Source of the DNA: Tidjanibacter sp.
GTDB lineage: Bacteria; Bacteroidota; Bacteroidia; Bacteroidales; Rikenellaceae
DNA length: 64,000 nt
Direction of reading: 5' to 3'
Assembly (NCBI GenBank): GCA_017503805.1
Contig: JAFVSJ010000017.1
Span: 62,001 to 126,000, forward strand
Position 1 is the first letter of the stretch, and each line of letters opens with the position of its first letter. The notes beneath the pieces are model-generated. The model was not told the origin of the DNA, ran no database searches, and was given only the letters and a program-made list of their open reading frames with translations. Below are positions 1-64,000 of the stretch, piece after piece. Both the position numbers and the translations under genes were made by a program.

Positions 1-941
1 CCTGCCTCGCGAGCGCGTTTGGTAGTAACGACCAAGATACCGTTAGATGCACGAGCACCATAGATGGCGGCTGCAGCAGCATCTTTCAGCACGGTAACAT
101 TCTCGATGTCATAGGGGTTGAGGTCCTCAATCGACATCTCCACGGGCATACCGTCAACAACGAGCAGAGGGGTACGCTCGGCGTGAATGGAGCTGATACC
201 GCGAATCTGCATACCGCCATTATAGGTCATCAGACCTGCTACCCTACCCTCGAGGTTGTCGAGTACGTTGGTAGCGAAACGCTCCTCAAGAGCTTCTGCC
301 GACAGCGACACCACCGAACCGGTAACCTTCTCTCGCGAGATGGTCTGATAACCGGTAACAACAATGTCGTCCAATACGGTAGAATCCTCGAGCATAGTGA
401 CCTTAATCTCTTTCTGGCCACTAAAGATAACCTCGGTATCTTTGAGGCCCATATAGGAGAATTGGAGCACATCGCCCATCTTCACCTCAATGTGGAACCT
501 ACCCTCGCGGTTGGTCGAAACGCCCTGCATAGTGCGCTCGATGACAACGGATGCACCTACAACGGGCTGACCATCGGTGTCATACACGATACCGTTAGCC
601 ACCAGCTGTTTACCCTGTGCAACCTTGCGGGCACTCTTGGCCGAAAGGGCCACCTGTTTGCCTACAACGCGAAATTCGATGCCGGTTTTGGCGAAAACCT
701 GATTGAGAAGTTTAGTCAAGTCATTGCTACTTGTCTTCACACTGACTTTCTGATTTACGTCTACGACATTGGTGTCATAGATAAAGTTGTAGTTGGTTTG
801 GGCCGAGATCTCACTCAACACCTTCGAAAGAGGCTGATTCTCAAAGTTGAGATTCGCCTCCACCCTCTGTGCGTAGAGAGATGTGGATGCCAACAAAACC
901 GAAGCTACAAGAATCAAACGTTGGAGTAAAGTTTTTCTCAT
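1..941 (-). CDS. SusC/RagA-family TonB-dependent outer-membrane receptor, N-terminal part (cut by window edge)
   Basis: Reading starts at the ATG complementary to 939-941 and stays open to the window edge, so only about 313 residues are visible. Order: signal peptide (about 1-24, ending LYAQ), an STN secretin/TonB short domain (about 30-88), a carboxypeptidase-regulatory-like beta domain (about 105-185), then the plug with VVDGMPVE and the ANGILVVTTKR-type end typical of SusC plugs. Such receptors import glycans or other nutrients with a SusD partner, which would lie beyond the edge. The STN domain is the part that signals to a FecR anti-sigma factor, and a FecR and an ECF sigma gene lie directly upstream on the same strand, so this receptor is probably autoregulated by them. 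The substrate cannot be told from this fragment. Confidence 0.93.
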   Translation of the reverse strand, partial: MRKTLLQRLILVASVLLASTSLYAQRVEANLNFENQPLSKVLSEISAQTNYNFIYDTNVVDVNQKVSVKTSSNDLTKLLNQVFAKTGIEFRVVGKQVALSAKSARKVAQGKQLVANGIVYDTDGQPVVGASVVIERTMQGVSTNREGRFHIEVKMGDVLQFSYMGLKDTEVIFSGQKEIKVTMLEDSTVLDDIVVTGYQTISREKVTGSVVSLSAEALEERFATNVLDNLEGRVAGLMTYNGGMQIRGISSIHAERTPLLVVDGMPVEMSIEDLNPYDIENVTVLKDAAAAAIYGARASNGILVVTTKRAREA

Positions 942-1019
942 ACTTTCAAGTTTGTTGTGGTTAGCAATAAAGTTTGTCGATAGTATTACGCACCAACCAC
1001 CTCCAATCCCTAAATAAAA

Positions 1020-1058
1020 CAAAGACGAAAAGCGACTTTTTTTCACTTTTCGTCTTTG
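1020..1058 (-). terminator. Hairpin between fecR-type gene and susC-type gene
   Basis: A perfect 13-bp inverted repeat (arms 1020-1032 and 1046-1058, loop 13 nt) lies in the 172-bp gap. Read on the minus strand the stem is followed by a T-rich TTTTATTTA, so it can end fecR transcription or attenuate read-through into the receptor gene. Confidence 0.6.
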
Positions 1059-1113
1059 CTTATATAAGATTTTTCTCCACAAAGGGTTCGGTGCCCCTCT
1101 TCTACGCCTAATT

Positions 1114-2094
1114 TTACTTTTTGGACAGCACCACAAGATTGTCTTTCATCGTATAGTCGATGCCACTCGTAAACTCCAGCAAGTCAAGCACCTGAACGAT
1201 GGATTCCTCACGAAACATCGCCGTAAAGACAGCATCATAAATCGACGGATTCTGTACGTGTATCTCCACACCATACCATCTTTCGAGCCTAACAATCATC
1301 TCTCTCATCGGTGTATTGACAAACTTGAGAGTTCCATCCTTCCAGACAGTTTTATCGTTGACCTTTTTGGTTGTGCTTGCAACCACCTCACTGCGGTTAC
1401 TACCCACAATGGCCTCCTCATTGGGTTTCACGGCCACTCCCGTCGGCGACTCATTCTTGAGAATCTCCACCGAGCCTTTGACAAGAGCCAAGTGGATGTC
1501 GCTCCTCTCTGCATAGGCGGTGAGATTGAATTCCGTACCCGTAACCTTCACCAGCACATCTTGAGGAGTCTTGATATAAAAAGGATGTTCGGCATCGCTC
1601 TTCACCACAAAATAGCCCTCGCCCGAAAGTTCCACAACCCTCTTATCGAGGTTATCGAAAGTGGCGGGCACCTTCAGGTTACTATCGCTATTTAGCCACA
1701 CCTGTGTACTATCTGCCAACAAAACGTGTCCCTTGACACCTCTATCGACTCGGTAGTTGATTTCGTTCACAAAATCGCTCTGGGCAACCTGCACATATTC
1801 GCTCAACTCCGGCTCGAGGCTCAATAGATCGTGAATAAAGTAGCCACATAAAGGCAGGAAGAGCACCGCTGCAATGCGGGTTAGAGTGGAGGCAAGCGAC
1901 ACCCTGCGGAGAGGCTGCGGGGCCTTTCCGGTCAACTTGGGTTTGTTGGGAAGCGTAGCAAAAGTCTGCTCACTCTTGCGATGGTAGTACTCCGCGCGGA
2001 GCTGTTCGTCAACAGCAAGTCGCGCAAAGAACTCTTCGCGTTCGACAGGGCTACCCTCGCCCTTGAGTATTTGTTCTAAATCCAATTGTTTCAT
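1114..2094 (-). CDS. FecR-family anti-sigma factor with DUF4974 C-terminus
   Basis: 326 aa. It has a cytoplasmic N-terminal region (about 1-70), one membrane helix at about 72-91 (IAAVLFLPLCGYFIHDLL), a periplasmic FecR domain (about 115-215, with GVKGHVLLADSTQVWLNSDS and the GTEFNL motif), and a C-terminal STN-like DUF4974 region. FecR proteins hold an ECF sigma factor at the membrane and release it when the cognate TonB receptor is occupied. The ECF sigma gene ends 30 bp upstream and the STN-bearing SusC receptor lies downstream, which is the standard order for this signalling trio. Start ATG is at 2094. Confidence 0.93.
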   Translation of the reverse strand: MKQLDLEQILKGEGSPVEREEFFARLAVDEQLRAEYYHRKSEQTFATLPNKPKLTGKAPQPLRRVSLASTLTRIAAVLFLPLCGYFIHDLLSLEPELSEYVQVAQSDFVNEINYRVDRGVKGHVLLADSTQVWLNSDSNLKVPATFDNLDKRVVELSGEGYFVVKSDAEHPFYIKTPQDVLVKVTGTEFNLTAYAERSDIHLALVKGSVEILKNESPTGVAVKPNEEAIVGSNRSEVVASTTKKVNDKTVWKDGTLKFVNTPMREMIVRLERWYGVEIHVQNPSIYDAVFTAMFREESIVQVLDLLEFTSGIDYTMKDNLVVLSKK

Positions 2095-2124
2095 ACCTCA
2101 CTAATAGTACGTTATTGTCGGGGG

Positions 2125-2682
2125 TTACCCCAAATGGGGTGGTAAATAATCTTTTAACTTATCTCTGAATAGTTTTAGCGCCACCTTCATATGATACTCG
2201 ATCGCCTTCTCGGAGAGGCTCTTTTGCTTTGCTATTTCTCGGTTGGTGAGCCCTTCGTAGCGACTCATACGAAACGACTGCTGTATGTGAGGTGGCAATT
2301 TCAAGTAGGTCTGCTCTATCAAGTCACGCAGCGAAAGCGCATTGATATGGTTGGTTACCGAGTCGTGGCAGAAGGCCTCAAGGTTCACCTTATCTTCGAG
2401 TCGGCCCACTCTGGCCCGTGAACGCAAGATGGAGATGGCATTATTACGAGCGATGGTAAAGACAAAAGCTCGGAGGTTTCTACCGCTGTCTATATTCTCT
2501 CTTCGTGCCCACAGTTGCAAAAAGGTATTTTGTGTGACATCCTCCGAGGACTCCACATCACCCAAGTAGCTCCTGACGAAATGAAGAATATTGGCATACT
2601 CCATCCGATAGAAGAGTTCAAACGCCTCTTTATCGCCACTACGGATGTCGTCCGCCAGAGAGTTTACCAATAGTTCCTTCAT
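2125..2682 (-). CDS. ECF RNA polymerase sigma-70 factor (Bacteroidetes FecI type)
   Basis: 185 aa, a normal length for an ECF sigma factor. Region 2 (about 20-90) contains FELFYRMEYANILHFVRSYL, the SSEDVTQNTFLQLW segment and the FVFTIARNNAISILR segment. Region 4 (about 125-180) has the helix-turn-helix GLTNREIAKQKSLSEKAIEYH. No sigma 1.1 or 3 region is present. It is the first gene of the sigma, anti-sigma, receptor series and most likely drives the receptor operon. Whether it also reads the ECF-like lipoprotein promoters elsewhere in this window cannot be decided here. Confidence 0.94.
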   Translation of the reverse strand: MKELLVNSLADDIRSGDKEAFELFYRMEYANILHFVRSYLGDVESSEDVTQNTFLQLWARRENIDSGRNLRAFVFTIARNNAISILRSRARVGRLEDKVNLEAFCHDSVTNHINALSLRDLIEQTYLKLPPHIQQSFRMSRYEGLTNREIAKQKSLSEKAIEYHMKVALKLFRDKLKDYLPPHLG

Positions 2683-2737
2683 CTATACAATAGTTATATA
2701 TATACGCCTTCGCGTATGTTTTCCCTAAACGGGACTG

Positions 2738-2745
2738 CAAAATTA
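2738..2745 (-). promoter_or_regulatory. Possible Bacteroidetes -7 element for the ECF sigma gene
   Basis: TAATTTTG on the minus strand fits TAnnTTTG and lies 56 bp before the sigma gene start. I see no good -33 TTTG at the usual distance, so support is modest. A short ATACGC/GCGTAT hairpin sits between it and the start codon. Confidence 0.35.
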
Positions 2746-2790
2746 ATCTTATTTTCTAAAAGAGTACGTTAGACAGCAGAAAAAGAAAAA

Positions 2791-3232
2791 AGAGATTACC
2801 TCGTTGCGAGCCACACAAGGTGGCTCTTCGCTCGGTGATCTCGGGTCGGGAACGGCAATAAAAGAGAGAACAGCTATGCTGGTGTTTTTGTATATCCCCA
2901 AGAGTTTACGAGCAAGCTCGGCGGCGCAAGGAAAAGAGATTACCTCGTTGCGAGCCACACAAGGTGGCTCTTCGCTCGGTGATCTCGGGTAGGGAACGGC
3001 AATAAAAGAGAGCACTGCTATGCTGGTGTTTTTTGTATATCCCCAAGAGTTTTCGAGCAAGTTCGGCGGCGCAAGGAAAAGAGATTACCTCGTTGCGAGC
3101 CACACAAGGTGGCTCTTCGCTCGGTGATCTCGGGTAGGGAACGGCAATAAAAGAGAGCACTGCTATGCTGGTGTTTTTGTATATCCCCAAGAGTTTTCGA
3201 GCAAGCTCGGCACTCTTGGGGATATACAAAAA
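2791..3232. repeat. Three tandem copies of a ~145-bp repeat, the last followed by an inverted arm
   Basis: Near-identical units begin at 2791, 2935 and 3080 (periods 144 and 145). Each holds a GAGCCACC/GGTGGCTC-type hairpin and ends with the segment TATATCCCCAAGAG. The third unit breaks off and is followed by a 20-bp arm (3213-3232) that is the exact reverse complement of 3174-3193. Stop-free reading frames cross the array only because the period preserves them over part of its length, and the translations look like nothing known. The array fills the gap between the tRNA-Pro 3' end and the sigma gene. It is not a CRISPR: units are long and there are no unique spacers. Confidence 0.9.
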
Positions 3233-3269
3233 GCCACTCGCTCATTGCGAGTGGCCTCTCTTTTATTGC
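3144..3269. repeat. Nested inverted repeats at the tRNA-proximal end of the array
   Basis: Outer 14-bp arms 3144-3157 and 3256-3269 enclose 20-bp arms 3174-3193 and 3213-3232, plus a separate 9-bp hairpin at 3233-3255. All arms are perfect. The whole block could fold into one large cruciform or RNA structure. Confidence 0.85.
3228..3255 (-). terminator. Rho-independent terminator of tRNA-Pro
   Basis: On the minus strand, GCCACTCGC, a 5-nt loop and GCGAGTGGC are followed by TTTTT. It begins 19 nt after the tRNA 3' end, so it most likely ends the tRNA transcript. Confidence 0.75.
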
Positions 3270-3273
3270 TCGG

Positions 3274-3348
3274 TCGGGATGAAGAGATTCGAACTCTCGG
3301 CCTCCAACTCCCGAAGCTGGCGCGCTAACCGGACTGCGCTACATCCCG
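3274..3348 (-). tRNA. tRNA-Pro (anticodon CGG)
   Basis: The minus strand gives a full cloverleaf: acceptor arms CGGGATG/CATCCCG, D arm, anticodon stem CCAGC/GTTGG around the loop TTCGGGA (anticodon CGG), and a T arm with GTTCGAATC. Discriminator base A is at 3274. CCA is not encoded (the next bases read CCG), so it would be added after transcription. It decodes the proline codon CCG. The 3' end faces the tandem repeat array. Confidence 0.95.
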
Positions 3349-3400
3349 AAACCCAATCAATACCAAGGCGGTTACCACTATCCACCTCCTTTTGGGCACG

Positions 3401-3433
3401 CAAAGATAATAGTTTATCACGAAAAATAACAAA
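3401..3433 (-). promoter_or_regulatory. Putative tRNA-Pro promoter
   Basis: Minus-strand TATCTTTG at 3408-3401, with TTTG at 3433-3430 (21-bp spacer), lies 53 bp before the tRNA. It is divergent from the fur-family promoter. Confidence 0.5.
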
Positions 3434-3438
3434 AAAAA

Positions 3439-3469
3439 TTTGGAGTTTCGCAAAAAGTCCCTATCTTTG
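3439..3469 (+). promoter_or_regulatory. Bacteroidetes-type promoter for the Fur/PerR gene
   Basis: TTTG (3439-3442), 19 bp, TATCTTTG (3462-3469) matches the known -33/-7 consensus exactly, 48 bp before the start codon. Confidence 0.75.
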
Positions 3470-3516
3470 TAATGGATTTAGTTTTGTAATCATTACAACA
3501 TTAAACAATAAAGCCG

Positions 3517-3942
3517 ATGAAGACAGCTGTTGAACATCTCGAGCAATATGGAATCAGGCCATCGATTCAGCGCACAGCAGTAATGAACTATCTGCTCAAA
3601 AACCGCACGCATCCTACGGCCGACGAGATCTACTCGGCTCTCGAAAAGGATATTCCGAGGCTCTCGCGCACAACTATCTACAACACCCTCCATCTGCTCT
3701 ATGAGCACGGCGCGATTTTGGTGCTCAACATCGACCCCTCGACAACACATTTCGATGGCTACACCCATCCCCACGCACACTTCTATTGCACAAAATGTGG
3801 CAAGGTGCACGACATCGAATTTGATGATGCCCAATTCATAGAGCGCAACCGTCCACGCAACGCGCACACACTCACCGATGCACAGCTCTACTACAGAGGC
3901 ATTTGCGACAAGTGTGCCGAGGCAGAAAAGGTCGCTCAATAG
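3517..3942 (+). CDS. Fur-family transcriptional regulator, PerR-like
   Basis: 141 aa. The N-terminal winged helix (about 1-80) contains [25 protein letters not shown], the Fur recognition helix. The C-terminal metal-binding half has [18 protein letters not shown] and a second cysteine pair GICDKC, the structural zinc site of the Fur/PerR group. The rubrerythrin gene 57 bp downstream on the same strand is a classic peroxide-response target, which favours a PerR-type peroxide sensor over an iron-uptake Fur. That choice is inference from context. It has its own good promoter. Confidence 0.92.
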
Positions 3943-3998
3943 CAAATCTGACTCAACAAACAAATAACAATAACCAAATCAAACAGACTATTAAGACT

Positions 3999-4547
3999 AT
4001 GAAAAAATTTCGTTGCACAGTATGTGGTTACATCCACGAAGGCGAGGCTGCACCCGAGCAGTGCCCCCTCTGCAAAGTAGGTTCCGACAAATTTGAGGAG
4101 ATGGTAGAGAGCGATGATGCTCTGACCTTCGCAGACGAGCACCGTCTGGGTGTGGCTCAGGGTTGCCCCGAGGAGATCTGGAAAGGTCTGCAGGACCACT
4201 TTATGGGCGAGTGCACCGAGGTGGGTATGTATCTCGCAATGTCGCGTCAAGCCGACCGCGAGGGTTATCCCGAGATTGCAGAGGCTTTCAAGCGTTACGC
4301 TTGGGAGGAGGCAGAGCACGCAGCCAAATTTGCCGAGCTCATCGGTGAGGTTGTATGGGACACCAAGACCAACGTCTACAAACGTATGATGGCAGAGCAC
4401 GGTGCTTGTGACGGCAAAAAACACATTGCAACCCTCGCCAAACAGCACAACCTCGACGCTATCCACGACACCGTTCACGAAATGGCAAAAGATGAGGCTC
4501 GCCACGGCAAAGGCTTCGAGGGTCTCTACAATCGCTATTTCAAATAG
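3999..4547 (+). CDS. Rubrerythrin with N-terminal rubredoxin domain
   Basis: 182 aa. I start at the ATG at 3999, where [16 protein letters not shown] begins the rubredoxin domain (two CxxC pairs, within residues 5-28). An open frame upstream overlaps the regulator and is not used. The ferritin-like four-helix domain follows (about 50-180) with [18 protein letters not shown] and the second-iron ligands of KDEARHG. Classical rubrerythrin has rubredoxin at the C-terminus, so this is the reverse arrangement found in many anaerobes. It reduces hydrogen peroxide in the cytoplasm using electrons from a reductase. It probably belongs to the peroxide regulon of the neighbouring PerR-like gene. Confidence 0.94.
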
Positions 4548-4561
4548 CACATCAAAACCAC

Positions 4562-4596
4562 TTGCGCCTCAAGGGTGGTTGTACCTTGAGGCGCAA
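4562..4596. terminator. Hairpin after rubrerythrin
   Basis: Arms 4562-4574 and 4584-4596 form a perfect 13-bp stem with a 9-nt loop, 14 bp after the stop codon. No T-run follows on the plus strand, so terminator strength is uncertain. Confidence 0.55.
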
Positions 4597-4676
4597 ATAA
4601 AAAAGGCTACACGCGACCCCAACTCGCAAGCCACAAGAATCACTCACTCATTACATTAGGTTTAGGTTTAATAAGG

Positions 4677-4709
4677 CTCGGCAGGATTCCGTTTCGGAAT
4701 CCTGCCGAG
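4677..4709. terminator. Hairpin between convergent genes
   Basis: A 15-bp perfect stem (4677-4691 with 4695-4709) and TTT loop stands 41 bp past the end of the minus-strand S46 peptidase gene, in the convergent gap. No long T-run is present on either side. Confidence 0.6.
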
Positions 4710-4750
4710 TCGCATTCGTGGGAGGTGACGAAGCATCGCCACCCACCCTA

Positions 4751-6766
4751 TTAGTTCAGGGTCATCTCATCAATGAGGTATCCTGCACCGCCAATCTTGT
4801 CAATCACAAAGAGTACGTAGCGAATATCAACAGAGATATTTCGGCAGATGTCGGGATCGTAGTCGAGGTCACTCATTGTACTGAGCCAAGTGCGGTCGAA
4901 GTTGATGCCGAGTAACTCGCCACGACCGTTGAGAATGGGGCTGCCGCTATTGCCTCCCGTAGTGTGGTTTTTGGCCAAGAATGCTACGGGAATAGTGTAG
5001 TGGCCATTGAGCTCCACACCCCAGCGGCCATAATCTTTGGAGGCATATATATCCCTCAGGCTCTGGGGAATATCATAGTCATAGATTTCGGGGTTATCTT
5101 TCTCGATAATGCCGTCGAGCGTGGTGTAGGGCTTGTGGTAGATGCCATCGGCAGCTTCGTAGCCGGCAACCGAACCGTAGGCGACACGGAGGGTAAGGTT
5201 GGCATCGGGATAGAATGCACGCTCGGGCTCAAAGGCCATCTGGCCGCGCATATAGATATTATAGAGTGCGGTGATGTCGCTATTGAGGGCTGTGTAGTTG
5301 GCACCCACACTCTCGCGTGCAACCTTATCAAATGCAGCTCGCATCTCCACAGCAGGGTCAGTAGAGAAGTCATAACCACCAGCGAGGGCTGACATAAATG
5401 CATCCTTGGAAGCAAGACGGGAGTTGGCAAAGAGCCACTCCACGAAGGCCTCTACGGAGCCACACTCGGCAAGTTTTGCGGAGTACCACTCGGGGATAAA
5501 TTCGGCCTTCACATTCTCGCCAAACTCGCGCAGCATCTCCACAGCGATTTTCTTATCGATGGCGGGCGAATAGTCTTTGTAGTTAGCCTCGGTCAGGCGT
5601 TTGGGTCTACCTGCAAAGCCCACGAGTTCAATGGCATAGATAGCCTCATTGTAGTAGTCACGAGTGATTGCATAGGGCAACAGCTCGGCATATTTGGCGT
5701 GGAGTTTATCGAGCACACCTTCATACTCGGTACCCTTTGCCCAAGCATCGAAACGGGCCTCATAGGCGAGTTTTTTCTCCACCGTATGGCGGCGAGCAAG
5801 GCCGAGGCTCTCACCCTGCCACTTTTTCCAAGCATTGGCAATGTTGGCGTGTTTGGACGCGTACATAATACGGGTGGCCACATCTGCCTCCTGTGCTGCC
5901 GAGATAATATCGAGCCTCAGGGTGCGGAGGTGGATTTTGGCAGGGTTGGAGTGGTTGAGTGTGTAGTCCACAAAGTCGCTGGTCACATACTCGCGGGTGG
6001 TGCCGGGGAAGCCGTAGACGAAGGTAAAATCACCCTCGGCCGCACCTTTGGTGCTGATGGTGAAGTGGCGTTTGGGGGTGTAGGGCACATTGTCGGCCGA
6101 GTAGTCGGCAGGCTGGTTGTTCTTGTCGGCATAGATGCGGAATACGGAGAAATCACCCGTATGGCGAGGCCACATCCAGTTGTCTGTGTCGCCGCCAAAC
6201 TTACCGATGCTCGAAGGAGGTGCACCCACAAGGCGAATATCACGATAAACCTGATAGACAAACAGATAGAATTTATTGTTGTAGTAGAGGCTCTCCACCG
6301 ATGCAGCATATTTGCCACCTTCTTTGGCCTCCTCTACGATTGCCTCGGCACTCTCGCCTGCCTCGATGCGGGCAGTGACATCCTCCATACGCTGCAGGAA
6401 AGAAACGGTCAGTCCTGGGTTGGGAAGCTCCTCGGAGCGATTCATAGCCCAGAAACCGTTGGTCAGGTAGTCGTGCTCAACGGAGCTGTGGTACTGAATC
6501 TGACCATAGCCGCAGTGGTGGTTAGTGAGCAGCAAGCCCTCGGCCGACACAAGCTCGCCCGAGCAGCCTCTGCCAAAGAGCACGATGGCATCTTTCAGAG
6601 CCGCCTGATTGACGCTGTAGATATCCTCTGCCGTAAGTTCAAAACCTTTGGCCTTCATATCATCAATACGACTGCCAATGAGGCTGGGCAACCACATACC
6701 CTCATCGGCAAAGGTTGCAGTCATAGCGGCTGCAAGTGCCGCCAGCGAAAACAAAAATTTCTTCAT
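4751..6766 (-). CDS. S46-family dipeptidyl-peptidase, DPP11-like (Asp/Glu-specific)
   Basis: 671 aa, usual for the family. It has a signal peptide (about 1-20). The catalytic His lies in LLTNHHCGYGQIQ (about residue 83), followed by the family motif GGDTDNWMWPRHTGDFSVFR. The catalytic Ser lies in TTGGNSGSPILNGRGELLG. These periplasmic or surface serine peptidases cut dipeptides from peptide N-termini. After the catalytic Ser the sequence reads INFDRTW. An Arg at this place marks acidic-residue-specific DPP11, whereas DPP7 has Gly (FDG). I therefore call it DPP11-like. It is the last gene of the minus-strand run, 21 bp after maf. It fits a peptide-using lifestyle with the OPT transporter and PepT further on. 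Confidence 0.93.
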   Translation of the reverse strand: MKKFLFSLAALAAAMTATFADEGMWLPSLIGSRIDDMKAKGFELTAEDIYSVNQAALKDAIVLFGRGCSGELVSAEGLLLTNHHCGYGQIQYHSSVEHDYLTNGFWAMNRSEELPNPGLTVSFLQRMEDVTARIEAGESAEAIVEEAKEGGKYAASVESLYYNNKFYLFVYQVYRDIRLVGAPPSSIGKFGGDTDNWMWPRHTGDFSVFRIYADKNNQPADYSADNVPYTPKRHFTISTKGAAEGDFTFVYGFPGTTREYVTSDFVDYTLNHSNPAKIHLRTLRLDIISAAQEADVATRIMYASKHANIANAWKKWQGESLGLARRHTVEKKLAYEARFDAWAKGTEYEGVLDKLHAKYAELLPYAITRDYYNEAIYAIELVGFAGRPKRLTEANYKDYSPAIDKKIAVEMLREFGENVKAEFIPEWYSAKLAECGSVEAFVEWLFANSRLASKDAFMSALAGGYDFSTDPAVEMRAAFDKVARESVGANYTALNSDITALYNIYMRGQMAFEPERAFYPDANLTLRVAYGSVAGYEAADGIYHKPYTTLDGIIEKDNPEIYDYDIPQSLRDIYASKDYGRWGVELNGHYTIPVAFLAKNHTTGGNSGSPILNGRGELLGINFDRTWLSTMSDLDYDPDICRNISVDIRYVLFVIDKIGGAGYLIDEMTLN

Positions 6767-6787
6767 AAGTGTTTAGTATAGTTTTAG

Positions 6788-7378
6788 TTAGACAAATTCA
6801 TCCAATTCTACCCAAAGGCGCTGTACGGGCAGCCCCATAACATTATAGAAGGAGCCCTCTATGCCCGTAATGGCAACGTAGCCTATCCACTCCTGAATAC
6901 CGTAGGCACCGGCCTTGTCGTAGGGGCGGTAGGTATCGACGTAGTAGTCAATCTCTTCGTCGGTAATGGTACGGAAGGTCACCCTGCTACTGCACGAAAA
7001 ACTCCTTCGGCGGTTGATTGTGCGGAGAGTCACACCCGTAACAACCTCGTGATCGGCACCCGAAAGGAGACGGAGCATTCTCACAGCATCCTCCTTGTCG
7101 TGGGGTTTACCGAGTATTTCTCCGCCGGCAATCACAACCGTATCGGCCGTGATGAGCAGATCGCCCTCGGCGAGCTCTTCGGCCCACGCATCGCTCTTGA
7201 TGCCCGAAAGGTATTCTGCCACCTGCAAAGCTGGCATATCGGCCGGAAAAGTTTCGTCGGCCTCCCTACCCTCTGCAATCTCAAACTCAAGACCACAACC
7301 CTCCAGCAAAGCACGTCGGCGCGGTGATTTGCTTGCAAGCAGAAGTCGATATTGTTTTATTCTATCTTTCAGCAACAT
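6788..7378 (-). CDS. maf: Maf-family nucleoside triphosphate pyrophosphatase
   Basis: 196 aa. The N-terminus LLLASKSPRRRALLEGCGLEFE is the Maf signature (substrate-binding S/R-rich loop). ADTVVIAGGEILGKPHDKEDAVRML and the later YDKAGAYGIQEWIG complete the fold. Maf proteins hydrolyse dTTP/UTP or modified nucleotides to monophosphates, a house-cleaning role in the cytoplasm. Its stop is 21 bp from the S46 peptidase start, and its own start is 8 bp from the end of the FAH-family gene, so all belong to one transcript. Confidence 0.92.
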   Translation of the reverse strand: MLLKDRIKQYRLLLASKSPRRRALLEGCGLEFEIAEGREADETFPADMPALQVAEYLSGIKSDAWAEELAEGDLLITADTVVIAGGEILGKPHDKEDAVRMLRLLSGADHEVVTGVTLRTINRRRSFSCSSRVTFRTITDEEIDYYVDTYRPYDKAGAYGIQEWIGYVAITGIEGSFYNVMGLPVQRLWVELDEFV

Positions 7379-7386
7379 ATCCCTCG

Positions 7387-8007
7387 TTACTTAATGTCGA
7401 AGTTAAACAGTTCCTTTCCCTCGAGTGTAGCCCTCAAGACATCTCCCTTATGCACAGGTCCTACACCCGCAGGGGTACCCGTAAAGATATAGTCGCCCAT
7501 CCTCAGGGTCATATATTTCGAGAGGTGGCTGATGAGTTTATCGACCGAGAATATCATATTCTTCGGTTCACCCACCTGCTTGAGCTCACCGTTGAGAGTC
7601 ATCTCAAATCGCAAATCCTCCACCTTTTTGCCCAACTCCGAGAGCGACAAAAAGCGAGGAGAGATGGCAGCAGAACGGTCGAACCCCTTGGCCTTTTCCC
7701 ACGGATGTCCTGCAGCCATAGCAGCACGTTGGAGATCACGCGCAGTGAAGTCTATGCCAAGTCCCACCTCATCGTAATAGCGGTGAGCATAGCGTTCCTC
7801 AATGCACTTTCCGACCCTATTGATTTTCACCACAAGTTCGGTTTCGTAGTCGACCTGCTTGGAGAAAGTGGGGATGAAAAACGGATCGTTATTTCGCAAC
7901 AAAGCTGTGTCGGGCTTGAGGAAAAAGATAGGTTCTTCCGTTGGCTCGCCATTATCGAACTCCTTTATGTGGTCGACATAGTTGCGACCTATACAGATAA
8001 TCTTCAT
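7387..8007 (-). CDS. Fumarylacetoacetate hydrolase (FAH) family protein
   Basis: 206 aa, the short single-domain form. The metal site is visible as VDYETELVVKI (Glu ligands), GLGIDFTARDLQ and KGFDRSAAISP. The end has the GDYIFTGTPAGVGPV motif. Family members act as acylpyruvate hydrolases, oxaloacetate decarboxylases or oxaloacetate tautomerases, and the exact substrate cannot be read from sequence. The start codon overlaps the lpxB stop by 4 bp (ATGA), showing translational coupling. Confidence 0.9.
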   Translation of the reverse strand: MKIICIGRNYVDHIKEFDNGEPTEEPIFFLKPDTALLRNNDPFFIPTFSKQVDYETELVVKINRVGKCIEERYAHRYYDEVGLGIDFTARDLQRAAMAAGHPWEKAKGFDRSAAISPRFLSLSELGKKVEDLRFEMTLNGELKQVGEPKNMIFSVDKLISHLSKYMTLRMGDYIFTGTPAGVGPVHKGDVLRATLEGKELFNFDIK

Positions 8008-9143
8008 CGCTTTTTCATCTTTTTTAGATCCTCAACCATTCGTTGAGCAAATCTATCCGAAGCTCCACTACCTCCGATAGTTGCAGCAAGTTCAGCGTAG
8101 TTTTTCTTCATATTGGCGTGCTTGGTTCCGCCGGGGAGTATGGCTGTGAGTTCCTCGGATGCTTTTTCTACTGTCATATCGTGCTGAATCAACTCCCTTA
8201 CGACCTCACGTCCCATAATAATATTGACAAGCGAGATAAAACCTATCTTCACAAATGCCCGCGCCACTCTATAAGAGAACTCGTCCATACGATAGCAAAC
8301 CATCTCTGGTGTACCAATGAGTGCCGTTTCGAGTGTGGCAGTACCAGAGCAGACAACTGCTGCATCGGAGTATTTCAGCAAACAGTAGGTCTTATCAGTC
8401 AACACCTTCACGTCACTGCCCTCAAGAAATTCTTTATATAGCGATCCCTCAATCCACGACACGCCTGCCACAACAAACTGGTGTTCGGGGCGAGCTTCGG
8501 CAAGACTCCTCATAAAGGCGAGATTCTTCTTTATCTCATTCTTCCTCGAGCCTGCCAACAAAGCCACAATGGGACGTTCATCAAGTCCGTTTTCACTCCT
8601 GAATTGTTCCTCATTTGGCACAACACTGAGGGTCTGCTCGATAGAATCCACAATGGGATTTCCCTCATATACAGCCTCGATACCGCGCTGCCTAAAGTAC
8701 TCTATCTCAAAGGGAAAGATAATGAAAAGGCGGTCTACATATTGGCGGATGAGTTTCACTCGTCGTTCTTTCCAAGCCCACACCTTGGGCGAGATGTAGT
8801 AGAAGGTGGGGATGCCCTTACTATGCGCAAACTTGGCCATCTTGAAGTTAAAACCGGGGTAGTCGATGGAGATGAGCACATCGGGAGCAAAATCCATCAA
8901 ATCACGCTGACATTCACCGAGTTGCGACATAATCGTAGGCAGATGTTTCAGCACATCTGCCACCCCAAAAAAGGATGTTTGGCGGTAGTGTTTGGCAAGA
9001 TTCTCGCGACCACCCACCTCTGCCATACGGTCGCCACCCCAGAAGCGAAACTGTGCCTCGGGATCGGCCTTAAGAATACCTCGCATAAGATTGGCGCCGT
9101 GAAGATCGCCACTCGCCTCACCTGCAATAAGATAGTACTTCAT
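8004..9143 (-). CDS. lpxB: Lipid-A-disaccharide synthase
   Basis: 379 aa. It starts MKYYLIAGEASGDLHGANL, the LpxB signature, and continues with DVLISIDYPGFNFKMA, FYYISPKVWAWKERRV and LPGSR-like VALLAGSRKNEIKKNL. LpxB joins UDP-2,3-diacylglucosamine and 2,3-diacylglucosamine-1-phosphate to make the lipid A disaccharide at the inner membrane face. It lies 11 bp after trmD and overlaps the FAH-family gene. Confidence 0.97.
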   Translation of the reverse strand: MKYYLIAGEASGDLHGANLMRGILKADPEAQFRFWGGDRMAEVGGRENLAKHYRQTSFFGVADVLKHLPTIMSQLGECQRDLMDFAPDVLISIDYPGFNFKMAKFAHSKGIPTFYYISPKVWAWKERRVKLIRQYVDRLFIIFPFEIEYFRQRGIEAVYEGNPIVDSIEQTLSVVPNEEQFRSENGLDERPIVALLAGSRKNEIKKNLAFMRSLAEARPEHQFVVAGVSWIEGSLYKEFLEGSDVKVLTDKTYCLLKYSDAAVVCSGTATLETALIGTPEMVCYRMDEFSYRVARAFVKIGFISLVNIIMGREVVRELIQHDMTVEKASEELTAILPGGTKHANMKKNYAELAATIGGSGASDRFAQRMVEDLKKMKKR

Positions 9144-9154
9144 AGCACAAGGTT

Positions 9155-9832
9155 TTATTCATCAAGCAAATCGGGTCTGAGGCGCTTGGTCCTCTCGTAG
9201 GCCTGCTCCTCTTTCCACGCCTCTATCTTGGCAAAATTGCCACTCGTGAGCACCTCGGGTACGCGCCAACCATTAAACTCCGCAGGGCGTGTGTAGATAG
9301 GGGGAGCGAGGAGATTATCTTGGAACGAATCGGTCAGAGCCGACTCCTCGTCACCAATAGCGCCGGGCAGGAGTCGCACCACACTATCGGCGATAATCGC
9401 AGCTGCCAACTCTCCTCCCGTAAGTACATAGTCACCGACAGAAATCTCCTTGGTAATCAAGTGTTCGCGGATACGATAGTCGATACCCTTATAGTGGCCA
9501 CAGAGGATGATGATATTATTGAGCGTGGAGAGATGGTTGGCTTCCTGTTGGTTGTAGGTAGCGCCATCGGGCGAGGTGAAAATAATCTCGTCGTAGTCGC
9601 GCTCGCTCTTGAGTTTCTCGATGAGCCTATAGACAGGCTCAATCATCATCACCATACCTGCCTCACCACCAAAAGGATAGTCATCCACTTGGCCGTGCTT
9701 ATAGGGGGTGTAGTCGCGGATATTATGCACAACGATTTCCGCAAGTCCTTTCTCTTGTGCGCGGCGCAGAATCGACTCATTCAGAGGCGAGGTAAGCAGG
9801 TCGGGCACAACCGTAAGTATATCAATTCTCAT
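9155..9832 (-). CDS. trmD: tRNA (guanine37-N1)-methyltransferase
   Basis: 225 aa. It starts [13 protein letters not shown]. The SPOUT knot is shown by [14 protein letters not shown] and by [22 protein letters not shown] near residues 130-155, the SAM-binding region of TrmD. It methylates G37 of tRNAs reading CNN codons, including the tRNA-Pro in this window, and prevents frameshifting. It lies between the MBL hydrolase and lpxB on the same strand. Confidence 0.97.
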
Positions 9833-9870
9833 AAGTCTCTTGTAGAAAAAACGGGGTTAACACTCGGCCA

Positions 9871-10545
9871 TTACTCCTCATAGGGTTTATTAAAACCGCC
9901 ATCGAGCACCTCGCCGATAAAAGGATTGGTACCCATCTCTTGTCCCAAAGTGGTTTCGCCACCGTGTCCGGGGAATACCTTCACTCCTCCGCCAAGCGGG
10001 AGTATTTTTTCCATAATGCTCTTCATAAGTTCGTCGTAGTCACCACCGGGGAGATCTGTACGACCAATACTACCCGCAAAAAGCGTATCGCCCGAGATGA
10101 GCAGACCATCGGCTGCCACGTAGAGGCAGATGCCGCCTTTGGAGTGTCCCGGTGTGTGTATAGCCTCGGCCACCGAACCGCCGAAACGAATCTCTTTATC
10201 TTTGGCTAAATCAATATCGGCCTTCAAAGGGGCTATATCGAAGCCCATAGATGCACCGTAGGCAGGAGCTACAGCAAGCAGTTCTTCATCGGCAGAGTGC
10301 ATTGCCAGAGGCACACCGTAGCGTTTGCATACATAGCCGACACCTCCCAAGTGATCGGGGTGAGCGTGAGTGGCAACCACAACTACGGGTCGGAGGTTGT
10401 GTTGCTCAATAAATTCTTCGAGTCGCTGACACTCGGCAGCAGAGGTGAAAGCGGGGTCTACAACCACAGCGGAGCCATCTGCATCCCAAAGCAGGTAGCC
10501 ATTGGTACCAAAGTGATTGAAGACAAAACGTGCTATTTTAGCCAT
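9871..10545 (-). CDS. Metallo-beta-lactamase-fold hydrolase (glyoxalase II-like)
   Basis: 224 aa. The open frame continues upstream, but I start at the ATG at 10545 (MAKIARFVFNHFGTNGYLLW) because homologous length and the fold begin there. Metal ligands are visible: THAHPDHLGG (about 67-76), HTPGHSKGGICLY, SGDTLFAGSIGRTD and the final FPGHGGETT. Proteins of this build act on thioesters or persulfides (glyoxalase II, ETHE1-like), and the substrate here is unknown. It heads the minus-strand run leading to trmD and lpxB and has a TACATTTG element just upstream. Confidence 0.9.
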   Translation of the reverse strand: MAKIARFVFNHFGTNGYLLWDADGSAVVVDPAFTSAAECQRLEEFIEQHNLRPVVVVATHAHPDHLGGVGYVCKRYGVPLAMHSADEELLAVAPAYGASMGFDIAPLKADIDLAKDKEIRFGGSVAEAIHTPGHSKGGICLYVAADGLLISGDTLFAGSIGRTDLPGGDYDELMKSIMEKILPLGGGVKVFPGHGGETTLGQEMGTNPFIGEVLDGGFNKPYEE

Positions 10546-10606
10546 ACGAAATCTCAATTTTTGCAAATTATCGCTCCTCGGGAGCGAAATGTTGGTTATT
10601 TTCCTA

Positions 10607-10614
10607 CAAATGTA
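10607..10614 (-). promoter_or_regulatory. Possible -7 element for the MBL hydrolase operon
   Basis: TACATTTG on the minus strand (10614-10607) sits 62 bp before the start and within the palindrome CCTACA-AA-TGTAGG. There is no clear -33. A CGCTCC-TCG-GGAGCG hairpin follows in the leader. Confidence 0.35.
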
Positions 10615-10637
10615 GGGAGTTTTTTTGAGATTTTCTC

Positions 10638-10645
10638 TATCTTTG
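10638..10645 (+). promoter_or_regulatory. -7 element for the RNA methyltransferase gene
   Basis: TATCTTTG lies 24 bp before the chosen start. It fits the consensus, but no good -33 is found 19 bp upstream. Confidence 0.45.
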
Positions 10646-10669
10646 TTTATCAAACTACACAAAGAAGAT

Positions 10670-12073
10670 ATGGCAAGAAACAGACATCCCCATCTTGAGG
10701 GACTAAAAATAACAACTCTGGCCGCCGAAGGCAATGCTATGGGCAAGTGGAACGACGTGGTGGTATTCGTACCGATGACCGTTCCGGGCGATGTGGTCAA
10801 CGTGCAAATCAGGACCAAGCGTCGTCGCTATATGGAGGGCTACGTCACCGCCTACATCGAGCGGTCACCTATGAGAGTAGAGCCATTCTGCTCCCACTTT
10901 GGTGTCTGCGGAGGTTGCAAGTGGCAGAACATCCCCTACTCCGAGCAGATAGCATTCAAGCAGCAGCAGGTTATCGACCAACTCACACGCATCGGTCACC
11001 TCGAGTTGCCCGAAATCAGCCCCATACTCGGCTCGGCCAAGACCGACCACTATCGCAACAAGCTCGAGTTTACATTTGCTCCCAAGCGTTGGAAAACCTA
11101 CGAAGAGGTGGCCGCAGGTGCCGAAATTACCGATACTCCCGCACTCGGATTCCACATCCCCGGAATGTTCGACAAGATTCTCGACATAGACTACTGCCAC
11201 CTCCAACCCTCCCCATCCAACGAGATACGCAACGAGTTGAGAAAATTCTGCATCGAGGAGCAGATACCCTTCTACGACATCCGTCAGCACTCGGGTATTA
11301 TGCGCAATGTGGTCATCCGCACCGCATCCACAGGCGAGGTAATGGTTATCGTAGTATTTGCCGAAGATAATCAGGAGGTGATAGCCAAGGTAATGGGCCA
11401 CATCGAAGCAAAATTCCCCGATATTACCTCGCTCGTCTATATGATTAACGACAAGCTCAACGACTCGCTTGGCGACCGTGAGCCGGTACTCTATGCAGGC
11501 CGCGACCACATCTTCGAGCGGATGGAGTCACTCAAATTTAAGGTAGGCACCAAGTCATTCTACCAGACCAACTCCGAGCAAGCCTATGAACTCTACAAGG
11601 TCGTGCGCCAATTTGCCGACCTGAAGGGTGACGAGGTGGTATATGACCTCTACACAGGTACGGGTACGATTGCCAACTTTGTGGCTGCAGGAGCCAAGAG
11701 CGTTGTAGGTGTGGAGTATGTCGAGGAGGCCATCGAGGATGCAAAGGTAAACTCTGCCATCAACGGCATTGACAACACCACCTTCTATGCAGGCGATATG
11801 AAGGATGTGATGAACGACGAATTTGTCGAGCGCAATGGTCGACCCGATGTGGTAATTCTCGACCCGCCACGCGCAGGTGTCCACGAGGATGTCATCGCTA
11901 CCATCCTCCGCGCAGCCCCCGAGCGTATGGTATACGTCAGTTGCAACCCCGCAACCCAGGCACGCGACTTGGCATTGATGAACGACCACTATAAGATTGT
12001 GGCCGTACAGCCCGTAGATATGTTCCCCCACACCCACCACGTAGAAAATGTAGTAAAACTGATAAAACGATGA
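10670..12073 (+). CDS. rlmD: 23S rRNA (uracil-C5)-methyltransferase, RlmD/RumA family
   Basis: 467 aa from the ATG at 10670 (MARNRHPHLEG); the 45-bp longer frame lies on the promoter and is not used. It has an N-terminal TRAM domain (about 5-65), then the iron-sulfur cysteines FCSHFGVCGGCKWQ. The SAM site is VYDLYTGTGTIANFV and the catalytic Cys lies in VSCNPATQARDL. It methylates a uracil of 23S rRNA (U1939 in E. coli numbering). Site specificity versus the TrmA/RlmCD paralogs is inferred, so the symbol is provisional. Its stop overlaps the next start by 4 bp. Confidence 0.92.
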   Translation: MARNRHPHLEGLKITTLAAEGNAMGKWNDVVVFVPMTVPGDVVNVQIRTKRRRYMEGYVTAYIERSPMRVEPFCSHFGVCGGCKWQNIPYSEQIAFKQQQVIDQLTRIGHLELPEISPILGSAKTDHYRNKLEFTFAPKRWKTYEEVAAGAEITDTPALGFHIPGMFDKILDIDYCHLQPSPSNEIRNELRKFCIEEQIPFYDIRQHSGIMRNVVIRTASTGEVMVIVVFAEDNQEVIAKVMGHIEAKFPDITSLVYMINDKLNDSLGDREPVLYAGRDHIFERMESLKFKVGTKSFYQTNSEQAYELYKVVRQFADLKGDEVVYDLYTGTGTIANFVAAGAKSVVGVEYVEEAIEDAKVNSAINGIDNTTFYAGDMKDVMNDEFVERNGRPDVVILDPPRAGVHEDVIATILRAAPERMVYVSCNPATQARDLALMNDHYKIVAVQPVDMFPHTHHVENVVKLIKR

Positions 12074-12672
12074 AAAAGACCCTATTAACCCTCGCTACAC
12101 TACTCTGTAGCCTCGCCCTTGCGGCACAAACCAAAGTGGTAGAAAACCCCGAGACCGATGCTGTCTACCGTCTTCCTTTCGATAAAGGTGTGACCTTGGT
12201 AGCCAAATCCATTTCGCCCCTGCAGAGCGGCAATGCACGCTCAATGAACCTTGTGGATTACTGTGCGTGGTCGTTGGAAACCGACGAATACACTAACGTA
12301 TGCGCACCCCGCGATGGAGTTGTTGAGTCTGCGACCGAGAGCAGCGTACTGATTCTCCACCCCGATGGGCTCTACACACTCATTGAGCGTATGGAAACCG
12401 TAGGAGTTCAGGTCGGAACGGAGGTTAAGAAGGGCGATGTGCTCGGCACTCCCCTGACCTATTTCGACGGCGTGAGGGAGGTAGCCATCTCGGCATTCCA
12501 CCTCAAGACCAACCCCAACTATGGTTCGAATGCCGCCCTCAACGGTAGCTACGAATATCTCAAGCAGTACATCAACCCCATTTTCACCACCAGAGGCAAG
12601 TGCAAAGTGCAACTCACCGAGGGAGGTAGCTACACGGTCAAAGCACGCACTTGGTGCTGGCCTTGGGAGTAG
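12070..12672 (+). CDS. Exported M23/LytM-like domain protein lacking catalytic residues
   Basis: 200 aa with a signal peptide (1-20, ending ALAAQ). The core CAPRDGVVESATESSVLILHP and VGVQVGTEVKKGDVLGTPL follows the LytM beta-roll pattern of M23 peptidoglycan peptidases (DG-V motif and vGt-VkkGdvlG motif). The zinc ligands HxxxD and HxH are not visible: where active enzymes have the HxH strand, this protein reads YTLIERMET. It may therefore bind peptidoglycan or regulate an amidase rather than cut. The fold call is mine from motifs and moderately sure. Its start overlaps the methyltransferase stop (ATGA). Confidence 0.72.
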   Translation: MKKTLLTLATLLCSLALAAQTKVVENPETDAVYRLPFDKGVTLVAKSISPLQSGNARSMNLVDYCAWSLETDEYTNVCAPRDGVVESATESSVLILHPDGLYTLIERMETVGVQVGTEVKKGDVLGTPLTYFDGVREVAISAFHLKTNPNYGSNAALNGSYEYLKQYINPIFTTRGKCKVQLTEGGSYTVKARTWCWPWE

Positions 12673-12689
12673 TACTCAAGAGCGCATCG

Positions 12690-12705
12690 TGGCACGCGTT
12701 TTGCA
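12690..12705 (+). promoter_or_regulatory. Sigma-54 (RpoN) promoter of the cytidine deaminase gene
   Basis: TGGCAC, 5 bp, TTGCA matches the -24/-12 consensus at every conserved base. It lies 17 bp after the preceding stop and 57 bp before the cdd start. Such promoters require an activator ATPase. Confidence 0.7.
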
Positions 12706-12761
12706 CAACTGCCACCACACAATTTCAGACAACCACAGTATCACAAACCTACCGAAATAGT

Positions 12762-13217
12762 ATGGATAAAAGTGTAACTCTCGCCTATAGGCACTACGAC
12801 TCCATAGGCGATATGCCCACCGATGAGCGCCAACTCGTAGAGGCAGCCGAGGCTGCTTGCAACAAGGCCATAGCCACCTACTCGCATTTCCACGTAGGTG
12901 CAGCAGCAAGGCTCGAAAGCGGCAAGATCATCACGGGCAGCAACATCGAGAGCGAGGTATACCCCGCCGGACTTTGCGCCGAGCGCACACTGCTCTACCA
13001 CCATCAGGCATCCACACCCGAGGACCGCATCGTGGCCTTGGCCATCGCATCGAGTCCGAGCCACCGAGAGTGCTACCCCTGCGGGCAGTGCCGTCAGGTG
13101 TTGGTAGACGTTGAGAAGCGTCAGCAGCTCAACTTCAGGGTGATTATGAGCGGTGGCGGCACAGCCTCGGTAGTAGAGTGCGCAAGCGACTTGCTCCCAT
13201 TCACATTCTCACTCTAA
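12762..13217 (+). CDS. cdd: Cytidine deaminase
   Basis: 151 aa from the ATG at 12762 (MDKSVTLAYRHYD). The open frame runs upstream through the sigma-54 site and is not translated there. Zinc and proton-transfer residues are present: GLCAERTLLYH (Cys-Ala-Glu) and ECYPCGQCRQVL (PCxxC). FHVGAAARLESGKIITGSNIE is the substrate-binding part. It deaminates cytidine and deoxycytidine to uridine in pyrimidine salvage. It has its own promoter-like site despite lying between same-strand genes. Confidence 0.95.
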   Translation: MDKSVTLAYRHYDSIGDMPTDERQLVEAAEAACNKAIATYSHFHVGAAARLESGKIITGSNIESEVYPAGLCAERTLLYHHQASTPEDRIVALAIASSPSHRECYPCGQCRQVLVDVEKRQQLNFRVIMSGGGTASVVECASDLLPFTFSL

Positions 13218-13251
13218 CACCACTTCTATTCCACCCAAACAACCGACAGAA

Positions 13252-13944
13252 ATGTTTAAGAAACAAGACATACTCTACGAAGACAACCACATCCTCGCAG
13301 TCAACAAACACTCGGGCGACCTTGTGCAATCCGACACCGAAGGAACACCCGGACTCGAGGATGAAATCAAAGAGTTCATCAAACGACGTGACGAGAAACC
13401 CGGCGAAGCTTTCCTGGGCGTAGTTCACCGCATAGACCGCCCCGTAAGTGGCGTGGTCATCTTTGCCAAGACAAGCAAAGCTCTCGTGAGGCTCAACGAG
13501 ATGGTTCGAGACCGCAAGATAGACAAACGCTATTGGGCCATCTGCGAGGAGGCTCCCGAGGAGCTCGAGGGCACACTCGTTCACTTCATCACCCGCGACG
13601 GCAAGACCAACAAGGCCGTAGCCTACAATTCGCAAAAAGGTGATGCCAAGAGGGCCGAATTGCGCTATCGTATGCTCGGTGGCAGCAAAAACTACAAGCT
13701 ACTTGAGGTGGAACTCATTACAGGCCGCCACCATCAGATTCGTTGCCAGCTTGCCAAGGTGGGTTGTCCCATCAAAGGTGACCTGAAGTATGGTGCCAAA
13801 CGTTCCAATCAGGGAGGTGGCATATCGCTTCACTCGCGCAGTGTGGAGTTCATCCACCCCGTGAGGAAGGAGCCCATCAGAATCGAGGCCCCCGTACCCG
13901 TAGGTGACGCATTGTGGAGCTTCTTCGAGGAGTCGCAGGCATAG
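13252..13944 (+). CDS. RluA-family RNA pseudouridine synthase
   Basis: 230 aa. The catalytic Asp is in GVVHRIDRPVSGVVIFAKTS (about 57-76), the RluA motif HRLDxxTSG. Further motifs are RYWAICE, and the TGRHHQIRCQLAKVGCPIKGD segment. It isomerises uridine in rRNA or tRNA; the target site is unknown. There is no S4 domain, as in short RluA members. It follows cdd by 34 bp. Confidence 0.93.
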   Translation: MFKKQDILYEDNHILAVNKHSGDLVQSDTEGTPGLEDEIKEFIKRRDEKPGEAFLGVVHRIDRPVSGVVIFAKTSKALVRLNEMVRDRKIDKRYWAICEEAPEELEGTLVHFITRDGKTNKAVAYNSQKGDAKRAELRYRMLGGSKNYKLLEVELITGRHHQIRCQLAKVGCPIKGDLKYGAKRSNQGGGISLHSRSVEFIHPVRKEPIRIEAPVPVGDALWSFFEESQA

Positions 13945-14016
13945 TACAACGTAGCCCCAGTGAAGAGGGCATAGAATAGATGCAACGGGGTGGCGAAACT
14001 TTTTTTCGTGCCCCGT

Positions 14017-14046
14017 GCAACGTTTTGGGCCGCTTATGCATCCATA
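14017..14046 (+). promoter_or_regulatory. ECF-like promoter, site 1 (radical-SAM-associated lipoprotein)
   Basis: GCAACGTTTT at 14017-14026 and TGCATCCATA ending at 14046 repeat, with identical spacing, the elements before the lipoproteins at 23928 and 48857. The -35-like GCAAC and -10-like TCyATA fit an ECF sigma promoter. It lies 28 bp before the start codon. A hairpin (13981-14019) overlaps its upstream edge. Confidence 0.65.
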
Positions 14047-14074
14047 ATAATGTAACCCCTAATCACGCTCAATT

Positions 14075-14455
14075 ATGAAACGCGGAATCAAAAATCTACT
14101 CCTGAGTCTTGTAGGCTTCTCGGCAGCTCCGATGCTTACTGCCTGCTACGGCACTGCCTACGATGACTACTACCCCTATCCTACAGAGGGTGAGGACATT
14201 TGTGGCTATGTAGTAGACGAACAACTCAACCCCATCAAAGGCATTATGGTCTATTCGACCAACAACTCCAAAGATTTTACCGACGAGGCAGGCCGATTTG
14301 AACTCGTAAACGGCTTTGGCGGAATGGGCAACGAAATGGTTACGGCTACAGATGTGGATATGCAGAACAACGGAGGCGAGTTCTCCACCGAAGTGGTAGT
14401 GGCCAATCGCGACAACATCAACAACCTCTGCATCGTCTTGAGCAAGGAGGAGTAA
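14075..14455 (+). CDS. Radical-SAM-associated putative lipoprotein
   Basis: 126 aa. Signal sequence with lipobox ending LTAC (Cys about 24), then a Tyr/Asp/Pro-rich stretch YGTAYDDYYPYPTEGED. A small beta domain follows resembling a carboxypeptidase-regulatory repeat (ICGYVVDEQLNPIKGIMVYS, FTDEAGRFEL). Near the end is DVDMQNNGGEF, a motif also found in the lipoprotein at 23928. This matches the described Bacteroidetes rSAM/lipoprotein system, in which a small lipoprotein is the presumed substrate of an adjacent radical SAM/SPASM enzyme. The modification is unknown. The maturase begins 40 bp downstream and the gene has the shared ECF-like promoter. Confidence 0.82.
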   Translation: MKRGIKNLLLSLVGFSAAPMLTACYGTAYDDYYPYPTEGEDICGYVVDEQLNPIKGIMVYSTNNSKDFTDEAGRFELVNGFGGMGNEMVTATDVDMQNNGGEFSTEVVVANRDNINNLCIVLSKEE

Positions 14456-14494
14456 CAAGGTTCTACATCACCCACCATTTACCTCCAGATAGCT

Positions 14495-15571
14495 ATGGCT
14501 GACATCAAAATAGGTCTCCGAAAGAAGATTGCCCTCTCGCTCTTCGCAGGCATCAAACACGATTTGGCCCGCAAGCACGAGTTGCGAGAAATCTTCTGGG
14601 AGTCGACACTCCGTTGCAATCTCAACTGCCGACACTGCGGTAGCGACTGCCGTTCCTCTTCGGTTGTGGCCGATATGCCGGCCGAGGATTTCCTCGCAGC
14701 AATAGACAAAATCACACCTCACATCAATCCTCACAAAGTGATGGTAGTCATCACGGGTGGAGAGGCTCTTTGTCGAAAAGACCTTGAGGAGGTGGGTCGT
14801 GAGCTCCACAAACGGGGCTATCCGTGGGGCATCGTCACCAATGGTATGCTCCTAACAGCCGAGCGTATGCGTTCGCTTGTGGCTGCAGGAATGAGGGCAA
14901 TCACACTCTCTATAGATGGCCTCGAGGAGCATCACAACAACATACGACGCAATCCGCAGAGTTGGCGCAATGCCATCCGAGCGCTCGATGTAATCACCCA
15001 CACCAAAGGCATCAACTATGACGTTGTAACCTGCGTAAACAGAGAAAATTACAGCCAGCTCAACAGCCTCAAGGAGTTGTTGATAGAACACGGTTGCAAG
15101 GCTTGGCGCCTCTTCACCATCTTCCCTGTAGGTCGTGCGGCCGAGGACGAGGAGTTGCAGCTCCCCCCGACAGAGTACAGGGGGCTGATGGAGTTCATCA
15201 TTGCTACTCGCAAAGAGGGACTCATCAAGTGCAACTATGCCTGCGAGGGATTTCTCGGGGGCTACGAGGCCGAGGTGAGGGATAGCTTCTTCGGCTGTAT
15301 GGCCGGCATCGGCATCGTAGGCATCAAGGTAGACGGAGCCATATCGGGTTGCACAAGCATTAGGGCAAGTTTCGACCAAGGCAACATCTACACCGACGAC
15401 ATTTGGGAGGTATGGGACAAAAAGTTCGACTCCTTCCGCAACAGGGAGTGGGCTCGCAAGGGCGAGTGTGCCGAGTGCAAGATGTGGCGCTATTGCGAAG
15501 GCAACGGTATGCATCTCTACGACGACAACCACGAGCTACTCCACTGCAACTATCACAGACTCTGCAAGTAG
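14495..15571 (+). CDS. Radical SAM/SPASM maturase of the rSAM/lipoprotein system
   Basis: 358 aa. The [4Fe-4S] radical SAM motif is CNLNCRHC (about residues 41-48), followed by GGEALCRKDLEEVGRE and LSIDGLEEHHNNIR, typical of peptide-modifying rSAM enzymes. The C-terminal SPASM-type cluster cysteines are in FFGCMAG, GAISGCTS, GECAECKMWRYCEGNG and LHCNYHRLC. Such enzymes install thioether or carbon crosslinks, or epimerise residues, in ribosomal peptides and proteins. The neighbour lipoprotein is the likely substrate, and the lipoprotein at 23928 is a second candidate. Reaction and residues modified are unknown. A perfect hairpin terminator follows 19 bp after the stop. Confidence 0.9.
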   Translation: MADIKIGLRKKIALSLFAGIKHDLARKHELREIFWESTLRCNLNCRHCGSDCRSSSVVADMPAEDFLAAIDKITPHINPHKVMVVITGGEALCRKDLEEVGRELHKRGYPWGIVTNGMLLTAERMRSLVAAGMRAITLSIDGLEEHHNNIRRNPQSWRNAIRALDVITHTKGINYDVVTCVNRENYSQLNSLKELLIEHGCKAWRLFTIFPVGRAAEDEELQLPPTEYRGLMEFIIATRKEGLIKCNYACEGFLGGYEAEVRDSFFGCMAGIGIVGIKVDGAISGCTSIRASFDQGNIYTDDIWEVWDKKFDSFRNREWARKGECAECKMWRYCEGNGMHLYDDNHELLHCNYHRLCK

Positions 15572-15590
15572 CATCTACACATTTATCCAT

Positions 15591-15629
15591 AACAACAGCC
15601 CCGAAGCCAAATACTTCGGGGCTGTTGTT
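15591..15629. terminator. Bidirectional terminator between convergent genes
   Basis: Perfect 16-bp stem (15591-15606 with 15614-15629, loop CCAAATA) between the maturase gene and the minus-strand glycosyltransferase gene. Confidence 0.8.
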
Positions 15630-15643
15630 GTTACCAGATAAAA

Positions 15644-16651
15644 TCACCAATCGAGTTTAGAAAACTTCTTGCAACCAAGCACATATCTACCGATAATCCA
15701 ACCTCGATAGATGGTAGACGGTCTAACTCCACCCAATCCTTGGGCGCACTCACGTTTGAGCCTATATCGTGGTCGCCTACGTCTGAAATCCCTATGAGCT
15801 CTCCAAACTGCACCGGCAAAAGACCATCGGCCCGTGACGAGATAAACTCCCCACGAAAGCCAATCGAGCATCTGCCTTACTCGCAGTCGCCACATCTCTC
15901 CGTCGGGCAGGCACTTATACAACATCAGTAGCGAGTTGCGGAAATTGAGGTATATTTTGCGAGGCGAGTTATTGGGCAAGGTACCTCCACCGACGTGCCA
16001 CACGACACTCCTCGGCTCAATACCAACCTCATAACCAAGCATTTGCATACGCCAGCAGAGGTCTATCTCCTCCATATGGGCAAAGAACTCTCCATCGAAT
16101 CCTCCGAGTCTGCGAAACAAATCAGCCCTCACGACCATACAAGCGCCGCTTGCCCAGAAGAGTTTACAAGCATCATCATATTGTCCCTCGTCGTTCTCGA
16201 CGGTACCCATTATCCGCCCTCGGCAAAATGGGTAGCCGAAAGCATCTATAAATCCACCTGCCGCACCAGCATATTCAAACTTATCTCTACTGTGCCACGA
16301 CAAAATTTTGGGTTGTAGGGCACCAAGTCGAGGTTCATCAGTCATCCTCTCCACAAGCGGCTCAAGCCAACCTGCCGCAGGTTCCACGTCGCTATTGAGA
16401 AGCACCCACAAGTCGCCATCTAACTGCTCCAAGGCCCTATTGTACCCCTCTGCAAATCCGTAGTTCCTATCGAGCCCCAACCACTCTACCCCCTCGATGC
16501 CATTAGCGACTTCGCGCGACTCATCGGTCGAGCCATTGTCTGCGACAACGACCTCAACATCCGCAGCAACACTACTGCGCACCGCAGGGAGGAATCGACG
16601 CAAATAGTCGGCTCCGTTCCAATTGAGTATTACAACTTGGATTTTGGCCAT
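15644..16651 (-). CDS. Family 2 glycosyltransferase
   Basis: 335 aa. The N-terminal GT-A domain shows VVILNWNGADYL, VVVADNGSTDES, NYGFAEGYNRAL and VLLNSDVEP, where Asp-x-Asp is replaced by SDV as in rhamnosyl or similar GT2 enzymes. GGFDGEFFAHMEEIDLCWRM is the acceptor-site ED-like motif. No multi-helix membrane part is present. It probably adds sugars to surface polysaccharide or LPS. It lies 16 bp after the acyltransferase gene, which supports an envelope role; donor and acceptor are unknown. Confidence 0.92.
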   Translation of the reverse strand: MAKIQVVILNWNGADYLRRFLPAVRSSVAADVEVVVADNGSTDESREVANGIEGVEWLGLDRNYGFAEGYNRALEQLDGDLWVLLNSDVEPAAGWLEPLVERMTDEPRLGALQPKILSWHSRDKFEYAGAAGGFIDAFGYPFCRGRIMGTVENDEGQYDDACKLFWASGACMVVRADLFRRLGGFDGEFFAHMEEIDLCWRMQMLGYEVGIEPRSVVWHVGGGTLPNNSPRKIYLNFRNSLLMLYKCLPDGEMWRLRVRQMLDWLSWGVYLVTGRWSFAGAVWRAHRDFRRRRPRYRLKRECAQGLGGVRPSTIYRGWIIGRYVLGCKKFSKLDW

Positions 16652-16667
16652 TGGGGGCTATGTGTGA

Positions 16668-17615
16668 TTAATGGATCTGGGGCACTTTTCTTATCTCGAC
16701 ATCCGGCGAGTCGGGGCCATTTTTCCAACGGCGGTGTGACCAGAGCCACATCTCGGGGTTACGACGTATGACATATTCTGTGTGAGCCACATAGCGGTCC
16801 ATAATCTCAAGTTCCGATATATCCTCCACACCATCGTAGAGTTGCACAAATTCGCACTCAAAGTGGGATGGTTTAACCTTGCGGATATCGAGTGTATAGA
16901 CCATCATACCAAACTTTTTGGCATAGTTGCCCACGCCCCCAAAGAAGAGTGTCGGCTGGCCAAGAAACTCCCTCCACACCCTATCGCTCTCCTTGAAACG
17001 AGGGCGTTGGTCGGCAATAAGTCCGAGAGCCATCTGTTCACCCGCCTTGAGGTTTTTCATCACAGGGCGCGCAAGGCCGTTCATAGGTGCGACCTCCATT
17101 CCGAATCTCCGCCTAATGTAGAGCATAAAGCGGTCCATAACCTTACTGCTGAGTGGGTGGTAGACTCCAATGTTATGGTAAGGATGGTCAATGGCGTAGA
17201 CCGAGAAATACTCCCACTCGCCATAGTGTGCCAATGCCGCAATCCAATTTCGGTTGCCTATAGCCTCATCGGTCTGCTCGGCATTCGTAACCTTCATACG
17301 GCGTTTGAGTTCGGCAGCAGACATACTCGTCATATCCACAACGTCGACCATATTCTCCGAGAGCTGGTGGTAGAATTTGCATTCTATCTCTCTCCTCTCC
17401 TCCTCACTCTTCTCGGGGAAAGCCGCCGAAAGATTGGCCCTCACAACCTTGACCCTATAGTGGAGCAGTCGGTAGAGCACAAAATAGATGAAAGGAGCCA
17501 ACACTCTATAAAGCACCCAATAGGGCAGATAGCCAATCAGTTTGGCGCAACCGAGCAGCAGGTAGTAGCCCACACGCTCGGCGAAATTCATATCAGCGTT
17601 ACTCTTCTTTGACAT
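16668..17615 (-). CDS. LpxL/HtrB-like lysophospholipid or lipid A acyltransferase
   Basis: 315 aa from the ATG at 17615 (MSKKSNADMNF). A longer frame to 17663 would overlap the upstream gene and is less likely. The N-terminal membrane helix is about 20-50. The catalytic HX4E motif is HYGEWE in LAHYGEWEYFSVYAI. IADQRPRF is the substrate-binding part and RRNPEMWLWSHRRWK is the LpxL-type C-terminal motif. It transfers an acyl chain, most likely to lipid A. Together with lpxB nearby it suggests local lipid A genes, although it is in another transcript. Confidence 0.9.
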   Translation of the reverse strand: MSKKSNADMNFAERVGYYLLLGCAKLIGYLPYWVLYRVLAPFIYFVLYRLLHYRVKVVRANLSAAFPEKSEEERREIECKFYHQLSENMVDVVDMTSMSAAELKRRMKVTNAEQTDEAIGNRNWIAALAHYGEWEYFSVYAIDHPYHNIGVYHPLSSKVMDRFMLYIRRRFGMEVAPMNGLARPVMKNLKAGEQMALGLIADQRPRFKESDRVWREFLGQPTLFFGGVGNYAKKFGMMVYTLDIRKVKPSHFECEFVQLYDGVEDISELEIMDRYVAHTEYVIRRNPEMWLWSHRRWKNGPDSPDVEIRKVPQIH

Positions 17616-17646
17616 AATCCAACAAAAAGATTTGTATAGCCCTTGT

Positions 17647-19104
17647 CTACTCTTCCTGTACAACCTTCACGTTACCACTTTTGGTCCTCACCGAGAGCCA
17701 CATCCTCACCTTCTCCAAGTCAATAGGTTGCTGCTGATCCTTTGCCTTGACAATGGCGACAACCGATGTACCTTCGGCCTTGCCGTCGGCATAGGTAGTG
17801 TGTTTCGAGAGCGACAGGGAGGCGATATTATCCACAACGAGTGAGAGTTCTCGCGAAATATCTGCGCCCGAAAGGGTATCTATTGTTGTCAGCGATGAGA
17901 GGCGGCCACGCAGCTCACGAATCTGGCTATTCTTCTCGTCGATGATGTCGGCATAGCTCTTCTGCAGTTTGCCTATGTCGAGTCTTTCATCGCTATCGGC
18001 CTGTTTAACAATCAGTTCGGTTTTCGAAAGGCCATAGTCGGCAAGTTGTGCTTGAGCATTATCTATAACATCCTGCGAAAGAGGCTCTCCCACCAATCGC
18101 ACCTCCACTTTCGACTTATCGCCATCGTAGTGGTAACTCTTTTGGTAGTCGACAATCATCGTACGGTTGAATTGAAAAACCTTGCTTATGTAGCGGTCGA
18201 CATTCTCCTCAAATGACGTGCGGCGTACAATGTGAGCACCAAACAAGATGCTCGGAACTCCCACAAGCACAATAACTAATGTTATGTAGCGGGAGTTTTT
18301 CTTCTGTCTTACGGGATCAAGGATGGTCTTTTTCTCGTAGCGCAAGAAGAGCACCACAACGTAGGTCGCCACAGCAATAAACACGGTGTTAATCGTAAAT
18401 AGGTAGAGTGCGCCAAAGAAGTAATTAAAATTGCCCGTAGCCAGACCAAAACCGGCCGTACAGAGAGGAGGCATCAGGGCAGTGGCAATAGCCACACCCG
18501 ACACGACCGTAACAGCCTTATCTTTGCGTGTCTGCGCAACCATACCGGCCAAACCACCCACAAAGGCAATCAATACATCGTATGTCGTAGGCGTTGTGCG
18601 CGCAAGCAACTCACTCTGCGCTGTCGAAATGGGCGACACTAAGAAGTAGGCAGTGCTGGTCACAAGGCTGACAATCACCATCAGCAAGAAATTACGCCAA
18701 GCCGACTTGAGCATATCGAAATCATTGATACCCAGCGCAAGACCGACACCCGTAATGGGGCCCATCAGAGGCGACACAAGCATCGCACCAATGATAACGG
18801 CCGTGGAGTTCACATTCAATCCGAGCGAAGCAATGAAGATTGCAAAGATGAGCACCCAAAGGTTCATACCCCTAAAGTCAATACCCTTGCGTACCTGCTC
18901 CACCACTTCTGCTTGTGCTGCGCTATCGGCACGCAGATCGAAACGCCCCTGCATAAATTGGCGCAAGCTACGTACCATTCTCAACAAACGCATAGTCACC
19001 GCATCGCGGTGAATCCCCTCTTGGGGGCCTTGTTCTTGATTCTCGTTGGGCGTTGTATTGGGCTCAACGGATTTCTCATCATATTTGATATTCTCTTCGT
19101 TCAT
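17647..19104 (-). CDS. DUF389/TIGR00341-family membrane protein
   Basis: 485 aa from the ATG at 19104 (MNEENIKYDEKS); a frame 16 codons longer exists but lacks support. There is a charged N-terminus (about 1-85), then five or six membrane helices (about 85-290) including NSTAVIIGAMLVSPLMGPITGVGLALG, the DUF389 core. After a further helix (about 278-298) comes a soluble C-terminal domain with a coiled-coil-like stretch (DEKNSQIRELRGRLSSL). Function is not established for the family. It stands between rsmI and the acyltransferase on one strand. Confidence 0.88.
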   Translation of the reverse strand: MNEENIKYDEKSVEPNTTPNENQEQGPQEGIHRDAVTMRLLRMVRSLRQFMQGRFDLRADSAAQAEVVEQVRKGIDFRGMNLWVLIFAIFIASLGLNVNSTAVIIGAMLVSPLMGPITGVGLALGINDFDMLKSAWRNFLLMVIVSLVTSTAYFLVSPISTAQSELLARTTPTTYDVLIAFVGGLAGMVAQTRKDKAVTVVSGVAIATALMPPLCTAGFGLATGNFNYFFGALYLFTINTVFIAVATYVVVLFLRYEKKTILDPVRQKKNSRYITLVIVLVGVPSILFGAHIVRRTSFEENVDRYISKVFQFNRTMIVDYQKSYHYDGDKSKVEVRLVGEPLSQDVIDNAQAQLADYGLSKTELIVKQADSDERLDIGKLQKSYADIIDEKNSQIRELRGRLSSLTTIDTLSGADISRELSLVVDNIASLSLSKHTTYADGKAEGTSVVAIVKAKDQQQPIDLEKVRMWLSVRTKSGNVKVVQEE

Positions 19105-19192
19105 AGCCTGATATTCAGATATTTTTCTACCTTTGGCACTAAGTTTTATCATCTAAGCAGTGGGGGTATATGAGAGGTCACGACACTCTCTC

Positions 19193-19900
19193 CTACTCTT
19201 GTTCCTCGTCAATGGGATTGGTGCGACTGCGGTCGGCACCCTCCACGACGATCACAAACTCTCCCTTGGGCGGGTGGGCCTCAAAGTGGGCAATCACCTC
19301 TGAGAGAGTGCCCCTTACGGTCTCCTCAAACTTCTTCGACAGTTCGCGCGAAACGCTCACCCTCCTCTGGTCGCCAAATTGTTCGGCAAACTCTCCGAGG
19401 GCCTTCACTACACGAAACGGCGATTCGTAGAAAATCATTGTGCGACTCTCCTCCGCAAGTGCAGCAAGGCGTTTTTTGCGCCCTTTTTTCTGTGGCAAGA
19501 AACCCTCAAAACAGAATCTATCACAGGGGAATCCGCTCTGCACCAACGCCGGAACGAAGGCCGTAGCACCCGGCAGAGTCTCCACATCCAAGCCGCGCTC
19601 AAGGCAGGTACGAACCAGAAGAAAACCGGGGTCGGAGATGCCGGGAGTACCTGCATCGGAGATGAGCGCCACACTCTTTCCGGCCTCAATCTGTGAGGCC
19701 ACAAACTCGACGGTTGAGTGTTCGTTGAACTTGTGGTGGGAGTAGAGTTTGCGTTCAATGCCGTAGTGTTTGAGCAGCACCTGCGAGGTGCGGGTATCCT
19801 CGGCCAAGACAATATCGACCTCACCGAGCAGACGCACAGCGCGGTAGGTCATATCCTCGAGGTTGCCGATGGGGGTGGGTATGATATAAAGTTTTGGCAT
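19193..19900 (-). CDS. rsmI: 16S rRNA 2'-O-ribose C1402 methyltransferase
   Basis: 235 aa. It starts LYIIPTPIGNLEDMTYRAVRLL, the RsmI/YraL signature. LAEDTRTSQVLLKHYGI, ALISDAGTPGISDPG and LPGATAFVPALVQSGFP are the tetrapyrrole-methylase-fold SAM and substrate motifs. It 2'-O-methylates C1402 in the ribosomal decoding centre. It lies 19 bp after the acidic protein gene on the same strand. Confidence 0.96.
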   Translation of the reverse strand: MPKLYIIPTPIGNLEDMTYRAVRLLGEVDIVLAEDTRTSQVLLKHYGIERKLYSHHKFNEHSTVEFVASQIEAGKSVALISDAGTPGISDPGFLLVRTCLERGLDVETLPGATAFVPALVQSGFPCDRFCFEGFLPQKKGRKKRLAALAEESRTMIFYESPFRVVKALGEFAEQFGDQRRVSVSRELSKKFEETVRGTLSEVIAHFEAHPPKGEFVIVVEGADRSRTNPIDEEQE

Positions 19901-19919
19901 CTATAACTAAAAAAGTAAA

Positions 19920-20957
19920 TTAGAACAACTTGCGAGCCAAAAGCTCCATAAGCAGACGTGCTCCCTCACTATTGGGGCTCCAGTGGAAGTTATCGTAGAT
20001 GTAGAGCATCGCCTCATCGAGGTTATCGAACTCATCGAGGCGCGAGATGGCACTCTCGTAGTAGTCGCTATTACCGGCAAAGAGGTCACGCATCAAGATA
20101 TATTTGTCATTAATGCCAATGGTGCGACGCAGCGAAACGGTGGCCGAGGCTGCAGAGGCAACATCGAGCGCAGATTGGTCTGCAAGGTTGTCTGCAACGG
20201 TTGTCTGCTCGCTACGAAGCGCCTCTCCCAATACAACGGGGGTACCCTCTTCGGATTGATTATCTTCCTCTACCTCTGGGAGTTCCAATTCATCAAACTG
20301 TTCCTCTTCGGGCTCAGTTTCCTCCTCGTTTGCGGCATCTTCGGTGGGCTCTTCTACGGGCTCATCATCCTCGAAAACTACGGGCAGCTCGTCGTCATCA
20401 TCGTCGTAGAGTGACATTGCGGTCTTATGATCGACCTCGATATATGCAGGTGCAGCAGGGACCTCCTCAACGGCAGGCTCTTCCTCAACAGCATCATCAT
20501 CGGGAGCAACCTCCACGATAGGCTCATTCTCGACAAATTCCTCGACAGCGGGTTCCTCTTCGTAGAGTTCCTCCTCCGAGGGCTCATCCTCGTAGAGTTC
20601 CTCGGGCTGCGATTCAGCCGCAGTTTCATCTTCTGCCATCTCTTCCTCCAATTCGGGCTCTGTAGTAACCTCCTCTTCGGCAGGAGCACCCACATACTCA
20701 TCCTCCGGGTCGGCAAAGAATCGCTCAATCTCTATTTCGGGCTCTACATCAGTAACCTCCACAGCACCCGCGGGCAAGCCCATAAGTGCGTCAAGCACAC
20801 GCTCTTCCTCGGCCATCGCCTCAATGGCGAGTGCCGAAGCGTAGAGTCCGCGCAGACGTTCGAGCAGCAGGTCGCGTTCGATTTCATAGATTCCCTCCTC
20901 GGCCAATCGGTCGATGTTTTGTTCGAGCAATTCGAGTGTAGCAAGTGTATGTTTCAT
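19920..20957 (-). CDS. Conserved Bacteroidales protein with acidic central region
   Basis: 345 aa. A predicted helical N-terminal segment (about 1-60, MKHTLATLELLEQNIDRLAE) is followed by a long Glu/Asp/Pro-rich stretch (about 70-230, with repeats such as EEEPAVEE and a DDDDDE run). The C-terminal part (about 265-345) is folded-looking and includes SLRRTIGINDKYILMRDLF and IYDNFHWSPNSEGARLLMELL. I recall the C-terminal segment as conserved in Bacteroidales hypothetical proteins. No signal peptide is present, so it is cytoplasmic. Function is unknown. The acidic part is probably a flexible spacer. The gene is co-directional with rsmI and divergent from ychF. Confidence 0.82.
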   Translation of the reverse strand: MKHTLATLELLEQNIDRLAEEGIYEIERDLLLERLRGLYASALAIEAMAEEERVLDALMGLPAGAVEVTDVEPEIEIERFFADPEDEYVGAPAEEEVTTEPELEEEMAEDETAAESQPEELYEDEPSEEELYEEEPAVEEFVENEPIVEVAPDDDAVEEEPAVEEVPAAPAYIEVDHKTAMSLYDDDDDELPVVFEDDEPVEEPTEDAANEEETEPEEEQFDELELPEVEEDNQSEEGTPVVLGEALRSEQTTVADNLADQSALDVASAASATVSLRRTIGINDKYILMRDLFAGNSDYYESAISRLDEFDNLDEAMLYIYDNFHWSPNSEGARLLMELLARKLF

Positions 20958-21030
20958 AGTAGTTGTATTAAATTCGCTTTATATATCCCTCAAAAATACT
21001 AATTTTGATTCAAGAAAGCAAATTTATAGT

Positions 21031-21038
21031 TATCTTTG
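21031..21038 (+). promoter_or_regulatory. -7 promoter element for ychF
   Basis: TATCTTTG is 30 bp before the start. A TTTG at 21004-21007 is 23 bp upstream, wider than usual. Confidence 0.5.
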
Positions 21039-21068
21039 CGGACAACTTACGAAAACAGAGATATTTTT

Positions 21069-22169
21069 ATGGCATTACAATGCGGCATAGTGGGCCTGCC
21101 CAACGTGGGCAAGAGCACCCTCTTCAACTGCCTCTCCAACGCAAAGGCACAGGCAGCAAACTTTCCTTTCTGCACCATCGACCCCAATGTGGGCGTAATC
21201 ACCGTACCCGATGAAAGACTCGCCAAATTGGCCGAGATAGACAACCCCAAGAGGGTAATCCCTACGACCATAGAAATCGTAGATATCGCCGGCCTCGTAA
21301 AAGGCGCATCGCGTGGTGAAGGACTCGGCAACAAGTTCCTCGCCAATATCCGCACAACCGATGCTATCATCCACGTACTCAGGTGTTTTGACAACGAAAA
21401 TATCACCCACGTAGACGGCTCCGTAAACCCCGTCAGGGACAAAGAAATCATCGACACAGAGCTGATAATGAAAGACCTCGAGACCGTCGAAGGCCGAATC
21501 GGCAAAACCCAAAAACAGGCCGCAGCAGGCGACAAAGTGGCCAAGCGCCAGTATGATATTCTCTGCCGCTACAAAGAGGCTATGGAGCAGGGCAAGGCCG
21601 CACGCACAGTGGAAATCGACAATAAAGAGGATGCCAAGTGGGCTATGGAACTCTGTCTGCTCACCAACAAACCGGTGCTCTATGTCTGCAACGTAGACGA
21701 GGCCAGCATCACCTCGGGCAATGCCTATGTGGAGGCCGTACGTGAGGCCATCCGAGAGGAGAATGCCGAGCTGCTCATCGTGGCAGCCGCTACCGAGGCA
21801 GACATCGCCGAACTCGACAGCTACGAGGAGCGCCAGATCTTCCTCGAGGAGTTGGGTATCGCCGAGTCGGGTGTGAGCCGACTGATTAAGGCCGCCTACA
21901 AACTCCTCGGCCTGGAGACCTTCTTCACCACCGGTGCCGACGAGTCGAGGGCTTGGACCTACACCAAAGGATATAAAGCTCCTCAGGCTGCCGGTGTTAT
22001 CCACACCGACTTCGAGCGTGGCTTCATCCGTGCGGAGGTAATCAAATATGACGACTATGTGGCTCTTGGCAGCGAGAAGGCTTGTCGTGAGGCCGGCAAA
22101 ATCGGCATTGAGGGCAAGGAGTATATCGTTCAGGATGGCGACATTATGCACTTCCTCTTCAACGTATAA
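21069..22169 (+). CDS. ychF: Redox-regulated ATPase/GTPase YchF (Obg superfamily)
   Basis: 366 aa from the ATG at 21069 ([20 protein letters not shown]); the upstream extension of the frame covers the promoter. The G1 motif is GLPNVGKS, G3 is [17 protein letters not shown], and NxxE replaces NKxD (CNVDE), the YchF trait that gives ATP preference. A helical insert (about 130-200) and a C-terminal TGS domain ([21 protein letters not shown]) follow. It binds ribosomes and has roles in translation and oxidative stress. It is transcribed towards gltX, 52 bp downstream. Confidence 0.96.
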
Positions 22170-22221
22170 TCACCACATACTAAAGACGAACAAACACAAC
22201 TACAGAGATAAACAAAGTACT

Positions 22222-23754
22222 ATGGACAGAAAAGTAAGAGTACGTTTTGCGCCCTCTCCCACCGGCGCACTCCACATCGGCGGCGTACGCACCGCCCTCT
22301 ACAACTACCTCTTTGCACGACAGAGGGGTGGTGATTTCATCCTCCGCATCGAGGATACCGACTCCACACGCTACGTTCCCGGAGCAGAAGAGTACATTAT
22401 GGAGTCGCTCGAGTGGTGCGGCATCAAGATTGACGAGGGCGTACGCGAAGGAGGCCCCCACGCTCCCTACCGCCAGAGCGAAAGGAAAGATATCTATCTC
22501 AAATATGCACTCCAACTCGTTGAGTCGGGCAATGCCTACTACGCATTCGACACCCAAGAGGAACTTGGCGCACTCCGCGCAGAGCTCGAGGCCAAAGGCG
22601 AAACTTTCTGCTACAACTTCGCTGTAAGAGAGCAACTTGCCACCTCGTTGCGTCTGTCGGCCGAGGAGGTAGAAGAGCGCAAAGCGCGTGGTGACCAGTG
22701 GGTTATCCGTTTCAAAATGCCCGAGAATGAGGTTGTGGAGATGGACGACCTGATTCGTGGCCACGTGGAGATGAACACCTCCACCCTCGATGACAAGGTA
22801 CTCTACAAATCTGTAGATGCACTGCCCACCTACCACCTTGCCAACATCGTAGACGACCACCTGATGGAGATTTCGCACGTTATTCGCGGCGAAGAGTGGT
22901 TGCCTTCACTCCCCTTGCACTACCTGCTCTACAGAGCATTCGGTTGGGAGGAGAGCCGCCCCGAGTTTGCGCACCTTCCCCTGCTGCTCAAACCTACAGG
23001 TCAGGGCAAACTGAGCAAACGCGACGGCGACAAACTCGGTTTCCCCGTGTTTCCTCTCAAGTTCGTGGCACCCTCGGGTGAGGTTTCGAGGGGCTATAGG
23101 GAGGACGGCTACTTCCCCGAGGCATTCATCAATATGTTGGCTCTGCTTGGCTGGAATCCCGGTACCGAGCAGGAGATATTCTCGATGGAGGAGCTCATCG
23201 AGGCATTCTCGCTCGAGAGGGTTGGCAAATCGGGTGCACGCTTCAGCCCCGACAAGGCACATTGGTTCAATGCACAGTATATGCACGCGAGGGACAACGA
23301 GGAGATTGCAGATATTTACCTCGCAGAAATTGCCAAACACGGCATTGAGATTTCTCGCGAGAAGGCCCTTAAGATTGGTTCGCAGGTGAAGATGAGAGCC
23401 ACCTTCCCCGAGGAGTTTTGGGGCCTGTCATCGTTCCTCTTCGAGGCTCCCACAAGCTACGACGAGAAGGCGACAAAGAAATATTGGAAGGCCGATGCTC
23501 CCCGCGTAATCGCCTCACTACGTGAGGTATTGGCAGGCATCGAGGAGTTCAACACAGCCGAGATGGAACGTGTATGCGGCGGTTGGATTGCCGAGAACGA
23601 GATTCCTATGGGCCTTGTAATGAACGCTTGGAGGCTCTGCATCGTGGGCGAACCCAAAGGCTTCGGTATGTATGATATGTGCGACGTGCTGGGCAAGGAG
23701 GAGACTCTCCGCCGACTCGATGCAGCACTCGCCGCTCTTCCCAAGGCCGAGTAG
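22222..23754 (+). CDS. gltX: Glutamyl-tRNA synthetase
   Basis: 510 aa from the ATG at 22222 ([21 protein letters not shown]). The class I HIGH motif is in [20 protein letters not shown], and the KMSKS loop is KLSKRDGD. The anticodon-binding helical domain is C-terminal. It charges tRNA-Glu, or both tRNA-Glu and tRNA-Gln if a GatCAB route exists, which this window cannot show. A strong terminator follows 23 bp after the stop. Confidence 0.97.
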
Positions 23755-23777
23755 TCTACACTTGACACAAAACTCAC

Positions 23778-23820
23778 ACTGCGCTCGGACCCAGACGTAC
23801 AGTCCGGGCGTAGTTTTTTT
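23778..23820 (+). terminator. Rho-independent terminator of gltX
   Basis: 13-bp stem (23778-23790 with 23802-23814, two G-U pairs) directly followed by seven T. Confidence 0.85.
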
Positions 23821-23859
23821 AGGTTGGGGCACAAAATACAAAATAAATCACCCTTTGAT

Positions 23860-23889
23860 GCAACGTTTCGGGGTGGTTGTGCATCTATA
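23860..23889 (+). promoter_or_regulatory. ECF-like promoter, site 2 (second radical-SAM-associated lipoprotein)
   Basis: GCAACGTTTC (23860-23869) and TGCATCTATA (ending 23889), with the same spacing as the sites at 14017 and 48898. It lies 38 bp before the start codon, downstream of the gltX terminator. Confidence 0.65.
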
Positions 23890-23927
23890 AAGTAAATCCC
23901 CGACCATAACATAAACATTCAACTACT

Positions 23928-24416
23928 ATGAACAACAAATTTGTACGCTGGATTATGGCCCTGCTCGGTTTCTCGGCTGTGGCAAACTCTTGCGATGCAC
24001 CGGCTATGTACGGCTGCCCCTCGGCCGACTACAATTTCGACATCGAGGTACTCAATGCCGAGGATGACTCCCCAATCACAGGCATCCGCGTGAGCGCAAT
24101 CACAAGCAAGGAGAATATGTATTGGGACAGCACAACGGGTATGGCTACCTACGAGACTGTCACCGATACGCTCTGCCGAGGCTACACCACCTCCAATGGC
24201 AAGGTGCAACTCATCTTCAACGAGTTCCCGCTCAACGAGCACACAATTGTGGCCGACGATGTGGATGGCAGCGCCAATGGAGGAAAGTTCACCTCGGAGC
24301 GCACCACCATCACTCTCAACAATGATGACTATGATAATCCGGGTAACCACGGTTGGTATAGAGGAGAGGCATCGGCCTCGGCAACCCTAAAGCTCACTCC
24401 CACCAAAGACGAGTAG
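23928..24416 (+). CDS. Second radical-SAM-associated-type putative lipoprotein (no adjacent maturase)
   Basis: 162 aa. The signal segment ends LGFSAVANSC (Cys about 23), then MYGCPSADY, a Tyr/Pro/Asp motif like that of the lipoprotein at 14075. The domain FDIEVLNAEDDSPITGIRVSAI is an Ig/carboxypeptidase-regulatory-like strand set, and DVDGSANGGKF repeats the DVD...NGG.F motif of the other lipoprotein. It has extra cysteines (CDAPAMYGC, LCRG). By these motifs it belongs to the same family, yet no radical SAM gene is next to it; the nearest is 8.4 kb upstream. The shared ECF-like promoter links the two. Its neighbours are gltX and convergent clpB, unrelated in function. Confidence 0.78.
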   Translation: MNNKFVRWIMALLGFSAVANSCDAPAMYGCPSADYNFDIEVLNAEDDSPITGIRVSAITSKENMYWDSTTGMATYETVTDTLCRGYTTSNGKVQLIFNEFPLNEHTIVADDVDGSANGGKFTSERTTITLNNDDYDNPGNHGWYRGEASASATLKLTPTKDE

Positions 24417-24440
24417 AGGTATAAGTAGTTGATATAAACA

Positions 24441-24473
24441 TTGGGCTGTGTAAACTCGTGTTACACAGCCCAA
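24441..24473. terminator. Bidirectional terminator between lipoprotein and clpB
   Basis: Perfect 13-bp stem (24441-24453 with 24461-24473, 7-nt loop) in the convergent gap. Confidence 0.75.
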
Positions 24474-24492
24474 ATTGTTTATCTACAGTGGT

Positions 24493-27096
24493 TTAGTTCG
24501 CAAAAGTGAGTCGGCCTTCGTGGGCACCGATTGTAACGGGCCTTTCGCGGTTGACCTCACCGGCGAGGATGCGTTTGGAGAGTTCGTTGACCACCTCGCG
24601 CTGAATAACCCTCTTGACGGGTCGAGCTCCGTAGAGCGGATCGTAACCGAGTCGAGCAATGAGTCGTCGCGCCTCATCGGTGACATTGAGAACCACACCA
24701 TTCCCTGCAAGCATCCTGCGGATGATATCCATCTGGATGGTGACGATGGACTCAATATCGCTCTCGGTCAGAGGCTCAAACATCACAATCTCATCTATAC
24801 GATTGAGGAACTCGGGCTTGAGCAGTTTCTTGAGTAACTCCACTACCTCTCCCCTCGTCTGTTCAACCACCTCCACGGGCACTACCCCACCCTCGAGCGC
24901 AGAAGCAAATCGCTCGGAGATAATCTGCGACCCCAAATTGGAGGTCATAATAATAATCGTATTGCGGAAGTCAACGGTACGGCCCTTATTGTCGGTAAGT
25001 CTACCATCATCAAGCACTTGCAGCAGGATATTAAAGACATCGGGGTGTGCCTTTTCTATCTCATCGAGCAACACAACGGAGTAGGGTTTGGTCCTCACAG
25101 CCTCGGTGAGTTGTCCGCCCTCATCGTAGCCCACATATCCCGGAGGAGCTCCTACGAGTCGCGAAACGCTATGGCGCTCTTGGTATTCGCTCATATCAAT
25201 GCGAGTCATCATAGAGTCGTCATTGAAGAGGAATTCGGCAAGCGCTCTGGCAAGTTCCGTCTTACCCACACCTGTGGTGCCGAGGAAGATGAAAGAGCCG
25301 ATGGGTTTGCGGGGATCGTTGAGCCCTGCACGCGAACGGCGAACAGCATCCGAAACGACCTCAATGGCTCGTTGTTGGCCTACAACACGCTTGTGCAACT
25401 CGGCCTCCATATTGAGCAATTTCTCGCGCTCGGAGGAGAGCATTCGTTGCAGCGGGATGCCGGTCCAACGCGATACAATCTCGGCAACATCCTCGGAATC
25501 AACCTCTTCCTTAATCATTGATTCACCATCGGCAGTGGTCAGTCTGTATTGCTCCTCGAGTGCCGCAATAGCACGTTCGGCCTCCACGATTTTGCCATAT
25601 CTAATCTCGGCCACACGTCCGTAGTCGCCATTTCGCTCGGCCTGTTGTGCCTCAATTTTCAGTTGCTCAATCTCCTCCTTGTTCTGTTGGACTTTCTGAA
25701 GCAGGTCGCGCTCCGACTGCCACTTGGCCCTCATTGCCGCCTCACGCGACTTGAGTTCCTCAATCTCACGAGTGAGATTATCCACCCTCTCGTTGTCTTT
25801 CTCGCGACGAATAGCCTCGCGCTCAATCTCGAGTTGGCGTATGCGTCGGTCGAGGGTATCTATATCCTCGGGCACAGAGTTCATCTCCAGACGGAGGTGG
25901 GATGCTGCCTCATCTATGAGGTCAATCGCCTTATCGGGAAGGAAACGTGAGGTGATATAGCGATGAGAGAGTTCAACGGCCGCAATAATTGCCTCATCCT
26001 TGATACGCACCTTGTGGTGGTTTTCATATCGTTCTTTCAGGCCACGCAAGATGGAGATGGCATCCTCCGTAGTAGGCTCATCCACAAGCACTTTCTGGAA
26101 TCTTCGTTCGAGCGCTTTGTCTTGCTCAAAGTATTTTTGGAACTCATCGAGAGTGGTCGCACCTATTGTACGAAGCTCGCCACGCGCGAGTGCTGGTTTG
26201 AGGATATTGGCTGCGTCCATAGCTCCACTCGATTTGCCCGCACCCACAAGTGTGTGGATCTCATCAATGAAGAGCAGAATCTCTCCATCGCTTGCCACAA
26301 CCTCCTGCACCACAGCTTTGAGTCGTTCCTCAAACTCACCCTGATACTTGGCACCCGCAATGAGCGCACCCATATCGAGCGAGAATATCTGCTTTGAGCG
26401 GAGGTTTTCGGGCACATCACTATCTACAATACGATGGGCAATACCCTCGGCAATGGCAGTCTTACCAACTCCGGCCTCACCTACAAGGATAGGATTATTT
26501 TTGGTGCGGCGCGAAAGTATCTGCAGCACACGACGTATCTCCTCATCGCGACCGATGACAGGATCGAGTTTTCCGCTACGGGCAAGCTCATTCAGATTGA
26601 TAGCATATTTCCCGAGTGCATCATACTCCTTATCGGCGGTCTGCGAATCGACAGTAGAACCTTTGCGGAAGTCGCGTATGGCCTCAATGAGCTCCTTCTC
26701 GGTAGCACCCGAGTGTTTGAGCAATTCGGAGGCTGCGCCGCGTTCAGTGACAAGTGCGAGAAGCAGATGTTCTACCGAGGCGTAGCGATCATTGAATGTA
26801 CGAGTGTAGTCTACGGCACGCTGTATGAGTTTCGAGGTCGCTGTGGCAAAATAATTCTCGCCATTGCCACCCGACACTTTGGGTAGTTTCTCGAGTTCGG
26901 CAGCGACCTCCTCTCGCAGTCGGGGCACATTTACACCCACACGACCGAGTAGGAATGTCGAGAGCGAATCATCTTTGGGGATGAGTGCGGCAAGCAGGTG
27001 GATAGGTTCCACAGCCTGCTGTCCTTTGCCGGCAGCCAAAGTAACGGCCGCTTGGAGAGCCTCTTGGGCTTTGATTGTCAGTGTGTTGATATTCAT
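24493..27096 (-). CDS. clpB: ClpB disaggregase (AAA+ chaperone)
   Basis: 867 aa, full length. Clp N-domain (about 1-145), first AAA+ module with Walker A GEAGVGKTAIAEG (about 205), coiled-coil M-domain (about 405-525, with long Glu/Arg-rich heptads), and second AAA+ module with LGTTGVGKTELARA. The ClpP-binding loop is absent, as in ClpB. It dissolves protein aggregates with DnaK. The upstream region carries a sigma-54 promoter and two GACA-N3-TGTC repeats, so heat or stress control through RpoN is likely here. It is transcribed alone. Confidence 0.97.
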   Translation of the reverse strand: MNINTLTIKAQEALQAAVTLAAGKGQQAVEPIHLLAALIPKDDSLSTFLLGRVGVNVPRLREEVAAELEKLPKVSGGNGENYFATATSKLIQRAVDYTRTFNDRYASVEHLLLALVTERGAASELLKHSGATEKELIEAIRDFRKGSTVDSQTADKEYDALGKYAINLNELARSGKLDPVIGRDEEIRRVLQILSRRTKNNPILVGEAGVGKTAIAEGIAHRIVDSDVPENLRSKQIFSLDMGALIAGAKYQGEFEERLKAVVQEVVASDGEILLFIDEIHTLVGAGKSSGAMDAANILKPALARGELRTIGATTLDEFQKYFEQDKALERRFQKVLVDEPTTEDAISILRGLKERYENHHKVRIKDEAIIAAVELSHRYITSRFLPDKAIDLIDEAASHLRLEMNSVPEDIDTLDRRIRQLEIEREAIRREKDNERVDNLTREIEELKSREAAMRAKWQSERDLLQKVQQNKEEIEQLKIEAQQAERNGDYGRVAEIRYGKIVEAERAIAALEEQYRLTTADGESMIKEEVDSEDVAEIVSRWTGIPLQRMLSSEREKLLNMEAELHKRVVGQQRAIEVVSDAVRRSRAGLNDPRKPIGSFIFLGTTGVGKTELARALAEFLFNDDSMMTRIDMSEYQERHSVSRLVGAPPGYVGYDEGGQLTEAVRTKPYSVVLLDEIEKAHPDVFNILLQVLDDGRLTDNKGRTVDFRNTIIIMTSNLGSQIISERFASALEGGVVPVEVVEQTRGEVVELLKKLLKPEFLNRIDEIVMFEPLTESDIESIVTIQMDIIRRMLAGNGVVLNVTDEARRLIARLGYDPLYGARPVKRVIQREVVNELSKRILAGEVNRERPVTIGAHEGRLTFAN

Positions 27097-27129
27097 AGTA
27101 GTATTATGTTGTTAATCACCCGATAGAGA

Positions 27130-27145
27130 TGCAAAAGCGCTGCCA
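27130..27145 (-). promoter_or_regulatory. Sigma-54 promoter of clpB
   Basis: On the minus strand TGGCAG, 5 bp, TTGCA matches the -24/-12 consensus with one change (TGGCAC expected). It lies 34 bp before the clpB start. Confidence 0.65.
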
Positions 27146-27232
27146 ACCACGTTTTGACAGCTCGCAGCAAGGCAAAATGACACATCATCGGTCACTTCTT
27201 CACAGATAACGGATAGTTTGTCACCTCGCCTC

Positions 27233-27264
27233 GACACAATGTCACAAAGTGCCGACAAAATGTC
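27233..27264. promoter_or_regulatory. Two GACA-N3-TGTC inverted repeats upstream of clpB
   Basis: GACACAATGTC (27233-27243) and GACAAAATGTC (27254-27264) have centres 21 bp apart, two helical turns, 88-120 bp upstream of the -24 element. That is the usual place for activator sites of sigma-54 promoters. The rest of the 309-bp gap 27097-27405 shows no gene. Confidence 0.5.
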
Positions 27265-27329
27265 GTTTTGAGTAGAATAGCCCCTCTTTCCGAAGGCACC
27301 CCCTCTGCCCTCCCCTGCGTGCCGAGCAC

Positions 27330-27368
27330 AAAAAACAGTGCGCCCGACCTTGGTAGGCCGAGCGCACT
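27330..27368 (-). terminator. Terminator of the DUF6562/GLUG lipoprotein gene
   Basis: On the minus strand a stem starting AGTGCGC and closing GCGCACT, with two mismatches, is followed by GTTTTTTG. It begins 38 bp after the stop. Confidence 0.7.
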
Positions 27369-27405
27369 CTTTATTTAAGCAATGCTAAATTGCTACTGAA
27401 TCTGA

Positions 27406-30117
27406 TTACTGGAGAACGGGACCGTTAGCGCCAAGTACCCAACGTTTCAGCATCTCAGCACCAGCAGTGCCGTTTACGTATTCGTTGTCGGGCGAAACGT
27501 TGAATGCCTCGATAGCAGCGTTCATAGCGTCTACGTCTGCCTGAGTAGCATCGGTGGCAGCTGCGAAGTTGTAGGAAGCCTCAATCTCGGGATTACCTTT
27601 AGCTGCGAAGTTAGTCTTGGTAGTAACAGCGTAGTTAGCGGTAAGGCAATTGCCATATACACCGTGGTTCTTAAGGCAGTGACCTACCATAGTACCAGCA
27701 TCTGCGGCCTCAACAGTCGACTCGGAAGCGCAACCTACGATCCATACGCGGGTGTGGGCGTGGTTTTGGTCACGACGAGTGTAACCGGCGAAAGCACCTG
27801 CATAACCAGCGGTAGCTTTTACGGTAGCTTTTGCAGTGGTGTGGCAAGCGAGCATAAATGCATCGGCCTTTGTATTGTAGGACTGGTGAGCACCTGCAAT
27901 ACCACCTGCCTGGGTCCTTGCGGTAACATCAGCGTTGTTCACGCACTGACCAACTACGCAACCGTAGTTCATACCAACGATACCACCAACATTGTGGTCA
28001 CCCTTAACGGTGGTGTTCTCATCGGTCGAGCAGTAGGTAACGTAAGCCATCTTCTCACCCATTACAGTACCATCAGCTTTCACAGTACGGTGGTAAACAC
28101 GACCAACGATGCCACCAACCTCGGTATAGCCTTCTACCGACGAAGCGGTAACGTGTACATTATTCACGTGGCTGCCATCCCAGCAACGGCCGATAACGAT
28201 ACCGGTGTAGGACTCACCTGCATTGCCACCTTTGTTGTAAACAACAGCGTTGTCGAAAGTGAGGTTGTCAACCTTAGCACCCTGAGTCCAGCAGAGGAAA
28301 CCGCTTGCTACGAGGTCGTGGTTGAGGCGGAGACCCGAGATGGTCATATTGTTACCATCAATCACACCGCTGTAGTACTTATTATTTGCAGTCTCGTAGG
28401 CGCTGATGATGGGCCAGTTGCTTGCCGAAGGAACACCATTAGCTACGGTAATAGCCTCGTTGGTGAAAGCGTAGGTATTGTTTGCTGCATCCTCTACGAT
28501 TGCGAACTGGGGCATAACGATGTTAGCCATCACTTTCACGCCGTAGGTCTCATCAGCCTGGGCTTTGTAAGCCCATTTGAGCAGACCGTTGGCAGTGTAA
28601 ACCTCTGCATAGGTGCCCATATCTACGAAATCAACAACATATTTAACCTCCCATACGTTGGGCTGAATCTCGATGCTCGAAAGGCCATCTTTCACGAAGT
28701 TGGTGCCGGCGCCCTCTGCAGCGTTGTCAGCGGGGTTGAAGTTGTGGAAGATACCACCAGCTACCTCGATAACGGTAGTAGCGCGGTCTGCATCCTTCTT
28801 ATTGAGAACGAAGTTGCTGTTGTGATCGTTGAGGAAGGTACCACCGTTTACGTAAACCTCGCCATTGCCACGAGCGTAAATAACTGCATTAGCCTCGCCA
28901 TTCTGGTCTACGCCAGCCTTGTAGGTACCACCGTTGATAACGAGTTTACCTTCGGCAATAACTGCATAGCCATCGTTGCCGCTTACAGCCTCGATAGTAC
29001 CATTGCCGTTGATGGTGAGAGTTGCGTCCTCCTCTACAACGATAACGTCGGTAGCGGGGTTGTCAATCTCGTTCACGATGCTGTGACCATTGAGGTTGAG
29101 AACAACGTTCTGGCCTTTCTTAACCACGAGAGTCGAGGGGATAACGAAGTCCTCCTGGAGGGTAACCTCGCCACCGTACTGGAATGCGTGGAATACATCG
29201 TAGTCGATAGCCTCGATATCATCGTCGAAGCCGGGAACGATAGTTACGGTGTAGTTAGCTGCATCGGTGAGGATGTTGCCGTAGATGTTGGTGCGGTAGT
29301 TACGACGAACGGGAACGTTGGTGTAAACGCGCTGGTAGTCTACGTTGTTGTTGTCGTAGTAGTTGAATTTCACCTCAACGAGCTCTTTCGCATCGTTCAC
29401 GAGAACGTAGTTCATAGCGAGGTATTTGTAGCCAGCTACGGGGAATTTCTCGGTATCTGCGGGGATAGGCTCGGCAGCGTAGGTGAGAGCTACGGGGTTG
29501 CTTGCGGTACCGTTCACGAGGTCGAGCTCGGTGTAGAGGGTTACCTCAATACCGGAGGTAGTGATGGTAGTACCTGCTGCAACAGCGTCAGCGTAGTCGG
29601 CAGTACCCACGTTCACCTGTGCGAAGGGACGATAGAGGTCAACGTTCTGGTCGATGCGGCCCTCAACTTTGAAAGGCTCTACGTATGCCCAGAAAGCGTC
29701 ATACTCCTCTACGTTTGCCTTCTTGGGGTCGAAGGTCATCTTCATATCCTCCCAAGCGATGGTAGCCACGCCGGCTTCGTTCTCTGCCCAGAAGAGGATC
29801 GAGTAGGTGTTACCGTTGAAGAGACGGAGGTCAACGGTGGTGGAGATAGGAATGGCAACTTTGTCTTTAGCCTCGGTTTTGGAGATGGTCTCCACGAGTT
29901 TGTAGTTGCCCTGCTTGTCCCAGAGGTAGACAGCATAGTAGAGGTCACCTGCGGTTTCGCCGTCACCAAAGGCACGGGAAGCCACCTCGGGGGTGTTCAC
30001 AGTGAACGAAACGATGGACTCACCTTCGAGGGGACCCTCGGTGATGAGGTCGTTCGTACACGAAGTTGCCATAGCTGCTGCAGCGAAGGCAACCAAAGCC
30101 AAAAAGAGCTTTTTCAT
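27406..30117 (-). CDS. DUF6562 fimbrillin-like lipoprotein with beta-helix and GLUG-like repeats
   Basis: 903 aa. Lipobox MATSC, Cys20. The DUF6562 domain (about 35-305) has VASRAFGDGETAGDLYYAVY, VDLYRPFAQVNVG, FPVAGYKYLAMNYVLV and the closing VPVRRNYRTNIYGNILT. A right-handed beta-helix with short Asn/Gly-rich turns follows (about 315-490). The C-terminal third has GLUG-like turns (GGIVGRVYH, GGIVGMNY, GGIAGAH) seen in surface adhesins. It is probably surface-exposed and lipid-anchored. It stands in tandem with two related genes; a heptamer repeat lies in its leader. The ligand is unknown. A long antisense open frame here is a composition artefact. Confidence 0.85.
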   Translation of the reverse strand: MKKLFLALVAFAAAAMATSCTNDLITEGPLEGESIVSFTVNTPEVASRAFGDGETAGDLYYAVYLWDKQGNYKLVETISKTEAKDKVAIPISTTVDLRLFNGNTYSILFWAENEAGVATIAWEDMKMTFDPKKANVEEYDAFWAYVEPFKVEGRIDQNVDLYRPFAQVNVGTADYADAVAAGTTITTSGIEVTLYTELDLVNGTASNPVALTYAAEPIPADTEKFPVAGYKYLAMNYVLVNDAKELVEVKFNYYDNNNVDYQRVYTNVPVRRNYRTNIYGNILTDAANYTVTIVPGFDDDIEAIDYDVFHAFQYGGEVTLQEDFVIPSTLVVKKGQNVVLNLNGHSIVNEIDNPATDVIVVEEDATLTINGNGTIEAVSGNDGYAVIAEGKLVINGGTYKAGVDQNGEANAVIYARGNGEVYVNGGTFLNDHNSNFVLNKKDADRATTVIEVAGGIFHNFNPADNAAEGAGTNFVKDGLSSIEIQPNVWEVKYVVDFVDMGTYAEVYTANGLLKWAYKAQADETYGVKVMANIVMPQFAIVEDAANNTYAFTNEAITVANGVPSASNWPIISAYETANNKYYSGVIDGNNMTISGLRLNHDLVASGFLCWTQGAKVDNLTFDNAVVYNKGGNAGESYTGIVIGRCWDGSHVNNVHVTASSVEGYTEVGGIVGRVYHRTVKADGTVMGEKMAYVTYCSTDENTTVKGDHNVGGIVGMNYGCVVGQCVNNADVTARTQAGGIAGAHQSYNTKADAFMLACHTTAKATVKATAGYAGAFAGYTRRDQNHAHTRVWIVGCASESTVEAADAGTMVGHCLKNHGVYGNCLTANYAVTTKTNFAAKGNPEIEASYNFAAATDATQADVDAMNAAIEAFNVSPDNEYVNGTAGAEMLKRWVLGANGPVLQ

Positions 30118-30151
30118 TGTGTTTGAATGTTTAGTTAATAAAAATGGTTAA

Positions 30152-30182
30152 TTGTTTGTTGTTTGTTGTTTATTGTTTGTTG
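30152..30182. repeat. Heptanucleotide tandem repeat TTGTTTG
   Basis: About 4.4 copies of TTGTTTG (one copy TTGTTTA) at 30152-30182, 35-65 bp upstream of the minus-strand start at 30117. Copy-number slippage here would alter promoter or leader spacing. Confidence 0.8.
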
Positions 30183-30198
30183 TAAAAATTGTTTTCGG

Positions 30199-30224
30199 GG
30201 GCTGCGGCCCAACCAAGAGCCGCA
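30199..30224 (-). terminator. 3' hairpin of DUF6562 gene, copy A
   Basis: On the minus strand a 26-nt block beginning TGCGGC and ending GCCGCAGCCC forms a GC stem 43 bp after the stop. The identical block is found at 40995-41020 behind another DUF6562 gene. Confidence 0.6.
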
Positions 30225-30267
30225 ACCCAAAAGTTTTTTTGACCAATCAAAAGGTCGGTGTTGTTGC

Positions 30268-32340
30268 TTACTCAGCAGTTACAGTCCAAATCTTACCGCT
30301 CTTGGTAGCTTTGTAACCATCAGCCAACCAATTGGTAGGATCAACGTTGAAGGTACCACCGGTAATGATAACAGTACCTGCACTTGCGCTGTTTACGAAC
30401 GAGTCTTTCGATGCGCTGTTTGCCAAAGGTTTCTCGAAGTGACCACCCTTGATGTAGCAAGTCGAGCCAGCCTCAACGTAAACGAAGTAGCACGAAGTGC
30501 GGTCGAAGGTATAGGTACCCTCGTCAACGGTTACGGTGCTGTTGCCAACAACGTAGAACATATTACGGCCCGATTTGCCGGGTTTAGCTGCGATAGTGCT
30601 GTCGTTAACAGTTACACTCGAACCATTGAGAACTGCGAAACCAGCGCCATTGAGGTTAGCATCATTTACAATGATATCAGAACCGTATACATTGAATGCG
30701 TAGTTGTTGGTACCCTGACCACCACCTTTGTACTCGTTGTCATAGAAATTCCAAACAGCATCATTGTTATTAACTGTAACAACGTTCGAGCCGTTATCAA
30801 TAGGATTGACAAGGTTCATCTCGTCCTCGTTGTTAACAGCATTTACAAGCTCTTCAAGAGTTTTGTGGGGTTTGAATACGTGGAACCAATCACCAGCCGG
30901 CTCAACCTGAAAACCTGCAGGTACGAAACTCATCTGAGGATTCTCAGCCTTGTTGTCAGCGGGGTTGAATTGGTAGAAATGACCACCGGTAACCTCGATA
31001 AGACCGTTGTTCTTCTGGCTGTCGATGTGGTTGAGCAGGTAGGTAGCATCGCCGTTGGTTACGGAGAACTTACCACCCTTGATGTAAACCTTACCACCGT
31101 TTGCCTGGAAGGTAGTGATATTGGCTACATAGGCTGCAGTGCCCTCAACTACAATAGTACCACCGGCATTAGCCGAAGCAATGTAGTAGTTGGACTCAAC
31201 CTTACCTGCACCCTTGAAGGTGAGGGTTGCGCCATTCTCAACGCGAGCCATAATTGCGCTGCCATTCAGAGCATCGGGATTGTACTCGTAGGTAAGAGTG
31301 TGACCATTGAGGTCGATAGTGGCGTTCTTGGTAACGGTTACGAAACCACGGAGGGTAACGTCCTCGGTGAGAACAACCTCGCCACCATAGTAGAGAGCAT
31401 CAAATACAGTGTTAGCCATCTCGCCACCGGGGAGCTCATCCTCCCACTCGGGTTTGATCTCAACTTTGATATCGTAGGGATCGGTGAGGATGCTACCGTA
31501 GATGTTGGTGCGGTAGTTACGCTGTACGGGGACATTGGTGTAAACAGCCTCATAGGGAGTAGCGTTGCCCGCCTCATAGTACTGGAAGGTAACGGTCGAG
31601 AGCGATTTAGCATCACCAACGAGAACGTAGTTCATCGAAAGGTACTCATAACCTGCAACGGGGAACTGACCTGCAGTGGGAAGCGCTGCCTGTGCAAAAG
31701 TAGTAGTAGCAGTAGCATCAACCTTACCATCGAAGAGGTTCATCGACGAGTAAACGCCTGCAACACCGAGTGCGGTCTCATTAACTACAAGACCTGCATT
31801 AGCTGCAGCCTGAACGTCATCGGTACCGATGTTGATCTGTGCGAAGGGACGGTAGAGGTAAACATCGTCAGTCATAGGACCGGTAACCTCAACAGTCTTG
31901 GTTGCCCAGAACGAGTCGTAAGCCTCAACGTTGGCAGCCTGGGGAGCGTAGGTCATAGTCTGAGCATCCCAATCAACGGTGACTGCGTCGTTGTTCTCAT
32001 TCTCTGCCCAGAAGATGATGTCATACTTTTTACCCTTAACGAGCTGGAGCTGAACCTGTGCGGTCAAGTTCTCCATCTTGACGGGAGTAGTGGTTTTGGA
32101 GATGTTGGGAAGAAGCTGTTTGGTCGTACCATCGGCGCTATAAACATAGACACCGTAGTAGAGATCCTGAGCCTCATCACCATCGCCATAGTATGCACGA
32201 GTAGCGAGCTCGGGAGAGGTAACGGTGAAGGTTACATTGCTGTCGCCTACAACATCATACTGCTCCAAAGACTCGTTCGTACACGAAGTTGCAAACAGCG
32301 CTGCGGCTACTGCAAACATAGAAACGAATAGTTTTTTCAT
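30268..32340 (-). CDS. DUF6562 fimbrillin-like lipoprotein with beta-helix domain
   Basis: 690 aa. Lipobox FATSC, Cys20. DUF6562 domain about 33-300 (PELATRAYYGDGDEAQDLYYGVY, VYLYRPFAQINIG, FPVAGYEYLSMNYVLV, VPVQRNYRTNIYGSILT). A beta-helix follows, about 320-690, rich in strand-turn units such as GGTIVVEGTAAYV, GGKVYIKGGKFSV and GTVIITGGTFNV. Compared with the 903-residue neighbour it lacks the GLUG-like third. It is probably surface-anchored, adhesin or fimbrial in role by family resemblance only. The conserved TRA (Arg48) may be a processing site. Confidence 0.85.
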   Translation of the reverse strand: MKKLFVSMFAVAAALFATSCTNESLEQYDVVGDSNVTFTVTSPELATRAYYGDGDEAQDLYYGVYVYSADGTTKQLLPNISKTTTPVKMENLTAQVQLQLVKGKKYDIIFWAENENNDAVTVDWDAQTMTYAPQAANVEAYDSFWATKTVEVTGPMTDDVYLYRPFAQINIGTDDVQAAANAGLVVNETALGVAGVYSSMNLFDGKVDATATTTFAQAALPTAGQFPVAGYEYLSMNYVLVGDAKSLSTVTFQYYEAGNATPYEAVYTNVPVQRNYRTNIYGSILTDPYDIKVEIKPEWEDELPGGEMANTVFDALYYGGEVVLTEDVTLRGFVTVTKNATIDLNGHTLTYEYNPDALNGSAIMARVENGATLTFKGAGKVESNYYIASANAGGTIVVEGTAAYVANITTFQANGGKVYIKGGKFSVTNGDATYLLNHIDSQKNNGLIEVTGGHFYQFNPADNKAENPQMSFVPAGFQVEPAGDWFHVFKPHKTLEELVNAVNNEDEMNLVNPIDNGSNVVTVNNNDAVWNFYDNEYKGGGQGTNNYAFNVYGSDIIVNDANLNGAGFAVLNGSSVTVNDSTIAAKPGKSGRNMFYVVGNSTVTVDEGTYTFDRTSCYFVYVEAGSTCYIKGGHFEKPLANSASKDSFVNSASAGTVIITGGTFNVDPTNWLADGYKATKSGKIWTVTAE

Positions 32341-32481
32341 AGTAGTTTGTGTTGATTGTTAATTAAGTTAATAAATATTAATTGGTATAAATTGTTTTGT
32401 TCGTCATTTCCCTCGGGGCGGAGCTTCCGCAAGAAGTGGGCCACAAGGGGATTCACACCATCGCCGAACGACTATTTACTA

Positions 32482-33408
32482 TTAATAGGTATAGTTATAC
32501 TCGGGATCGTCGGTGAGGGTGGGCTGGATGGTCACTTTATATTTAGCGTCCTCGGTGAAGATGCTACCATATACGTTAGTGCGGTAGTTGCGGCGCACGG
32601 GAACATTGGTCCACTCATAGGTGTAGTTCTGGGTTGCACTCGAGTAGTTGAAGTTGAGGGTGATAAGCTCCTTAACATCCTTAACCAAAACGTAGTTCAT
32701 CGAGAGATATTTGTAGCCACTGATGGGGAACTCCTCGGGTGCGGTGGGGAATGCGGTCTCCTCGTAGAGCATAGTAGTAGCGTTACCCGAAACCTCACCT
32801 GTAACGAGGTTGAGAACATTGGGCAGAGTCACGCTGATACCTGCGGTGAGCATAGTGCTACCTGCGTCGGCTGCAAACTCAAAGTCGTCGGTACCGACGT
32901 TAATCTGTGCAAAGGGGCGGAAGAGGTCTACATCGGGGCCATCAATGGGGCCGGTAACCTTGAAAGGCTCAACGTATGCCCAGAAAGCATCGTAGCCCTC
33001 GGTGTTGGCTTTGGTGGGGTTGTAGGTCATAGTCTGGTTCTCCCAATCGATTGTAGCAACCGAGTCGGAGCTCTCTGCCCAGAAGATGATGCTATAGGTG
33101 TTGCCATTAACGAGTTTGAACTCAACGGTAGTCTCGAGGTTAATGGTCTGTTTGTTCTCTGCTGTAATCTTCGAAATCTTCTCTACAATCTCGCCATCCT
33201 TATCGTAAACAGCGTAATAGAGGTCTTGAGCGGTGGTACCATTGCCAAAGATGCCGGCACGGGTCTGAACCATAGGAGCCTTCACAACAAATCGTACGGT
33301 CGACTCTTTCTCGCCGCAAAAATTCTCAAACGACTCCATTTCGTTGGCACACGAGGTAGCACAGAGTGCTGCCGCAAATACAACTACAGAAAGTAAAGCT
33401 TTTTTCAT
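32482..33408 (-). CDS. DUF6562 fimbrillin-like lipoprotein, domain alone
   Basis: 308 aa. Lipobox CATSC, Cys20. The protein is essentially only the DUF6562 domain: TRAGIFGNGTTAQDLYYAVYD, VDLFRPFAQINVG, FPISGYKYLSMNYVLV and VPVRRNYRTNVYGSIFT, ending 25 residues later with PEYNYTY. It lacks the beta-helix seen in its paralogs, so it could be a shaft-type subunit while the longer ones are tip-type; this is speculation. It is the upstream member of the three tandem minus-strand paralogs. Confidence 0.85.
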   Translation of the reverse strand: MKKALLSVVVFAAALCATSCANEMESFENFCGEKESTVRFVVKAPMVQTRAGIFGNGTTAQDLYYAVYDKDGEIVEKISKITAENKQTINLETTVEFKLVNGNTYSIIFWAESSDSVATIDWENQTMTYNPTKANTEGYDAFWAYVEPFKVTGPIDGPDVDLFRPFAQINVGTDDFEFAADAGSTMLTAGISVTLPNVLNLVTGEVSGNATTMLYEETAFPTAPEEFPISGYKYLSMNYVLVKDVKELITLNFNYSSATQNYTYEWTNVPVRRNYRTNVYGSIFTEDAKYKVTIQPTLTDDPEYNYTY

Positions 33409-33506
33409 AGCTTAATTGGTAAATAGTTAAGTAATTTAATGTAAGTTAGTTAAGTAAGTTTCTAAATTTCGGTGCGTTTACCTATATATTATAAGCGGAC
33501 TTGGCG

Positions 33507-33535
33507 ACTCGGGAGGCAATCGGCCTCCCAAAGTC
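33507..33535 (-). terminator. Hairpin after the OmpA/DUF6562-like operon
   Basis: GGGAGGC/GCCTCCC stem with 5-nt loop on the minus strand, about 25 bp after the stop at 33555. There is no strong T-run. Confidence 0.45.
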
Positions 33536-33554
33536 GTCTTAGTCCATAGCATCA

Positions 33555-34625
33555 CTAATCGTCTACTGGATAGTTGAACTCACCGTCGGGATCCTCATTG
33601 AAACCGGGCCTGATACCTACACCACCCACAGCTTTAGAGGTGAGGAACTCACCCTTCTTGGTGGTAAGCATACTCTGCATCAGTTTCACGGGAACGGGGT
33701 TAACACTCGACACAACCGTCTTATCGAAGTCGGTCACCTCAAGGCCAACCTTCACATCGGTATCCTTATCGGTGTAGGCCATCACGTAGTCGAAGCCCAG
33801 CTCAACCTCATCCTCGTTGATACGTTTGATCTTCGAGTCGAAGTAAATCTGAGTAAGCGCAACGTCATTAGGGAAGCCATTATCCCTCTCCGCGTTGAAC
33901 GAATAAGGAATGTTACCCTCGTAGATGAACCTCACGGTGAAGTCGTCGAGGTTGATGTTGGCACGTGTATCCTCATCACTACCAGAGGGTTTCTCGGGCA
34001 GCAGGTTGCGGTCGATACGCATCTGGATAACACGGGTGTAGAACTCCTCAAGGTCGGTAGAGATGAAGTTGAACTTCGCAAACGGGCGGTGCAACTCAAC
34101 CGTAGCGGTCAGGTTCTCATAGCCGCAGTGCGATGCCACCTTGCCGTAGAAACCATCACGGAAGTCGTTAGCACCAACGTGAGGACGGCCAATGGTCTGA
34201 ATCTCACCGAGGTCATCGGTCTTATAATACAAGTCGGTCGTGGTATTTGCCTTGATATAGTCGGTCCAGACTACAAAGGTGAAATAACCGGGCTTGAGTT
34301 GGAGGATAAAACTCTGGTTGAGGTTGTTGATATCGTTTTCATATTTCACAATCCTCATATCAGCGGGCGAGTTATCATCGAAGCGGCCATCTTGATTGGT
34401 ACGGTAAACCTCAATGATGTAGCGCAAGCGGTAGTCACTAGCTACCTCTGCACGAGTTTTCAGCGAGGTTTCATCCACCATATAGAGGGGCATTTCGGTA
34501 TCATAGGTCAAGTTAAGCTCAAACTCGAGATAGTCGTGTTCGGGGAACTCGTGGACATCACAAGCACTTACCATAACTCCGAGGAGCAGACCTGCAAACA
34601 GCTGTATATATCGTTTCATTCTCAT
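33555..34625 (-). CDS. Fimbrillin-like (DUF6562-related) lipoprotein
   Basis: 356 aa from the ATG at 34625 (MRMKRYIQLF; 34619 is also possible). The open frame runs further into the preceding gene and is not used. Lipobox VSAC (Cys22). It is diverged from the other DUF6562 proteins but shares their plan: LKTRAEVASDYRLRYIIEVYR near residue 55, VELHRPFAKFNF matching the LYRPFAQ motif, and a C-terminal GIRPGFNEDPDGEF. It directly follows the OmpA/DUF3575 gene (1 bp after its stop), so the two are co-translated or at least co-transcribed. It is probably a fimbrial or adhesin subunit. Confidence 0.8.
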   Translation of the reverse strand: MRMKRYIQLFAGLLLGVMVSACDVHEFPEHDYLEFELNLTYDTEMPLYMVDETSLKTRAEVASDYRLRYIIEVYRTNQDGRFDDNSPADMRIVKYENDINNLNQSFILQLKPGYFTFVVWTDYIKANTTTDLYYKTDDLGEIQTIGRPHVGANDFRDGFYGKVASHCGYENLTATVELHRPFAKFNFISTDLEEFYTRVIQMRIDRNLLPEKPSGSDEDTRANINLDDFTVRFIYEGNIPYSFNAERDNGFPNDVALTQIYFDSKIKRINEDEVELGFDYVMAYTDKDTDVKVGLEVTDFDKTVVSSVNPVPVKLMQSMLTTKKGEFLTSKAVGGVGIRPGFNEDPDGEFNYPVDD

Positions 34626-34626
34626 A

Positions 34627-36702
34627 CTACTTCGCAACTTTTTTAAGGTCAAACGCATAGGAGAATGTTACCGATACATTGTCGAGACCCCAATAGGTCT
34701 TCTTGTATGTATTGGCCAACAAACCATCTTCCACATTGTAGAACTCGTCGTAGTGCACGCTGTAGGCACCTGCACCAAGACCAAACTCTACATTCCAATG
34801 TCCATCTTTGGAGAGAGGCAGGCGGTAACCAACGCTCAGACCACCACCAATGGCGGGTTTAACACCATCGTGGTCCTGATAACGCCATTCACCTGTAGTA
34901 GCAATATTGAAGGAGGTCACACCAAAGTGTGCTCCAACAAACAGACCGCGAATATTACCCATAGGCCAAAAACGCAACTCAGGCTGGGTACCCAACACGC
35001 GGAATTTCAAATCGGGACGGAAATAGTTCCAAGCCGAATAGTAGACGGGAAGTGAGAACGACCAATAGTCGGCAAAGTCAACCTCAACACCGATGTTGGT
35101 GATTGCAATAGCATCCATCAGTGCGTTATTCTTGACGTGCAGACGGACAACAGGTCGCATCTCCACAGGCTCCTCAATAGGCTCCTCGGCAGGTTGCTCC
35201 TCAACGGGCTCTTCCACGGGCTCCTCGGGAATCTCCTCCACGGGTTCCTCAACGGACTCAACCTCCTCAACGTAGGTCTCTTCGATCTCCTCTACCACCT
35301 CGTCAATCTGCTTTGCGAGTTCGCTCTTGCGGGTAACGATGACAGCGAATGCGTTACGCATATCGGGGAATACGGTCTTGAGCATCTTGTTCCAGAGCTT
35401 ACCGCCGTGGAAAGTCTTGAGTTTATTGATTCGCTCATCAACGCTCTGCGAGTCGTCGTAGGCGACTGCATACACAAGGCTCTTCTGTGCCTCCGAGAAT
35501 GCAGGCGAGGCATCTACGAGGGCGGCCAAGTGGTGGAGCGATACGTGGTGGTTATTGCGCACGAGTATGCTGTCGGGGACCTCTATGTTGCTACGGAGAT
35601 ATTTCTCCAGAGCTGCAAGTCGCTCCTCGGCGAGTCTGTGGTTGAGAGAGCTCGAACCCTCGGGCGAAGCCGAACCGCTAATCTCCACACTTACAAGGTC
35701 GACCATCTCGTCATTTTTGTAGGTCTCAATCCACTGCTGCATATTGGCAAGCGCAGCGGCGTTGTCCATATAAGTCGTGTCGATATTGCTCTTACCCACG
35801 CGGAAGGTGATGAATTTCTCTTTTTTGCGCAGAGTGTACTTCTTGTCACCCTCGGTGTACTCTTCGAGGATATCCTCCGAGAAGTTGCGCTTGGAGGAGT
35901 AGAGGGGCAGCGACGACACCCACTCGTCGTCGGCATAGTTGTGCTGACGAGTGACGATGATGGTGTAGGCATTACGCATCTCGGGGAAGAGCTCGGTGAG
36001 CATCATCTGCCAGAGGCGGCCACCGTCGAGTTCCTTGAGTTGTGCGATACGAGTGTCGACATTTACATCTTTTGCGTTGGTAATGGCGAGGATAGACTGC
36101 TTCTCCTCCTCACCAAACTGCGATGCATCCACCAAACGAGCGAGGTGATCGAGCGAGATGTAGTGGTCGTTGCGAACGATCAACTCCTCGGGGATGTCGA
36201 TGCGCGCGCGTAAATATTTCTCAAGTGCTTGGAGACGCGCACGGCTCAAGTAGGAGTTGCGCTCTCTTGGGCCTTCGGGCGAGGCCGAGCCGCAAATCTC
36301 CACGCTGATGATGTCGGTATCGGCATCGCTATTGTAGCCGTTAATCCAAGCTACCATAGCCTCGATAGCGGTTGCGTTGTCCATATAGGAGGGGTCGATG
36401 TCGACCCTGTTCACGCGGAACGTTACCGAGATCTCCTTGCGGGCAATCAGCTGCTCAATTTCGGGCACTCTGGGCTGCTCTTCAGCGAAATTCTCACCGA
36501 CGGGAGGTGTAGCCTCCTCTGCGATGGGGTCCTCTACCACGGTCTCCACTTCGGTGCCGGATAAAGGCGCTGCATCCTCAGCCGTTGTTACTGTCGCCAC
36601 GGGTTGCGTTGCCGTGGAGACTGCCGTCGGCTCTTGCGCCCATAGACAGGAGATTCCCATCAGAGCCGCCAGCAAAGTTAAACAACATCTTTTTGTCTGC
36701 AT
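34627..36702 (-). CDS. Outer-membrane protein: two OmpA-like domains plus DUF3575 barrel
   Basis: 691 aa. Signal peptide (1-22). Two tandem OmpA-like modules of about 180 residues follow: EISVTFRVNRVDIDPSYMDN with EICGSASPEGPRERNSYLSRAR, and KFITFRVGKSNIDTTYMDN with EISGSASPEGSSSLNHRLAEER. They repeat down to MRNAYTIIVTR and MRNAFAVIVTR, a clear internal duplication. Next is an acidic Pro/Glu linker (VEEPVEE-type repeats, about 465-520), then a DUF3575 beta-barrel (about 525-691, ending in Phe/Val-rich strands). OmpA modules usually hold peptidoglycan; DUF3575 proteins accompany Bacteroidales fimbrial loci. It may anchor or assemble the surface lipoproteins of this locus. Confidence 0.87.
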   Translation of the reverse strand: MQTKRCCLTLLAALMGISCLWAQEPTAVSTATQPVATVTTAEDAAPLSGTEVETVVEDPIAEEATPPVGENFAEEQPRVPEIEQLIARKEISVTFRVNRVDIDPSYMDNATAIEAMVAWINGYNSDADTDIISVEICGSASPEGPRERNSYLSRARLQALEKYLRARIDIPEELIVRNDHYISLDHLARLVDASQFGEEEKQSILAITNAKDVNVDTRIAQLKELDGGRLWQMMLTELFPEMRNAYTIIVTRQHNYADDEWVSSLPLYSSKRNFSEDILEEYTEGDKKYTLRKKEKFITFRVGKSNIDTTYMDNAAALANMQQWIETYKNDEMVDLVSVEISGSASPEGSSSLNHRLAEERLAALEKYLRSNIEVPDSILVRNNHHVSLHHLAALVDASPAFSEAQKSLVYAVAYDDSQSVDERINKLKTFHGGKLWNKMLKTVFPDMRNAFAVIVTRKSELAKQIDEVVEEIEETYVEEVESVEEPVEEIPEEPVEEPVEEQPAEEPIEEPVEMRPVVRLHVKNNALMDAIAITNIGVEVDFADYWSFSLPVYYSAWNYFRPDLKFRVLGTQPELRFWPMGNIRGLFVGAHFGVTSFNIATTGEWRYQDHDGVKPAIGGGLSVGYRLPLSKDGHWNVEFGLGAGAYSVHYDEFYNVEDGLLANTYKKTYWGLDNVSVTFSYAFDLKKVAK

Positions 36703-36813
36703 TTTGTATTGAGTTTTTAGTTAATTATTATTCCCATTTTTGTTGTGCAAATTTTTGTCGTGTGTTTCGCCCGCATATACACGCGCGCTCGCACACATAG
36801 ATGCTAATCGCAA

Positions 36814-36821
36814 CAAAGGTA
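36814..36821 (-). promoter_or_regulatory. -7 element upstream of the OmpA/DUF3575 gene
   Basis: TACCTTTG on the minus strand, 111 bp before the start. No -33 at ideal spacing. Confidence 0.35.
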
Positions 36822-37359
36822 GCATTTTTTTTCCAAACGACCAACAAATTTTTTCGCGCGCACGCCAAATAAATTTGTACCCATACGTGCGCAAAAGCCA
36901 TAACACACACTACAGTAGCGAGTTGAAGACCGCCAAAACGAGCGAAAAAAATCTCGGAAATAATCCGAAATATATGCAATCATAACGGAAATATCGGAAA
37001 CCTGCGGCGACATAAGCAGATTATTTGAGCCTCATAAAATTGACGAAAAATGACACGCACATTGCCCAAAAACAGAGCTCGAAACGTACCATATTTTTTT
37101 GCATAAACGTACCATATTTTCACACATTTTGAAGAGCAATTTCGGCACAAAAAAAACGTCGAATTTTAGCGGGTGCAAAGGCCAAAAACAAGAGGGCGAA
37201 AAGACCATAATCTGTGACAAATGACAACAAAGAAACGTGCACTTCAAAGAGCGTGCCAAGCCACTTTTGCCACTCGCTCCAAGCCCACCAAAGAAGCGCC
37301 AATTTGACAACTAACGACAAACCGAGCCGAAGGTATCAAGCAAAATAACATACCTATTT

Positions 37360-37389
37360 TTTGATTTATAAAAATAATGCGTATATTTG
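37360..37389 (+). promoter_or_regulatory. Promoter of the 1098-residue DUF6562 gene
   Basis: TTTG (37360-37363), 18 bp, TATATTTG (37382-37389) fits the consensus and predicts a leader of about 280 nt. Confidence 0.55.
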
Positions 37390-37674
37390 CTGTGACGTAC
37401 GCGTCAGATTCAACTAACGGATGAAATACAGATTGTCAATGGATTCATTGCACAGCAAGTTGAGTTACAGCAACTTGTCGGTGTGTAATAGTGTGCGGAA
37501 GGGTAGCCATACCCCTCCCCTATTGTCGTATTCGGGACTCTCGAGGGGCAATCGGGCACCACAAAACCGTGTGCATTATTACTCTTGACAATGTCACAAA
37601 TTTGCGGCTAATCACTTTTTTATAAACTTTTTTTCAAACCAATTAACTTTTTTATTCAACTAATCGATTCATTT

Positions 37675-40600
37675 ATGAAAAAGATTCTTGTATCTTTGGT
37701 TGCAATCGGAGCAGCTCTGTTTGCAACATCGTGTGTGAACGAGTTGGAGGAGGGTATCAATGGTAAAGCAGGTCAGGTGACCTTCACCGTAGATGCTCCC
37801 GAACTCGCCACCCGTGCTTATGGTGATGGCGCTTTTGCCAAACACCTTATGTACGCTGTCTATGACGTGACCGCTGGCGGTACCGTTGTAGAGAATGGAG
37901 TTTCGTTGCTCACCGTTGGCAACGTGACCGAGATTAATGCCGAGGGCAAAGCTACCGTTCAGCTCGAACTGCTCGACGGCAACAGCTATTCGCTCCTCTT
38001 CTGGGCCGTAAGTGCCGACTATGACAAGGCTTTCACCATCAAGTGGGCAGACAAAACTATGCAGATGAAAGAGACCATCGAGGCCAACAATGAGGCTTAC
38101 GATGCATTCTACGCTTATGTTGAGCCCTTCACTGTTGATGGCGTTGTTACCAAGAGCGTTACTCTCTATCGTCCTTTTGCACAGCTCAACTACGGCTCCA
38201 ATGACTTTAACGAGGCCAAGAACCTCTTCTTTGAGCCCGAGAAGAGCCAGGTTGTCATCAAGAACGTACCCAACGTTCTCAACTGTGTGAACGGCGAGGT
38301 TAGCGGTACTACCACCATTACCTACGAGAGCGCAAATGTTCCCACCGATAGTTTCACCGTTGCCGGCAACAACTACCTTGCAATGAACTATGTGCTCGTT
38401 GGCGAGAAGAAACTCTTCGACACCACCCTCAAGGTAACTGCTAAAAATGGCAAGGTAATCGAGAACGACTACGCAACCGTGCCCCTGCAGCGCAACTACC
38501 GCACCAACGTTTACGGTTCGCTCCTGACCAACAGCTCCGACTTCGGTATCGAGCTCAAACCCGGCTTCACCGATCCTGCACACCCCTACAACCCCGATGC
38601 AATCGTTGTTGTAGCTCCCGACGGCACTACCACAAGCGTAGATTCGTTTGCCAAGGCTCTTTCGGAGGCTTACAGTGGTGACATCATTCAGCTCCCCGCA
38701 GGTGAGTATACTCTCCCCGCAAATATCTCCATCAAAGATGGCACAAGGGCTGCTGCAAAAGCTATCACCATCTGTGGTGTTGGCAAAGATGTAGTTTTGA
38801 AAGGTGCTGTTGGTGGTAACAACAACCCCGGAAACTATGCACAAGATTTGGATATCACTTTTGAGAACCTCACCTACAAGACTGCTAATAGCGGTTATAG
38901 CGGTGGTTTCGGTCACGCTGCCAAAGTGACTTTCAATAACTGTGACATCATTGGTCAGATGTATTGCCACAGCAGCGCTCCCCACTTCTTCAACAACTGT
39001 ACTATCGATCCTCTGAATGGCTACCTCTACACCTACGCTTCCGACGTAGAGTTTAAGGGTTGTACCTTCAACGCATCGGAGGGTAAAGCTCTTCAGGTAT
39101 ATGAGGATGCAAGCACCGGCGAGAACAACGTTCTGATTGAGAACTGTACTTTCAAAGCAGCCAAAGTGGCTATGACCGCCGCTACCCCAGCCCAGCCCGT
39201 AACCGCTATTGACATCAACAACAACGGTGCTAAGTTCAACGTTGTAGTTAACAACTGCACCGCAGAGGGCTTTGGTACCGGTAAAACCAGCGGTAGCATG
39301 CTTTGGAATATCAAGGGTGGCCACAAGAACATCAACCTTACCATTGATGGCGAGGTAGTTTGGACTGCAGGTGCAGAGTTCGTAGCAATCGGTGTTACCA
39401 AAGTTGAGGGTGTATACCACATCAACAGTCTCGCCGGTCTCAAATGGCTCGCAACTACCGTAAACGATGGTAACAACTTCTCGGGTAAGACCGTAGTTCT
39501 CGATGCCGACATCAACCTCGCAAGCGAGGAGTGGACTCCTATTGGCAACGAGACGAATGCTTTCAAGGGCAACTTCGATGGTCAGAATCACACTATCAAA
39601 AACCTCGTAGTAACAGGTGACAATAACTATGTAGGTCTCTTCGGTTATAGCTTTGGTGGTAATACCATTAAGAATCTCATCGTTGAGAATGCTAATGTAA
39701 CCGGTGACGGATTTCTCGGTGCAGTAGTAGGCCTTGCGGAGACTACTTCGTTTAATAATGTCACCATCAAGGGTGATGTGTATGTAGAGGGTACAGGCCA
39801 AGATATTGGTGCATTGACCGGTTACACTTATGGTACTCTTACCGATATCACTGTGAATGCCAATGAGGGTAGCTACGTCAAGGGTGAAAGCTTCTTCGGT
39901 GGCGTGGTAGGTTACCGTGGTGAGGGTGACATCACCTACACTCGAGTAAAATCCAACATTGACGTTATTGGTAAATATTATATGATTGGTGGTATCACCG
40001 GTTTTGCTCAGTATGGCAACAAATTCGTAGATTGCGAGTGCAGCGGTAATGTATCGCTCACAGACGGTGATCCTAACTCTACTAACCGCTGGATGCGTAT
40101 TGGTGGTATCGCAGGTTCGTGGATGGATGGCGATGACTCCTATGTTGTTACTTTGGAGAACTGCTCGTTCACAGGTAAACTTTCGAGCAAGAATACCAAT
40201 GGTGACTATGTAAAAGAGTTTGACAACAATGGTTATGTAGGCCGTTCGTACAATACCTCCAACAAGGGTAAACTCATCATTGATGGTCAGTGGATTACTT
40301 CGGCTGCTGATGCTGCTGAACTCAACACCAAGGTAAGCGAGGGCAATGCTGTTATTTCGCTTCCCGCAGGTGAATATACTTTCCCCAAAGCATTTGGCGA
40401 GAACGTTACCATCGTTTGCGAGGAGGGTACCGTATTTACCGGCAATAGCAAACTCAACATCAATGGTGCAACCGTAGTTGGTGCTACTTTCTCCAACCCC
40501 ACTGGTAATGCTGTTAGCGGAACCATCAATGGCACTTTGAAAAACTGTACTTTTGATGGCAGCAATGGCCTTCGTGGATGCTATGCAGGTGAGACTGTAG

Positions 40601-40971
40601 TATTTGAGAACTGCGTATTTAGTGGCGATGTATATGGTGCTCACTTCGATGGCGGTGCTAATGATGTAGTTTTCAGAAACTGCACATTCTCGGGCTTCAA
40701 TGCTATGGGTAGCGCTATCACCAAGCTCACTCTCGAGGGCTGCACCTTCAAAGCAGGTAGGAGCGGTTACAACGGCATCAATATGTGGGGTGACACCGAG
40801 ATGAAGGAATGCGAGTTTACCTTTAACAGTAACGGCGAAAAAACTGAGTGGGTTGATGCTGTTGGTAACGACAAAACCTACAAGTTTGTGGGTTGCACTG
40901 TAAATGGTGTTCCTATCACCGCTGAACAGATTGGCGATTATGGTACCGGCAACACTATCATTGTAGAATAA
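37675..40971 (+). CDS. Large DUF6562 fimbrillin-like lipoprotein with beta-helix/GLUG-like regions
   Basis: 1098 aa. Lipobox FATSC, Cys20. DUF6562 domain about 33-300 (PELATRAYGDGAFAKHLMYAVYD, VTLYRPFAQLNYG, FTVAGNNYLAMNYVLV, VPLQRNYRTNVYGSLLT). A first beta-helix (about 320-585) has Asn/Cys-rich rungs (FNNCDI, FNNCTID, EFKGCTF, IENCTF). A GLUG-like middle (about 605-855) shows GNFDGQNHTIKNLVVTGDNNYVGLFGY-type rungs, and a second beta-helix (about 880-1070) repeats the NCTF rungs. It is the longest member of the family here and opposite in strand to its paralogs. Surface adhesin or fimbrial tip role is inferred. It has a long leader. Confidence 0.86.
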   Translation: MKKILVSLVAIGAALFATSCVNELEEGINGKAGQVTFTVDAPELATRAYGDGAFAKHLMYAVYDVTAGGTVVENGVSLLTVGNVTEINAEGKATVQLELLDGNSYSLLFWAVSADYDKAFTIKWADKTMQMKETIEANNEAYDAFYAYVEPFTVDGVVTKSVTLYRPFAQLNYGSNDFNEAKNLFFEPEKSQVVIKNVPNVLNCVNGEVSGTTTITYESANVPTDSFTVAGNNYLAMNYVLVGEKKLFDTTLKVTAKNGKVIENDYATVPLQRNYRTNVYGSLLTNSSDFGIELKPGFTDPAHPYNPDAIVVVAPDGTTTSVDSFAKALSEAYSGDIIQLPAGEYTLPANISIKDGTRAAAKAITICGVGKDVVLKGAVGGNNNPGNYAQDLDITFENLTYKTANSGYSGGFGHAAKVTFNNCDIIGQMYCHSSAPHFFNNCTIDPLNGYLYTYASDVEFKGCTFNASEGKALQVYEDASTGENNVLIENCTFKAAKVAMTAATPAQPVTAIDINNNGAKFNVVVNNCTAEGFGTGKTSGSMLWNIKGGHKNINLTIDGEVVWTAGAEFVAIGVTKVEGVYHINSLAGLKWLATTVNDGNNFSGKTVVLDADINLASEEWTPIGNETNAFKGNFDGQNHTIKNLVVTGDNNYVGLFGYSFGGNTIKNLIVENANVTGDGFLGAVVGLAETTSFNNVTIKGDVYVEGTGQDIGALTGYTYGTLTDITVNANEGSYVKGESFFGGVVGYRGEGDITYTRVKSNIDVIGKYYMIGGITGFAQYGNKFVDCECSGNVSLTDGDPNSTNRWMRIGGIAGSWMDGDDSYVVTLENCSFTGKLSSKNTNGDYVKEFDNNGYVGRSYNTSNKGKLIIDGQWITSAADAAELNTKVSEGNAVISLPAGEYTFPKAFGENVTIVCEEGTVFTGNSKLNINGATVVGATFSNPTGNAVSGTINGTLKNCTFDGSNGLRGCYAGETVVFENCVFSGDVYGAHFDGGANDVVFRNCTFSGFNAMGSAITKLTLEGCTFKAGRSGYNGINMWGDTEMKECEFTFNSNGEKTEWVDAVGNDKTYKFVGCTVNGVPITAEQIGDYGTGNTIIVE

Positions 40972-40994
40972 TTACCTAACACATTATTGAGGAC

Positions 40995-41020
40995 TGCGGC
41001 TCTTGGTTGGGCCGCAGCCC
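40995..41020 (+). terminator. 3' hairpin of DUF6562 gene, copy B
   Basis: The same 26-nt block as at 30199-30224 (opposite strand), 23 bp after the stop. The stem is CTGCGGC/GCCGCAG. No T-run follows directly. Confidence 0.6.
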
Positions 41021-41054
41021 GCAAGGTGAGTCGGGAACTCTAAAACACCCTCAC

Positions 41055-41090
41055 AGCGCCCCTGCCACTCGGTGGTGGGGGCGCTTTTTT
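41055..41090 (+). terminator. Rho-independent terminator
   Basis: 14-bp stem starting AGCGCCCC and closing GGGGCGCT (two G-U pairs, 3-nt loop) followed by six T. Confidence 0.85.
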
Positions 41091-41168
41091 GTGGGCTTTC
41101 GGAGCTCCAAATTTGGAGGTGAAAAGGTGGGCAAAACGGGGCTCGAAGCAACTTTCGCAAAGAGAGAT

Positions 41169-41199
41169 TTTGAAGTTTCAACCAAAAATAATACATTTG
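41169..41199 (+). promoter_or_regulatory. Promoter of the OPT transporter gene
   Basis: TTTG (41169-41172), 19 bp, TACATTTG (41192-41199), 41 bp before the start codon. Confidence 0.7.
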
Positions 41200-41240
41200 T
41201 AGGTTGGAAATACTTTAACCTAAATAAATTTATCTCTCCT

Positions 41241-43241
41241 ATGTCGGATAACAAACAAACTCCTAAACTCGCAGAAAACGCCTACAGGCCTCTGAATCAG
41301 GGCGAAGAGTATGTGCCCGTAATGAAGCCAACTGACAAACCCAAAGAGGTCACACCCTACTCTATAGGTATGGGCGTGCTGATGGCTATCATCTTCTCCG
41401 CAGCGGCAGCATACCTCGGACTCAAAGTAGGTCAGGTATTCGAAGCCGCCATCCCCATCGCCATCATCGCCGTAGGCGTGGGCACTATGACCGGCAAAAA
41501 GAATATGCTCGGACAGAATGTCATCATCCAGAGCATCGGTGCCTCCTCGGGCGTAATCGTGGCAGGCGCTATCTTCACGCTCCCCGCACTCTACATCCTC
41601 GGACTCGAGGCTCAATTCTACCAAGTATTCCTCTCGTCGCTGCTCGGCGGTCTGCTCGGTATCGTGCTCCTCATCCCCTTCCGCAAATACTTCGTCAAGG
41701 ATATGCACGGCAAGTATCCCTTCCCCGAGGCAACAGCTACCACCGAGGTGCTCGTCAGCGGTGAAGGACAAAAAGGTCAGGCCAAACTCCTCGCTGTGAG
41801 CGGTCTCATCGGTGGTCTCTACGACTTCGTAGTCAGCACCTTCGGACTCTGGACCGACACCATCTCCACACGCATCACCACTTGGGGCACTATGCTCGCC
41901 GACAAGTTCAAAACCGTATTCAGCATCAACACCTCCGCAGCCGTACTCGGTCTGGGTTACATCATCGGTCTGAAATATGCCGCATTCATCTGCGCAGGTT
42001 CGTTCGTCGTATGGTTCCTCATCGTGCCTATGGTCGGCTCCTTCGAGAACAGCATCGACCCCACAGCGCTCATCTCCATACTCGGCATCACCGATGCCAA
42101 AATCCTCGCCAACCCCGAGCTCATCTTCACCCCCGAGAACCTCTTTGCTTACATCGGTAAGCCCCTCGGCATCGGTGGCATCGCTATGGCAGGTATCATC
42201 GGCATCATCCGTCAGGCCGGCATCATCAAACAGTCGCTCGGTATGGCTGTGAGCGAGCTCAAGGGCAAAAAGAACTCCGGCGACACCAAGCGCACCGATA
42301 AGGACATCAGTATGAGAACCATCCTCGCAATCCTCATTGCAGCTCTCGTATGCGTGCTCGTATTCTTCCGCGTGGGTGTACTCGACAGCTGGTGGCTCTC
42401 GATCGTGGCTCTGCTCGTGGTATTCGTGATCACCTTCCTCTTCACCACCGTGGCAGCCAACGCTATCGCCATCGTGGGTAGCAACCCCGTGAGCGGTATG
42501 ACTCTGATGACCCTCCTCCTCTCCTCGCTCGTACTCGTGAGCGTAGGTCTCGAGGGCGAAAGCGGTATGACCGCAGCGATGATTATCGGCGGCGTAGTCT
42601 GCACCGCACTCTCGATGGCTGGCGGCTTCATCACCGACCTCAAAATCGGCTACTGGATTGGTACCACTCCCAAGCATCAGCAGGCGTGGAAATTCCTCGG
42701 CACATTCGTGTCGGCTGCAACCGTTGCAGGTGTGATGATTATCCTCAACAAGACCTACGGTTTCACAGGTGAGGGCGCACTCGTAGCTCCCCAGGCCAAC
42801 GCTATGGCAGCCGTTATCAAACCCCTTATGACCGGCGGCACCACCCCCTGGGTACTCTACTTTGCCGGCGCAGCTCTCGCACTGATTCTCACTATGATAG
42901 GCGTACCCGCACTCCCCTTTGCACTCGGTATGTTCATCCCCTTGCACCTCAACACTCCTCTGCTCGTGGGTGGTATCGTAAGCTGGTTCGTTTCGAGCCG
43001 TTCGAAAGACAAAGAGGTCAACAAAGCACGCAACAGCCGCGGTACGCTCATCGCCTCGGGCTTCATCGCAGGTGGCGCACTTATGGGCGTAGTGAGCGCA
43101 ATTCTCAAGTTTGCCGGTGCAGATTGGTTTATGGGTGAGTGGTACGCATCTAATGCCGCACAGTGGCTCGGTGTTGCCGCCTACGTTGCCATCATCGGCT
43201 ACTTCATTTGGGACACCCTGCGCGCCAAAAAAGAGGCATAG
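41241..43241 (+). CDS. OPT-family oligopeptide transporter
   Basis: 666 aa from the ATG at 41241 (MSDNKQTPKLAENAYRPL). The frame is open upstream through the promoter and terminator, so the longer version is wrong. There are about 14-16 membrane helices. The family motif SNPVSGMTLMT lies in the centre (about residue 415), and the N-terminal helix pair has AAAAYLGLKVGQVFEAAIP. OPT proteins import oligopeptides or metal chelates with protons. Peptides are the likely cargo here because a tripeptidase gene (pepT) follows 119 bp downstream and other peptidases lie nearby. Confidence 0.94.
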   Translation: MSDNKQTPKLAENAYRPLNQGEEYVPVMKPTDKPKEVTPYSIGMGVLMAIIFSAAAAYLGLKVGQVFEAAIPIAIIAVGVGTMTGKKNMLGQNVIIQSIGASSGVIVAGAIFTLPALYILGLEAQFYQVFLSSLLGGLLGIVLLIPFRKYFVKDMHGKYPFPEATATTEVLVSGEGQKGQAKLLAVSGLIGGLYDFVVSTFGLWTDTISTRITTWGTMLADKFKTVFSINTSAAVLGLGYIIGLKYAAFICAGSFVVWFLIVPMVGSFENSIDPTALISILGITDAKILANPELIFTPENLFAYIGKPLGIGGIAMAGIIGIIRQAGIIKQSLGMAVSELKGKKNSGDTKRTDKDISMRTILAILIAALVCVLVFFRVGVLDSWWLSIVALLVVFVITFLFTTVAANAIAIVGSNPVSGMTLMTLLLSSLVLVSVGLEGESGMTAAMIIGGVVCTALSMAGGFITDLKIGYWIGTTPKHQQAWKFLGTFVSAATVAGVMIILNKTYGFTGEGALVAPQANAMAAVIKPLMTGGTTPWVLYFAGAALALILTMIGVPALPFALGMFIPLHLNTPLLVGGIVSWFVSSRSKDKEVNKARNSRGTLIASGFIAGGALMGVVSAILKFAGADWFMGEWYASNAAQWLGVAAYVAIIGYFIWDTLRAKKEA

Positions 43242-43255
43242 AGCAGACACACAAT

Positions 43256-43306
43256 AGGCTCCAGAGCCCTCCGTCGGGCCACGGCAAGGCGGAGGACAAC
43301 GAGCCT
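43256..43306 (+). terminator. Stem-loop between the OPT gene and pepT
   Basis: Nested arms AGGCTC/GAGCCT (43256-43261, 43301-43306) and CCTCCG/CGGAGG (43268-43273, 43289-43294). There is no T-run, so it may be a processing or attenuator element rather than a full terminator. Confidence 0.4.
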
Positions 43307-43360
43307 ACAAAGTAGTTTTCATAGAACAACGCCAAAGAAATAATACAGACAAATATTTAT

Positions 43361-44578
43361 ATGGAACTCCAAGAACGATTTCTGAAATATGTCGCCTTCG
43401 ACACGCAGAGCGACGAAAACAGCATCACCTTCCCCTCCACCGACAAGCAGCTCGTGTTGCTCCGCGCCCTCAAAGAGGAGATGGAGGCTATGGGTATGAC
43501 CGAGGTGACAATGGATGAGCACGGCTATGTTATGGGCTCCATCGAAGCATCCGAAGGCTACGAGGATAGGCCCGTAATCGGTTTCCTCTCGCACGTAGAC
43601 ACCTCGCCCGATATGAGCGGTGCCGCCATCAGGCCACAGATTATCCACAACTACAACGGCGAGGATATCGTACTCAACGAGGAGGTGACAATGAGAGTTG
43701 CAGACTTCCCCGAACTCAAATTCTTCGAGGGACACACCCTCATCACCACCGATGGCACCACCCTCCTCGGTGCAGACGACAAGGCTGGCGTGGCAGAGAT
43801 TATGACCGCAGCCGAGTATCTGATTAAGCATCCCGAGGTTAAGCACGGCAAAATCCGCGTAGGATTCACTCCCGACGAGGAGATTGGTCGTGGCGTGGAC
43901 TACTTCAACGTAGAGGCCTTCGGTGCCAAGTTTGCCTACACCGTAGATGGCGGTATGGAGGGAGAGTTGGAGTATGAGAACTTCAACGCCGCCAGCGCAA
44001 AACTCACCATCGACGGCCGCAACATCCACCCCGGCTCGGCCAAAGACAAGATGGTCAACGCCATCCAGCTCGCAATGGAGGTGAACTCTCTCCTGCCCCC
44101 CGTAATGCGTCCCGAGCACACCGAAGGCTACGAGGGTTTCTTCCACCTTGTGGGCATCAAAGGCGAGGTTGAACAGGCCGAGATGTCCTACATCATCCGC
44201 GACCACGACAGGGCAAAATTCGAGGAGAAAAAGGCTCTTATCGAGAAAGCAGTCGCATACGTCAATGCCAAACACGGTGGCGAGTATGTACACCTGCTGC
44301 TCAAAGACCAATATTATAATATGCGCGAGATGGTAGAGCCTCATCCCGAAATCATCGAGAAGGCTATGGAGGCTATGGAAGAGGCCGGCGTGAAACCCAT
44401 CGTCAAGCCCATCCGTGGCGGTACCGATGGTAGCCGACTCTCCTATATGGGACTCCCCTGCCCCAACCTCTTCACAGGCGGCATGAACTTCCACGGCAAG
44501 TTTGAGTACGTTTCGCTCGACAGTATGTTCCGTGAGGTACAGACCATCGTCAACCTCGTGAAACTCTGGGCAAAATAG
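43361..44578 (+). CDS. pepT: Peptidase T (tripeptide aminopeptidase, M20B)
   Basis: 405 aa. Zinc ligands and catalytic residues are visible: GFLSHVDTSPD (His, Asp), LLGADDKAGVAEIM (bridging Asp), FTPDEEIGRGVDYF (catalytic Glu and Glu ligand), the YTVDGG stretch, and the final His in FTGGMNFHGKFEYV. It removes the N-terminal residue from tripeptides in the cytoplasm. Paired with the OPT transporter upstream it forms a peptide import and breakdown unit. Confidence 0.96.
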   Translation: MELQERFLKYVAFDTQSDENSITFPSTDKQLVLLRALKEEMEAMGMTEVTMDEHGYVMGSIEASEGYEDRPVIGFLSHVDTSPDMSGAAIRPQIIHNYNGEDIVLNEEVTMRVADFPELKFFEGHTLITTDGTTLLGADDKAGVAEIMTAAEYLIKHPEVKHGKIRVGFTPDEEIGRGVDYFNVEAFGAKFAYTVDGGMEGELEYENFNAASAKLTIDGRNIHPGSAKDKMVNAIQLAMEVNSLLPPVMRPEHTEGYEGFFHLVGIKGEVEQAEMSYIIRDHDRAKFEEKKALIEKAVAYVNAKHGGEYVHLLLKDQYYNMREMVEPHPEIIEKAMEAMEEAGVKPIVKPIRGGTDGSRLSYMGLPCPNLFTGGMNFHGKFEYVSLDSMFREVQTIVNLVKLWAK

Positions 44579-44629
44579 CCATTCGTAGTGGACACAACAG
44601 AAGACACTAACCCTTAATTGAAGAGAACA

Positions 44630-45277
44630 ATGAAAAGGCTGATAGTAGTAGTGTGCGTGGTGATGGCAACCATTTCGTCCGCACGCGCGCAATTTGACCT
44701 CGGCTCACTCTTCGGCAAAGTCAAAGAGGTGGCAGCAGAGGCCGCCGGTGATGCGATAGATGAGGTTATACCCGAGGAGTTGCAACAGCTGCTCGGCATA
44801 GCCATCCCCGAGTTGGAGATTCCCGGCACTTGGAGCTATGTAGACCTAGCTGTAGAGTTCACGAGCGAGGATGCACTCACCAATGCAGGCGGTGTGGTTG
44901 CAGCCGAGACTATCAAACAAAAGGCTACTCCACTGCTCGCAAAAGTGGGCATAAAAAAGGGAGCCTTCAACTTCACCTTCGAGGAGGATGGCAAAGTGAC
45001 CACCACACTTGCAGGCAGAAAGGTCGAAGGCACTTGGATCTACGACAAAGAGAGTGAGAACGTTACGCTCGGCATAGGTGACAAGCATTTCACCACCCGT
45101 ATGACCGAGAATGGCGAACACATCAACATCCTCTTCAAGGCCGACAAGTTGCTCGAGCTGGTAAAGACCATCAGCACCAAATCGAGCAACACCACCCTCA
45201 CCGCCATCGGTGCCATCGTCAAAAGCTACGATGGTATGAACCTCGGATTTGAGTGTGAGAAAGTGAAAGTAGACTGA
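44630..45277 (+). CDS. Exported DUF4923-type protein
   Basis: 215 aa from the ATG at 44630; a TTG-started extension by four codons is unlikely. Signal peptide 1-20 (ISSARAQ). The rest is a single domain with GTWSYVDLAVEFTSEDALTNAGG, FTFEEDGKVTTTLAGRKVEGTWIYDKESE and a C-terminal DGMNLGFECEKVKVD, the pattern I associate with DUF4923 of Bacteroidales. It resembles a lipocalin-like beta barrel. Function unknown; likely periplasmic. It lies between pepT and the C1B peptidase, all plus-strand. Confidence 0.78.
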   Translation: MKRLIVVVCVVMATISSARAQFDLGSLFGKVKEVAAEAAGDAIDEVIPEELQQLLGIAIPELEIPGTWSYVDLAVEFTSEDALTNAGGVVAAETIKQKATPLLAKVGIKKGAFNFTFEEDGKVTTTLAGRKVEGTWIYDKESENVTLGIGDKHFTTRMTENGEHINILFKADKLLELVKTISTKSSNTTLTAIGAIVKSYDGMNLGFECEKVKVD

Positions 45278-45321
45278 TTATTAATTTCATACATTAACCA
45301 ATAACTAATTATCCAAAACAA

Positions 45322-46530
45322 ATGAAAAAATTTATCCTTGTGCTCTGCGCTCTTGCAACCGTATTCAGCCTTGAGGCAGCACCCAAAAAGAACAAACAGA
45401 AAGAGGAGGAGGGCTTCAAATTCACAGTTGTGAAAGAGAACCCCATCACCAGCATCAAAAACCAGAACCGTGCAGGTACCTGCTGGTGCTACTCTGCACT
45501 TGCATTCATCGAGTCGGAGTTGCTCCGTATGGGCAAAGGCGAGTATGACTTCTCGGAGATGTATCTCGTGCATAACACCTATCTCGACCGCGCCGACAAG
45601 GCTGTCCGCACCCACGGCGACATCTCCTTCGCGCAGGGCGGCTCGTTCTACGATGTTATCTACGGTATGGAGCAGTTCGGCCTTGTTCCCGAGGCAGAGA
45701 TGCGTCCAGGCGTGATGTATGGCGAGACCTTGAGCAACCACAACGAGCTTTCGGCAGTGAGCGATGCAGTAGTTGCAGCCATCGCCAAAGGTAGGCACCG
45801 CAGCCTGCAGGTAGACGAGAACGGTCAGCCCCTCTGGAAGAAAGCCATTGCAGCTGTTCACGACATCTACCTCGGCGTTCGCCCCGAGAAATTTGTTTAC
45901 GAGGGTGTGGAGTATACTCCCGCTTCGTTCTACGCTTCGACCGGCCTCAACGCAGATGACTACATCTCGCTGACCAGCTACACCCACCACCCCTTCTACG
46001 AGTCGTTCGTACTCGAGATTCAGGACAACTGGCGCTGGGCCGAGTCCTACAACCTCCCCATCGACGAGCTCCTCGAGGTATTTGACTACGCTATCGACAA
46101 TGGCTACACCGTAGCTTGGGGTAGCGACGTGAGCGAGGACGGCTTCACCCGCGACGGTATCGCAGTTATGCCCGACGTGGCTAAAGCACAGGAGCTCAGC
46201 GGCTCGGATATGGCACGTTGGCTCAAACTCTCGCCCGCCGAGAAGAAACTCACCACCAAACCTCAGCCCCAGAAATGGTGCACTCAGGAGGAGCGTCAGA
46301 TCGCTTACGACAACTGGGAGACCACCGATGACCACGGTATGCTTATCTATGGTAAGGCAGTAGACCAGGAGGGTACCGAGTATTATATGGTGAAGAACTC
46401 GTGGGGTGAGAGCGGCAAATACAACGGCATCTGGTATGCTTCGAAGGCATTTGTACGCTACAAAACTATGAACATCATCGTTCACAAAGATGCCATTCCC
46501 GAGGCTATCCGCACCAAACTCGGTCTCTAA
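45322..46530 (+). CDS. C1B cysteine aminopeptidase (bleomycin hydrolase family), exported
   Basis: 402 aa with a signal peptide (1-20) and a short lysine-rich stretch. The papain-like catalytic triad is visible: Cys in NQNRAGTCWCYSALAF, His in TTDDHGMLIYGKAV, Asn in YMVKNSWGESGKYNG. The long insertions and length match bleomycin-hydrolase-type aminopeptidases (PepC/BlmH) rather than plain papain. Family members trim N-terminal residues from peptides. Export suggests periplasmic peptide digestion, in line with the S46 peptidase and OPT transporter. Followed by a strong terminator. Confidence 0.92.
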   Translation: MKKFILVLCALATVFSLEAAPKKNKQKEEEGFKFTVVKENPITSIKNQNRAGTCWCYSALAFIESELLRMGKGEYDFSEMYLVHNTYLDRADKAVRTHGDISFAQGGSFYDVIYGMEQFGLVPEAEMRPGVMYGETLSNHNELSAVSDAVVAAIAKGRHRSLQVDENGQPLWKKAIAAVHDIYLGVRPEKFVYEGVEYTPASFYASTGLNADDYISLTSYTHHPFYESFVLEIQDNWRWAESYNLPIDELLEVFDYAIDNGYTVAWGSDVSEDGFTRDGIAVMPDVAKAQELSGSDMARWLKLSPAEKKLTTKPQPQKWCTQEERQIAYDNWETTDDHGMLIYGKAVDQEGTEYYMVKNSWGESGKYNGIWYASKAFVRYKTMNIIVHKDAIPEAIRTKLGL

Positions 46531-46570
46531 TAGCACCCTCTCGGAATAGTATCCGACCACAAGTAAAATC

Positions 46571-46605
46571 CAACGCGGCAGAACAATCTGCCGCGTTGTT
46601 TTTTT
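46571..46605 (+). terminator. Rho-independent terminator of the C1B peptidase gene
   Basis: Perfect 12-bp stem CAACGCGGCAGA/TCTGCCGCGTTG, loop ACAA, then seven T. Confidence 0.9.
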
Positions 46606-46623
46606 AATGGCGAGAAAGTTGTA

Positions 46624-46653
46624 TTGGAGTTTCGGGTTTAGTTTGTATCTTTG
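46624..46653 (+). promoter_or_regulatory. Promoter of the serine dehydratase gene
   Basis: TTGG (46624-46627), 18 bp, TATCTTTG (46646-46653), 37 bp before the start codon. Confidence 0.6.
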
Positions 46654-46690
46654 CGACGGTTAGTTTAGGAAAAATAGAACATCAAAGCGT

Positions 46691-47893
46691 ATGAAATCAA
46701 TCAGAGATATATTCGTGACAGGCAAAGGCCCCTCGAGTAGCCACACTATGGGCCCTCGCAAAGCCTCACTCCGTTTTCTGGAACAGCACAACGACTGCGA
46801 CTCCTTCCGCGTAACCCTCTACGGCTCACTTGCCGCTACGGGCAAAGGCCACCTTACGGACGTGGCCATCGAGGAGGTATTTGAGCCCGCCAAAAAGCTC
46901 GAACTTCTGTGGAGACCACAAGAGTTCCTCCCCTATCACCCCAATGCGATGAAGTTCGAGGCTCTCGACAGTGAGGGTAAGACCATCGCAAGCAACATCG
47001 TCTACAGCGTGGGCGGTGGCAGCATTGTGGTCGAAGGAGAGCAGCCCAGCCCCGACGACGACATCTACCCGATGAGCACAATGACCGAGATTATGGAGTG
47101 GTGCAACAATACGGGCCGCTCCTATTGGGAGTATGTATTCCAGCACGAGGATAGCCACATCAAAGAGTTTCTGCAGGAGGTGTGGAACAATATGCGCAGG
47201 GCTGTCGAGAACGGCATCTCCAACGAGGGAGCACTTCCCGGCCCTCTGCATCTGCGTCGCAAGGCAGCAAGCTACTATGTGCGTTCGCGCGGCTACAAGG
47301 ACAACCTGCGCACGCGCGGCCTCCTCTTTGCCTACGCTCTTGCCGTGAGCGAGGAGAATGCCTCGGGTGGTACGGTGGTGACAGCTCCCACCTGCGGCTC
47401 GAGCGGCATTGTCCCGGCCGTACTCTATCAGTTGCAAGAGGAGTATGGATTTAGCGACACGCAGATTGTGCGCGCACTTGCCACCGCAGGACTCATCGGC
47501 ACCATCGTCAAGGCCAACGCATCGGTTTCGGGTGCCGAGGTAGGTTGTCAGGGCGAGGTGGGCGTAGCCTGCGCAATGGCTGCTGCCGCTGCAAGTCAAC
47601 TTATGGGCGGCTCGCCTGCACAGACCGAGTATGCCGCCGAGATGGCTCTGGAGCACCACCTCGGTATGACCTGCGACCCGATGTGTGGCCTTGTGCAGAT
47701 CCCCTGCATTGAGCGCAACGCTATGGCTGCCGCACGAGCCATAGATGCACAGATATATGCCTTCTACACCGACGGTAGCCACCGAGTACCCTTCGATGAT
47801 GTTGTGAGCGTGATGAAACGCACCGGCCACGACATCCCCTCGCTCTACAAGGAGACCTCGCAGGGCGGCCTCGGCAAACTGAAAATACAATAA
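46691..47893 (+). CDS. sdaA: L-serine ammonia-lyase, iron-sulfur single-chain type
   Basis: 400 aa. The beta domain begins FVTGKGPSSSHTMGPRKAS, and the alpha domain carries APTCGSSGIVPAVLY and DPMCGLVQIPCIERNAM, whose cysteines bind the [4Fe-4S] cluster. The enzyme converts L-serine to pyruvate and ammonia. Together with the peptidases and peptide transporter upstream it points to amino acid fermentation. It has its own promoter and terminator. Confidence 0.95.
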   Translation: MKSIRDIFVTGKGPSSSHTMGPRKASLRFLEQHNDCDSFRVTLYGSLAATGKGHLTDVAIEEVFEPAKKLELLWRPQEFLPYHPNAMKFEALDSEGKTIASNIVYSVGGGSIVVEGEQPSPDDDIYPMSTMTEIMEWCNNTGRSYWEYVFQHEDSHIKEFLQEVWNNMRRAVENGISNEGALPGPLHLRRKAASYYVRSRGYKDNLRTRGLLFAYALAVSEENASGGTVVTAPTCGSSGIVPAVLYQLQEEYGFSDTQIVRALATAGLIGTIVKANASVSGAEVGCQGEVGVACAMAAAAASQLMGGSPAQTEYAAEMALEHHLGMTCDPMCGLVQIPCIERNAMAAARAIDAQIYAFYTDGSHRVPFDDVVSVMKRTGHDIPSLYKETSQGGLGKLKIQ

Positions 47894-47908
47894 TCCACCA
47901 CACAACAA

Positions 47909-47934
47909 AGGGAGCCTCGGAGGGCTCCCTTTTT
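47909..47934 (+). terminator. Rho-independent terminator of sdaA
   Basis: AGGGAGCC, 6-nt loop, GGCTCCCT, then TTTT, 15 bp after the stop. Confidence 0.8.
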
Positions 47935-47960
47935 CATTTATATTAAGCGAGTTAAGCAGA

Positions 47961-48857
47961 CTATTCGATCAGAGCAAAGTGGTAGGCATAATATCCGTCA
48001 TCGTAGACATCTACGAGTCGTAGTTCATCACCATTGCGGCAAACACGGGTAAGTCCACCACCAAAGAAACCACCCTCTCCCATCTCCAAGCAACCCGTTG
48101 CAGGATTGTAGACGTAGGTATCGTTATAGGCTTCGGGCTCACTATTATCATAACCCGACCTGAGTGACAAGAAACCACCATTCTCATCGAAACTGATTTT
48201 CCAATCTATAATCTGTGTATCGATGTTATTACGCACCACCTCCCCATCGGCAGAGTGCATACTCACAGCCACATATTGCCACGAGGTGCCCACCAAGGGG
48301 TCGGTTGGCGAGGGCTCGGGAAGCTCTCTGGCGGCTATCTGCTCGGGGGTGGCAGCCTCGGCAAATGTGATATCGGAGTGGCGGCCACGAATGAGTTTAT
48401 AGCGATAGTAGCTCACAACAAAGTCACCAGGTGGCACATCATCCTGGGTTATATTGGTGTTGTGCATATATAATTCGAGGTGATTGTCGTCTATGACATC
48501 GAAATCGCAGTCGAAAATCACACCCTCGGCCGAGAGAGTCATCACCATAGTGTAGTGACCATACTGCGAGCAACGGAATGAGTAGAGTGTGAAATACTGA
48601 CCATAGTAGTCATAGGTCGACATAGTGGCCAAGTCGTTGTCGTAGAAAGAGAAATAATAGGGTTCGTCGAAGAGTTCGGCAGGGAGGGTATTCTCGGTAT
48701 TGCCCACAGCCATAGTCATCTCATAGACAGTCCAAGTGTCAATAAGTGCTGCGGGCATCTCGGGTGCATCGGGCTGTTCGGATGTGGAGTCATCAGTGCG
48801 GTCGCAAGCAACAAAGGCCAAGCAAAGCAAGAGAGCAAAAGTGTAGAATCTTTTCAT
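47961..48857 (-). CDS. Lipoprotein with two lipocalin-like halves
   Basis: 298 aa from the ATG at 48857 (MKRFYTFALLLCLAFVACD); three more upstream codons are possible. Lipobox FVAC (Cys18), then an Asp/Glu/Ser-rich linker. Two halves follow, each opening like a lipocalin-type beta barrel: ALIDTWTVYEMTMAVG (about 37) and PLVGTSWQYVAVSMHS (about 185), with matching cysteine-free strand patterns. I do not recognise a named family. It has the same ECF-like promoter as the two radical-SAM-associated lipoproteins, so it is likely part of the same envelope response. It is divergent from lysS. Confidence 0.75.
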   Translation of the reverse strand: MKRFYTFALLLCLAFVACDRTDDSTSEQPDAPEMPAALIDTWTVYEMTMAVGNTENTLPAELFDEPYYFSFYDNDLATMSTYDYYGQYFTLYSFRCSQYGHYTMVMTLSAEGVIFDCDFDVIDDNHLELYMHNTNITQDDVPPGDFVVSYYRYKLIRGRHSDITFAEAATPEQIAARELPEPSPTDPLVGTSWQYVAVSMHSADGEVVRNNIDTQIIDWKISFDENGGFLSLRSGYDNSEPEAYNDTYVYNPATGCLEMGEGGFFGGGLTRVCRNGDELRLVDVYDDGYYAYHFALIE

Positions 48858-48897
48858 AGCGGTCAAGTGAATTAGTTGTCAAGTGTTAGTTCTAATC

Positions 48898-48927
48898 TAT
48901 AGACACATAAGCGAGTAGAAACGTTGC
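48898..48927 (-). promoter_or_regulatory. ECF-like promoter, site 3 (two-domain lipoprotein)
   Basis: On the minus strand GCAACGTTTC (48927-48918) and TGTGTCTATA (ending 48898) have the same spacing as sites 1 and 2; the central CGCTTATG also matches site 1. It is 40 bp before the start codon. Confidence 0.65.
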
Positions 48928-49016
48928 ACGCCTGCACAAAAAAAATGGACACACTCACGCTTCGCCCTCGCAAACAGGTCATCTGGCGGAAGAAAATGAC
49001 ATTTTGGCGCTCGGAT

Positions 49017-49047
49017 TTTGATTTCTAAATTGCAGAAATTATCTTTG
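49017..49047 (+). promoter_or_regulatory. Promoter of lysS
   Basis: TTTG (49017-49020), 19 bp, TATCTTTG (49040-49047) matches the consensus exactly, 45 bp before the start codon. Confidence 0.75.
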
Positions 49048-49092
49048 TGGGTTAATTGCGAATAAAAGAACAAATAAGAAATATATACAACT

Positions 49093-50814
49093 ATGAGCAA
49101 TCTCAACCTCTCCGAACAGGAAATCCAGCGTAGGGCCTCTCTTCAGGCACTCCGCGACTTGGGCATTGACCCCTACCCCGCAGCACGCTACGACGTTACC
49201 GCAACCGCAGGTCAGATAGCAGCGGAGTTCAAACCCGAGCTCGGCAACTTCGCCGACATCACCATCGCCGGCCGACTGATGAGCCGCCGTATTATGGGTA
49301 GCGCCTCCTTCTTCGAGATCCAAGACCACACAGGACGTATCCAAGTCTACATCCGTCGTGACGACATCTGCCCCGAGGGTGACACCACACTCTACAATAC
49401 CGTATTCAAAAAACTCCTCGACATCGGCGATATCATCGGTGTGCGCGGCTTCGCCTTCATCACACAGACGGGTGAGCTCTCCATCCACTGCAAGGAGTTC
49501 ACAATCCTCTCCAAGAGCATCCGCCCCCTGCCCATCGTGAAGGAGAAAGATGGTCAGGTATTCGATGCATTCACCGATCCCGAGCAGAGGTATCGTCAGA
49601 GGTATGTAGACCTCATCGTGAATCCCCACGTTAAGGAGGTATTCGTGAAGAGGGCAAAGATTATGAACACTATGCGAGAGTACTTCAACGAGGCAGGCTG
49701 CCTCGAGGTAGACACTCCCGTACTCCAGCCTATCCCCGGCGGCGCCGCAGCTCGTCCCTTCATCACCCACCACAACTCGCTCGATACGGATCTCTATCTG
49801 CGTATCGCCAATGAGCTCTACCTCAAACGACTCATCGTGGGCGGTTTCAATGGTGTCTATGAGTTCTCGCGCAACTTCCGCAACGAGGGTATGGACCGCA
49901 CCCATAACCCCGAGTTCACCTGTATGGAGATCTATGTTCCCTACAAGGACTACTTCTGGATGATGGAGTTCACCGAGAAGATGCTTGAGAAGGTGTGCGT
50001 GGCCGTAAACGGCACCAACGAGGTCAACATCGCCGGCAACAACATCTCCTTCAAAGCCCCCTTCCGTCGTCTTTCGATGACCGACGCAATCCTCGAAAAG
50101 ACCGGCTACGATATCACCGGACAGAGCGAGGAGCAGCTTAGGGAGGCTTGCCAGAGGCTCAATGTGGAGATTGACGACACAATGGGTAAAGGTAAACTCA
50201 TCGATGCCATCTTCGGCACCTACTGCGAGGAGCACCTCATTCAGCCCACCTTCATCACCGACTACCCCATCGAGATGTCGCCTCTGTGCAAACGTCACCG
50301 TAGCAATCCCGACCTGACCGAGCGTTTCGAGCTCTTCGTGAATGGTAAGGAGCTTTGCAACGCCTACTCGGAGCTCAACGACCCCATCGATCAGTATGAG
50401 CGTTTCCAAGAGCAGTTGCGCCTCTCGGAGAAGGGTGACGACGAGGCTATGTTCATAGATATGGACTTCGTGAGGGCACTCGAATATGGTATGCCCACCT
50501 GCTCGGGTATGGGTATCGGCATCGACCGTCTGACTATGTTTATGACCGGTCAGCAGACCATTCAGGATGTGCTTCTCTTCCCCCAGATGAAACCCGAGAA
50601 AGGCTCGCAGAAAGATTCCGACGAGAAATATATCGAAAAAGGCATCCCCGCAGAGTGGATTCCTGTGTTGCAGAAGATGAGTTTCGTGAAGGTAGAGATG
50701 TTGCAGAAGCTCTCTGCCGGCAAACTCTTCAACGACCTCTGCGGCTTCAACAAGAAGAACAAACTCGGTCTGAAGAATCCCACTATGGATGAGGTTAAGC
50801 AGTGGGTTGGCTAA
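49093..50814 (+). CDS. lysS: Lysyl-tRNA synthetase, class II
   Basis: 573 aa, the usual length for Bacteroidetes LysS. N-terminal OB-fold anticodon domain (about 55-165, [20 protein letters not shown]). The class II core has motif 2 FEFSR-like [20 protein letters not shown] and motif 3 [14 protein letters not shown]-terminal extension (about 500-573) ending MDEVKQWVG is typical of the phylum. It charges tRNA-Lys. tpiA follows 39 bp downstream, likely on the same transcript. Confidence 0.97.
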
Positions 50815-50853
50815 TTAAACAGAGTATCAATGATTTCACATATTAATCATATT

Positions 50854-51609
50854 ATGAATAGAAAGAAGATTGTAGCGGGTAACTGGAAAATGAATACCCT
50901 TCCCGCAGAAGGTTTAGAGTTAGTTAAGAATGTAATCGCCAAGAGTGCAGAGGTTTGCGAGTGTGTAGACTTCATCGTATGCCCTCCCTTCACCCACCTT
51001 GCACAGGTAGCAGAGGCAGCAGCCGGCAGCCGAGTAGCTGTAGGCGCACAGAACTGCGCAGCAGAGGCAAAAGGTGCCTACACCGGTGAGGTGAGCGCAG
51101 AGATGATTGCTTCGCTCGGCGTGAAGTATGTAATCCTTGGCCACAGCGAGCGCAGGGAGTACTACGGCGAGACCAGCGAGACTCTCAACAAAAAAATGGC
51201 TCAGGCCTACGCCAACGGCCTTACCCCCATCTACTGCGTGGGTGAGCGCCTTGAGGAGCGCGAGGCAGAGCGTCACTTCGAGGTAGTGAAAGCTCAGATT
51301 GAGGAGGTAGTATTCAACCTCACCGAGGAGCAGTTTGCAAGCCTCGTTATCGCCTACGAGCCCGTATGGGCCATCGGTACCGGCAAAACCGCTACCGCAG
51401 AGCAGGCAGAGGAGATTCACGCCTACATTCGCAAGGTGCTGGCCGAGAAGTTTGGTGCAGCAGCAGAGCAGACCGCTATTCTCTACGGTGGCAGCTGCAA
51501 ACCTACCAATGCAGCCGAGATTTTTGCCAAAGAGAATGTAGACGGTGGTCTTATCGGTGGTGCTTCGCTCAAGGCAGAGGACTTCATCGGCATCGGCAAA
51601 GGTTTCTAA
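50854..51609 (+). CDS. tpiA: Triose-phosphate isomerase
   Basis: 251 aa from the ATG at 50854 ([14 protein letters not shown]). The frame is open eight codons further up, but [13 protein letters not shown] is the normal N-terminus. The catalytic His lies in [15 protein letters not shown], the catalytic Glu in [16 protein letters not shown], and the phosphate loop in [12 protein letters not shown] and GGLIGGASL. It interconverts dihydroxyacetone phosphate and glyceraldehyde-3-phosphate. Confidence 0.97.
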
Positions 51610-51697
51610 TTATTCGCAAGCGAAGAATAGTAACCAACCGACATATTAGGCCGTCTGTCGAGCCGACATAACAGCAGGCCGCAGACAAGGCCATATT

Positions 51698-51732
51698 GCA
51701 AAAAGGACTGACAAAATGTCAGTCCTTTTTGC
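51698..51732. terminator. Bidirectional terminator after tpiA
   Basis: Perfect 16-bp stem (51698-51713 with 51717-51732, loop AAA) with A- and T-tracts inside the arms. Its core is GACAAAATGTC, the motif also found upstream of clpB, but the hairpin alone explains it. Confidence 0.8.
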
Positions 51733-51733
51733 G

Positions 51734-51748
51734 TGGCACACACTTTGC
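51734..51748 (+). promoter_or_regulatory. Sigma-54 promoter of htpG
   Basis: TGGCAC, 5 bp, TTGC (51734-51748) matches the -24/-12 consensus. It lies directly after the terminator and 50 bp before the htpG start. Confidence 0.7.
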
Positions 51749-51798
51749 TCCAAGTAAGGCCGTAGTGACGAAACAAAAACCAAAAAAACAACATAACT

Positions 51799-53862
51799 AT
51801 GAGAAACGGAACTATCGGAGTAACAACTGAAAACATCTTTCCCGTAATCAAGAAATTCCTCTATTCAGACCACGAGATTTTCCTGCGCGAAATCGTGGCA
51901 AATGCAGTAGATGCTACCCAAAAAATGCGTACCATAGCTTCGGGTGGCGCATACGATGGCGAACTTGGCACACTCAAAGTGAGAGTGGCAGTAGACACCG
52001 AGGCCAAAACCATCACCGTGTCGGACAACGGCATTGGTATGAGTGCCGACGAGGTAGACAAATACATCAACCAGATTGCCTTCTCCTCGGCCGAAGAGTT
52101 TATGGAGAAATACAAAGATCAGCCCATCATCGGCCACTTTGGTCTGGGTTTCTACTCGGCATTTATGGTCAGCAGCAAGGTGGAGATTCGCACCCAAAGC
52201 TATCGCAGTGAGGAGCCTACCATACTCTGGAGTTGCGATGGCACCCCCGAGTACACACTCTCCGAGAGCGACACCAAGCGTGAGCGCGGTACCGACATCA
52301 TTATGCACCTGGCCGAGGACTCGCTCGAGTTTGCCGACCAAACCCGCATCCGAGAGATGCTCAAGAAGCACTGCCGCTTTCTCCCCATTGAGATTGTCTG
52401 TGGCAAGCAGCAGGAGTGGAAGGATGGCAAATATGTCGACACCGATGCCGACTATGTCATCAACGACACCGACCCCCTCTGGACCCGCAAGCCCAGCGAA
52501 ATCACCGAGGAGCAGTACAAAGAGTTCTACTCGGAGCTCTACCCCACTGCCGAAGAGCCTCTCTTCTGCATCCATCTCAACATCGACTACCCATTCAACC
52601 TGACGGGTATCCTCTACTTCCCCAAGATTCGCAACAACTTCGAGGTGCAGAAGAACCGCATCCAGCTCTATTGCAATCAGGTCTATGTGACCGACTCGGT
52701 GGAGGGCATCGTACCCGAGTATCTCACACTCCTTCACGGCGTTATAGACTCGCCCGACATTCCTCTGAACGTTTCGCGCAGCTACCTGCAGAGCGACAGT
52801 AATGTGAAGAAAATCTCGGGTTACATCACCCGCAAGGTGGCAGACCGTCTGCAGGAGCTCTTCAACACGATGCGTCCCGATTATGAGAGCAAGTGGGATG
52901 ATCTGAAGATATTTATCGAGTATGGCATTGTCACCGATGAGAAATTTGCAGAGAAGGCACAGGGATTCACGCTCCTCAAAAACAGCGAGGGTAAGTATTT
53001 CACCTTCGAGGAGTACAAAACTCTCATCACCGACAACCAGACCGACAAAAACGGCAACCTCATCTATCTCTATGCCGACTCCATCGAGGACAAACACAGT
53101 TTTGTGGAGAGCGCCAAGTCAAAAGGCTATGACGTACTCCTGATGGATGGTCCACTCGACAGCCACTTCATCAGTTGGTTTGAGAGCAAGAACGAGAAGT
53201 GCCGTTTCGTGCGTGTAGACTCCAATGTCGTAGAGAAGCTCATCGAGAAAGAGAACTCTCTCAAACTCGCTCTTACGACCGACCAACAGGAGATGTTGCG
53301 CCCCGTATTTGAGAGTCAACTGCCACAGGAAGAGAAGATTCACTACAGCATCTCGTTCGAGGCAATGGATGCCGAAGAGGACCCCATCACCATCACTCGC
53401 GACGAGTTTATGCGTCGTATGAAGGAGATGGCACAAACAAGCGGAGGCGGTATGAGCCAATTCTACGCACAGATGCCCGACAGCTACACCATAGCCGTAA
53501 ACGGCAACCATCCCCTCGTGGCAGAGATTCTCGATGAGGTAGAGAAAGATTGCGGCGAGAAGGTGGCATCAACGGACAAGAAGATTGCCAGCGTGGAGAA
53601 TCAGCTCTCCTCGCTCGAGAAACTCACCGAGGGCAAGAAAGATGACGAGCTCTCCGTAGAGGAGAAAAGCCAGCGCGACGAGCTTAGTCGTAAGGCTACT
53701 GACCTCCGTCAGCAGCGCAGCGAGATGCTCCGAGAGAGTGGTCGCAACAATCCTCTCGTTAAGCAACTCATCGACCTTGCACTCCTCTCCAACGGTATGC
53801 TCAAGGGTGAGAATCTCACCGCCTTCATCCGTCGCAGTGTGAAGCTCATCCACAAGCAGTAG
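51799..53862 (+). CDS. htpG: HtpG (Hsp90) chaperone
   Basis: 687 aa. The N-terminal GHKL ATPase has LREIVANAVDATQKMR (Glu and Asn of the nucleotide site), VSDNGIGMSADEVDKYI and IGHFGLGFYSAFMV. The middle domain begins near LWTRKPSEITEEQYKEFY and has PLFCIHLNIDYPFNLTGILYFP. The C-terminal dimerisation part is long and charged, with a helical GKKDDELSVEEKSQRDEL stretch. It helps fold proteins with DnaK. The sigma-54 promoter puts it with clpB in a common stress response. Confidence 0.97.
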   Translation: MRNGTIGVTTENIFPVIKKFLYSDHEIFLREIVANAVDATQKMRTIASGGAYDGELGTLKVRVAVDTEAKTITVSDNGIGMSADEVDKYINQIAFSSAEEFMEKYKDQPIIGHFGLGFYSAFMVSSKVEIRTQSYRSEEPTILWSCDGTPEYTLSESDTKRERGTDIIMHLAEDSLEFADQTRIREMLKKHCRFLPIEIVCGKQQEWKDGKYVDTDADYVINDTDPLWTRKPSEITEEQYKEFYSELYPTAEEPLFCIHLNIDYPFNLTGILYFPKIRNNFEVQKNRIQLYCNQVYVTDSVEGIVPEYLTLLHGVIDSPDIPLNVSRSYLQSDSNVKKISGYITRKVADRLQELFNTMRPDYESKWDDLKIFIEYGIVTDEKFAEKAQGFTLLKNSEGKYFTFEEYKTLITDNQTDKNGNLIYLYADSIEDKHSFVESAKSKGYDVLLMDGPLDSHFISWFESKNEKCRFVRVDSNVVEKLIEKENSLKLALTTDQQEMLRPVFESQLPQEEKIHYSISFEAMDAEEDPITITRDEFMRRMKEMAQTSGGGMSQFYAQMPDSYTIAVNGNHPLVAEILDEVEKDCGEKVASTDKKIASVENQLSSLEKLTEGKKDDELSVEEKSQRDELSRKATDLRQQRSEMLRESGRNNPLVKQLIDLALLSNGMLKGENLTAFIRRSVKLIHKQ

Positions 53863-53911
53863 GGGCAGGCTTCCTCAACCATCCCGCCTGCATCTATTGC
53901 AACGGGCACAA

Positions 53912-53947
53912 AAAACCCCGAGATTCGGAATTGAATCTCGGGGTTTT
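53912..53947. terminator. Bidirectional terminator between htpG and the V-ATPase operon
   Basis: Perfect 15-bp stem (53912-53926 with 53933-53947) with A-tract on one side and TTTT on the other, closing both convergent transcripts. Confidence 0.88.
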
Positions 53948-53970
53948 GGTTTGCAGTTACTTATCTCAAA

Positions 53971-54441
<471 letters not shown>

Positions 54442-54456
54442 TTAGTTTGTTAATTA

Positions 54457-56283
54457 TTATTTGTTTGTTTTAAGCTTTTTGAAGGGGGTATAAACCCTCG
54501 TTGCGGCCTCAAAGCCGGCGTTCTTATAGAACTCAATGAAGGTCAGACGCATCGGGTGTACGAACGCACCAATGGCCGACATAAAGATATTGATACCGTG
54601 ACCAAAGGCCAGAATCAGGAACATAACCAACTGACGCAGGCCAGGAGTATCGGGTGCAAGGCTGCCCGCCAAGTCGTTGAAAACAACAGCAAGCGCACCA
54701 CCCGAAAGGCTGATGGCAAACAGACGAACATAGCTCAGCACGTCGCCCAGCAGACCTGTGAGGTTATTGTAGGTATCCCACAAGCCCGAACCAAAGTTCA
54801 CCAGCGGATTCCTATTGGGGTTATTGAGCAGCAGCATAAGCACCGCACCAACGCCCAAGATTCCCAAACAAACGGGCGACGAGAACGAGAAGCTCTCAAC
54901 ACCAACCATCGGGAGCAGGAATGCCAGCAGGCAGTCTACCAAAATAATCAGCCATCCAAGAGTGCCAAACGAATACTTAAATCCGTAGGCAATCGTCGTA
55001 TTGATCACATTGAGAATCAGCGCAAAGATAATCTGCACGATACCGCATCCGAGAGCGATATAGAAGAGTTGGTCGTTGATGGTCTGGAGCGCATTGTGGT
55101 ACCACTCGGGCACACCGAGTTCCCTCAGCGACACGCCATAAACGTTACCTACGCACAGGCCAAAGAGTACCGAAGCCGCACCCAGCCACATAACCAGCTG
55201 CGAAATCAGGCCCATACCCTTCATCTTCTTCAGATACATAAACAGACCTATCAGGAAGAAGGTGGCACCATAGCCCGCATCGCCAATACAGAAGCCGAAG
55301 AAGAGCATATAAAAAGGTGCAAAATACTTCGTAAGGTCCATCGTGCCATACTTGGGCACAGCATAGAAGTCTCCGATAAACTCAAAAGGTTTGGCGAACC
55401 AACCATTCTTGAGTTTCACAGGGGTATCATCCTCCATAGTCGGTTTCTCCTTCACATAGAGCACATCTCCCTCGCCATCGAGCATAGCATCCACCTCGGC
55501 AGCATTTGCCTCGGGTGCCCAGCCCTGCAGTACGATGAGTTTACCGTCGGCCTCACCCTCACCACTGCGGCTCACCTGACTGAACTGCAGTTCGTCTTTG
55601 AGTCCGTTGGCGTGGTCGGCAATGAGCTCCTCGCTGGCAACGCAGCGAGCCATCACTCCATTCCACTCTGCCAGCTCGGCCTCAAGGGCAGCAATCTCCT
55701 TTCTCTTGCCCTCGGCGTTAAGTATAGGAGTGCGCACGATCTGTGCATCAATTTGGGGCATAGGCTCACCCTTACGGCTCACGGCCACAAAGTAGGTGGT
55801 GCCATTATGCTCCGTAATGGGCTCCACGGTGTAGTTCTCGCTCCACTCCTTCACCCCCTGTGCATACTCATTGGAGTAGCAAGAGTAGAAGTGCAGCAGA
55901 ATACCCTCCTGCTCAAGACGTGCTACCGTCTCGGGGCAGAAATCTCCCCACATAGAGAGTTCTTCGGCCTCTTTCTCGGCCTTGGCAATCTGTGCCGTAA
56001 GGCTCTCTATGCGGCTCGAAGCTCTCTTGTAGTTCTCATAGGCCTCCTCGCCCGAAGCGAACGGCTGACCGCCAGCATAGAGAGGATTCTTTTTCAGTGC
56101 CGAAAACTCCTCGCCTGCAGCTTTGTGGGCCTCAATCTCGCCGAGCACCTCACGTTCGCGTTCGTTGGGCTCCCATCCGCCGGTTGTGATATCCACAACA
56201 CCGAGTTCCTGCAATCTCGAGAGGAACTCCTCCTGCGCCTTATGATAAAGCACAAGAGTATATTTGTTCATCTTTACTATCAT
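54457..56283 (-). CDS. ntpI: V-type ATP synthase subunit I (a subunit)
   Basis: 608 aa. The soluble N-terminal half (about 1-300) has coiled-coil helices and begins MIVKMNKYTLVLYHKAQEEFL. The C-terminal half (about 310-595) has seven or eight membrane helices with GDAGYGATFFLIGLFMYL, YVRLFAISLSGGALAVVFNDLA (with the essential Arg) and FGHGINIFMSAIGAFVHPMRL. It forms the ion half-channels next to the c-ring and the stator. Its start overlaps subunit D by 4 bp (ATGA). Confidence 0.95.
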   Translation of the reverse strand: MIVKMNKYTLVLYHKAQEEFLSRLQELGVVDITTGGWEPNEREREVLGEIEAHKAAGEEFSALKKNPLYAGGQPFASGEEAYENYKRASSRIESLTAQIAKAEKEAEELSMWGDFCPETVARLEQEGILLHFYSCYSNEYAQGVKEWSENYTVEPITEHNGTTYFVAVSRKGEPMPQIDAQIVRTPILNAEGKRKEIAALEAELAEWNGVMARCVASEELIADHANGLKDELQFSQVSRSGEGEADGKLIVLQGWAPEANAAEVDAMLDGEGDVLYVKEKPTMEDDTPVKLKNGWFAKPFEFIGDFYAVPKYGTMDLTKYFAPFYMLFFGFCIGDAGYGATFFLIGLFMYLKKMKGMGLISQLVMWLGAASVLFGLCVGNVYGVSLRELGVPEWYHNALQTINDQLFYIALGCGIVQIIFALILNVINTTIAYGFKYSFGTLGWLIILVDCLLAFLLPMVGVESFSFSSPVCLGILGVGAVLMLLLNNPNRNPLVNFGSGLWDTYNNLTGLLGDVLSYVRLFAISLSGGALAVVFNDLAGSLAPDTPGLRQLVMFLILAFGHGINIFMSAIGAFVHPMRLTFIEFYKNAGFEAATRVYTPFKKLKTNK

Positions 56284-56885
56284 AACTCTTCGGTGGGGTT
56301 TTGTTCGTGTTTGGTCTTAACAATCTTCTGCGCACTCTTCGAGAGGTTCTCCTCGTCCTCGAGGAAGCGCTTAATCTTGCGGATAGCATCCTCGTAACCG
56401 GGAATCTGCACCTTCTCGTAGAGATTCACCTTCTGGGTGGTCTTCTTACGAGCGCGGTCCAACAGCTCGGTGCGCCTCTGGAATACCTCGAACTCTATGC
56501 CCAAGCGTGCAATATCCTTGAGCACTTCCACTCCGTCGGCATACCACGCAGGCGAAGAGAAGAGGTCGTAGGGACGCTGCTCGAAGATGACCTCCTTGAG
56601 CGAGGGAATCTTCACACCGGCAATCTTATTGACTCCCAGCACGACATCCTTAACCTCCAGAAGGTCGCTCTCGAACTCGCCCCACAGGGCGGCCATATAG
56701 TCATACCTGGCCATCAACTCCTCGATGCGTCGCTGATACCCCTCCGCCTTGACCTTGGCGGCCGAGACCTCAACCCTCAAAGCAGACTCCTTACTCTTGA
56801 TGGTAGGGAGTGCCCTTTGGCGCATCTTGAGTTGCTTGCCGAGTTCGCCGAGCGATGTCTTATTATATTGAAACTTAATTGCCAT
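56280..56885 (-). CDS. ntpD: V-type ATP synthase subunit D (central rotor shaft)
   Basis: 201 aa, almost all helix, with N-terminal FQYNKTSLGELGKQLKMRQRALPTIKSKE and C-terminal VNLYEKVQIPGYEDAIRKIKRFLEDEE, the ends that form the long antiparallel shaft. It turns inside the A3B3 ring. Follows subunit B by 70 bp and overlaps subunit I. Confidence 0.93.
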   Translation of the reverse strand: MAIKFQYNKTSLGELGKQLKMRQRALPTIKSKESALRVEVSAAKVKAEGYQRRIEELMARYDYMAALWGEFESDLLEVKDVVLGVNKIAGVKIPSLKEVIFEQRPYDLFSSPAWYADGVEVLKDIARLGIEFEVFQRRTELLDRARKKTTQKVNLYEKVQIPGYEDAIRKIKRFLEDEENLSKSAQKIVKTKHEQNPTEEL

Positions 56886-56955
56886 CTAATAACTGTTTAT
56901 AGAATGGTTTTCTATTTCTTTGTCAGTTTGTCAACTGCCCTTCTTGGCAGCCCAC

Positions 56956-58275
56956 TTACTCTTTCCAATATTTCTCCACGAGCTCGGCCTTAATCGAAAC
57001 CTCGCTCTTCTTGAAGTACTTGGCAAAGAGGCTCCAAGCAGTGTCGAGCATCTCGGTGATGTCGATATTCACATCGATGGAGAGCAGTTTATCGGAGTAC
57101 TCCTTGGCAAACTTGAGTGCACGCTCATCGTAGTCCGAAAGGTCGAAACCGTTCTCGAGTTTGGTCTTTGCACCTGCAGCATCGGAGTAGAGGCGTACAG
57201 CCATATTCATCACCTGAGGGTGGTCCTCCCTTGTCTTCTTGCCTATAACGAGCTGTTTCAGACGCGAAAGTGAGCGGAAGGGGTCAACGATAACCTTACC
57301 GGTATCTGTATCGTTCCTCAGGAAGAGCTGACCCTCGGTAATGTAACCCGTATTATCGGGGATAGCGTGGGTAATGTCGCCGCCCGAGAGGGTTGTCACA
57401 GCGATGATGGTAATCGAGCCACCCGAGGGGAGCTGCACGGCTTTCTCGTAAATCTTCGCCAAGTCGGAGTAGAGCGAGCCGGGCATAGAGTCCTTCGAGG
57501 GAATCTGATCCATACGGTTCGACACGATTGCGAGTGCGTCGGCATAGAGAGTCATATCGGTAAGCAGTACGAGCACCTTCTCTCCCTTGTCGGCTGCGAA
57601 GTACTCTGCAGCGGTCAGTGCCATATCGGGCACGAGCAGACGCTCCACAGGGGGATTCTCGGTGGTGTTCACGAAGCATACGATCCTATCGAGCACACCT
57701 GCATTCTCAAACAAGTTCTTGAAGTAGAGGAAATCATCGTTGGTCATACCCATACCACCGAGGATAATCTTATCGGCCTGCGCCCTCAGAGCCACGTTGG
57801 CCATAACCTGGTTATAGGGCTGGTCGGGGTCGGCGAAGAAGGGAATCTTCTGGCCCGAAACGATGGTATTGTTAAGGTCGATACCTGCAATACCGGTGGC
57901 AATCAGCTCCGAAGGCTGACGACGACGGAAGGGGTTAACGGTAGGGCCGCCAATCTCCCTCTCCTCGCCCTCGACGGGTGCGCCACCCTCAAGAGGCTCG
58001 CCATAGGCGTTGAAGAACCTACCTGCCAGGCCGTCACCCACTTTCAAGGTGGGGGGCACGCCGTGGAAGAGCACCTCGGCATCGGTAGAGATACCCTCGG
58101 TACCCTCAAACACCTGCAAAGTAACCTGATCGCCCATAATTTTCACCACCTGAGCGAGGTGGCCACCTACGGTTGCGAGTTCATCGTTGCCCACACCCGT
58201 AGCACGCAAGGTCACGGTTGCCTTGGTGATGTTATCAATCTTGGTATATATCTTCTGAAATGCTTTTGTTGTCAT
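56956..58275 (-). CDS. ntpB: V-type ATP synthase subunit B (regulatory nucleotide-binding)
   Basis: 439 aa. No Walker A; in its place is IVSGQKIPFFADPDQPYNQ, as in B subunits. GMGMTNDDFLYFKN, PDNTGYITEGQLFLRND and the GDITHAIPDNTG stretch are B-type landmarks. It alternates with A in the catalytic hexamer. Start at 58275 lies 15 bp after the A subunit stop. Confidence 0.96.
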   Translation of the reverse strand: MTTKAFQKIYTKIDNITKATVTLRATGVGNDELATVGGHLAQVVKIMGDQVTLQVFEGTEGISTDAEVLFHGVPPTLKVGDGLAGRFFNAYGEPLEGGAPVEGEEREIGGPTVNPFRRRQPSELIATGIAGIDLNNTIVSGQKIPFFADPDQPYNQVMANVALRAQADKIILGGMGMTNDDFLYFKNLFENAGVLDRIVCFVNTTENPPVERLLVPDMALTAAEYFAADKGEKVLVLLTDMTLYADALAIVSNRMDQIPSKDSMPGSLYSDLAKIYEKAVQLPSGGSITIIAVTTLSGGDITHAIPDNTGYITEGQLFLRNDTDTGKVIVDPFRSLSRLKQLVIGKKTREDHPQVMNMAVRLYSDAAGAKTKLENGFDLSDYDERALKFAKEYSDKLLSIDVNIDITEMLDTAWSLFAKYFKKSEVSIKAELVEKYWKE

Positions 58276-58290
58276 ATCTCTCTCCTCCTT

Positions 58291-60039
58291 TTATTTGGTT
58301 GCAACAATAGCTCTGATTTCCGACTCATATTTGGCGAACTCTTCGCTCTGCCATACGGTGTAGTTGAGCTGTTTGAAGAGGTTAATCAGATTCTTGAAGA
58401 ATGCCGAGCACTCCTCAAAGTCGGTGAAGCCATACTGTTTGCGGCACACCTCCATAACGAAGTCGAACATATATTTCTGGCGCTCGATGGGGCAGTTGGC
58501 ATCGATATCGTCGAAAGCATCCTGCTGCAAAATCACAAAGTCAACCAACTCGCTCTTCCAGAACATCTCGTGGTACTCAACGGGCACACCGTCGTCACCG
58601 AGGATATTGATCTGCTCGGCAGCCTCCTTACCCCTACGGACAAGGGTTTTACCCTCCATAACGTTCTTAACCCAGCCCTCTTCGATATGGTCATCGAGGT
58701 AGTCCACAATCTCGGGATACTCCAAATATTTCGAGTAGCTATCCAGAGGATCGATAGCGGGGTAGCGTTTCGAGTCAGCACGCTGCTGCGAGAGTGCATA
58801 GAAACACCTTGCGGCCTTTTTGGTCGACTCGGTCACGGGCTCCTTCAGGTTACCACCCGCAGGCGACACTGTACCGAGGAAGGTTACCGAACCGGTTGCA
58901 CCGCCGCGCAAGTGTACAAGACCTGCCCTTGCATAGAACGACGAGATAATCGACGAGAGGTCCATAGGGAATGCATCCTGACCGGGAAGCTCCTCGAGGC
59001 GGTTACTCATCTCCCTCAGTGCCTGTGCCCAACGCGAGGTCGAGTCGGCCAGCAGAAGCACCTTCAAGCCCATAGCACGATAGTACTCTGCGATGGTCAT
59101 ACCGGTGTAAACCGATGCCTCACGAGCTGCAACGGGCATATTGGAGGTGTTGCAGATGATGGTCGTACGCTCCATAAGTTTGTGGCCCGTACGGGGGTCG
59201 TCCAAGTGGGGGAACTCTGCGAAGATCTCCACAACCTCATTTGCACGCTCACCGCAAGCTACCATAATAATAAGGTCTGCCTCTGCCTGTTTCGAGATGG
59301 CGTGCTGAAGCACTGTCTTACCTGCACCAAAGGGGCCGGGAATGAAGCCCGTACCACCGTCGGCAATGGGGTTGAAGGTATCGATAGCCCTCACACCGGT
59401 CTCCATAATGCGGCTGGGACGGGGTTTCGACAGATAGCCTTTGATGGCCTTCTTCACAGGCCATTTCTGCACCATTGTCACCTCGTGGTCAACGCCTTTG
59501 GCATCGGTCAACACAGCCACAACGGTGTTCACATTATACTCACCGGCCTCCTTGAGCGACTTGACGGTATAGCTCTCCTCCATCACGAAGGGAACCATAA
59601 TCTTGTGGGCAACCCACAACTCCTTAACCTCACCAAGCCAATCGCCTGCTGTAACCACATCGCCCACTTTGGCAAGAGGTTTATACTCCCAAAGTTTCTC
59701 GAAGTCGATGGGGTCGGTCTGCGTACCGCGCTCAATGAAGAGGCTCTCCATACGCTCCAAGTCGTTCTGCAGACCGTCGTAGTTGCGCGAGATGATACCC
59801 GGAGCCAAAGTAGCCTCGAGCATATGGCCCTCAAACTCCACCTCGGTACCAATCTTCAGACCACGGGTCGAGTCGAATACCTGCACATAGGCATCCTTGC
59901 CAATTACCTTAATTACCTCTGCCATCAGTTTCACGCCACCGATGGTGATGTAGCAGATTTCGTTCTGCGACACAGCACCCTCCGTACGCACAATCACGAT
60001 GTTGGAGATAATACCTTGTACTTTACCTGTTGTTTTCAT
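58291..60039 (-). CDS. ntpA: V-type ATP synthase catalytic subunit A
   Basis: 582 aa. The Walker A is GPFGAGKTVLQ, preceded by a bulge region typical of A subunits (NVNTVVAVLTDAKGVDHEVT). MVACGERANEVVEI and ADSTSRWAQALREMSNRLEELPG are the catalytic-site motifs, with the Glu and Arg needed for ATP hydrolysis. It makes or splits ATP. It stands between the DUF2764 gene and subunit B. Confidence 0.97.
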   Translation of the reverse strand: MKTTGKVQGIISNIVIVRTEGAVSQNEICYITIGGVKLMAEVIKVIGKDAYVQVFDSTRGLKIGTEVEFEGHMLEATLAPGIISRNYDGLQNDLERMESLFIERGTQTDPIDFEKLWEYKPLAKVGDVVTAGDWLGEVKELWVAHKIMVPFVMEESYTVKSLKEAGEYNVNTVVAVLTDAKGVDHEVTMVQKWPVKKAIKGYLSKPRPSRIMETGVRAIDTFNPIADGGTGFIPGPFGAGKTVLQHAISKQAEADLIIMVACGERANEVVEIFAEFPHLDDPRTGHKLMERTTIICNTSNMPVAAREASVYTGMTIAEYYRAMGLKVLLLADSTSRWAQALREMSNRLEELPGQDAFPMDLSSIISSFYARAGLVHLRGGATGSVTFLGTVSPAGGNLKEPVTESTKKAARCFYALSQQRADSKRYPAIDPLDSYSKYLEYPEIVDYLDDHIEEGWVKNVMEGKTLVRRGKEAAEQINILGDDGVPVEYHEMFWKSELVDFVILQQDAFDDIDANCPIERQKYMFDFVMEVCRKQYGFTDFEECSAFFKNLINLFKQLNYTVWQSEEFAKYESEIRAIVATK

Positions 60040-60118
60040 CAGTAATCTTTATCGTTATTTTTGTTTCGTTTTTTGAATAATCCTATTCACGGGGTAGAAT
60101 CCTACTCTTTGCTCTCTC

Positions 60119-60991
60119 CTACTCCTCCGAGAAGTGACGCTCGGCCTCGGCGATCCTATCGGTAGCTCCGAGCGAATCAACCAACTTGCGGAACATCTCT
60201 TTGCCCCTCTGTTCATCGAGCCTTGCCCATCGGTGTACCAAACCGAGGCGCACGATATAGCTCAGCAGGAATCCTATATTGAAGTAGTCGAATGTAGCAA
60301 GCTCCTCCGAGAGCGACCAGCGTATCATATCGATGCGGTGCTCCTTGTCGAGCAGATTCTCATTCTCACCGAGAGCACCAATGAGTGCATCGATGTAGCC
60401 GAACTCACCCTTCAGGCCAAAATCGGCAGCCGAAGAGCGCGAGAGTTGCTGCACTACCTCTCCTCCACCAACCATATAGTCGGCCACAGTCAGCCCTTTC
60501 TCCCTTGCGGTAAGGGCGGCGGTGATATTCCTCAGATTCCTATCGGCCTCGCTCCACTCCCTCAAGAAGCGGCAACGGCTCTTGGCACAATAGCGGTAGT
60601 AGGCGGCATAAATCTGCGAGGCGAACGAACGAGTGGTATCTATGCGAACGAGCCTCGGGTCGTCGGCATCTACCTCTCCCCTCTCCACCTCGGCAAAGAG
60701 TTCTATTACCTCTGCCAATTCGCGTGGCAACTGTGCAGGCTCCTGGGCTTGCTCGGCCAACTCCTCGCGCGAGAAGTTACCGAGAGTAGAAAAACCCTCC
60801 CTGCCGCTGCGCAGGTTCACCAAGTTGCAGACATCGTGGAAGAGCATCCAACCCCTCAGAGCGCGACTATCCTCGCTCGACAACTCGGCAGCAATCTCGT
60901 CGATCACCTCCCTCGCATCGAACCCTTTGGTGTCGCCATCGAGAGTATACTCCCTGAGACCGGCAACAAGGCAGTAATAATTTTTTGCCAT
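60119..60991 (-). CDS. DUF2764 protein, likely subunit C-like stalk part of the V-ATPase
   Basis: 290 aa, largely helical. It starts MAKNYYCLVAGLREYTLDGD, the DUF2764 pattern. It occupies the place between E and A where classical operons have subunit C, so a stalk role joining the rotor to the membrane part is probable. A direct sequence match to subunit C is not evident to me. The gap to A is 79 bp and to E 32 bp. Confidence 0.88.
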   Translation of the reverse strand: MAKNYYCLVAGLREYTLDGDTKGFDAREVIDEIAAELSSEDSRALRGWMLFHDVCNLVNLRSGREGFSTLGNFSREELAEQAQEPAQLPRELAEVIELFAEVERGEVDADDPRLVRIDTTRSFASQIYAAYYRYCAKSRCRFLREWSEADRNLRNITAALTAREKGLTVADYMVGGGEVVQQLSRSSAADFGLKGEFGYIDALIGALGENENLLDKEHRIDMIRWSLSEELATFDYFNIGFLLSYIVRLGLVHRWARLDEQRGKEMFRKLVDSLGATDRIAEAERHFSEE

Positions 60992-61023
60992 AGTTCAATA
61001 GTGATTGTTTGTACTATTGTTTA

Positions 61024-61626
61024 CTAATAGAGCATCTTGGTGATTTTCTCTTTCATATACTCGGCCAGCAGAGCGCTGAAGTCCTCCTCGGTGAAGCTGA
61101 TGTAGTAGCCACCATCTTTGGGAGCAACCTTGAAACCGCTCTTAACCTTCTCCGAGTATCCGACCTCGATACCCTCTGCGAGAAGCGCTTTGGCTGCGCC
61201 CTCTGCCTCGGCATCGAATTTGGCCTTCATCTCTGCGGGGAGGATAGCCTCGAGAGCCACACCCTCGCCATTCCAACCGCGAGCTACGCCAAGCAACATC
61301 TCCTTGACGAAATCCACATCGAGCAACGCTGCGTGAACAGCGGGTGCGGCGGTTTTGGCCACAACGAGGTTGGTGATATTCTCCTTCAGAGCAGCCACAA
61401 CCTGACGGGTTGCGAGTGTCATCTCGGTCTCGTTGTTTTTCTTGAGTTCGGCGGCTTTCTGCTCGGCGGCTTTCACAATCTCGGCAGCCTTCTGCTCGGC
61501 CTCGGCCACGATGGCGGCAGCCTTCTGCTCGGCTTCGGTTACCATACGCTCGGCCTCCTCACGGCCCTTCGAGAGTCCCTCTACGTAGAGTTTCTCGGTC
61601 AGCTCCTGCAATTTTTTGTTTTCCAT
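61024..61626 (-). CDS. ntpE: V-type ATP synthase subunit E (peripheral stalk)
   Basis: 200 aa. The N-terminal half is a long helix with repeated AEQKAA blocks (about 35-70, three in a row about 11 residues apart), the right-handed coiled coil of peripheral stalks. The C-terminal domain (about 100-200) ends VLYMKEKITKMLY-like and binds the A/B ring. It begins the ATPase gene set, 58 bp after the DUF4301 gene. No separate subunit F or G/H gene is found in the operon. Confidence 0.92.
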   Translation of the reverse strand: MENKKLQELTEKLYVEGLSKGREEAERMVTEAEQKAAAIVAEAEQKAAEIVKAAEQKAAELKKNNETEMTLATRQVVAALKENITNLVVAKTAAPAVHAALLDVDFVKEMLLGVARGWNGEGVALEAILPAEMKAKFDAEAEGAAKALLAEGIEVGYSEKVKSGFKVAPKDGGYYISFTEEDFSALLAEYMKEKITKMLY

Positions 61627-61684
61627 TGTTTTGCTTTTACTCTGTTTTTATATTTGAATATGTTTTGATATTACTTTCATCTTC

Positions 61685-63139
61685 CTATTGGTGCTCCCTG
61701 CGCAGCAGGTCTGTCACAACCTTCACGGGCGAGAAGGTCGAGATGGGGACCTCCACAAAGAGGGTATTCCACGACGACATAGCACCATTCCACAATCCGG
61801 GCAACTCCTGCGCCAAGAGTGTACGGCCACTCTTCGACTTGCTCGAGATGAAACCGGTCGCAGGGTCTGTAAAGAGGCGGAAGTCATATTTCTCACCCTT
61901 GTAGTTGCGCGTACCACAGACGAGGTCTACGGGGTTGAAGTGGGTAGCCTCCGACATCAGACACTTCTGTTCGGGTGCTATCTGCGACGACTCGGCAATC
62001 TGGAGTGCCACACTGCCATCTGCTCCCTCGGCCCAGAAGGGGCCACCACCGGGCTCACCCTCGTTGCGCACCATACCGCACACCCTCAAGGGGCGGTCAA
62101 GCACCTTACGGAGCGCCTCTTTGAGTGCATCACCCTCAAGTGTCTTAACGCTCTCGGGAAGCACCACGCAAAGTTCCTCCTCAACAAACCTCTTCACCTC
62201 TGCAAGGTCGGCCTCGTTCCTGTCGAGTTGTTCCATATAGCCGAACACCTTTGCCTGAATATTTACGAGCAGGCCTGCCAACACCTCCTTGTATTTGATG
62301 GTGTCGGCCTTGAGATGGTCGGGGGCCACGTTGTCGATAGTTTTGATAAAGATGAGGTCGGCATCTATATCGTTGAGATTCTCAATCAGAGCGCCGTGAC
62401 CTGCAGGACGGAAGAGCAGGCTGCCATCTGCCTCACGGAAGGGGGTGCAATCCTCATTGACAGCGATGGTGTCGGTACTACTTTTCTGCACCGACATAGA
62501 GATATTATACTTCACCTCGTAGCGATTCTCATAACGCTCCCTGACACTCTCGAAGAGCGAGCTGAAGCCCTCCACGTGTTCGGGCGAAACGGTGAAATGG
62601 ATATTGACCTCACCCTTGCTCGAAGCATACATTGCACCCTCGGCCAGATGCTCCTCAAAAGGAGTGCGGGGGCCGGTCAGGTAATTGTGGAAAAGAAGAA
62701 GGCCCTTGGGTTTGGAACCATACTCGAGTCCCTCGCCTACAATGGCCTTCACAACCTCCACGATGGGGGCATCGGGTGCGACAGTCTCGCGGAGTTTCTC
62801 TGCGAATGCGAAACGGTCGATATTCTCTGCCAACTTCTCTACCACGGGATTCATCTGCTGGCTCTCAACGAAAGCGAAGAGATCCTTGAACATTCGGGTG
62901 GCAGCGCCGCTGGCGGGGACAAATTTTTCTATTTTGAGTTTACCTTGAGCCTCGCGGTAATCGGCACGCAGGGCTGCTGCCATCTGGTCATCTACGGCGA
63001 GGATGCCGTCGCCTACTCGGGCGGAACGGATGATTTTCAGGAAGGGGAATCCGTTGCGGAAGTTCTCCACTTGTTTCTCTACGGTCTCGAGTAGAAGTCC
63101 GTGTTTTTCGATCTGTGCAAGGTCTTTTTCGGTAAACAT
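61685..63139 (-). CDS. DUF4301 family protein
   Basis: 484 aa, no signal peptide. N-terminus FTEKDLAQIEKHGLLLETVEKQ and FRNGFPFLKIIRSARVGDGI fit DUF4301. VPASGAATRMFKDLF is nucleotide-sugar-transferase-like, and FRPAGHGALIENLNDIDADLIFIKTIDNV in the centre resembles a sugar-phosphate nucleotidyltransferase core. Function is unproven. It precedes the V-ATPase genes on the same strand but may be an independent unit. It is divergent from murB. Confidence 0.9.
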   Translation of the reverse strand: MFTEKDLAQIEKHGLLLETVEKQVENFRNGFPFLKIIRSARVGDGILAVDDQMAAALRADYREAQGKLKIEKFVPASGAATRMFKDLFAFVESQQMNPVVEKLAENIDRFAFAEKLRETVAPDAPIVEVVKAIVGEGLEYGSKPKGLLLFHNYLTGPRTPFEEHLAEGAMYASSKGEVNIHFTVSPEHVEGFSSLFESVRERYENRYEVKYNISMSVQKSSTDTIAVNEDCTPFREADGSLLFRPAGHGALIENLNDIDADLIFIKTIDNVAPDHLKADTIKYKEVLAGLLVNIQAKVFGYMEQLDRNEADLAEVKRFVEEELCVVLPESVKTLEGDALKEALRKVLDRPLRVCGMVRNEGEPGGGPFWAEGADGSVALQIAESSQIAPEQKCLMSEATHFNPVDLVCGTRNYKGEKYDFRLFTDPATGFISSKSKSGRTLLAQELPGLWNGAMSSWNTLFVEVPISTFSPVKVVTDLLRREHQ

Positions 63140-63321
63140 AGTGCGGTGATTTAGGATAGTTAAGGAGTAGTCTGTTTAGTCTGTTTTAATTTTATAAAAA
63201 TTAATCCGCCAAAGTTAATAGCATTAATCCGATTTTCAAAGTCTGCTGCCATCTTTTTACTTCATTTTTGTACTCCCCGCAAATAATTGGCACACACAGC
63301 TACAAATCAACGAAAAATAAC

Positions 63322-63329
63322 TAACTTTG
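63322..63329 (+). promoter_or_regulatory. -7 element immediately before murB
   Basis: TAACTTTG ends only 9 bp before the ATG, so the transcript would have a leader of a few bases or none. No -33 at normal spacing is seen. Confidence 0.4.
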
Positions 63330-63338
63330 TGGTTCGAT

Positions 63339-64000
63339 ATGATTAGACTGAGCAATAACATAGACCTCACGCATCTGGCATCCTTTGCCACTCCGGCCAA
63401 GGCCGACCGACTCATCGAGTGGGATTCGGCCGAAGAGTTGGCCAACTACCTCCGAGGCGAAGGCGGCAACTTTCTGCGCAACGGTGAGCAGTGGGCCATC
63501 CTCGGCGAAGGGTGCAACACGCTCTTCACCAAAGATTTCCGTGGCACCATCATTCGATGCGTAGCCAAGGGTATGGAGACTATTGAGGGCTCCGACAACC
63601 TCCACACTCTTCTCCGCGTAGCTGCAGGTGAGGTGTGGGACAATGTGGTCGAAGAGTGTTGCAGGCGTAGCCTTTGGGGAGCAGAGAATCTCTCGGCCAT
63701 ACCGAGCAGTGTAGGCTCGTCGGCAGTGCAAAACATCGGCGCTTACGGCACCGAGGCCAAAGATATAATCGAGCGAGTGGAGTATCTCGACCTTGAGGAT
63801 TTTGAGTTAAAGTGTATCGACTGCAAGGAGTGCCAATTCGGCTACCGCGACAGCATCTTCAAACACGCCCTCGCAGGTAAGGCCATCATCACAGCCGTAG
63901 TCTACCGATTGAGTTCCACCCCGGCACCCAAGCTCGACTACGGCACACTCCGTCCCGAGGTGGAAAAGTGCGGTGCAGAGCTTACCCCTATGGTCATACG
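63339..64000 (+). CDS. murB: UDP-N-acetylenolpyruvoylglucosamine reductase, N-terminal part (cut by window edge)
   Basis: About 220 residues visible from the ATG at 63339. The FAD domain shows LGEGCNTLFTKDF (Gly-x-Gly-Ser-Asn type motif with Cys for Ser) and the IPSSVGSSAVQNIGAYGTE segment. The substrate domain begins with FGYRDSIFKH, the type I MurB loop whose Ser is the proton donor. It reduces enolpyruvyl-UDP-GlcNAc to UDP-MurNAc in cell wall synthesis, using NADPH. The C-terminal part with the catalytic Glu lies beyond the window. Confidence 0.95.
   Translation, partial: MIRLSNNIDLTHLASFATPAKADRLIEWDSAEELANYLRGEGGNFLRNGEQWAILGEGCNTLFTKDFRGTIIRCVAKGMETIEGSDNLHTLLRVAAGEVWDNVVEECCRRSLWGAENLSAIPSSVGSSAVQNIGAYGTEAKDIIERVEYLDLEDFELKCIDCKECQFGYRDSIFKHALAGKAIITAVVYRLSSTPAPKLDYGTLRPEVEKCGAELTPMVI

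Follow-up and report, generated by a model that had tools for sequence, protein, structure and literature searches.

Which regulator reads the nearly identical 30-bp sites that precede three lipoprotein genes in a 64-kb stretch of DNA (the window) from a Tidjanibacter MAG? The sites are very probably promoters of a single ECF sigma factor that also drives its own gene. This factor is encoded outside the window (C42:14250-14789) and is paired with a barrel anti-sigma in the architecture of the EcfO-Reo and Das-Dma systems. The sites, their targets across the genome, a sequence dialect common to sigma and target promoters, and the order of the genes are computational observations. The identity of the reader, its stress signal and the modification of the lipoproteins by an associated enzyme are the parts that we infer.

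Probable promoter sites and lipoprotein genes in the window

The three sites lie at 14017..14046 (+), 23860..23889 (+) and 48898..48927 (-) and share one register, GCAACGTTT-N8-TTRTG-YR-TCYATA. At the first site the -35 core is GCAAC and the -10 core is TC-CATA. The pattern GCAACGTTT-N15-TCYATA, searched with a gap of 10-25, has three matches in the 64 kb and none in 100 dinucleotide shuffles, while the N8 and the flanks are not alike among the sites. Together with a reversed-pattern control that returned nothing in the whole MAG, these results leave a negligible probability that the likeness is due to chance or to a repeat element, an explanation for which no supporting evidence was found.

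The first site precedes a lipoprotein gene (14075..14455, +) whose product resembles TIGR04134, with LVGFS in its signal peptide and a mature start of CYGT. Its score of 28.4 bits does not reach the TIGR04134 cut-off of 39.8 bits; the gene adjoins a TIGR04133 gene, and BLAST clustering puts it among TIGR04134 members. This neighbor encodes a TIGR04133 radical SAM/SPASM enzyme (14495..15571, +; 565.5 bits, cut-off 425) and starts about 40 nt after the lipoprotein gene, and the two are probably in one operon. The second site precedes a TIGR04134 lipoprotein gene (23928..24416, +; 85.1 bits, cut-off 39.8). Its signal peptide contains LLGFS, and the motif MYGCP follows the lipidated Cys. The third site is upstream of a lipoprotein gene of no known family (47961..48857, -). 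Its product belongs to no Pfam or NCBIfam family, all matches being below the cut-offs, and it may be lipocalin-like. In a relative (G094), a homologue of this gene is likewise preceded by a promoter of this kind.

The first-pass annotation had reported these sites with the same coordinates and strands, placed them 28-40 bp before the gene starts and called all three genes lipoprotein genes. Each of these points was reproduced: the ends of the sites are 28, 38 and 40 nt from the ATG of genes 14075, 23928 and 48857, and inspection by eye found TAC, NSC and VAC at the respective lipoboxes. A rough lipobox regex was positive for 6/52 window genes; it missed 23928 and picked up one or more doubtful genes, so the figure gives no more than an idea of the background.

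The C42 sigma factor and its barrel anti-sigma

The MAG (1.25 Mb, 53 contigs, 59% complete) contains exactly five perfect sites, and the reversed-pattern control gave none. Four of them precede lipoprotein genes, and the fifth is 22 nt upstream of the ATG of the ECF sigma gene C42:14250. Allowing up to three mismatches added two more sites, with the control again at zero: C49:18017 (two mismatches), upstream of a secreted-protein gene, and C48:1807 (three mismatches), 50 nt upstream of a lipoprotein gene. Outside the window the regulon also includes other exported proteins, and in relatives it includes a noncoding sequence. This is the genome scan that the annotation had proposed, and the site in front of an ECF sigma gene supports its reading of the motif as an ECF promoter. 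The annotation also suggested a lipoprotein regulon of an envelope-stress type, and four of the five perfect sites agree with the lipoprotein part. Its description of the genes as scattered needs refining: the radical-SAM-associated type TIGR04134 accounts for two of the three in the window (14075 weakly), so the set is more than scattered lipoproteins.

The window has its own FecI-like ECF sigma gene (2125..2682, -) beside a FecR-like gene, and the annotation had suspected a sigma factor other than this one. The evidence agrees: the 2125 sigma is 21% identical to the C42 sigma, it has the FecR-like neighbor, and 3.5 kb read around the gene showed no GCAAC...TC on the same strand. It was rejected as the likely reader of the three sites.

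The C42 sigma contains Sigma70_r2 and Sigma70_r4_2, that is, regions 2 and 4. Its gene is followed by that of a 436-aa anti-sigma, and the MAG's own protein has Pfam barrel matches. The next gene resembles NigD1/NigD2 (NF051862) weakly, with 22.9 bits against a cut-off of 60, and has no Pfam match. A search of 23 congeneric genomes with the C42 sigma gave exactly one match (E <=1e-25) in 22, and in all of these the ORF after the sigma gene codes for 422-476 aa and is of the same anti-sigma kind as judged by eye from its ends. An AF2 model was available for the anti-sigma copy of L157 (sigma identity 76%). The model has helices at 4-42, a helix at 62-86, a region of low confidence at about 89-180 and strands at 262-427, and pLDDT exceeds 90 over most of the barrel. 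The best Foldseek matches are outer-membrane barrels, with OmpA at a TM-score of 0.62 by target and 0.29 by query. The model predicts cytoplasmic helices, one inner-membrane helix, a disordered tether and a C-terminal outer-membrane barrel.

Among the 80 top-ranking sigma relatives retained (a set without the B. fragilis and B. thetaiotaomicron loci), 42 have GCAAC-N17-20-TC in the 160 nt upstream, as compared to 1.7% of mononucleotide shuffles; the other 38 have no such pattern there.

Targets, promoter dialect and radical SAM operons in related genomes

In seven related genomes 53 sites were read and classified by eye from the N-termini of the products. Forty are before genes for exported proteins or lipoproteins, six before the sigma gene itself, five before a conserved noncoding sequence, one before another stretch without an ORF and one before nothing. 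Relaxed patterns also match by chance, with 4 hits in the reversed control against 55 and 5 against 74.

Many sites have TGCAAC and TGCATC 21 nt apart, an arrangement that could fit a dimer bound to direct repeats, and the motif might then be the site of an activator or repressor rather than a sigma recognition sequence. We consider this improbable. The second TGC varies (GTGTGTC, AACGTC and TTTGTC occur), whereas TC and TATA are mostly conserved. In the seven genomes read closely, where a gene is present it starts 15-74 nt downstream of the site in the same orientation. ECF promoters usually combine an AAC -35 element with a GTC-like -10 element, and the motif fronts a sigma gene. As far as sequence tells, an activator site is disfavored.

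If the sites are sigma-dependent promoters, a different ECF factor could still read them, with the EcfO-like sigma gene merely one of its targets. Sigma cascades exist, and at 59% completeness the MAG may lack other ECF factors, one of which might be encoded in the missing 41%. The promoters themselves argue against this. In six genomes the four bases after TGCAAC equal those of the genome's own sigma promoter at 34/45 target sites, compared to a mean of 12.9 and a maximum of 27 among 100,000 permutations, although the p-value is optimistic because related genomes are not independent. The test covered the genomes with a clear dialect and excluded G083 and G019, which have four mixed sites each. 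Moreover, the C42 sigma has a single match in nearly all congeneric genomes, ECF factors are usually autoregulated, and GCAAC...TC is found upstream of many of the best sigma relatives. Control by another ECF factor is therefore about as unlikely as an activator site, and the C42 sigma remains the preferred reader.

TIGR04134 forms the largest cluster of targets (14 sites in 10 genomes), and the TIGR04133 enzyme is present in 92/393 sampled genomes of the order. Elsewhere in the order, outside the family, GCAAC-N19-TC is found within 130 nt of 12/44 TIGR04134/04133 operons and is absent within that distance from the other 32. It occurs at 2/195 other ORFs and in 0.2% of shuffles, and other spacings from 12 to 27 give 0-4/44. 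Butyricimonas L216 has the genes for the sigma, the barrel anti-sigma, two TIGR04134 proteins and TIGR04133 in consecutive order; the order in genome G225 is similar but with one lipoprotein. An ECF factor of the C42 kind adjoins the radical SAM operon in 1/58 upstream stretches. The same-genus genomes G076 and G086 have the operon with no recognizable site, no site was found at the G098 radical SAM locus, and 23 g22 radical SAM loci, searched over 1300 nt each, have none in promoter position.

In the proposed mechanism, the anti-sigma barrel would sense envelope damage and the sigma would be released. The freed sigma would direct transcription of its own operon, of the TIGR04134 lipoproteins with the TIGR04133 radical SAM enzyme, and of other exported-protein genes. 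The enzyme may then modify the TIGR04134 lipoproteins.

A candidate small RNA and relation to known systems

In five relatives a noncoding sequence stands downstream of the promoter; it is structured, about 130 nt long and ends in a terminator, and in 4/5 of these the GreA gene adjoins it. It is a candidate small regulatory RNA. No Rfam family matches it with E <=1 at any of the five loci, and the strong matches of an RNA model search are the five founders only (106-138 bits). Another 34 hits scored 25-34 bits and were set aside as likely terminator matches; 0/15 of those with loci given have GCAAC-N19-TC in front. A search of the window's MAG did not find the sequence, which says little since the GreA query was also blank and there was no positive control. 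Duplex energies of the whole 5' 90 nt are unspecific, since among 1036 control leaders 28-287 equal or exceed them in strength; the RNA loop alone is specific.

E. coli sigma-E is an envelope-stress sigma that acts with the small RNAs RybB and MicA. The present system is similar in its predicted envelope-stress sigma, its envelope genes and, in relatives, the noncoding sequence. It differs in that no Rfam family matches the noncoding sequence, which is predicted to pair with the sigma's own mRNA. Tentatively, the system might be a Bacteroidota counterpart of sigma-E. A barrel-gated ECF sigma would drive lipoproteins that a co-transcribed radical SAM enzyme modifies at YGxP, with the signal peptide (LGF motif) as leader, and a small RNA whose first loop would pair with the sigma mRNA at its 5' end and around its start, as negative feedback.

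The accessible parts of two reports describe EcfO-Reo of Bacteroides fragilis and Phocaeicola vulgatus as an ECF sigma gene followed by that of an anti-sigma which reaches from the cytoplasm to the outer surface and ends in a C-terminal barrel. Its regulon includes surface lipoproteins, an envelope-stress response is presumed, and the effectors named comprise NigD proteins together with a glycosyltransferase of the LPS region (PMC13114119; PMC9308784). The C42 pair is likened to it by architecture, on the basis of the gene pair, the barrel anti-sigma and the lipoprotein regulon. The effectors differ, and "radical SAM" is absent from both texts. According to the available text on B. thetaiotaomicron, Das1-Dma1 and Das2-Dma2 (ECF21) have an anti-sigma domain, one membrane helix, a disordered tether and a C-terminal barrel, and Das1 raises nigD1 expression (PMC13088901). 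The C42 anti-sigma is predicted to share this architecture, but the targets of its sigma are led by TIGR04134, and the same text contains neither "motif" nor "radical SAM". The B. thetaiotaomicron SigW-1/SigH-1 promoter, described in the accessible text as a "non-canonical" -30/-10 promoter, is likewise of ECF type in Bacteroidales, but the element named there near -10 is TGTT rather than GCAAC...TC (PMC12596196). On the motif, or on radical SAM lipoproteins under ECF control, the literature searched yielded nothing relevant in its accessible parts (nearest: PMC10434189; PMC8939145).

TIGR04133 and TIGR04134 are hypothetical equivalogs of NCBIfam, and window genes 14495 and 23928 score above the curated cut-offs. 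Neither the accessions nor the family name are mentioned in the literature searched. This pair now gains a candidate regulator, a testable condition and a promoter code. The promoter allows regulons of this kind to be predicted in uncultured relatives by sequence alone. With the candidate RNA, the use of small RNAs by envelope-stress sigmas of Bacteroidota, as in sigma-E, becomes testable.

A probable ECF promoter and its likely sigma factor

The three window sites at 14017-14046 (+), 23860-23889 (+) and 48898-48927 (-) are present exactly as the first-pass annotation described them. With a free gap of 10-25 between the two boxes, the window holds three matches and 100 shuffles hold none. The window is part of contig C51; the MAG it comes from measures 1.25 Mb (53 contigs, 59% complete). 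The genome-wide scan proposed in that annotation, run on this MAG with the strict pattern, gave five matches (reversed control: 0). These include C42:14198, located 22 nt ahead of an ECF sigma gene, and C36:3676, which precedes the gene of a 141-aa lipoprotein with a Lipocalin_4 match. Relaxing the strict pattern to two and three mismatches adds C49:18017, ahead of a gene for a secreted protein, and C48:1807, 50 nt ahead of a lipoprotein gene whose product resembles (by eye) a lipoprotein with a perfect site in the related genome G103. The reading of these sites as an ECF promoter before lipoprotein genes is supported at the sequence level.

In the window, the genes at 14075 and 23928 encode TIGR04134-type lipoproteins (the first scores 28.4 bits and misses the cut-off of 39.8, the second scores 85.1 bits). 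The radical-SAM enzyme TIGR04133 is encoded at 14495-15571 (565.5 bits against a cut-off of 425). Profile searches assigned no family to the 48857 protein; its homologue in G094 likewise has the promoter.

Downstream of the sigma gene (C42:14250-14789) come a gene for a 436-aa protein with barrel matches, one for a NigD-like lipoprotein (at 22.9 bits it misses the cut-off of 60) and one for a VWA/YfbK lipoprotein. The closest named relatives of the sigma are in Tidjanibacter MAGs (Rikenellaceae) from ruminant guts (best identity 76%). At an E-value of 1e-25 or lower, the sigma matches once in each of 22 genus genomes out of 23, the exception being G092, which is 85% complete. The next ORF is 422-476 aa long in 22/22 genus genomes, where kinship was judged by eye from the protein ends and one ORF is apparently cut at the locus end. 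An ATG ORF of 370-480 aa comes next in 52 of the best 80 relatives of the sigma. AlphaFold2, given the closest named copy of this predicted anti-sigma (429 aa, 45 sequences), returned a model with mean pLDDT 72.5 and pTM 0.54. In it, helices at the N-terminus and a further helix at 62-86 are joined by a low-confidence tether to a C-terminal barrel, most of which has pLDDT >90. The top Foldseek matches of the model are outer-membrane barrels, with Legionella porins leading and OmpA (E 7e-6) one of those behind them. Reo of P. vulgatus (PMC9308784, PMC13114119) and Dma2 (PMC13088901) are described as having this architecture. Only two other ECF-like genes are found in the MAG, 22% and 21% identical to the sigma. 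The latter is the FecI-like gene at 2125 in the window, whose involvement the first-pass annotation had not taken for granted; GCAAC...TC on the gene's own strand is absent from both loci.

Regulon and promoter dialects in related genomes

When R is allowed at the sixth base of the strict pattern, 22 of the 120 family genomes hold a total of 55 matches (reversed control: 4, in 4 genomes). We read closely 53 sites from G000, G053, G092, G094, G096, G103 and G107. Exported or lipoprotein genes, as judged by eye, follow 40 of them, the sigma gene 6, a conserved noncoding sequence 5, another ORF-less stretch 1 and nothing 1. When 72 ORFs located after 86 sites were clustered, TIGR04134-type lipoproteins formed the largest target family (14 sites, 10 genomes); outer-membrane-like proteins came next (7), then the sigma itself and a long lipoprotein (6 each). 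Serpin-like exported proteins (by eye) also stand behind this promoter at loci L053 (G094) and L243 (G053). Small membrane proteins or lipoproteins of one family are found under it in four genomes (L242, L249, L070, L072); in those read, CYEPxxECYDPAP follows the predicted lipobox, and this family is perhaps another enzyme substrate.

A search with TGCAAC-N18-RTCNATA, in which the bases after TGCAAC are unconstrained, gave 74 matches in 19/23 genus genomes (reversed control: 5). These bases are GTTT in G000 (5/6) and G103 (7/7), ATTT in G094 (9/11) and G096 (4/4), and mostly AAAA in G053 (8/11) and G107 (6/11). In each of these six genomes the four bases in the sigma's own promoter match the dialect. 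With the five sigma promoters that the pattern itself had found set aside, 34 of 45 sites agree with the sigma promoter of their own genome, against a permuted mean of 12.9 and a maximum of 27 in 100,000 permutations, a figure that is optimistic because the genomes are related. The test covered these six genomes and left out G083 and G019 (four mixed sites each) and genomes with three or fewer sites. Targets and sigma clearly drift together in the six genomes, and one sigma likely reads all the sites. In region 4 of the sigma, the few ATTT-dialect genomes have SRTQ (L075, L076), whereas GTTT and AAAA genomes have SRSQ or CRSQ (L073, L074, L077, L078).

A conserved noncoding sequence behind the promoter

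Behind five ORF-less sites (G053, G094, G096, G103, G107) lies a conserved sequence, 128-131 nt long, that comprises three stems and a terminator (L027:1531-1659, L044:1789-1918, L050:1726-1856, L141:187-314 (-) and L245:1549-1677 (-)). It lies near greA (by eye) in 4/5 genomes and has no match in Rfam. Folding of each sequence beats 200/200 shuffles (z -3.1 to -5.2). Under a structure derived from the same five sequences, both-sided changes occur in 13 of 33 pairs (shuffled mean 7.4; 0/500 shuffles as high). Further pair types are not above chance (153/500 shuffles), and the first stem has no both-sided change among the five sequences. L027 also carries a TPP riboswitch, over the gathering score, at 2273-2376.

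The bases immediately ahead of the sigma's ATG are complementary to the first loop of this sequence (GAGAGAAAGGC in G053, G103 and G107; one G-U pair in G096). Among 1036 control leaders, those pairing at least as well number 1 in G103, 1 in G107, 3 in G053, 6 in G096 and 28 in G094, the last of which hardly supports feedback by pairing. Since the controls may include sigma leaders, and the 60-nt leaders take in promoter DNA, feedback of this candidate RNA on the sigma mRNA is put forward as a hypothesis. At 16243-16273 (-) of L049 (G094:C58) there is a second site lacking a convincing ORF. The DNA after it differs from the conserved sequence, finishes with a strong GC hairpin and a T run, and may encode a further noncoding RNA.

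Lipoproteins linked to a radical-SAM enzyme

TIGR04133 is present in 14/23 genus genomes. In 11 of them (G000, G019, G037, G053, G071, G080, G092, G094, G096, G103, G107) GCAAC-N19-TC precedes the lipoprotein gene upstream of it. The site is absent there in G076 and G086, and also from the radical-SAM locus of G098, which has one before a separate TIGR04134-like gene. Reading 1300 nt upstream at each of 23 loci of g22, a related genus, revealed no site in promoter position. G104 and G108 have a site before a lipoprotein gene beyond the stretch read, so other g22 sites may have been missed.

In the order as a whole, 92/393 genomes have TIGR04133, at 111 places. Upstream DNA was sampled for 58 (the 66 best-scoring after removal of three in the family of the window, three close to a contig end and two that were second copies), and a YG-type lipoprotein was recognised in 44. 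GCAAC-N19-TC.[TA], whose N19 spacing was known beforehand from the genus and whose last base was fixed after inspecting the loci, lies within 130 nt of 12 of these 44 lipoproteins, from 11/34 families. The controls were 2/195 other ORFs of the same stretches and 0.2% of mononucleotide shuffles; other spacings from 12 to 27 gave 0-4 of 44.

In Butyricimonas sp. Marseille-P3923, five genes overlap or nearly touch: the sigma gene (3986-4507) with TGCAACGTTTGGATAAAAAAGTGCATCTTG ahead of it, the gene of the barrel anti-sigma (ending at 5643), those of two TIGR04134 lipoproteins (scoring 79.8 and 82.8 bits), and the TIGR04133 gene (595 bits). G225, of family f107 and so outside the window's family, has this order with one lipoprotein; no other among the 58 loci shows it. 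Such gene order is promoter-independent evidence for the sigma and the radical-SAM system working together.

Repeated motifs are seen in radical-SAM peptide substrates. TIGR04134-type lipoproteins carry YG motifs near the mature N-terminus, at times in two or three copies, and the window's 23928 and those of L108, L109 and L120 have LGF or a similar motif in the signal peptide. In a set of 57 distinct ORFs, picked out of the loci read for having a lipobox and YGxP, LGF lies within the first 40 residues in 38 (looser form: 49), as against 0/23 other regulon lipoproteins; more than one looser YG motif is found in 8. Because YGxP defined the set, only the LGF count is informative. TIGR04133 may act at YGxP near the lipidated cysteine, and the signal peptide would serve as its leader.

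EcfO-Reo and Das-Dma have already been described, so this kind of system is known. In a search of available article texts, TIGR04133/TIGR04134 went unmentioned and nothing relevant came up on ECF factors with radical SAM and lipoproteins or on the motif letters; an earlier mention elsewhere is possible. This analysis adds the likely sigma's identity, a promoter code with dialects, a candidate RNA and the finding that radical-SAM lipoproteins recur as the main target.
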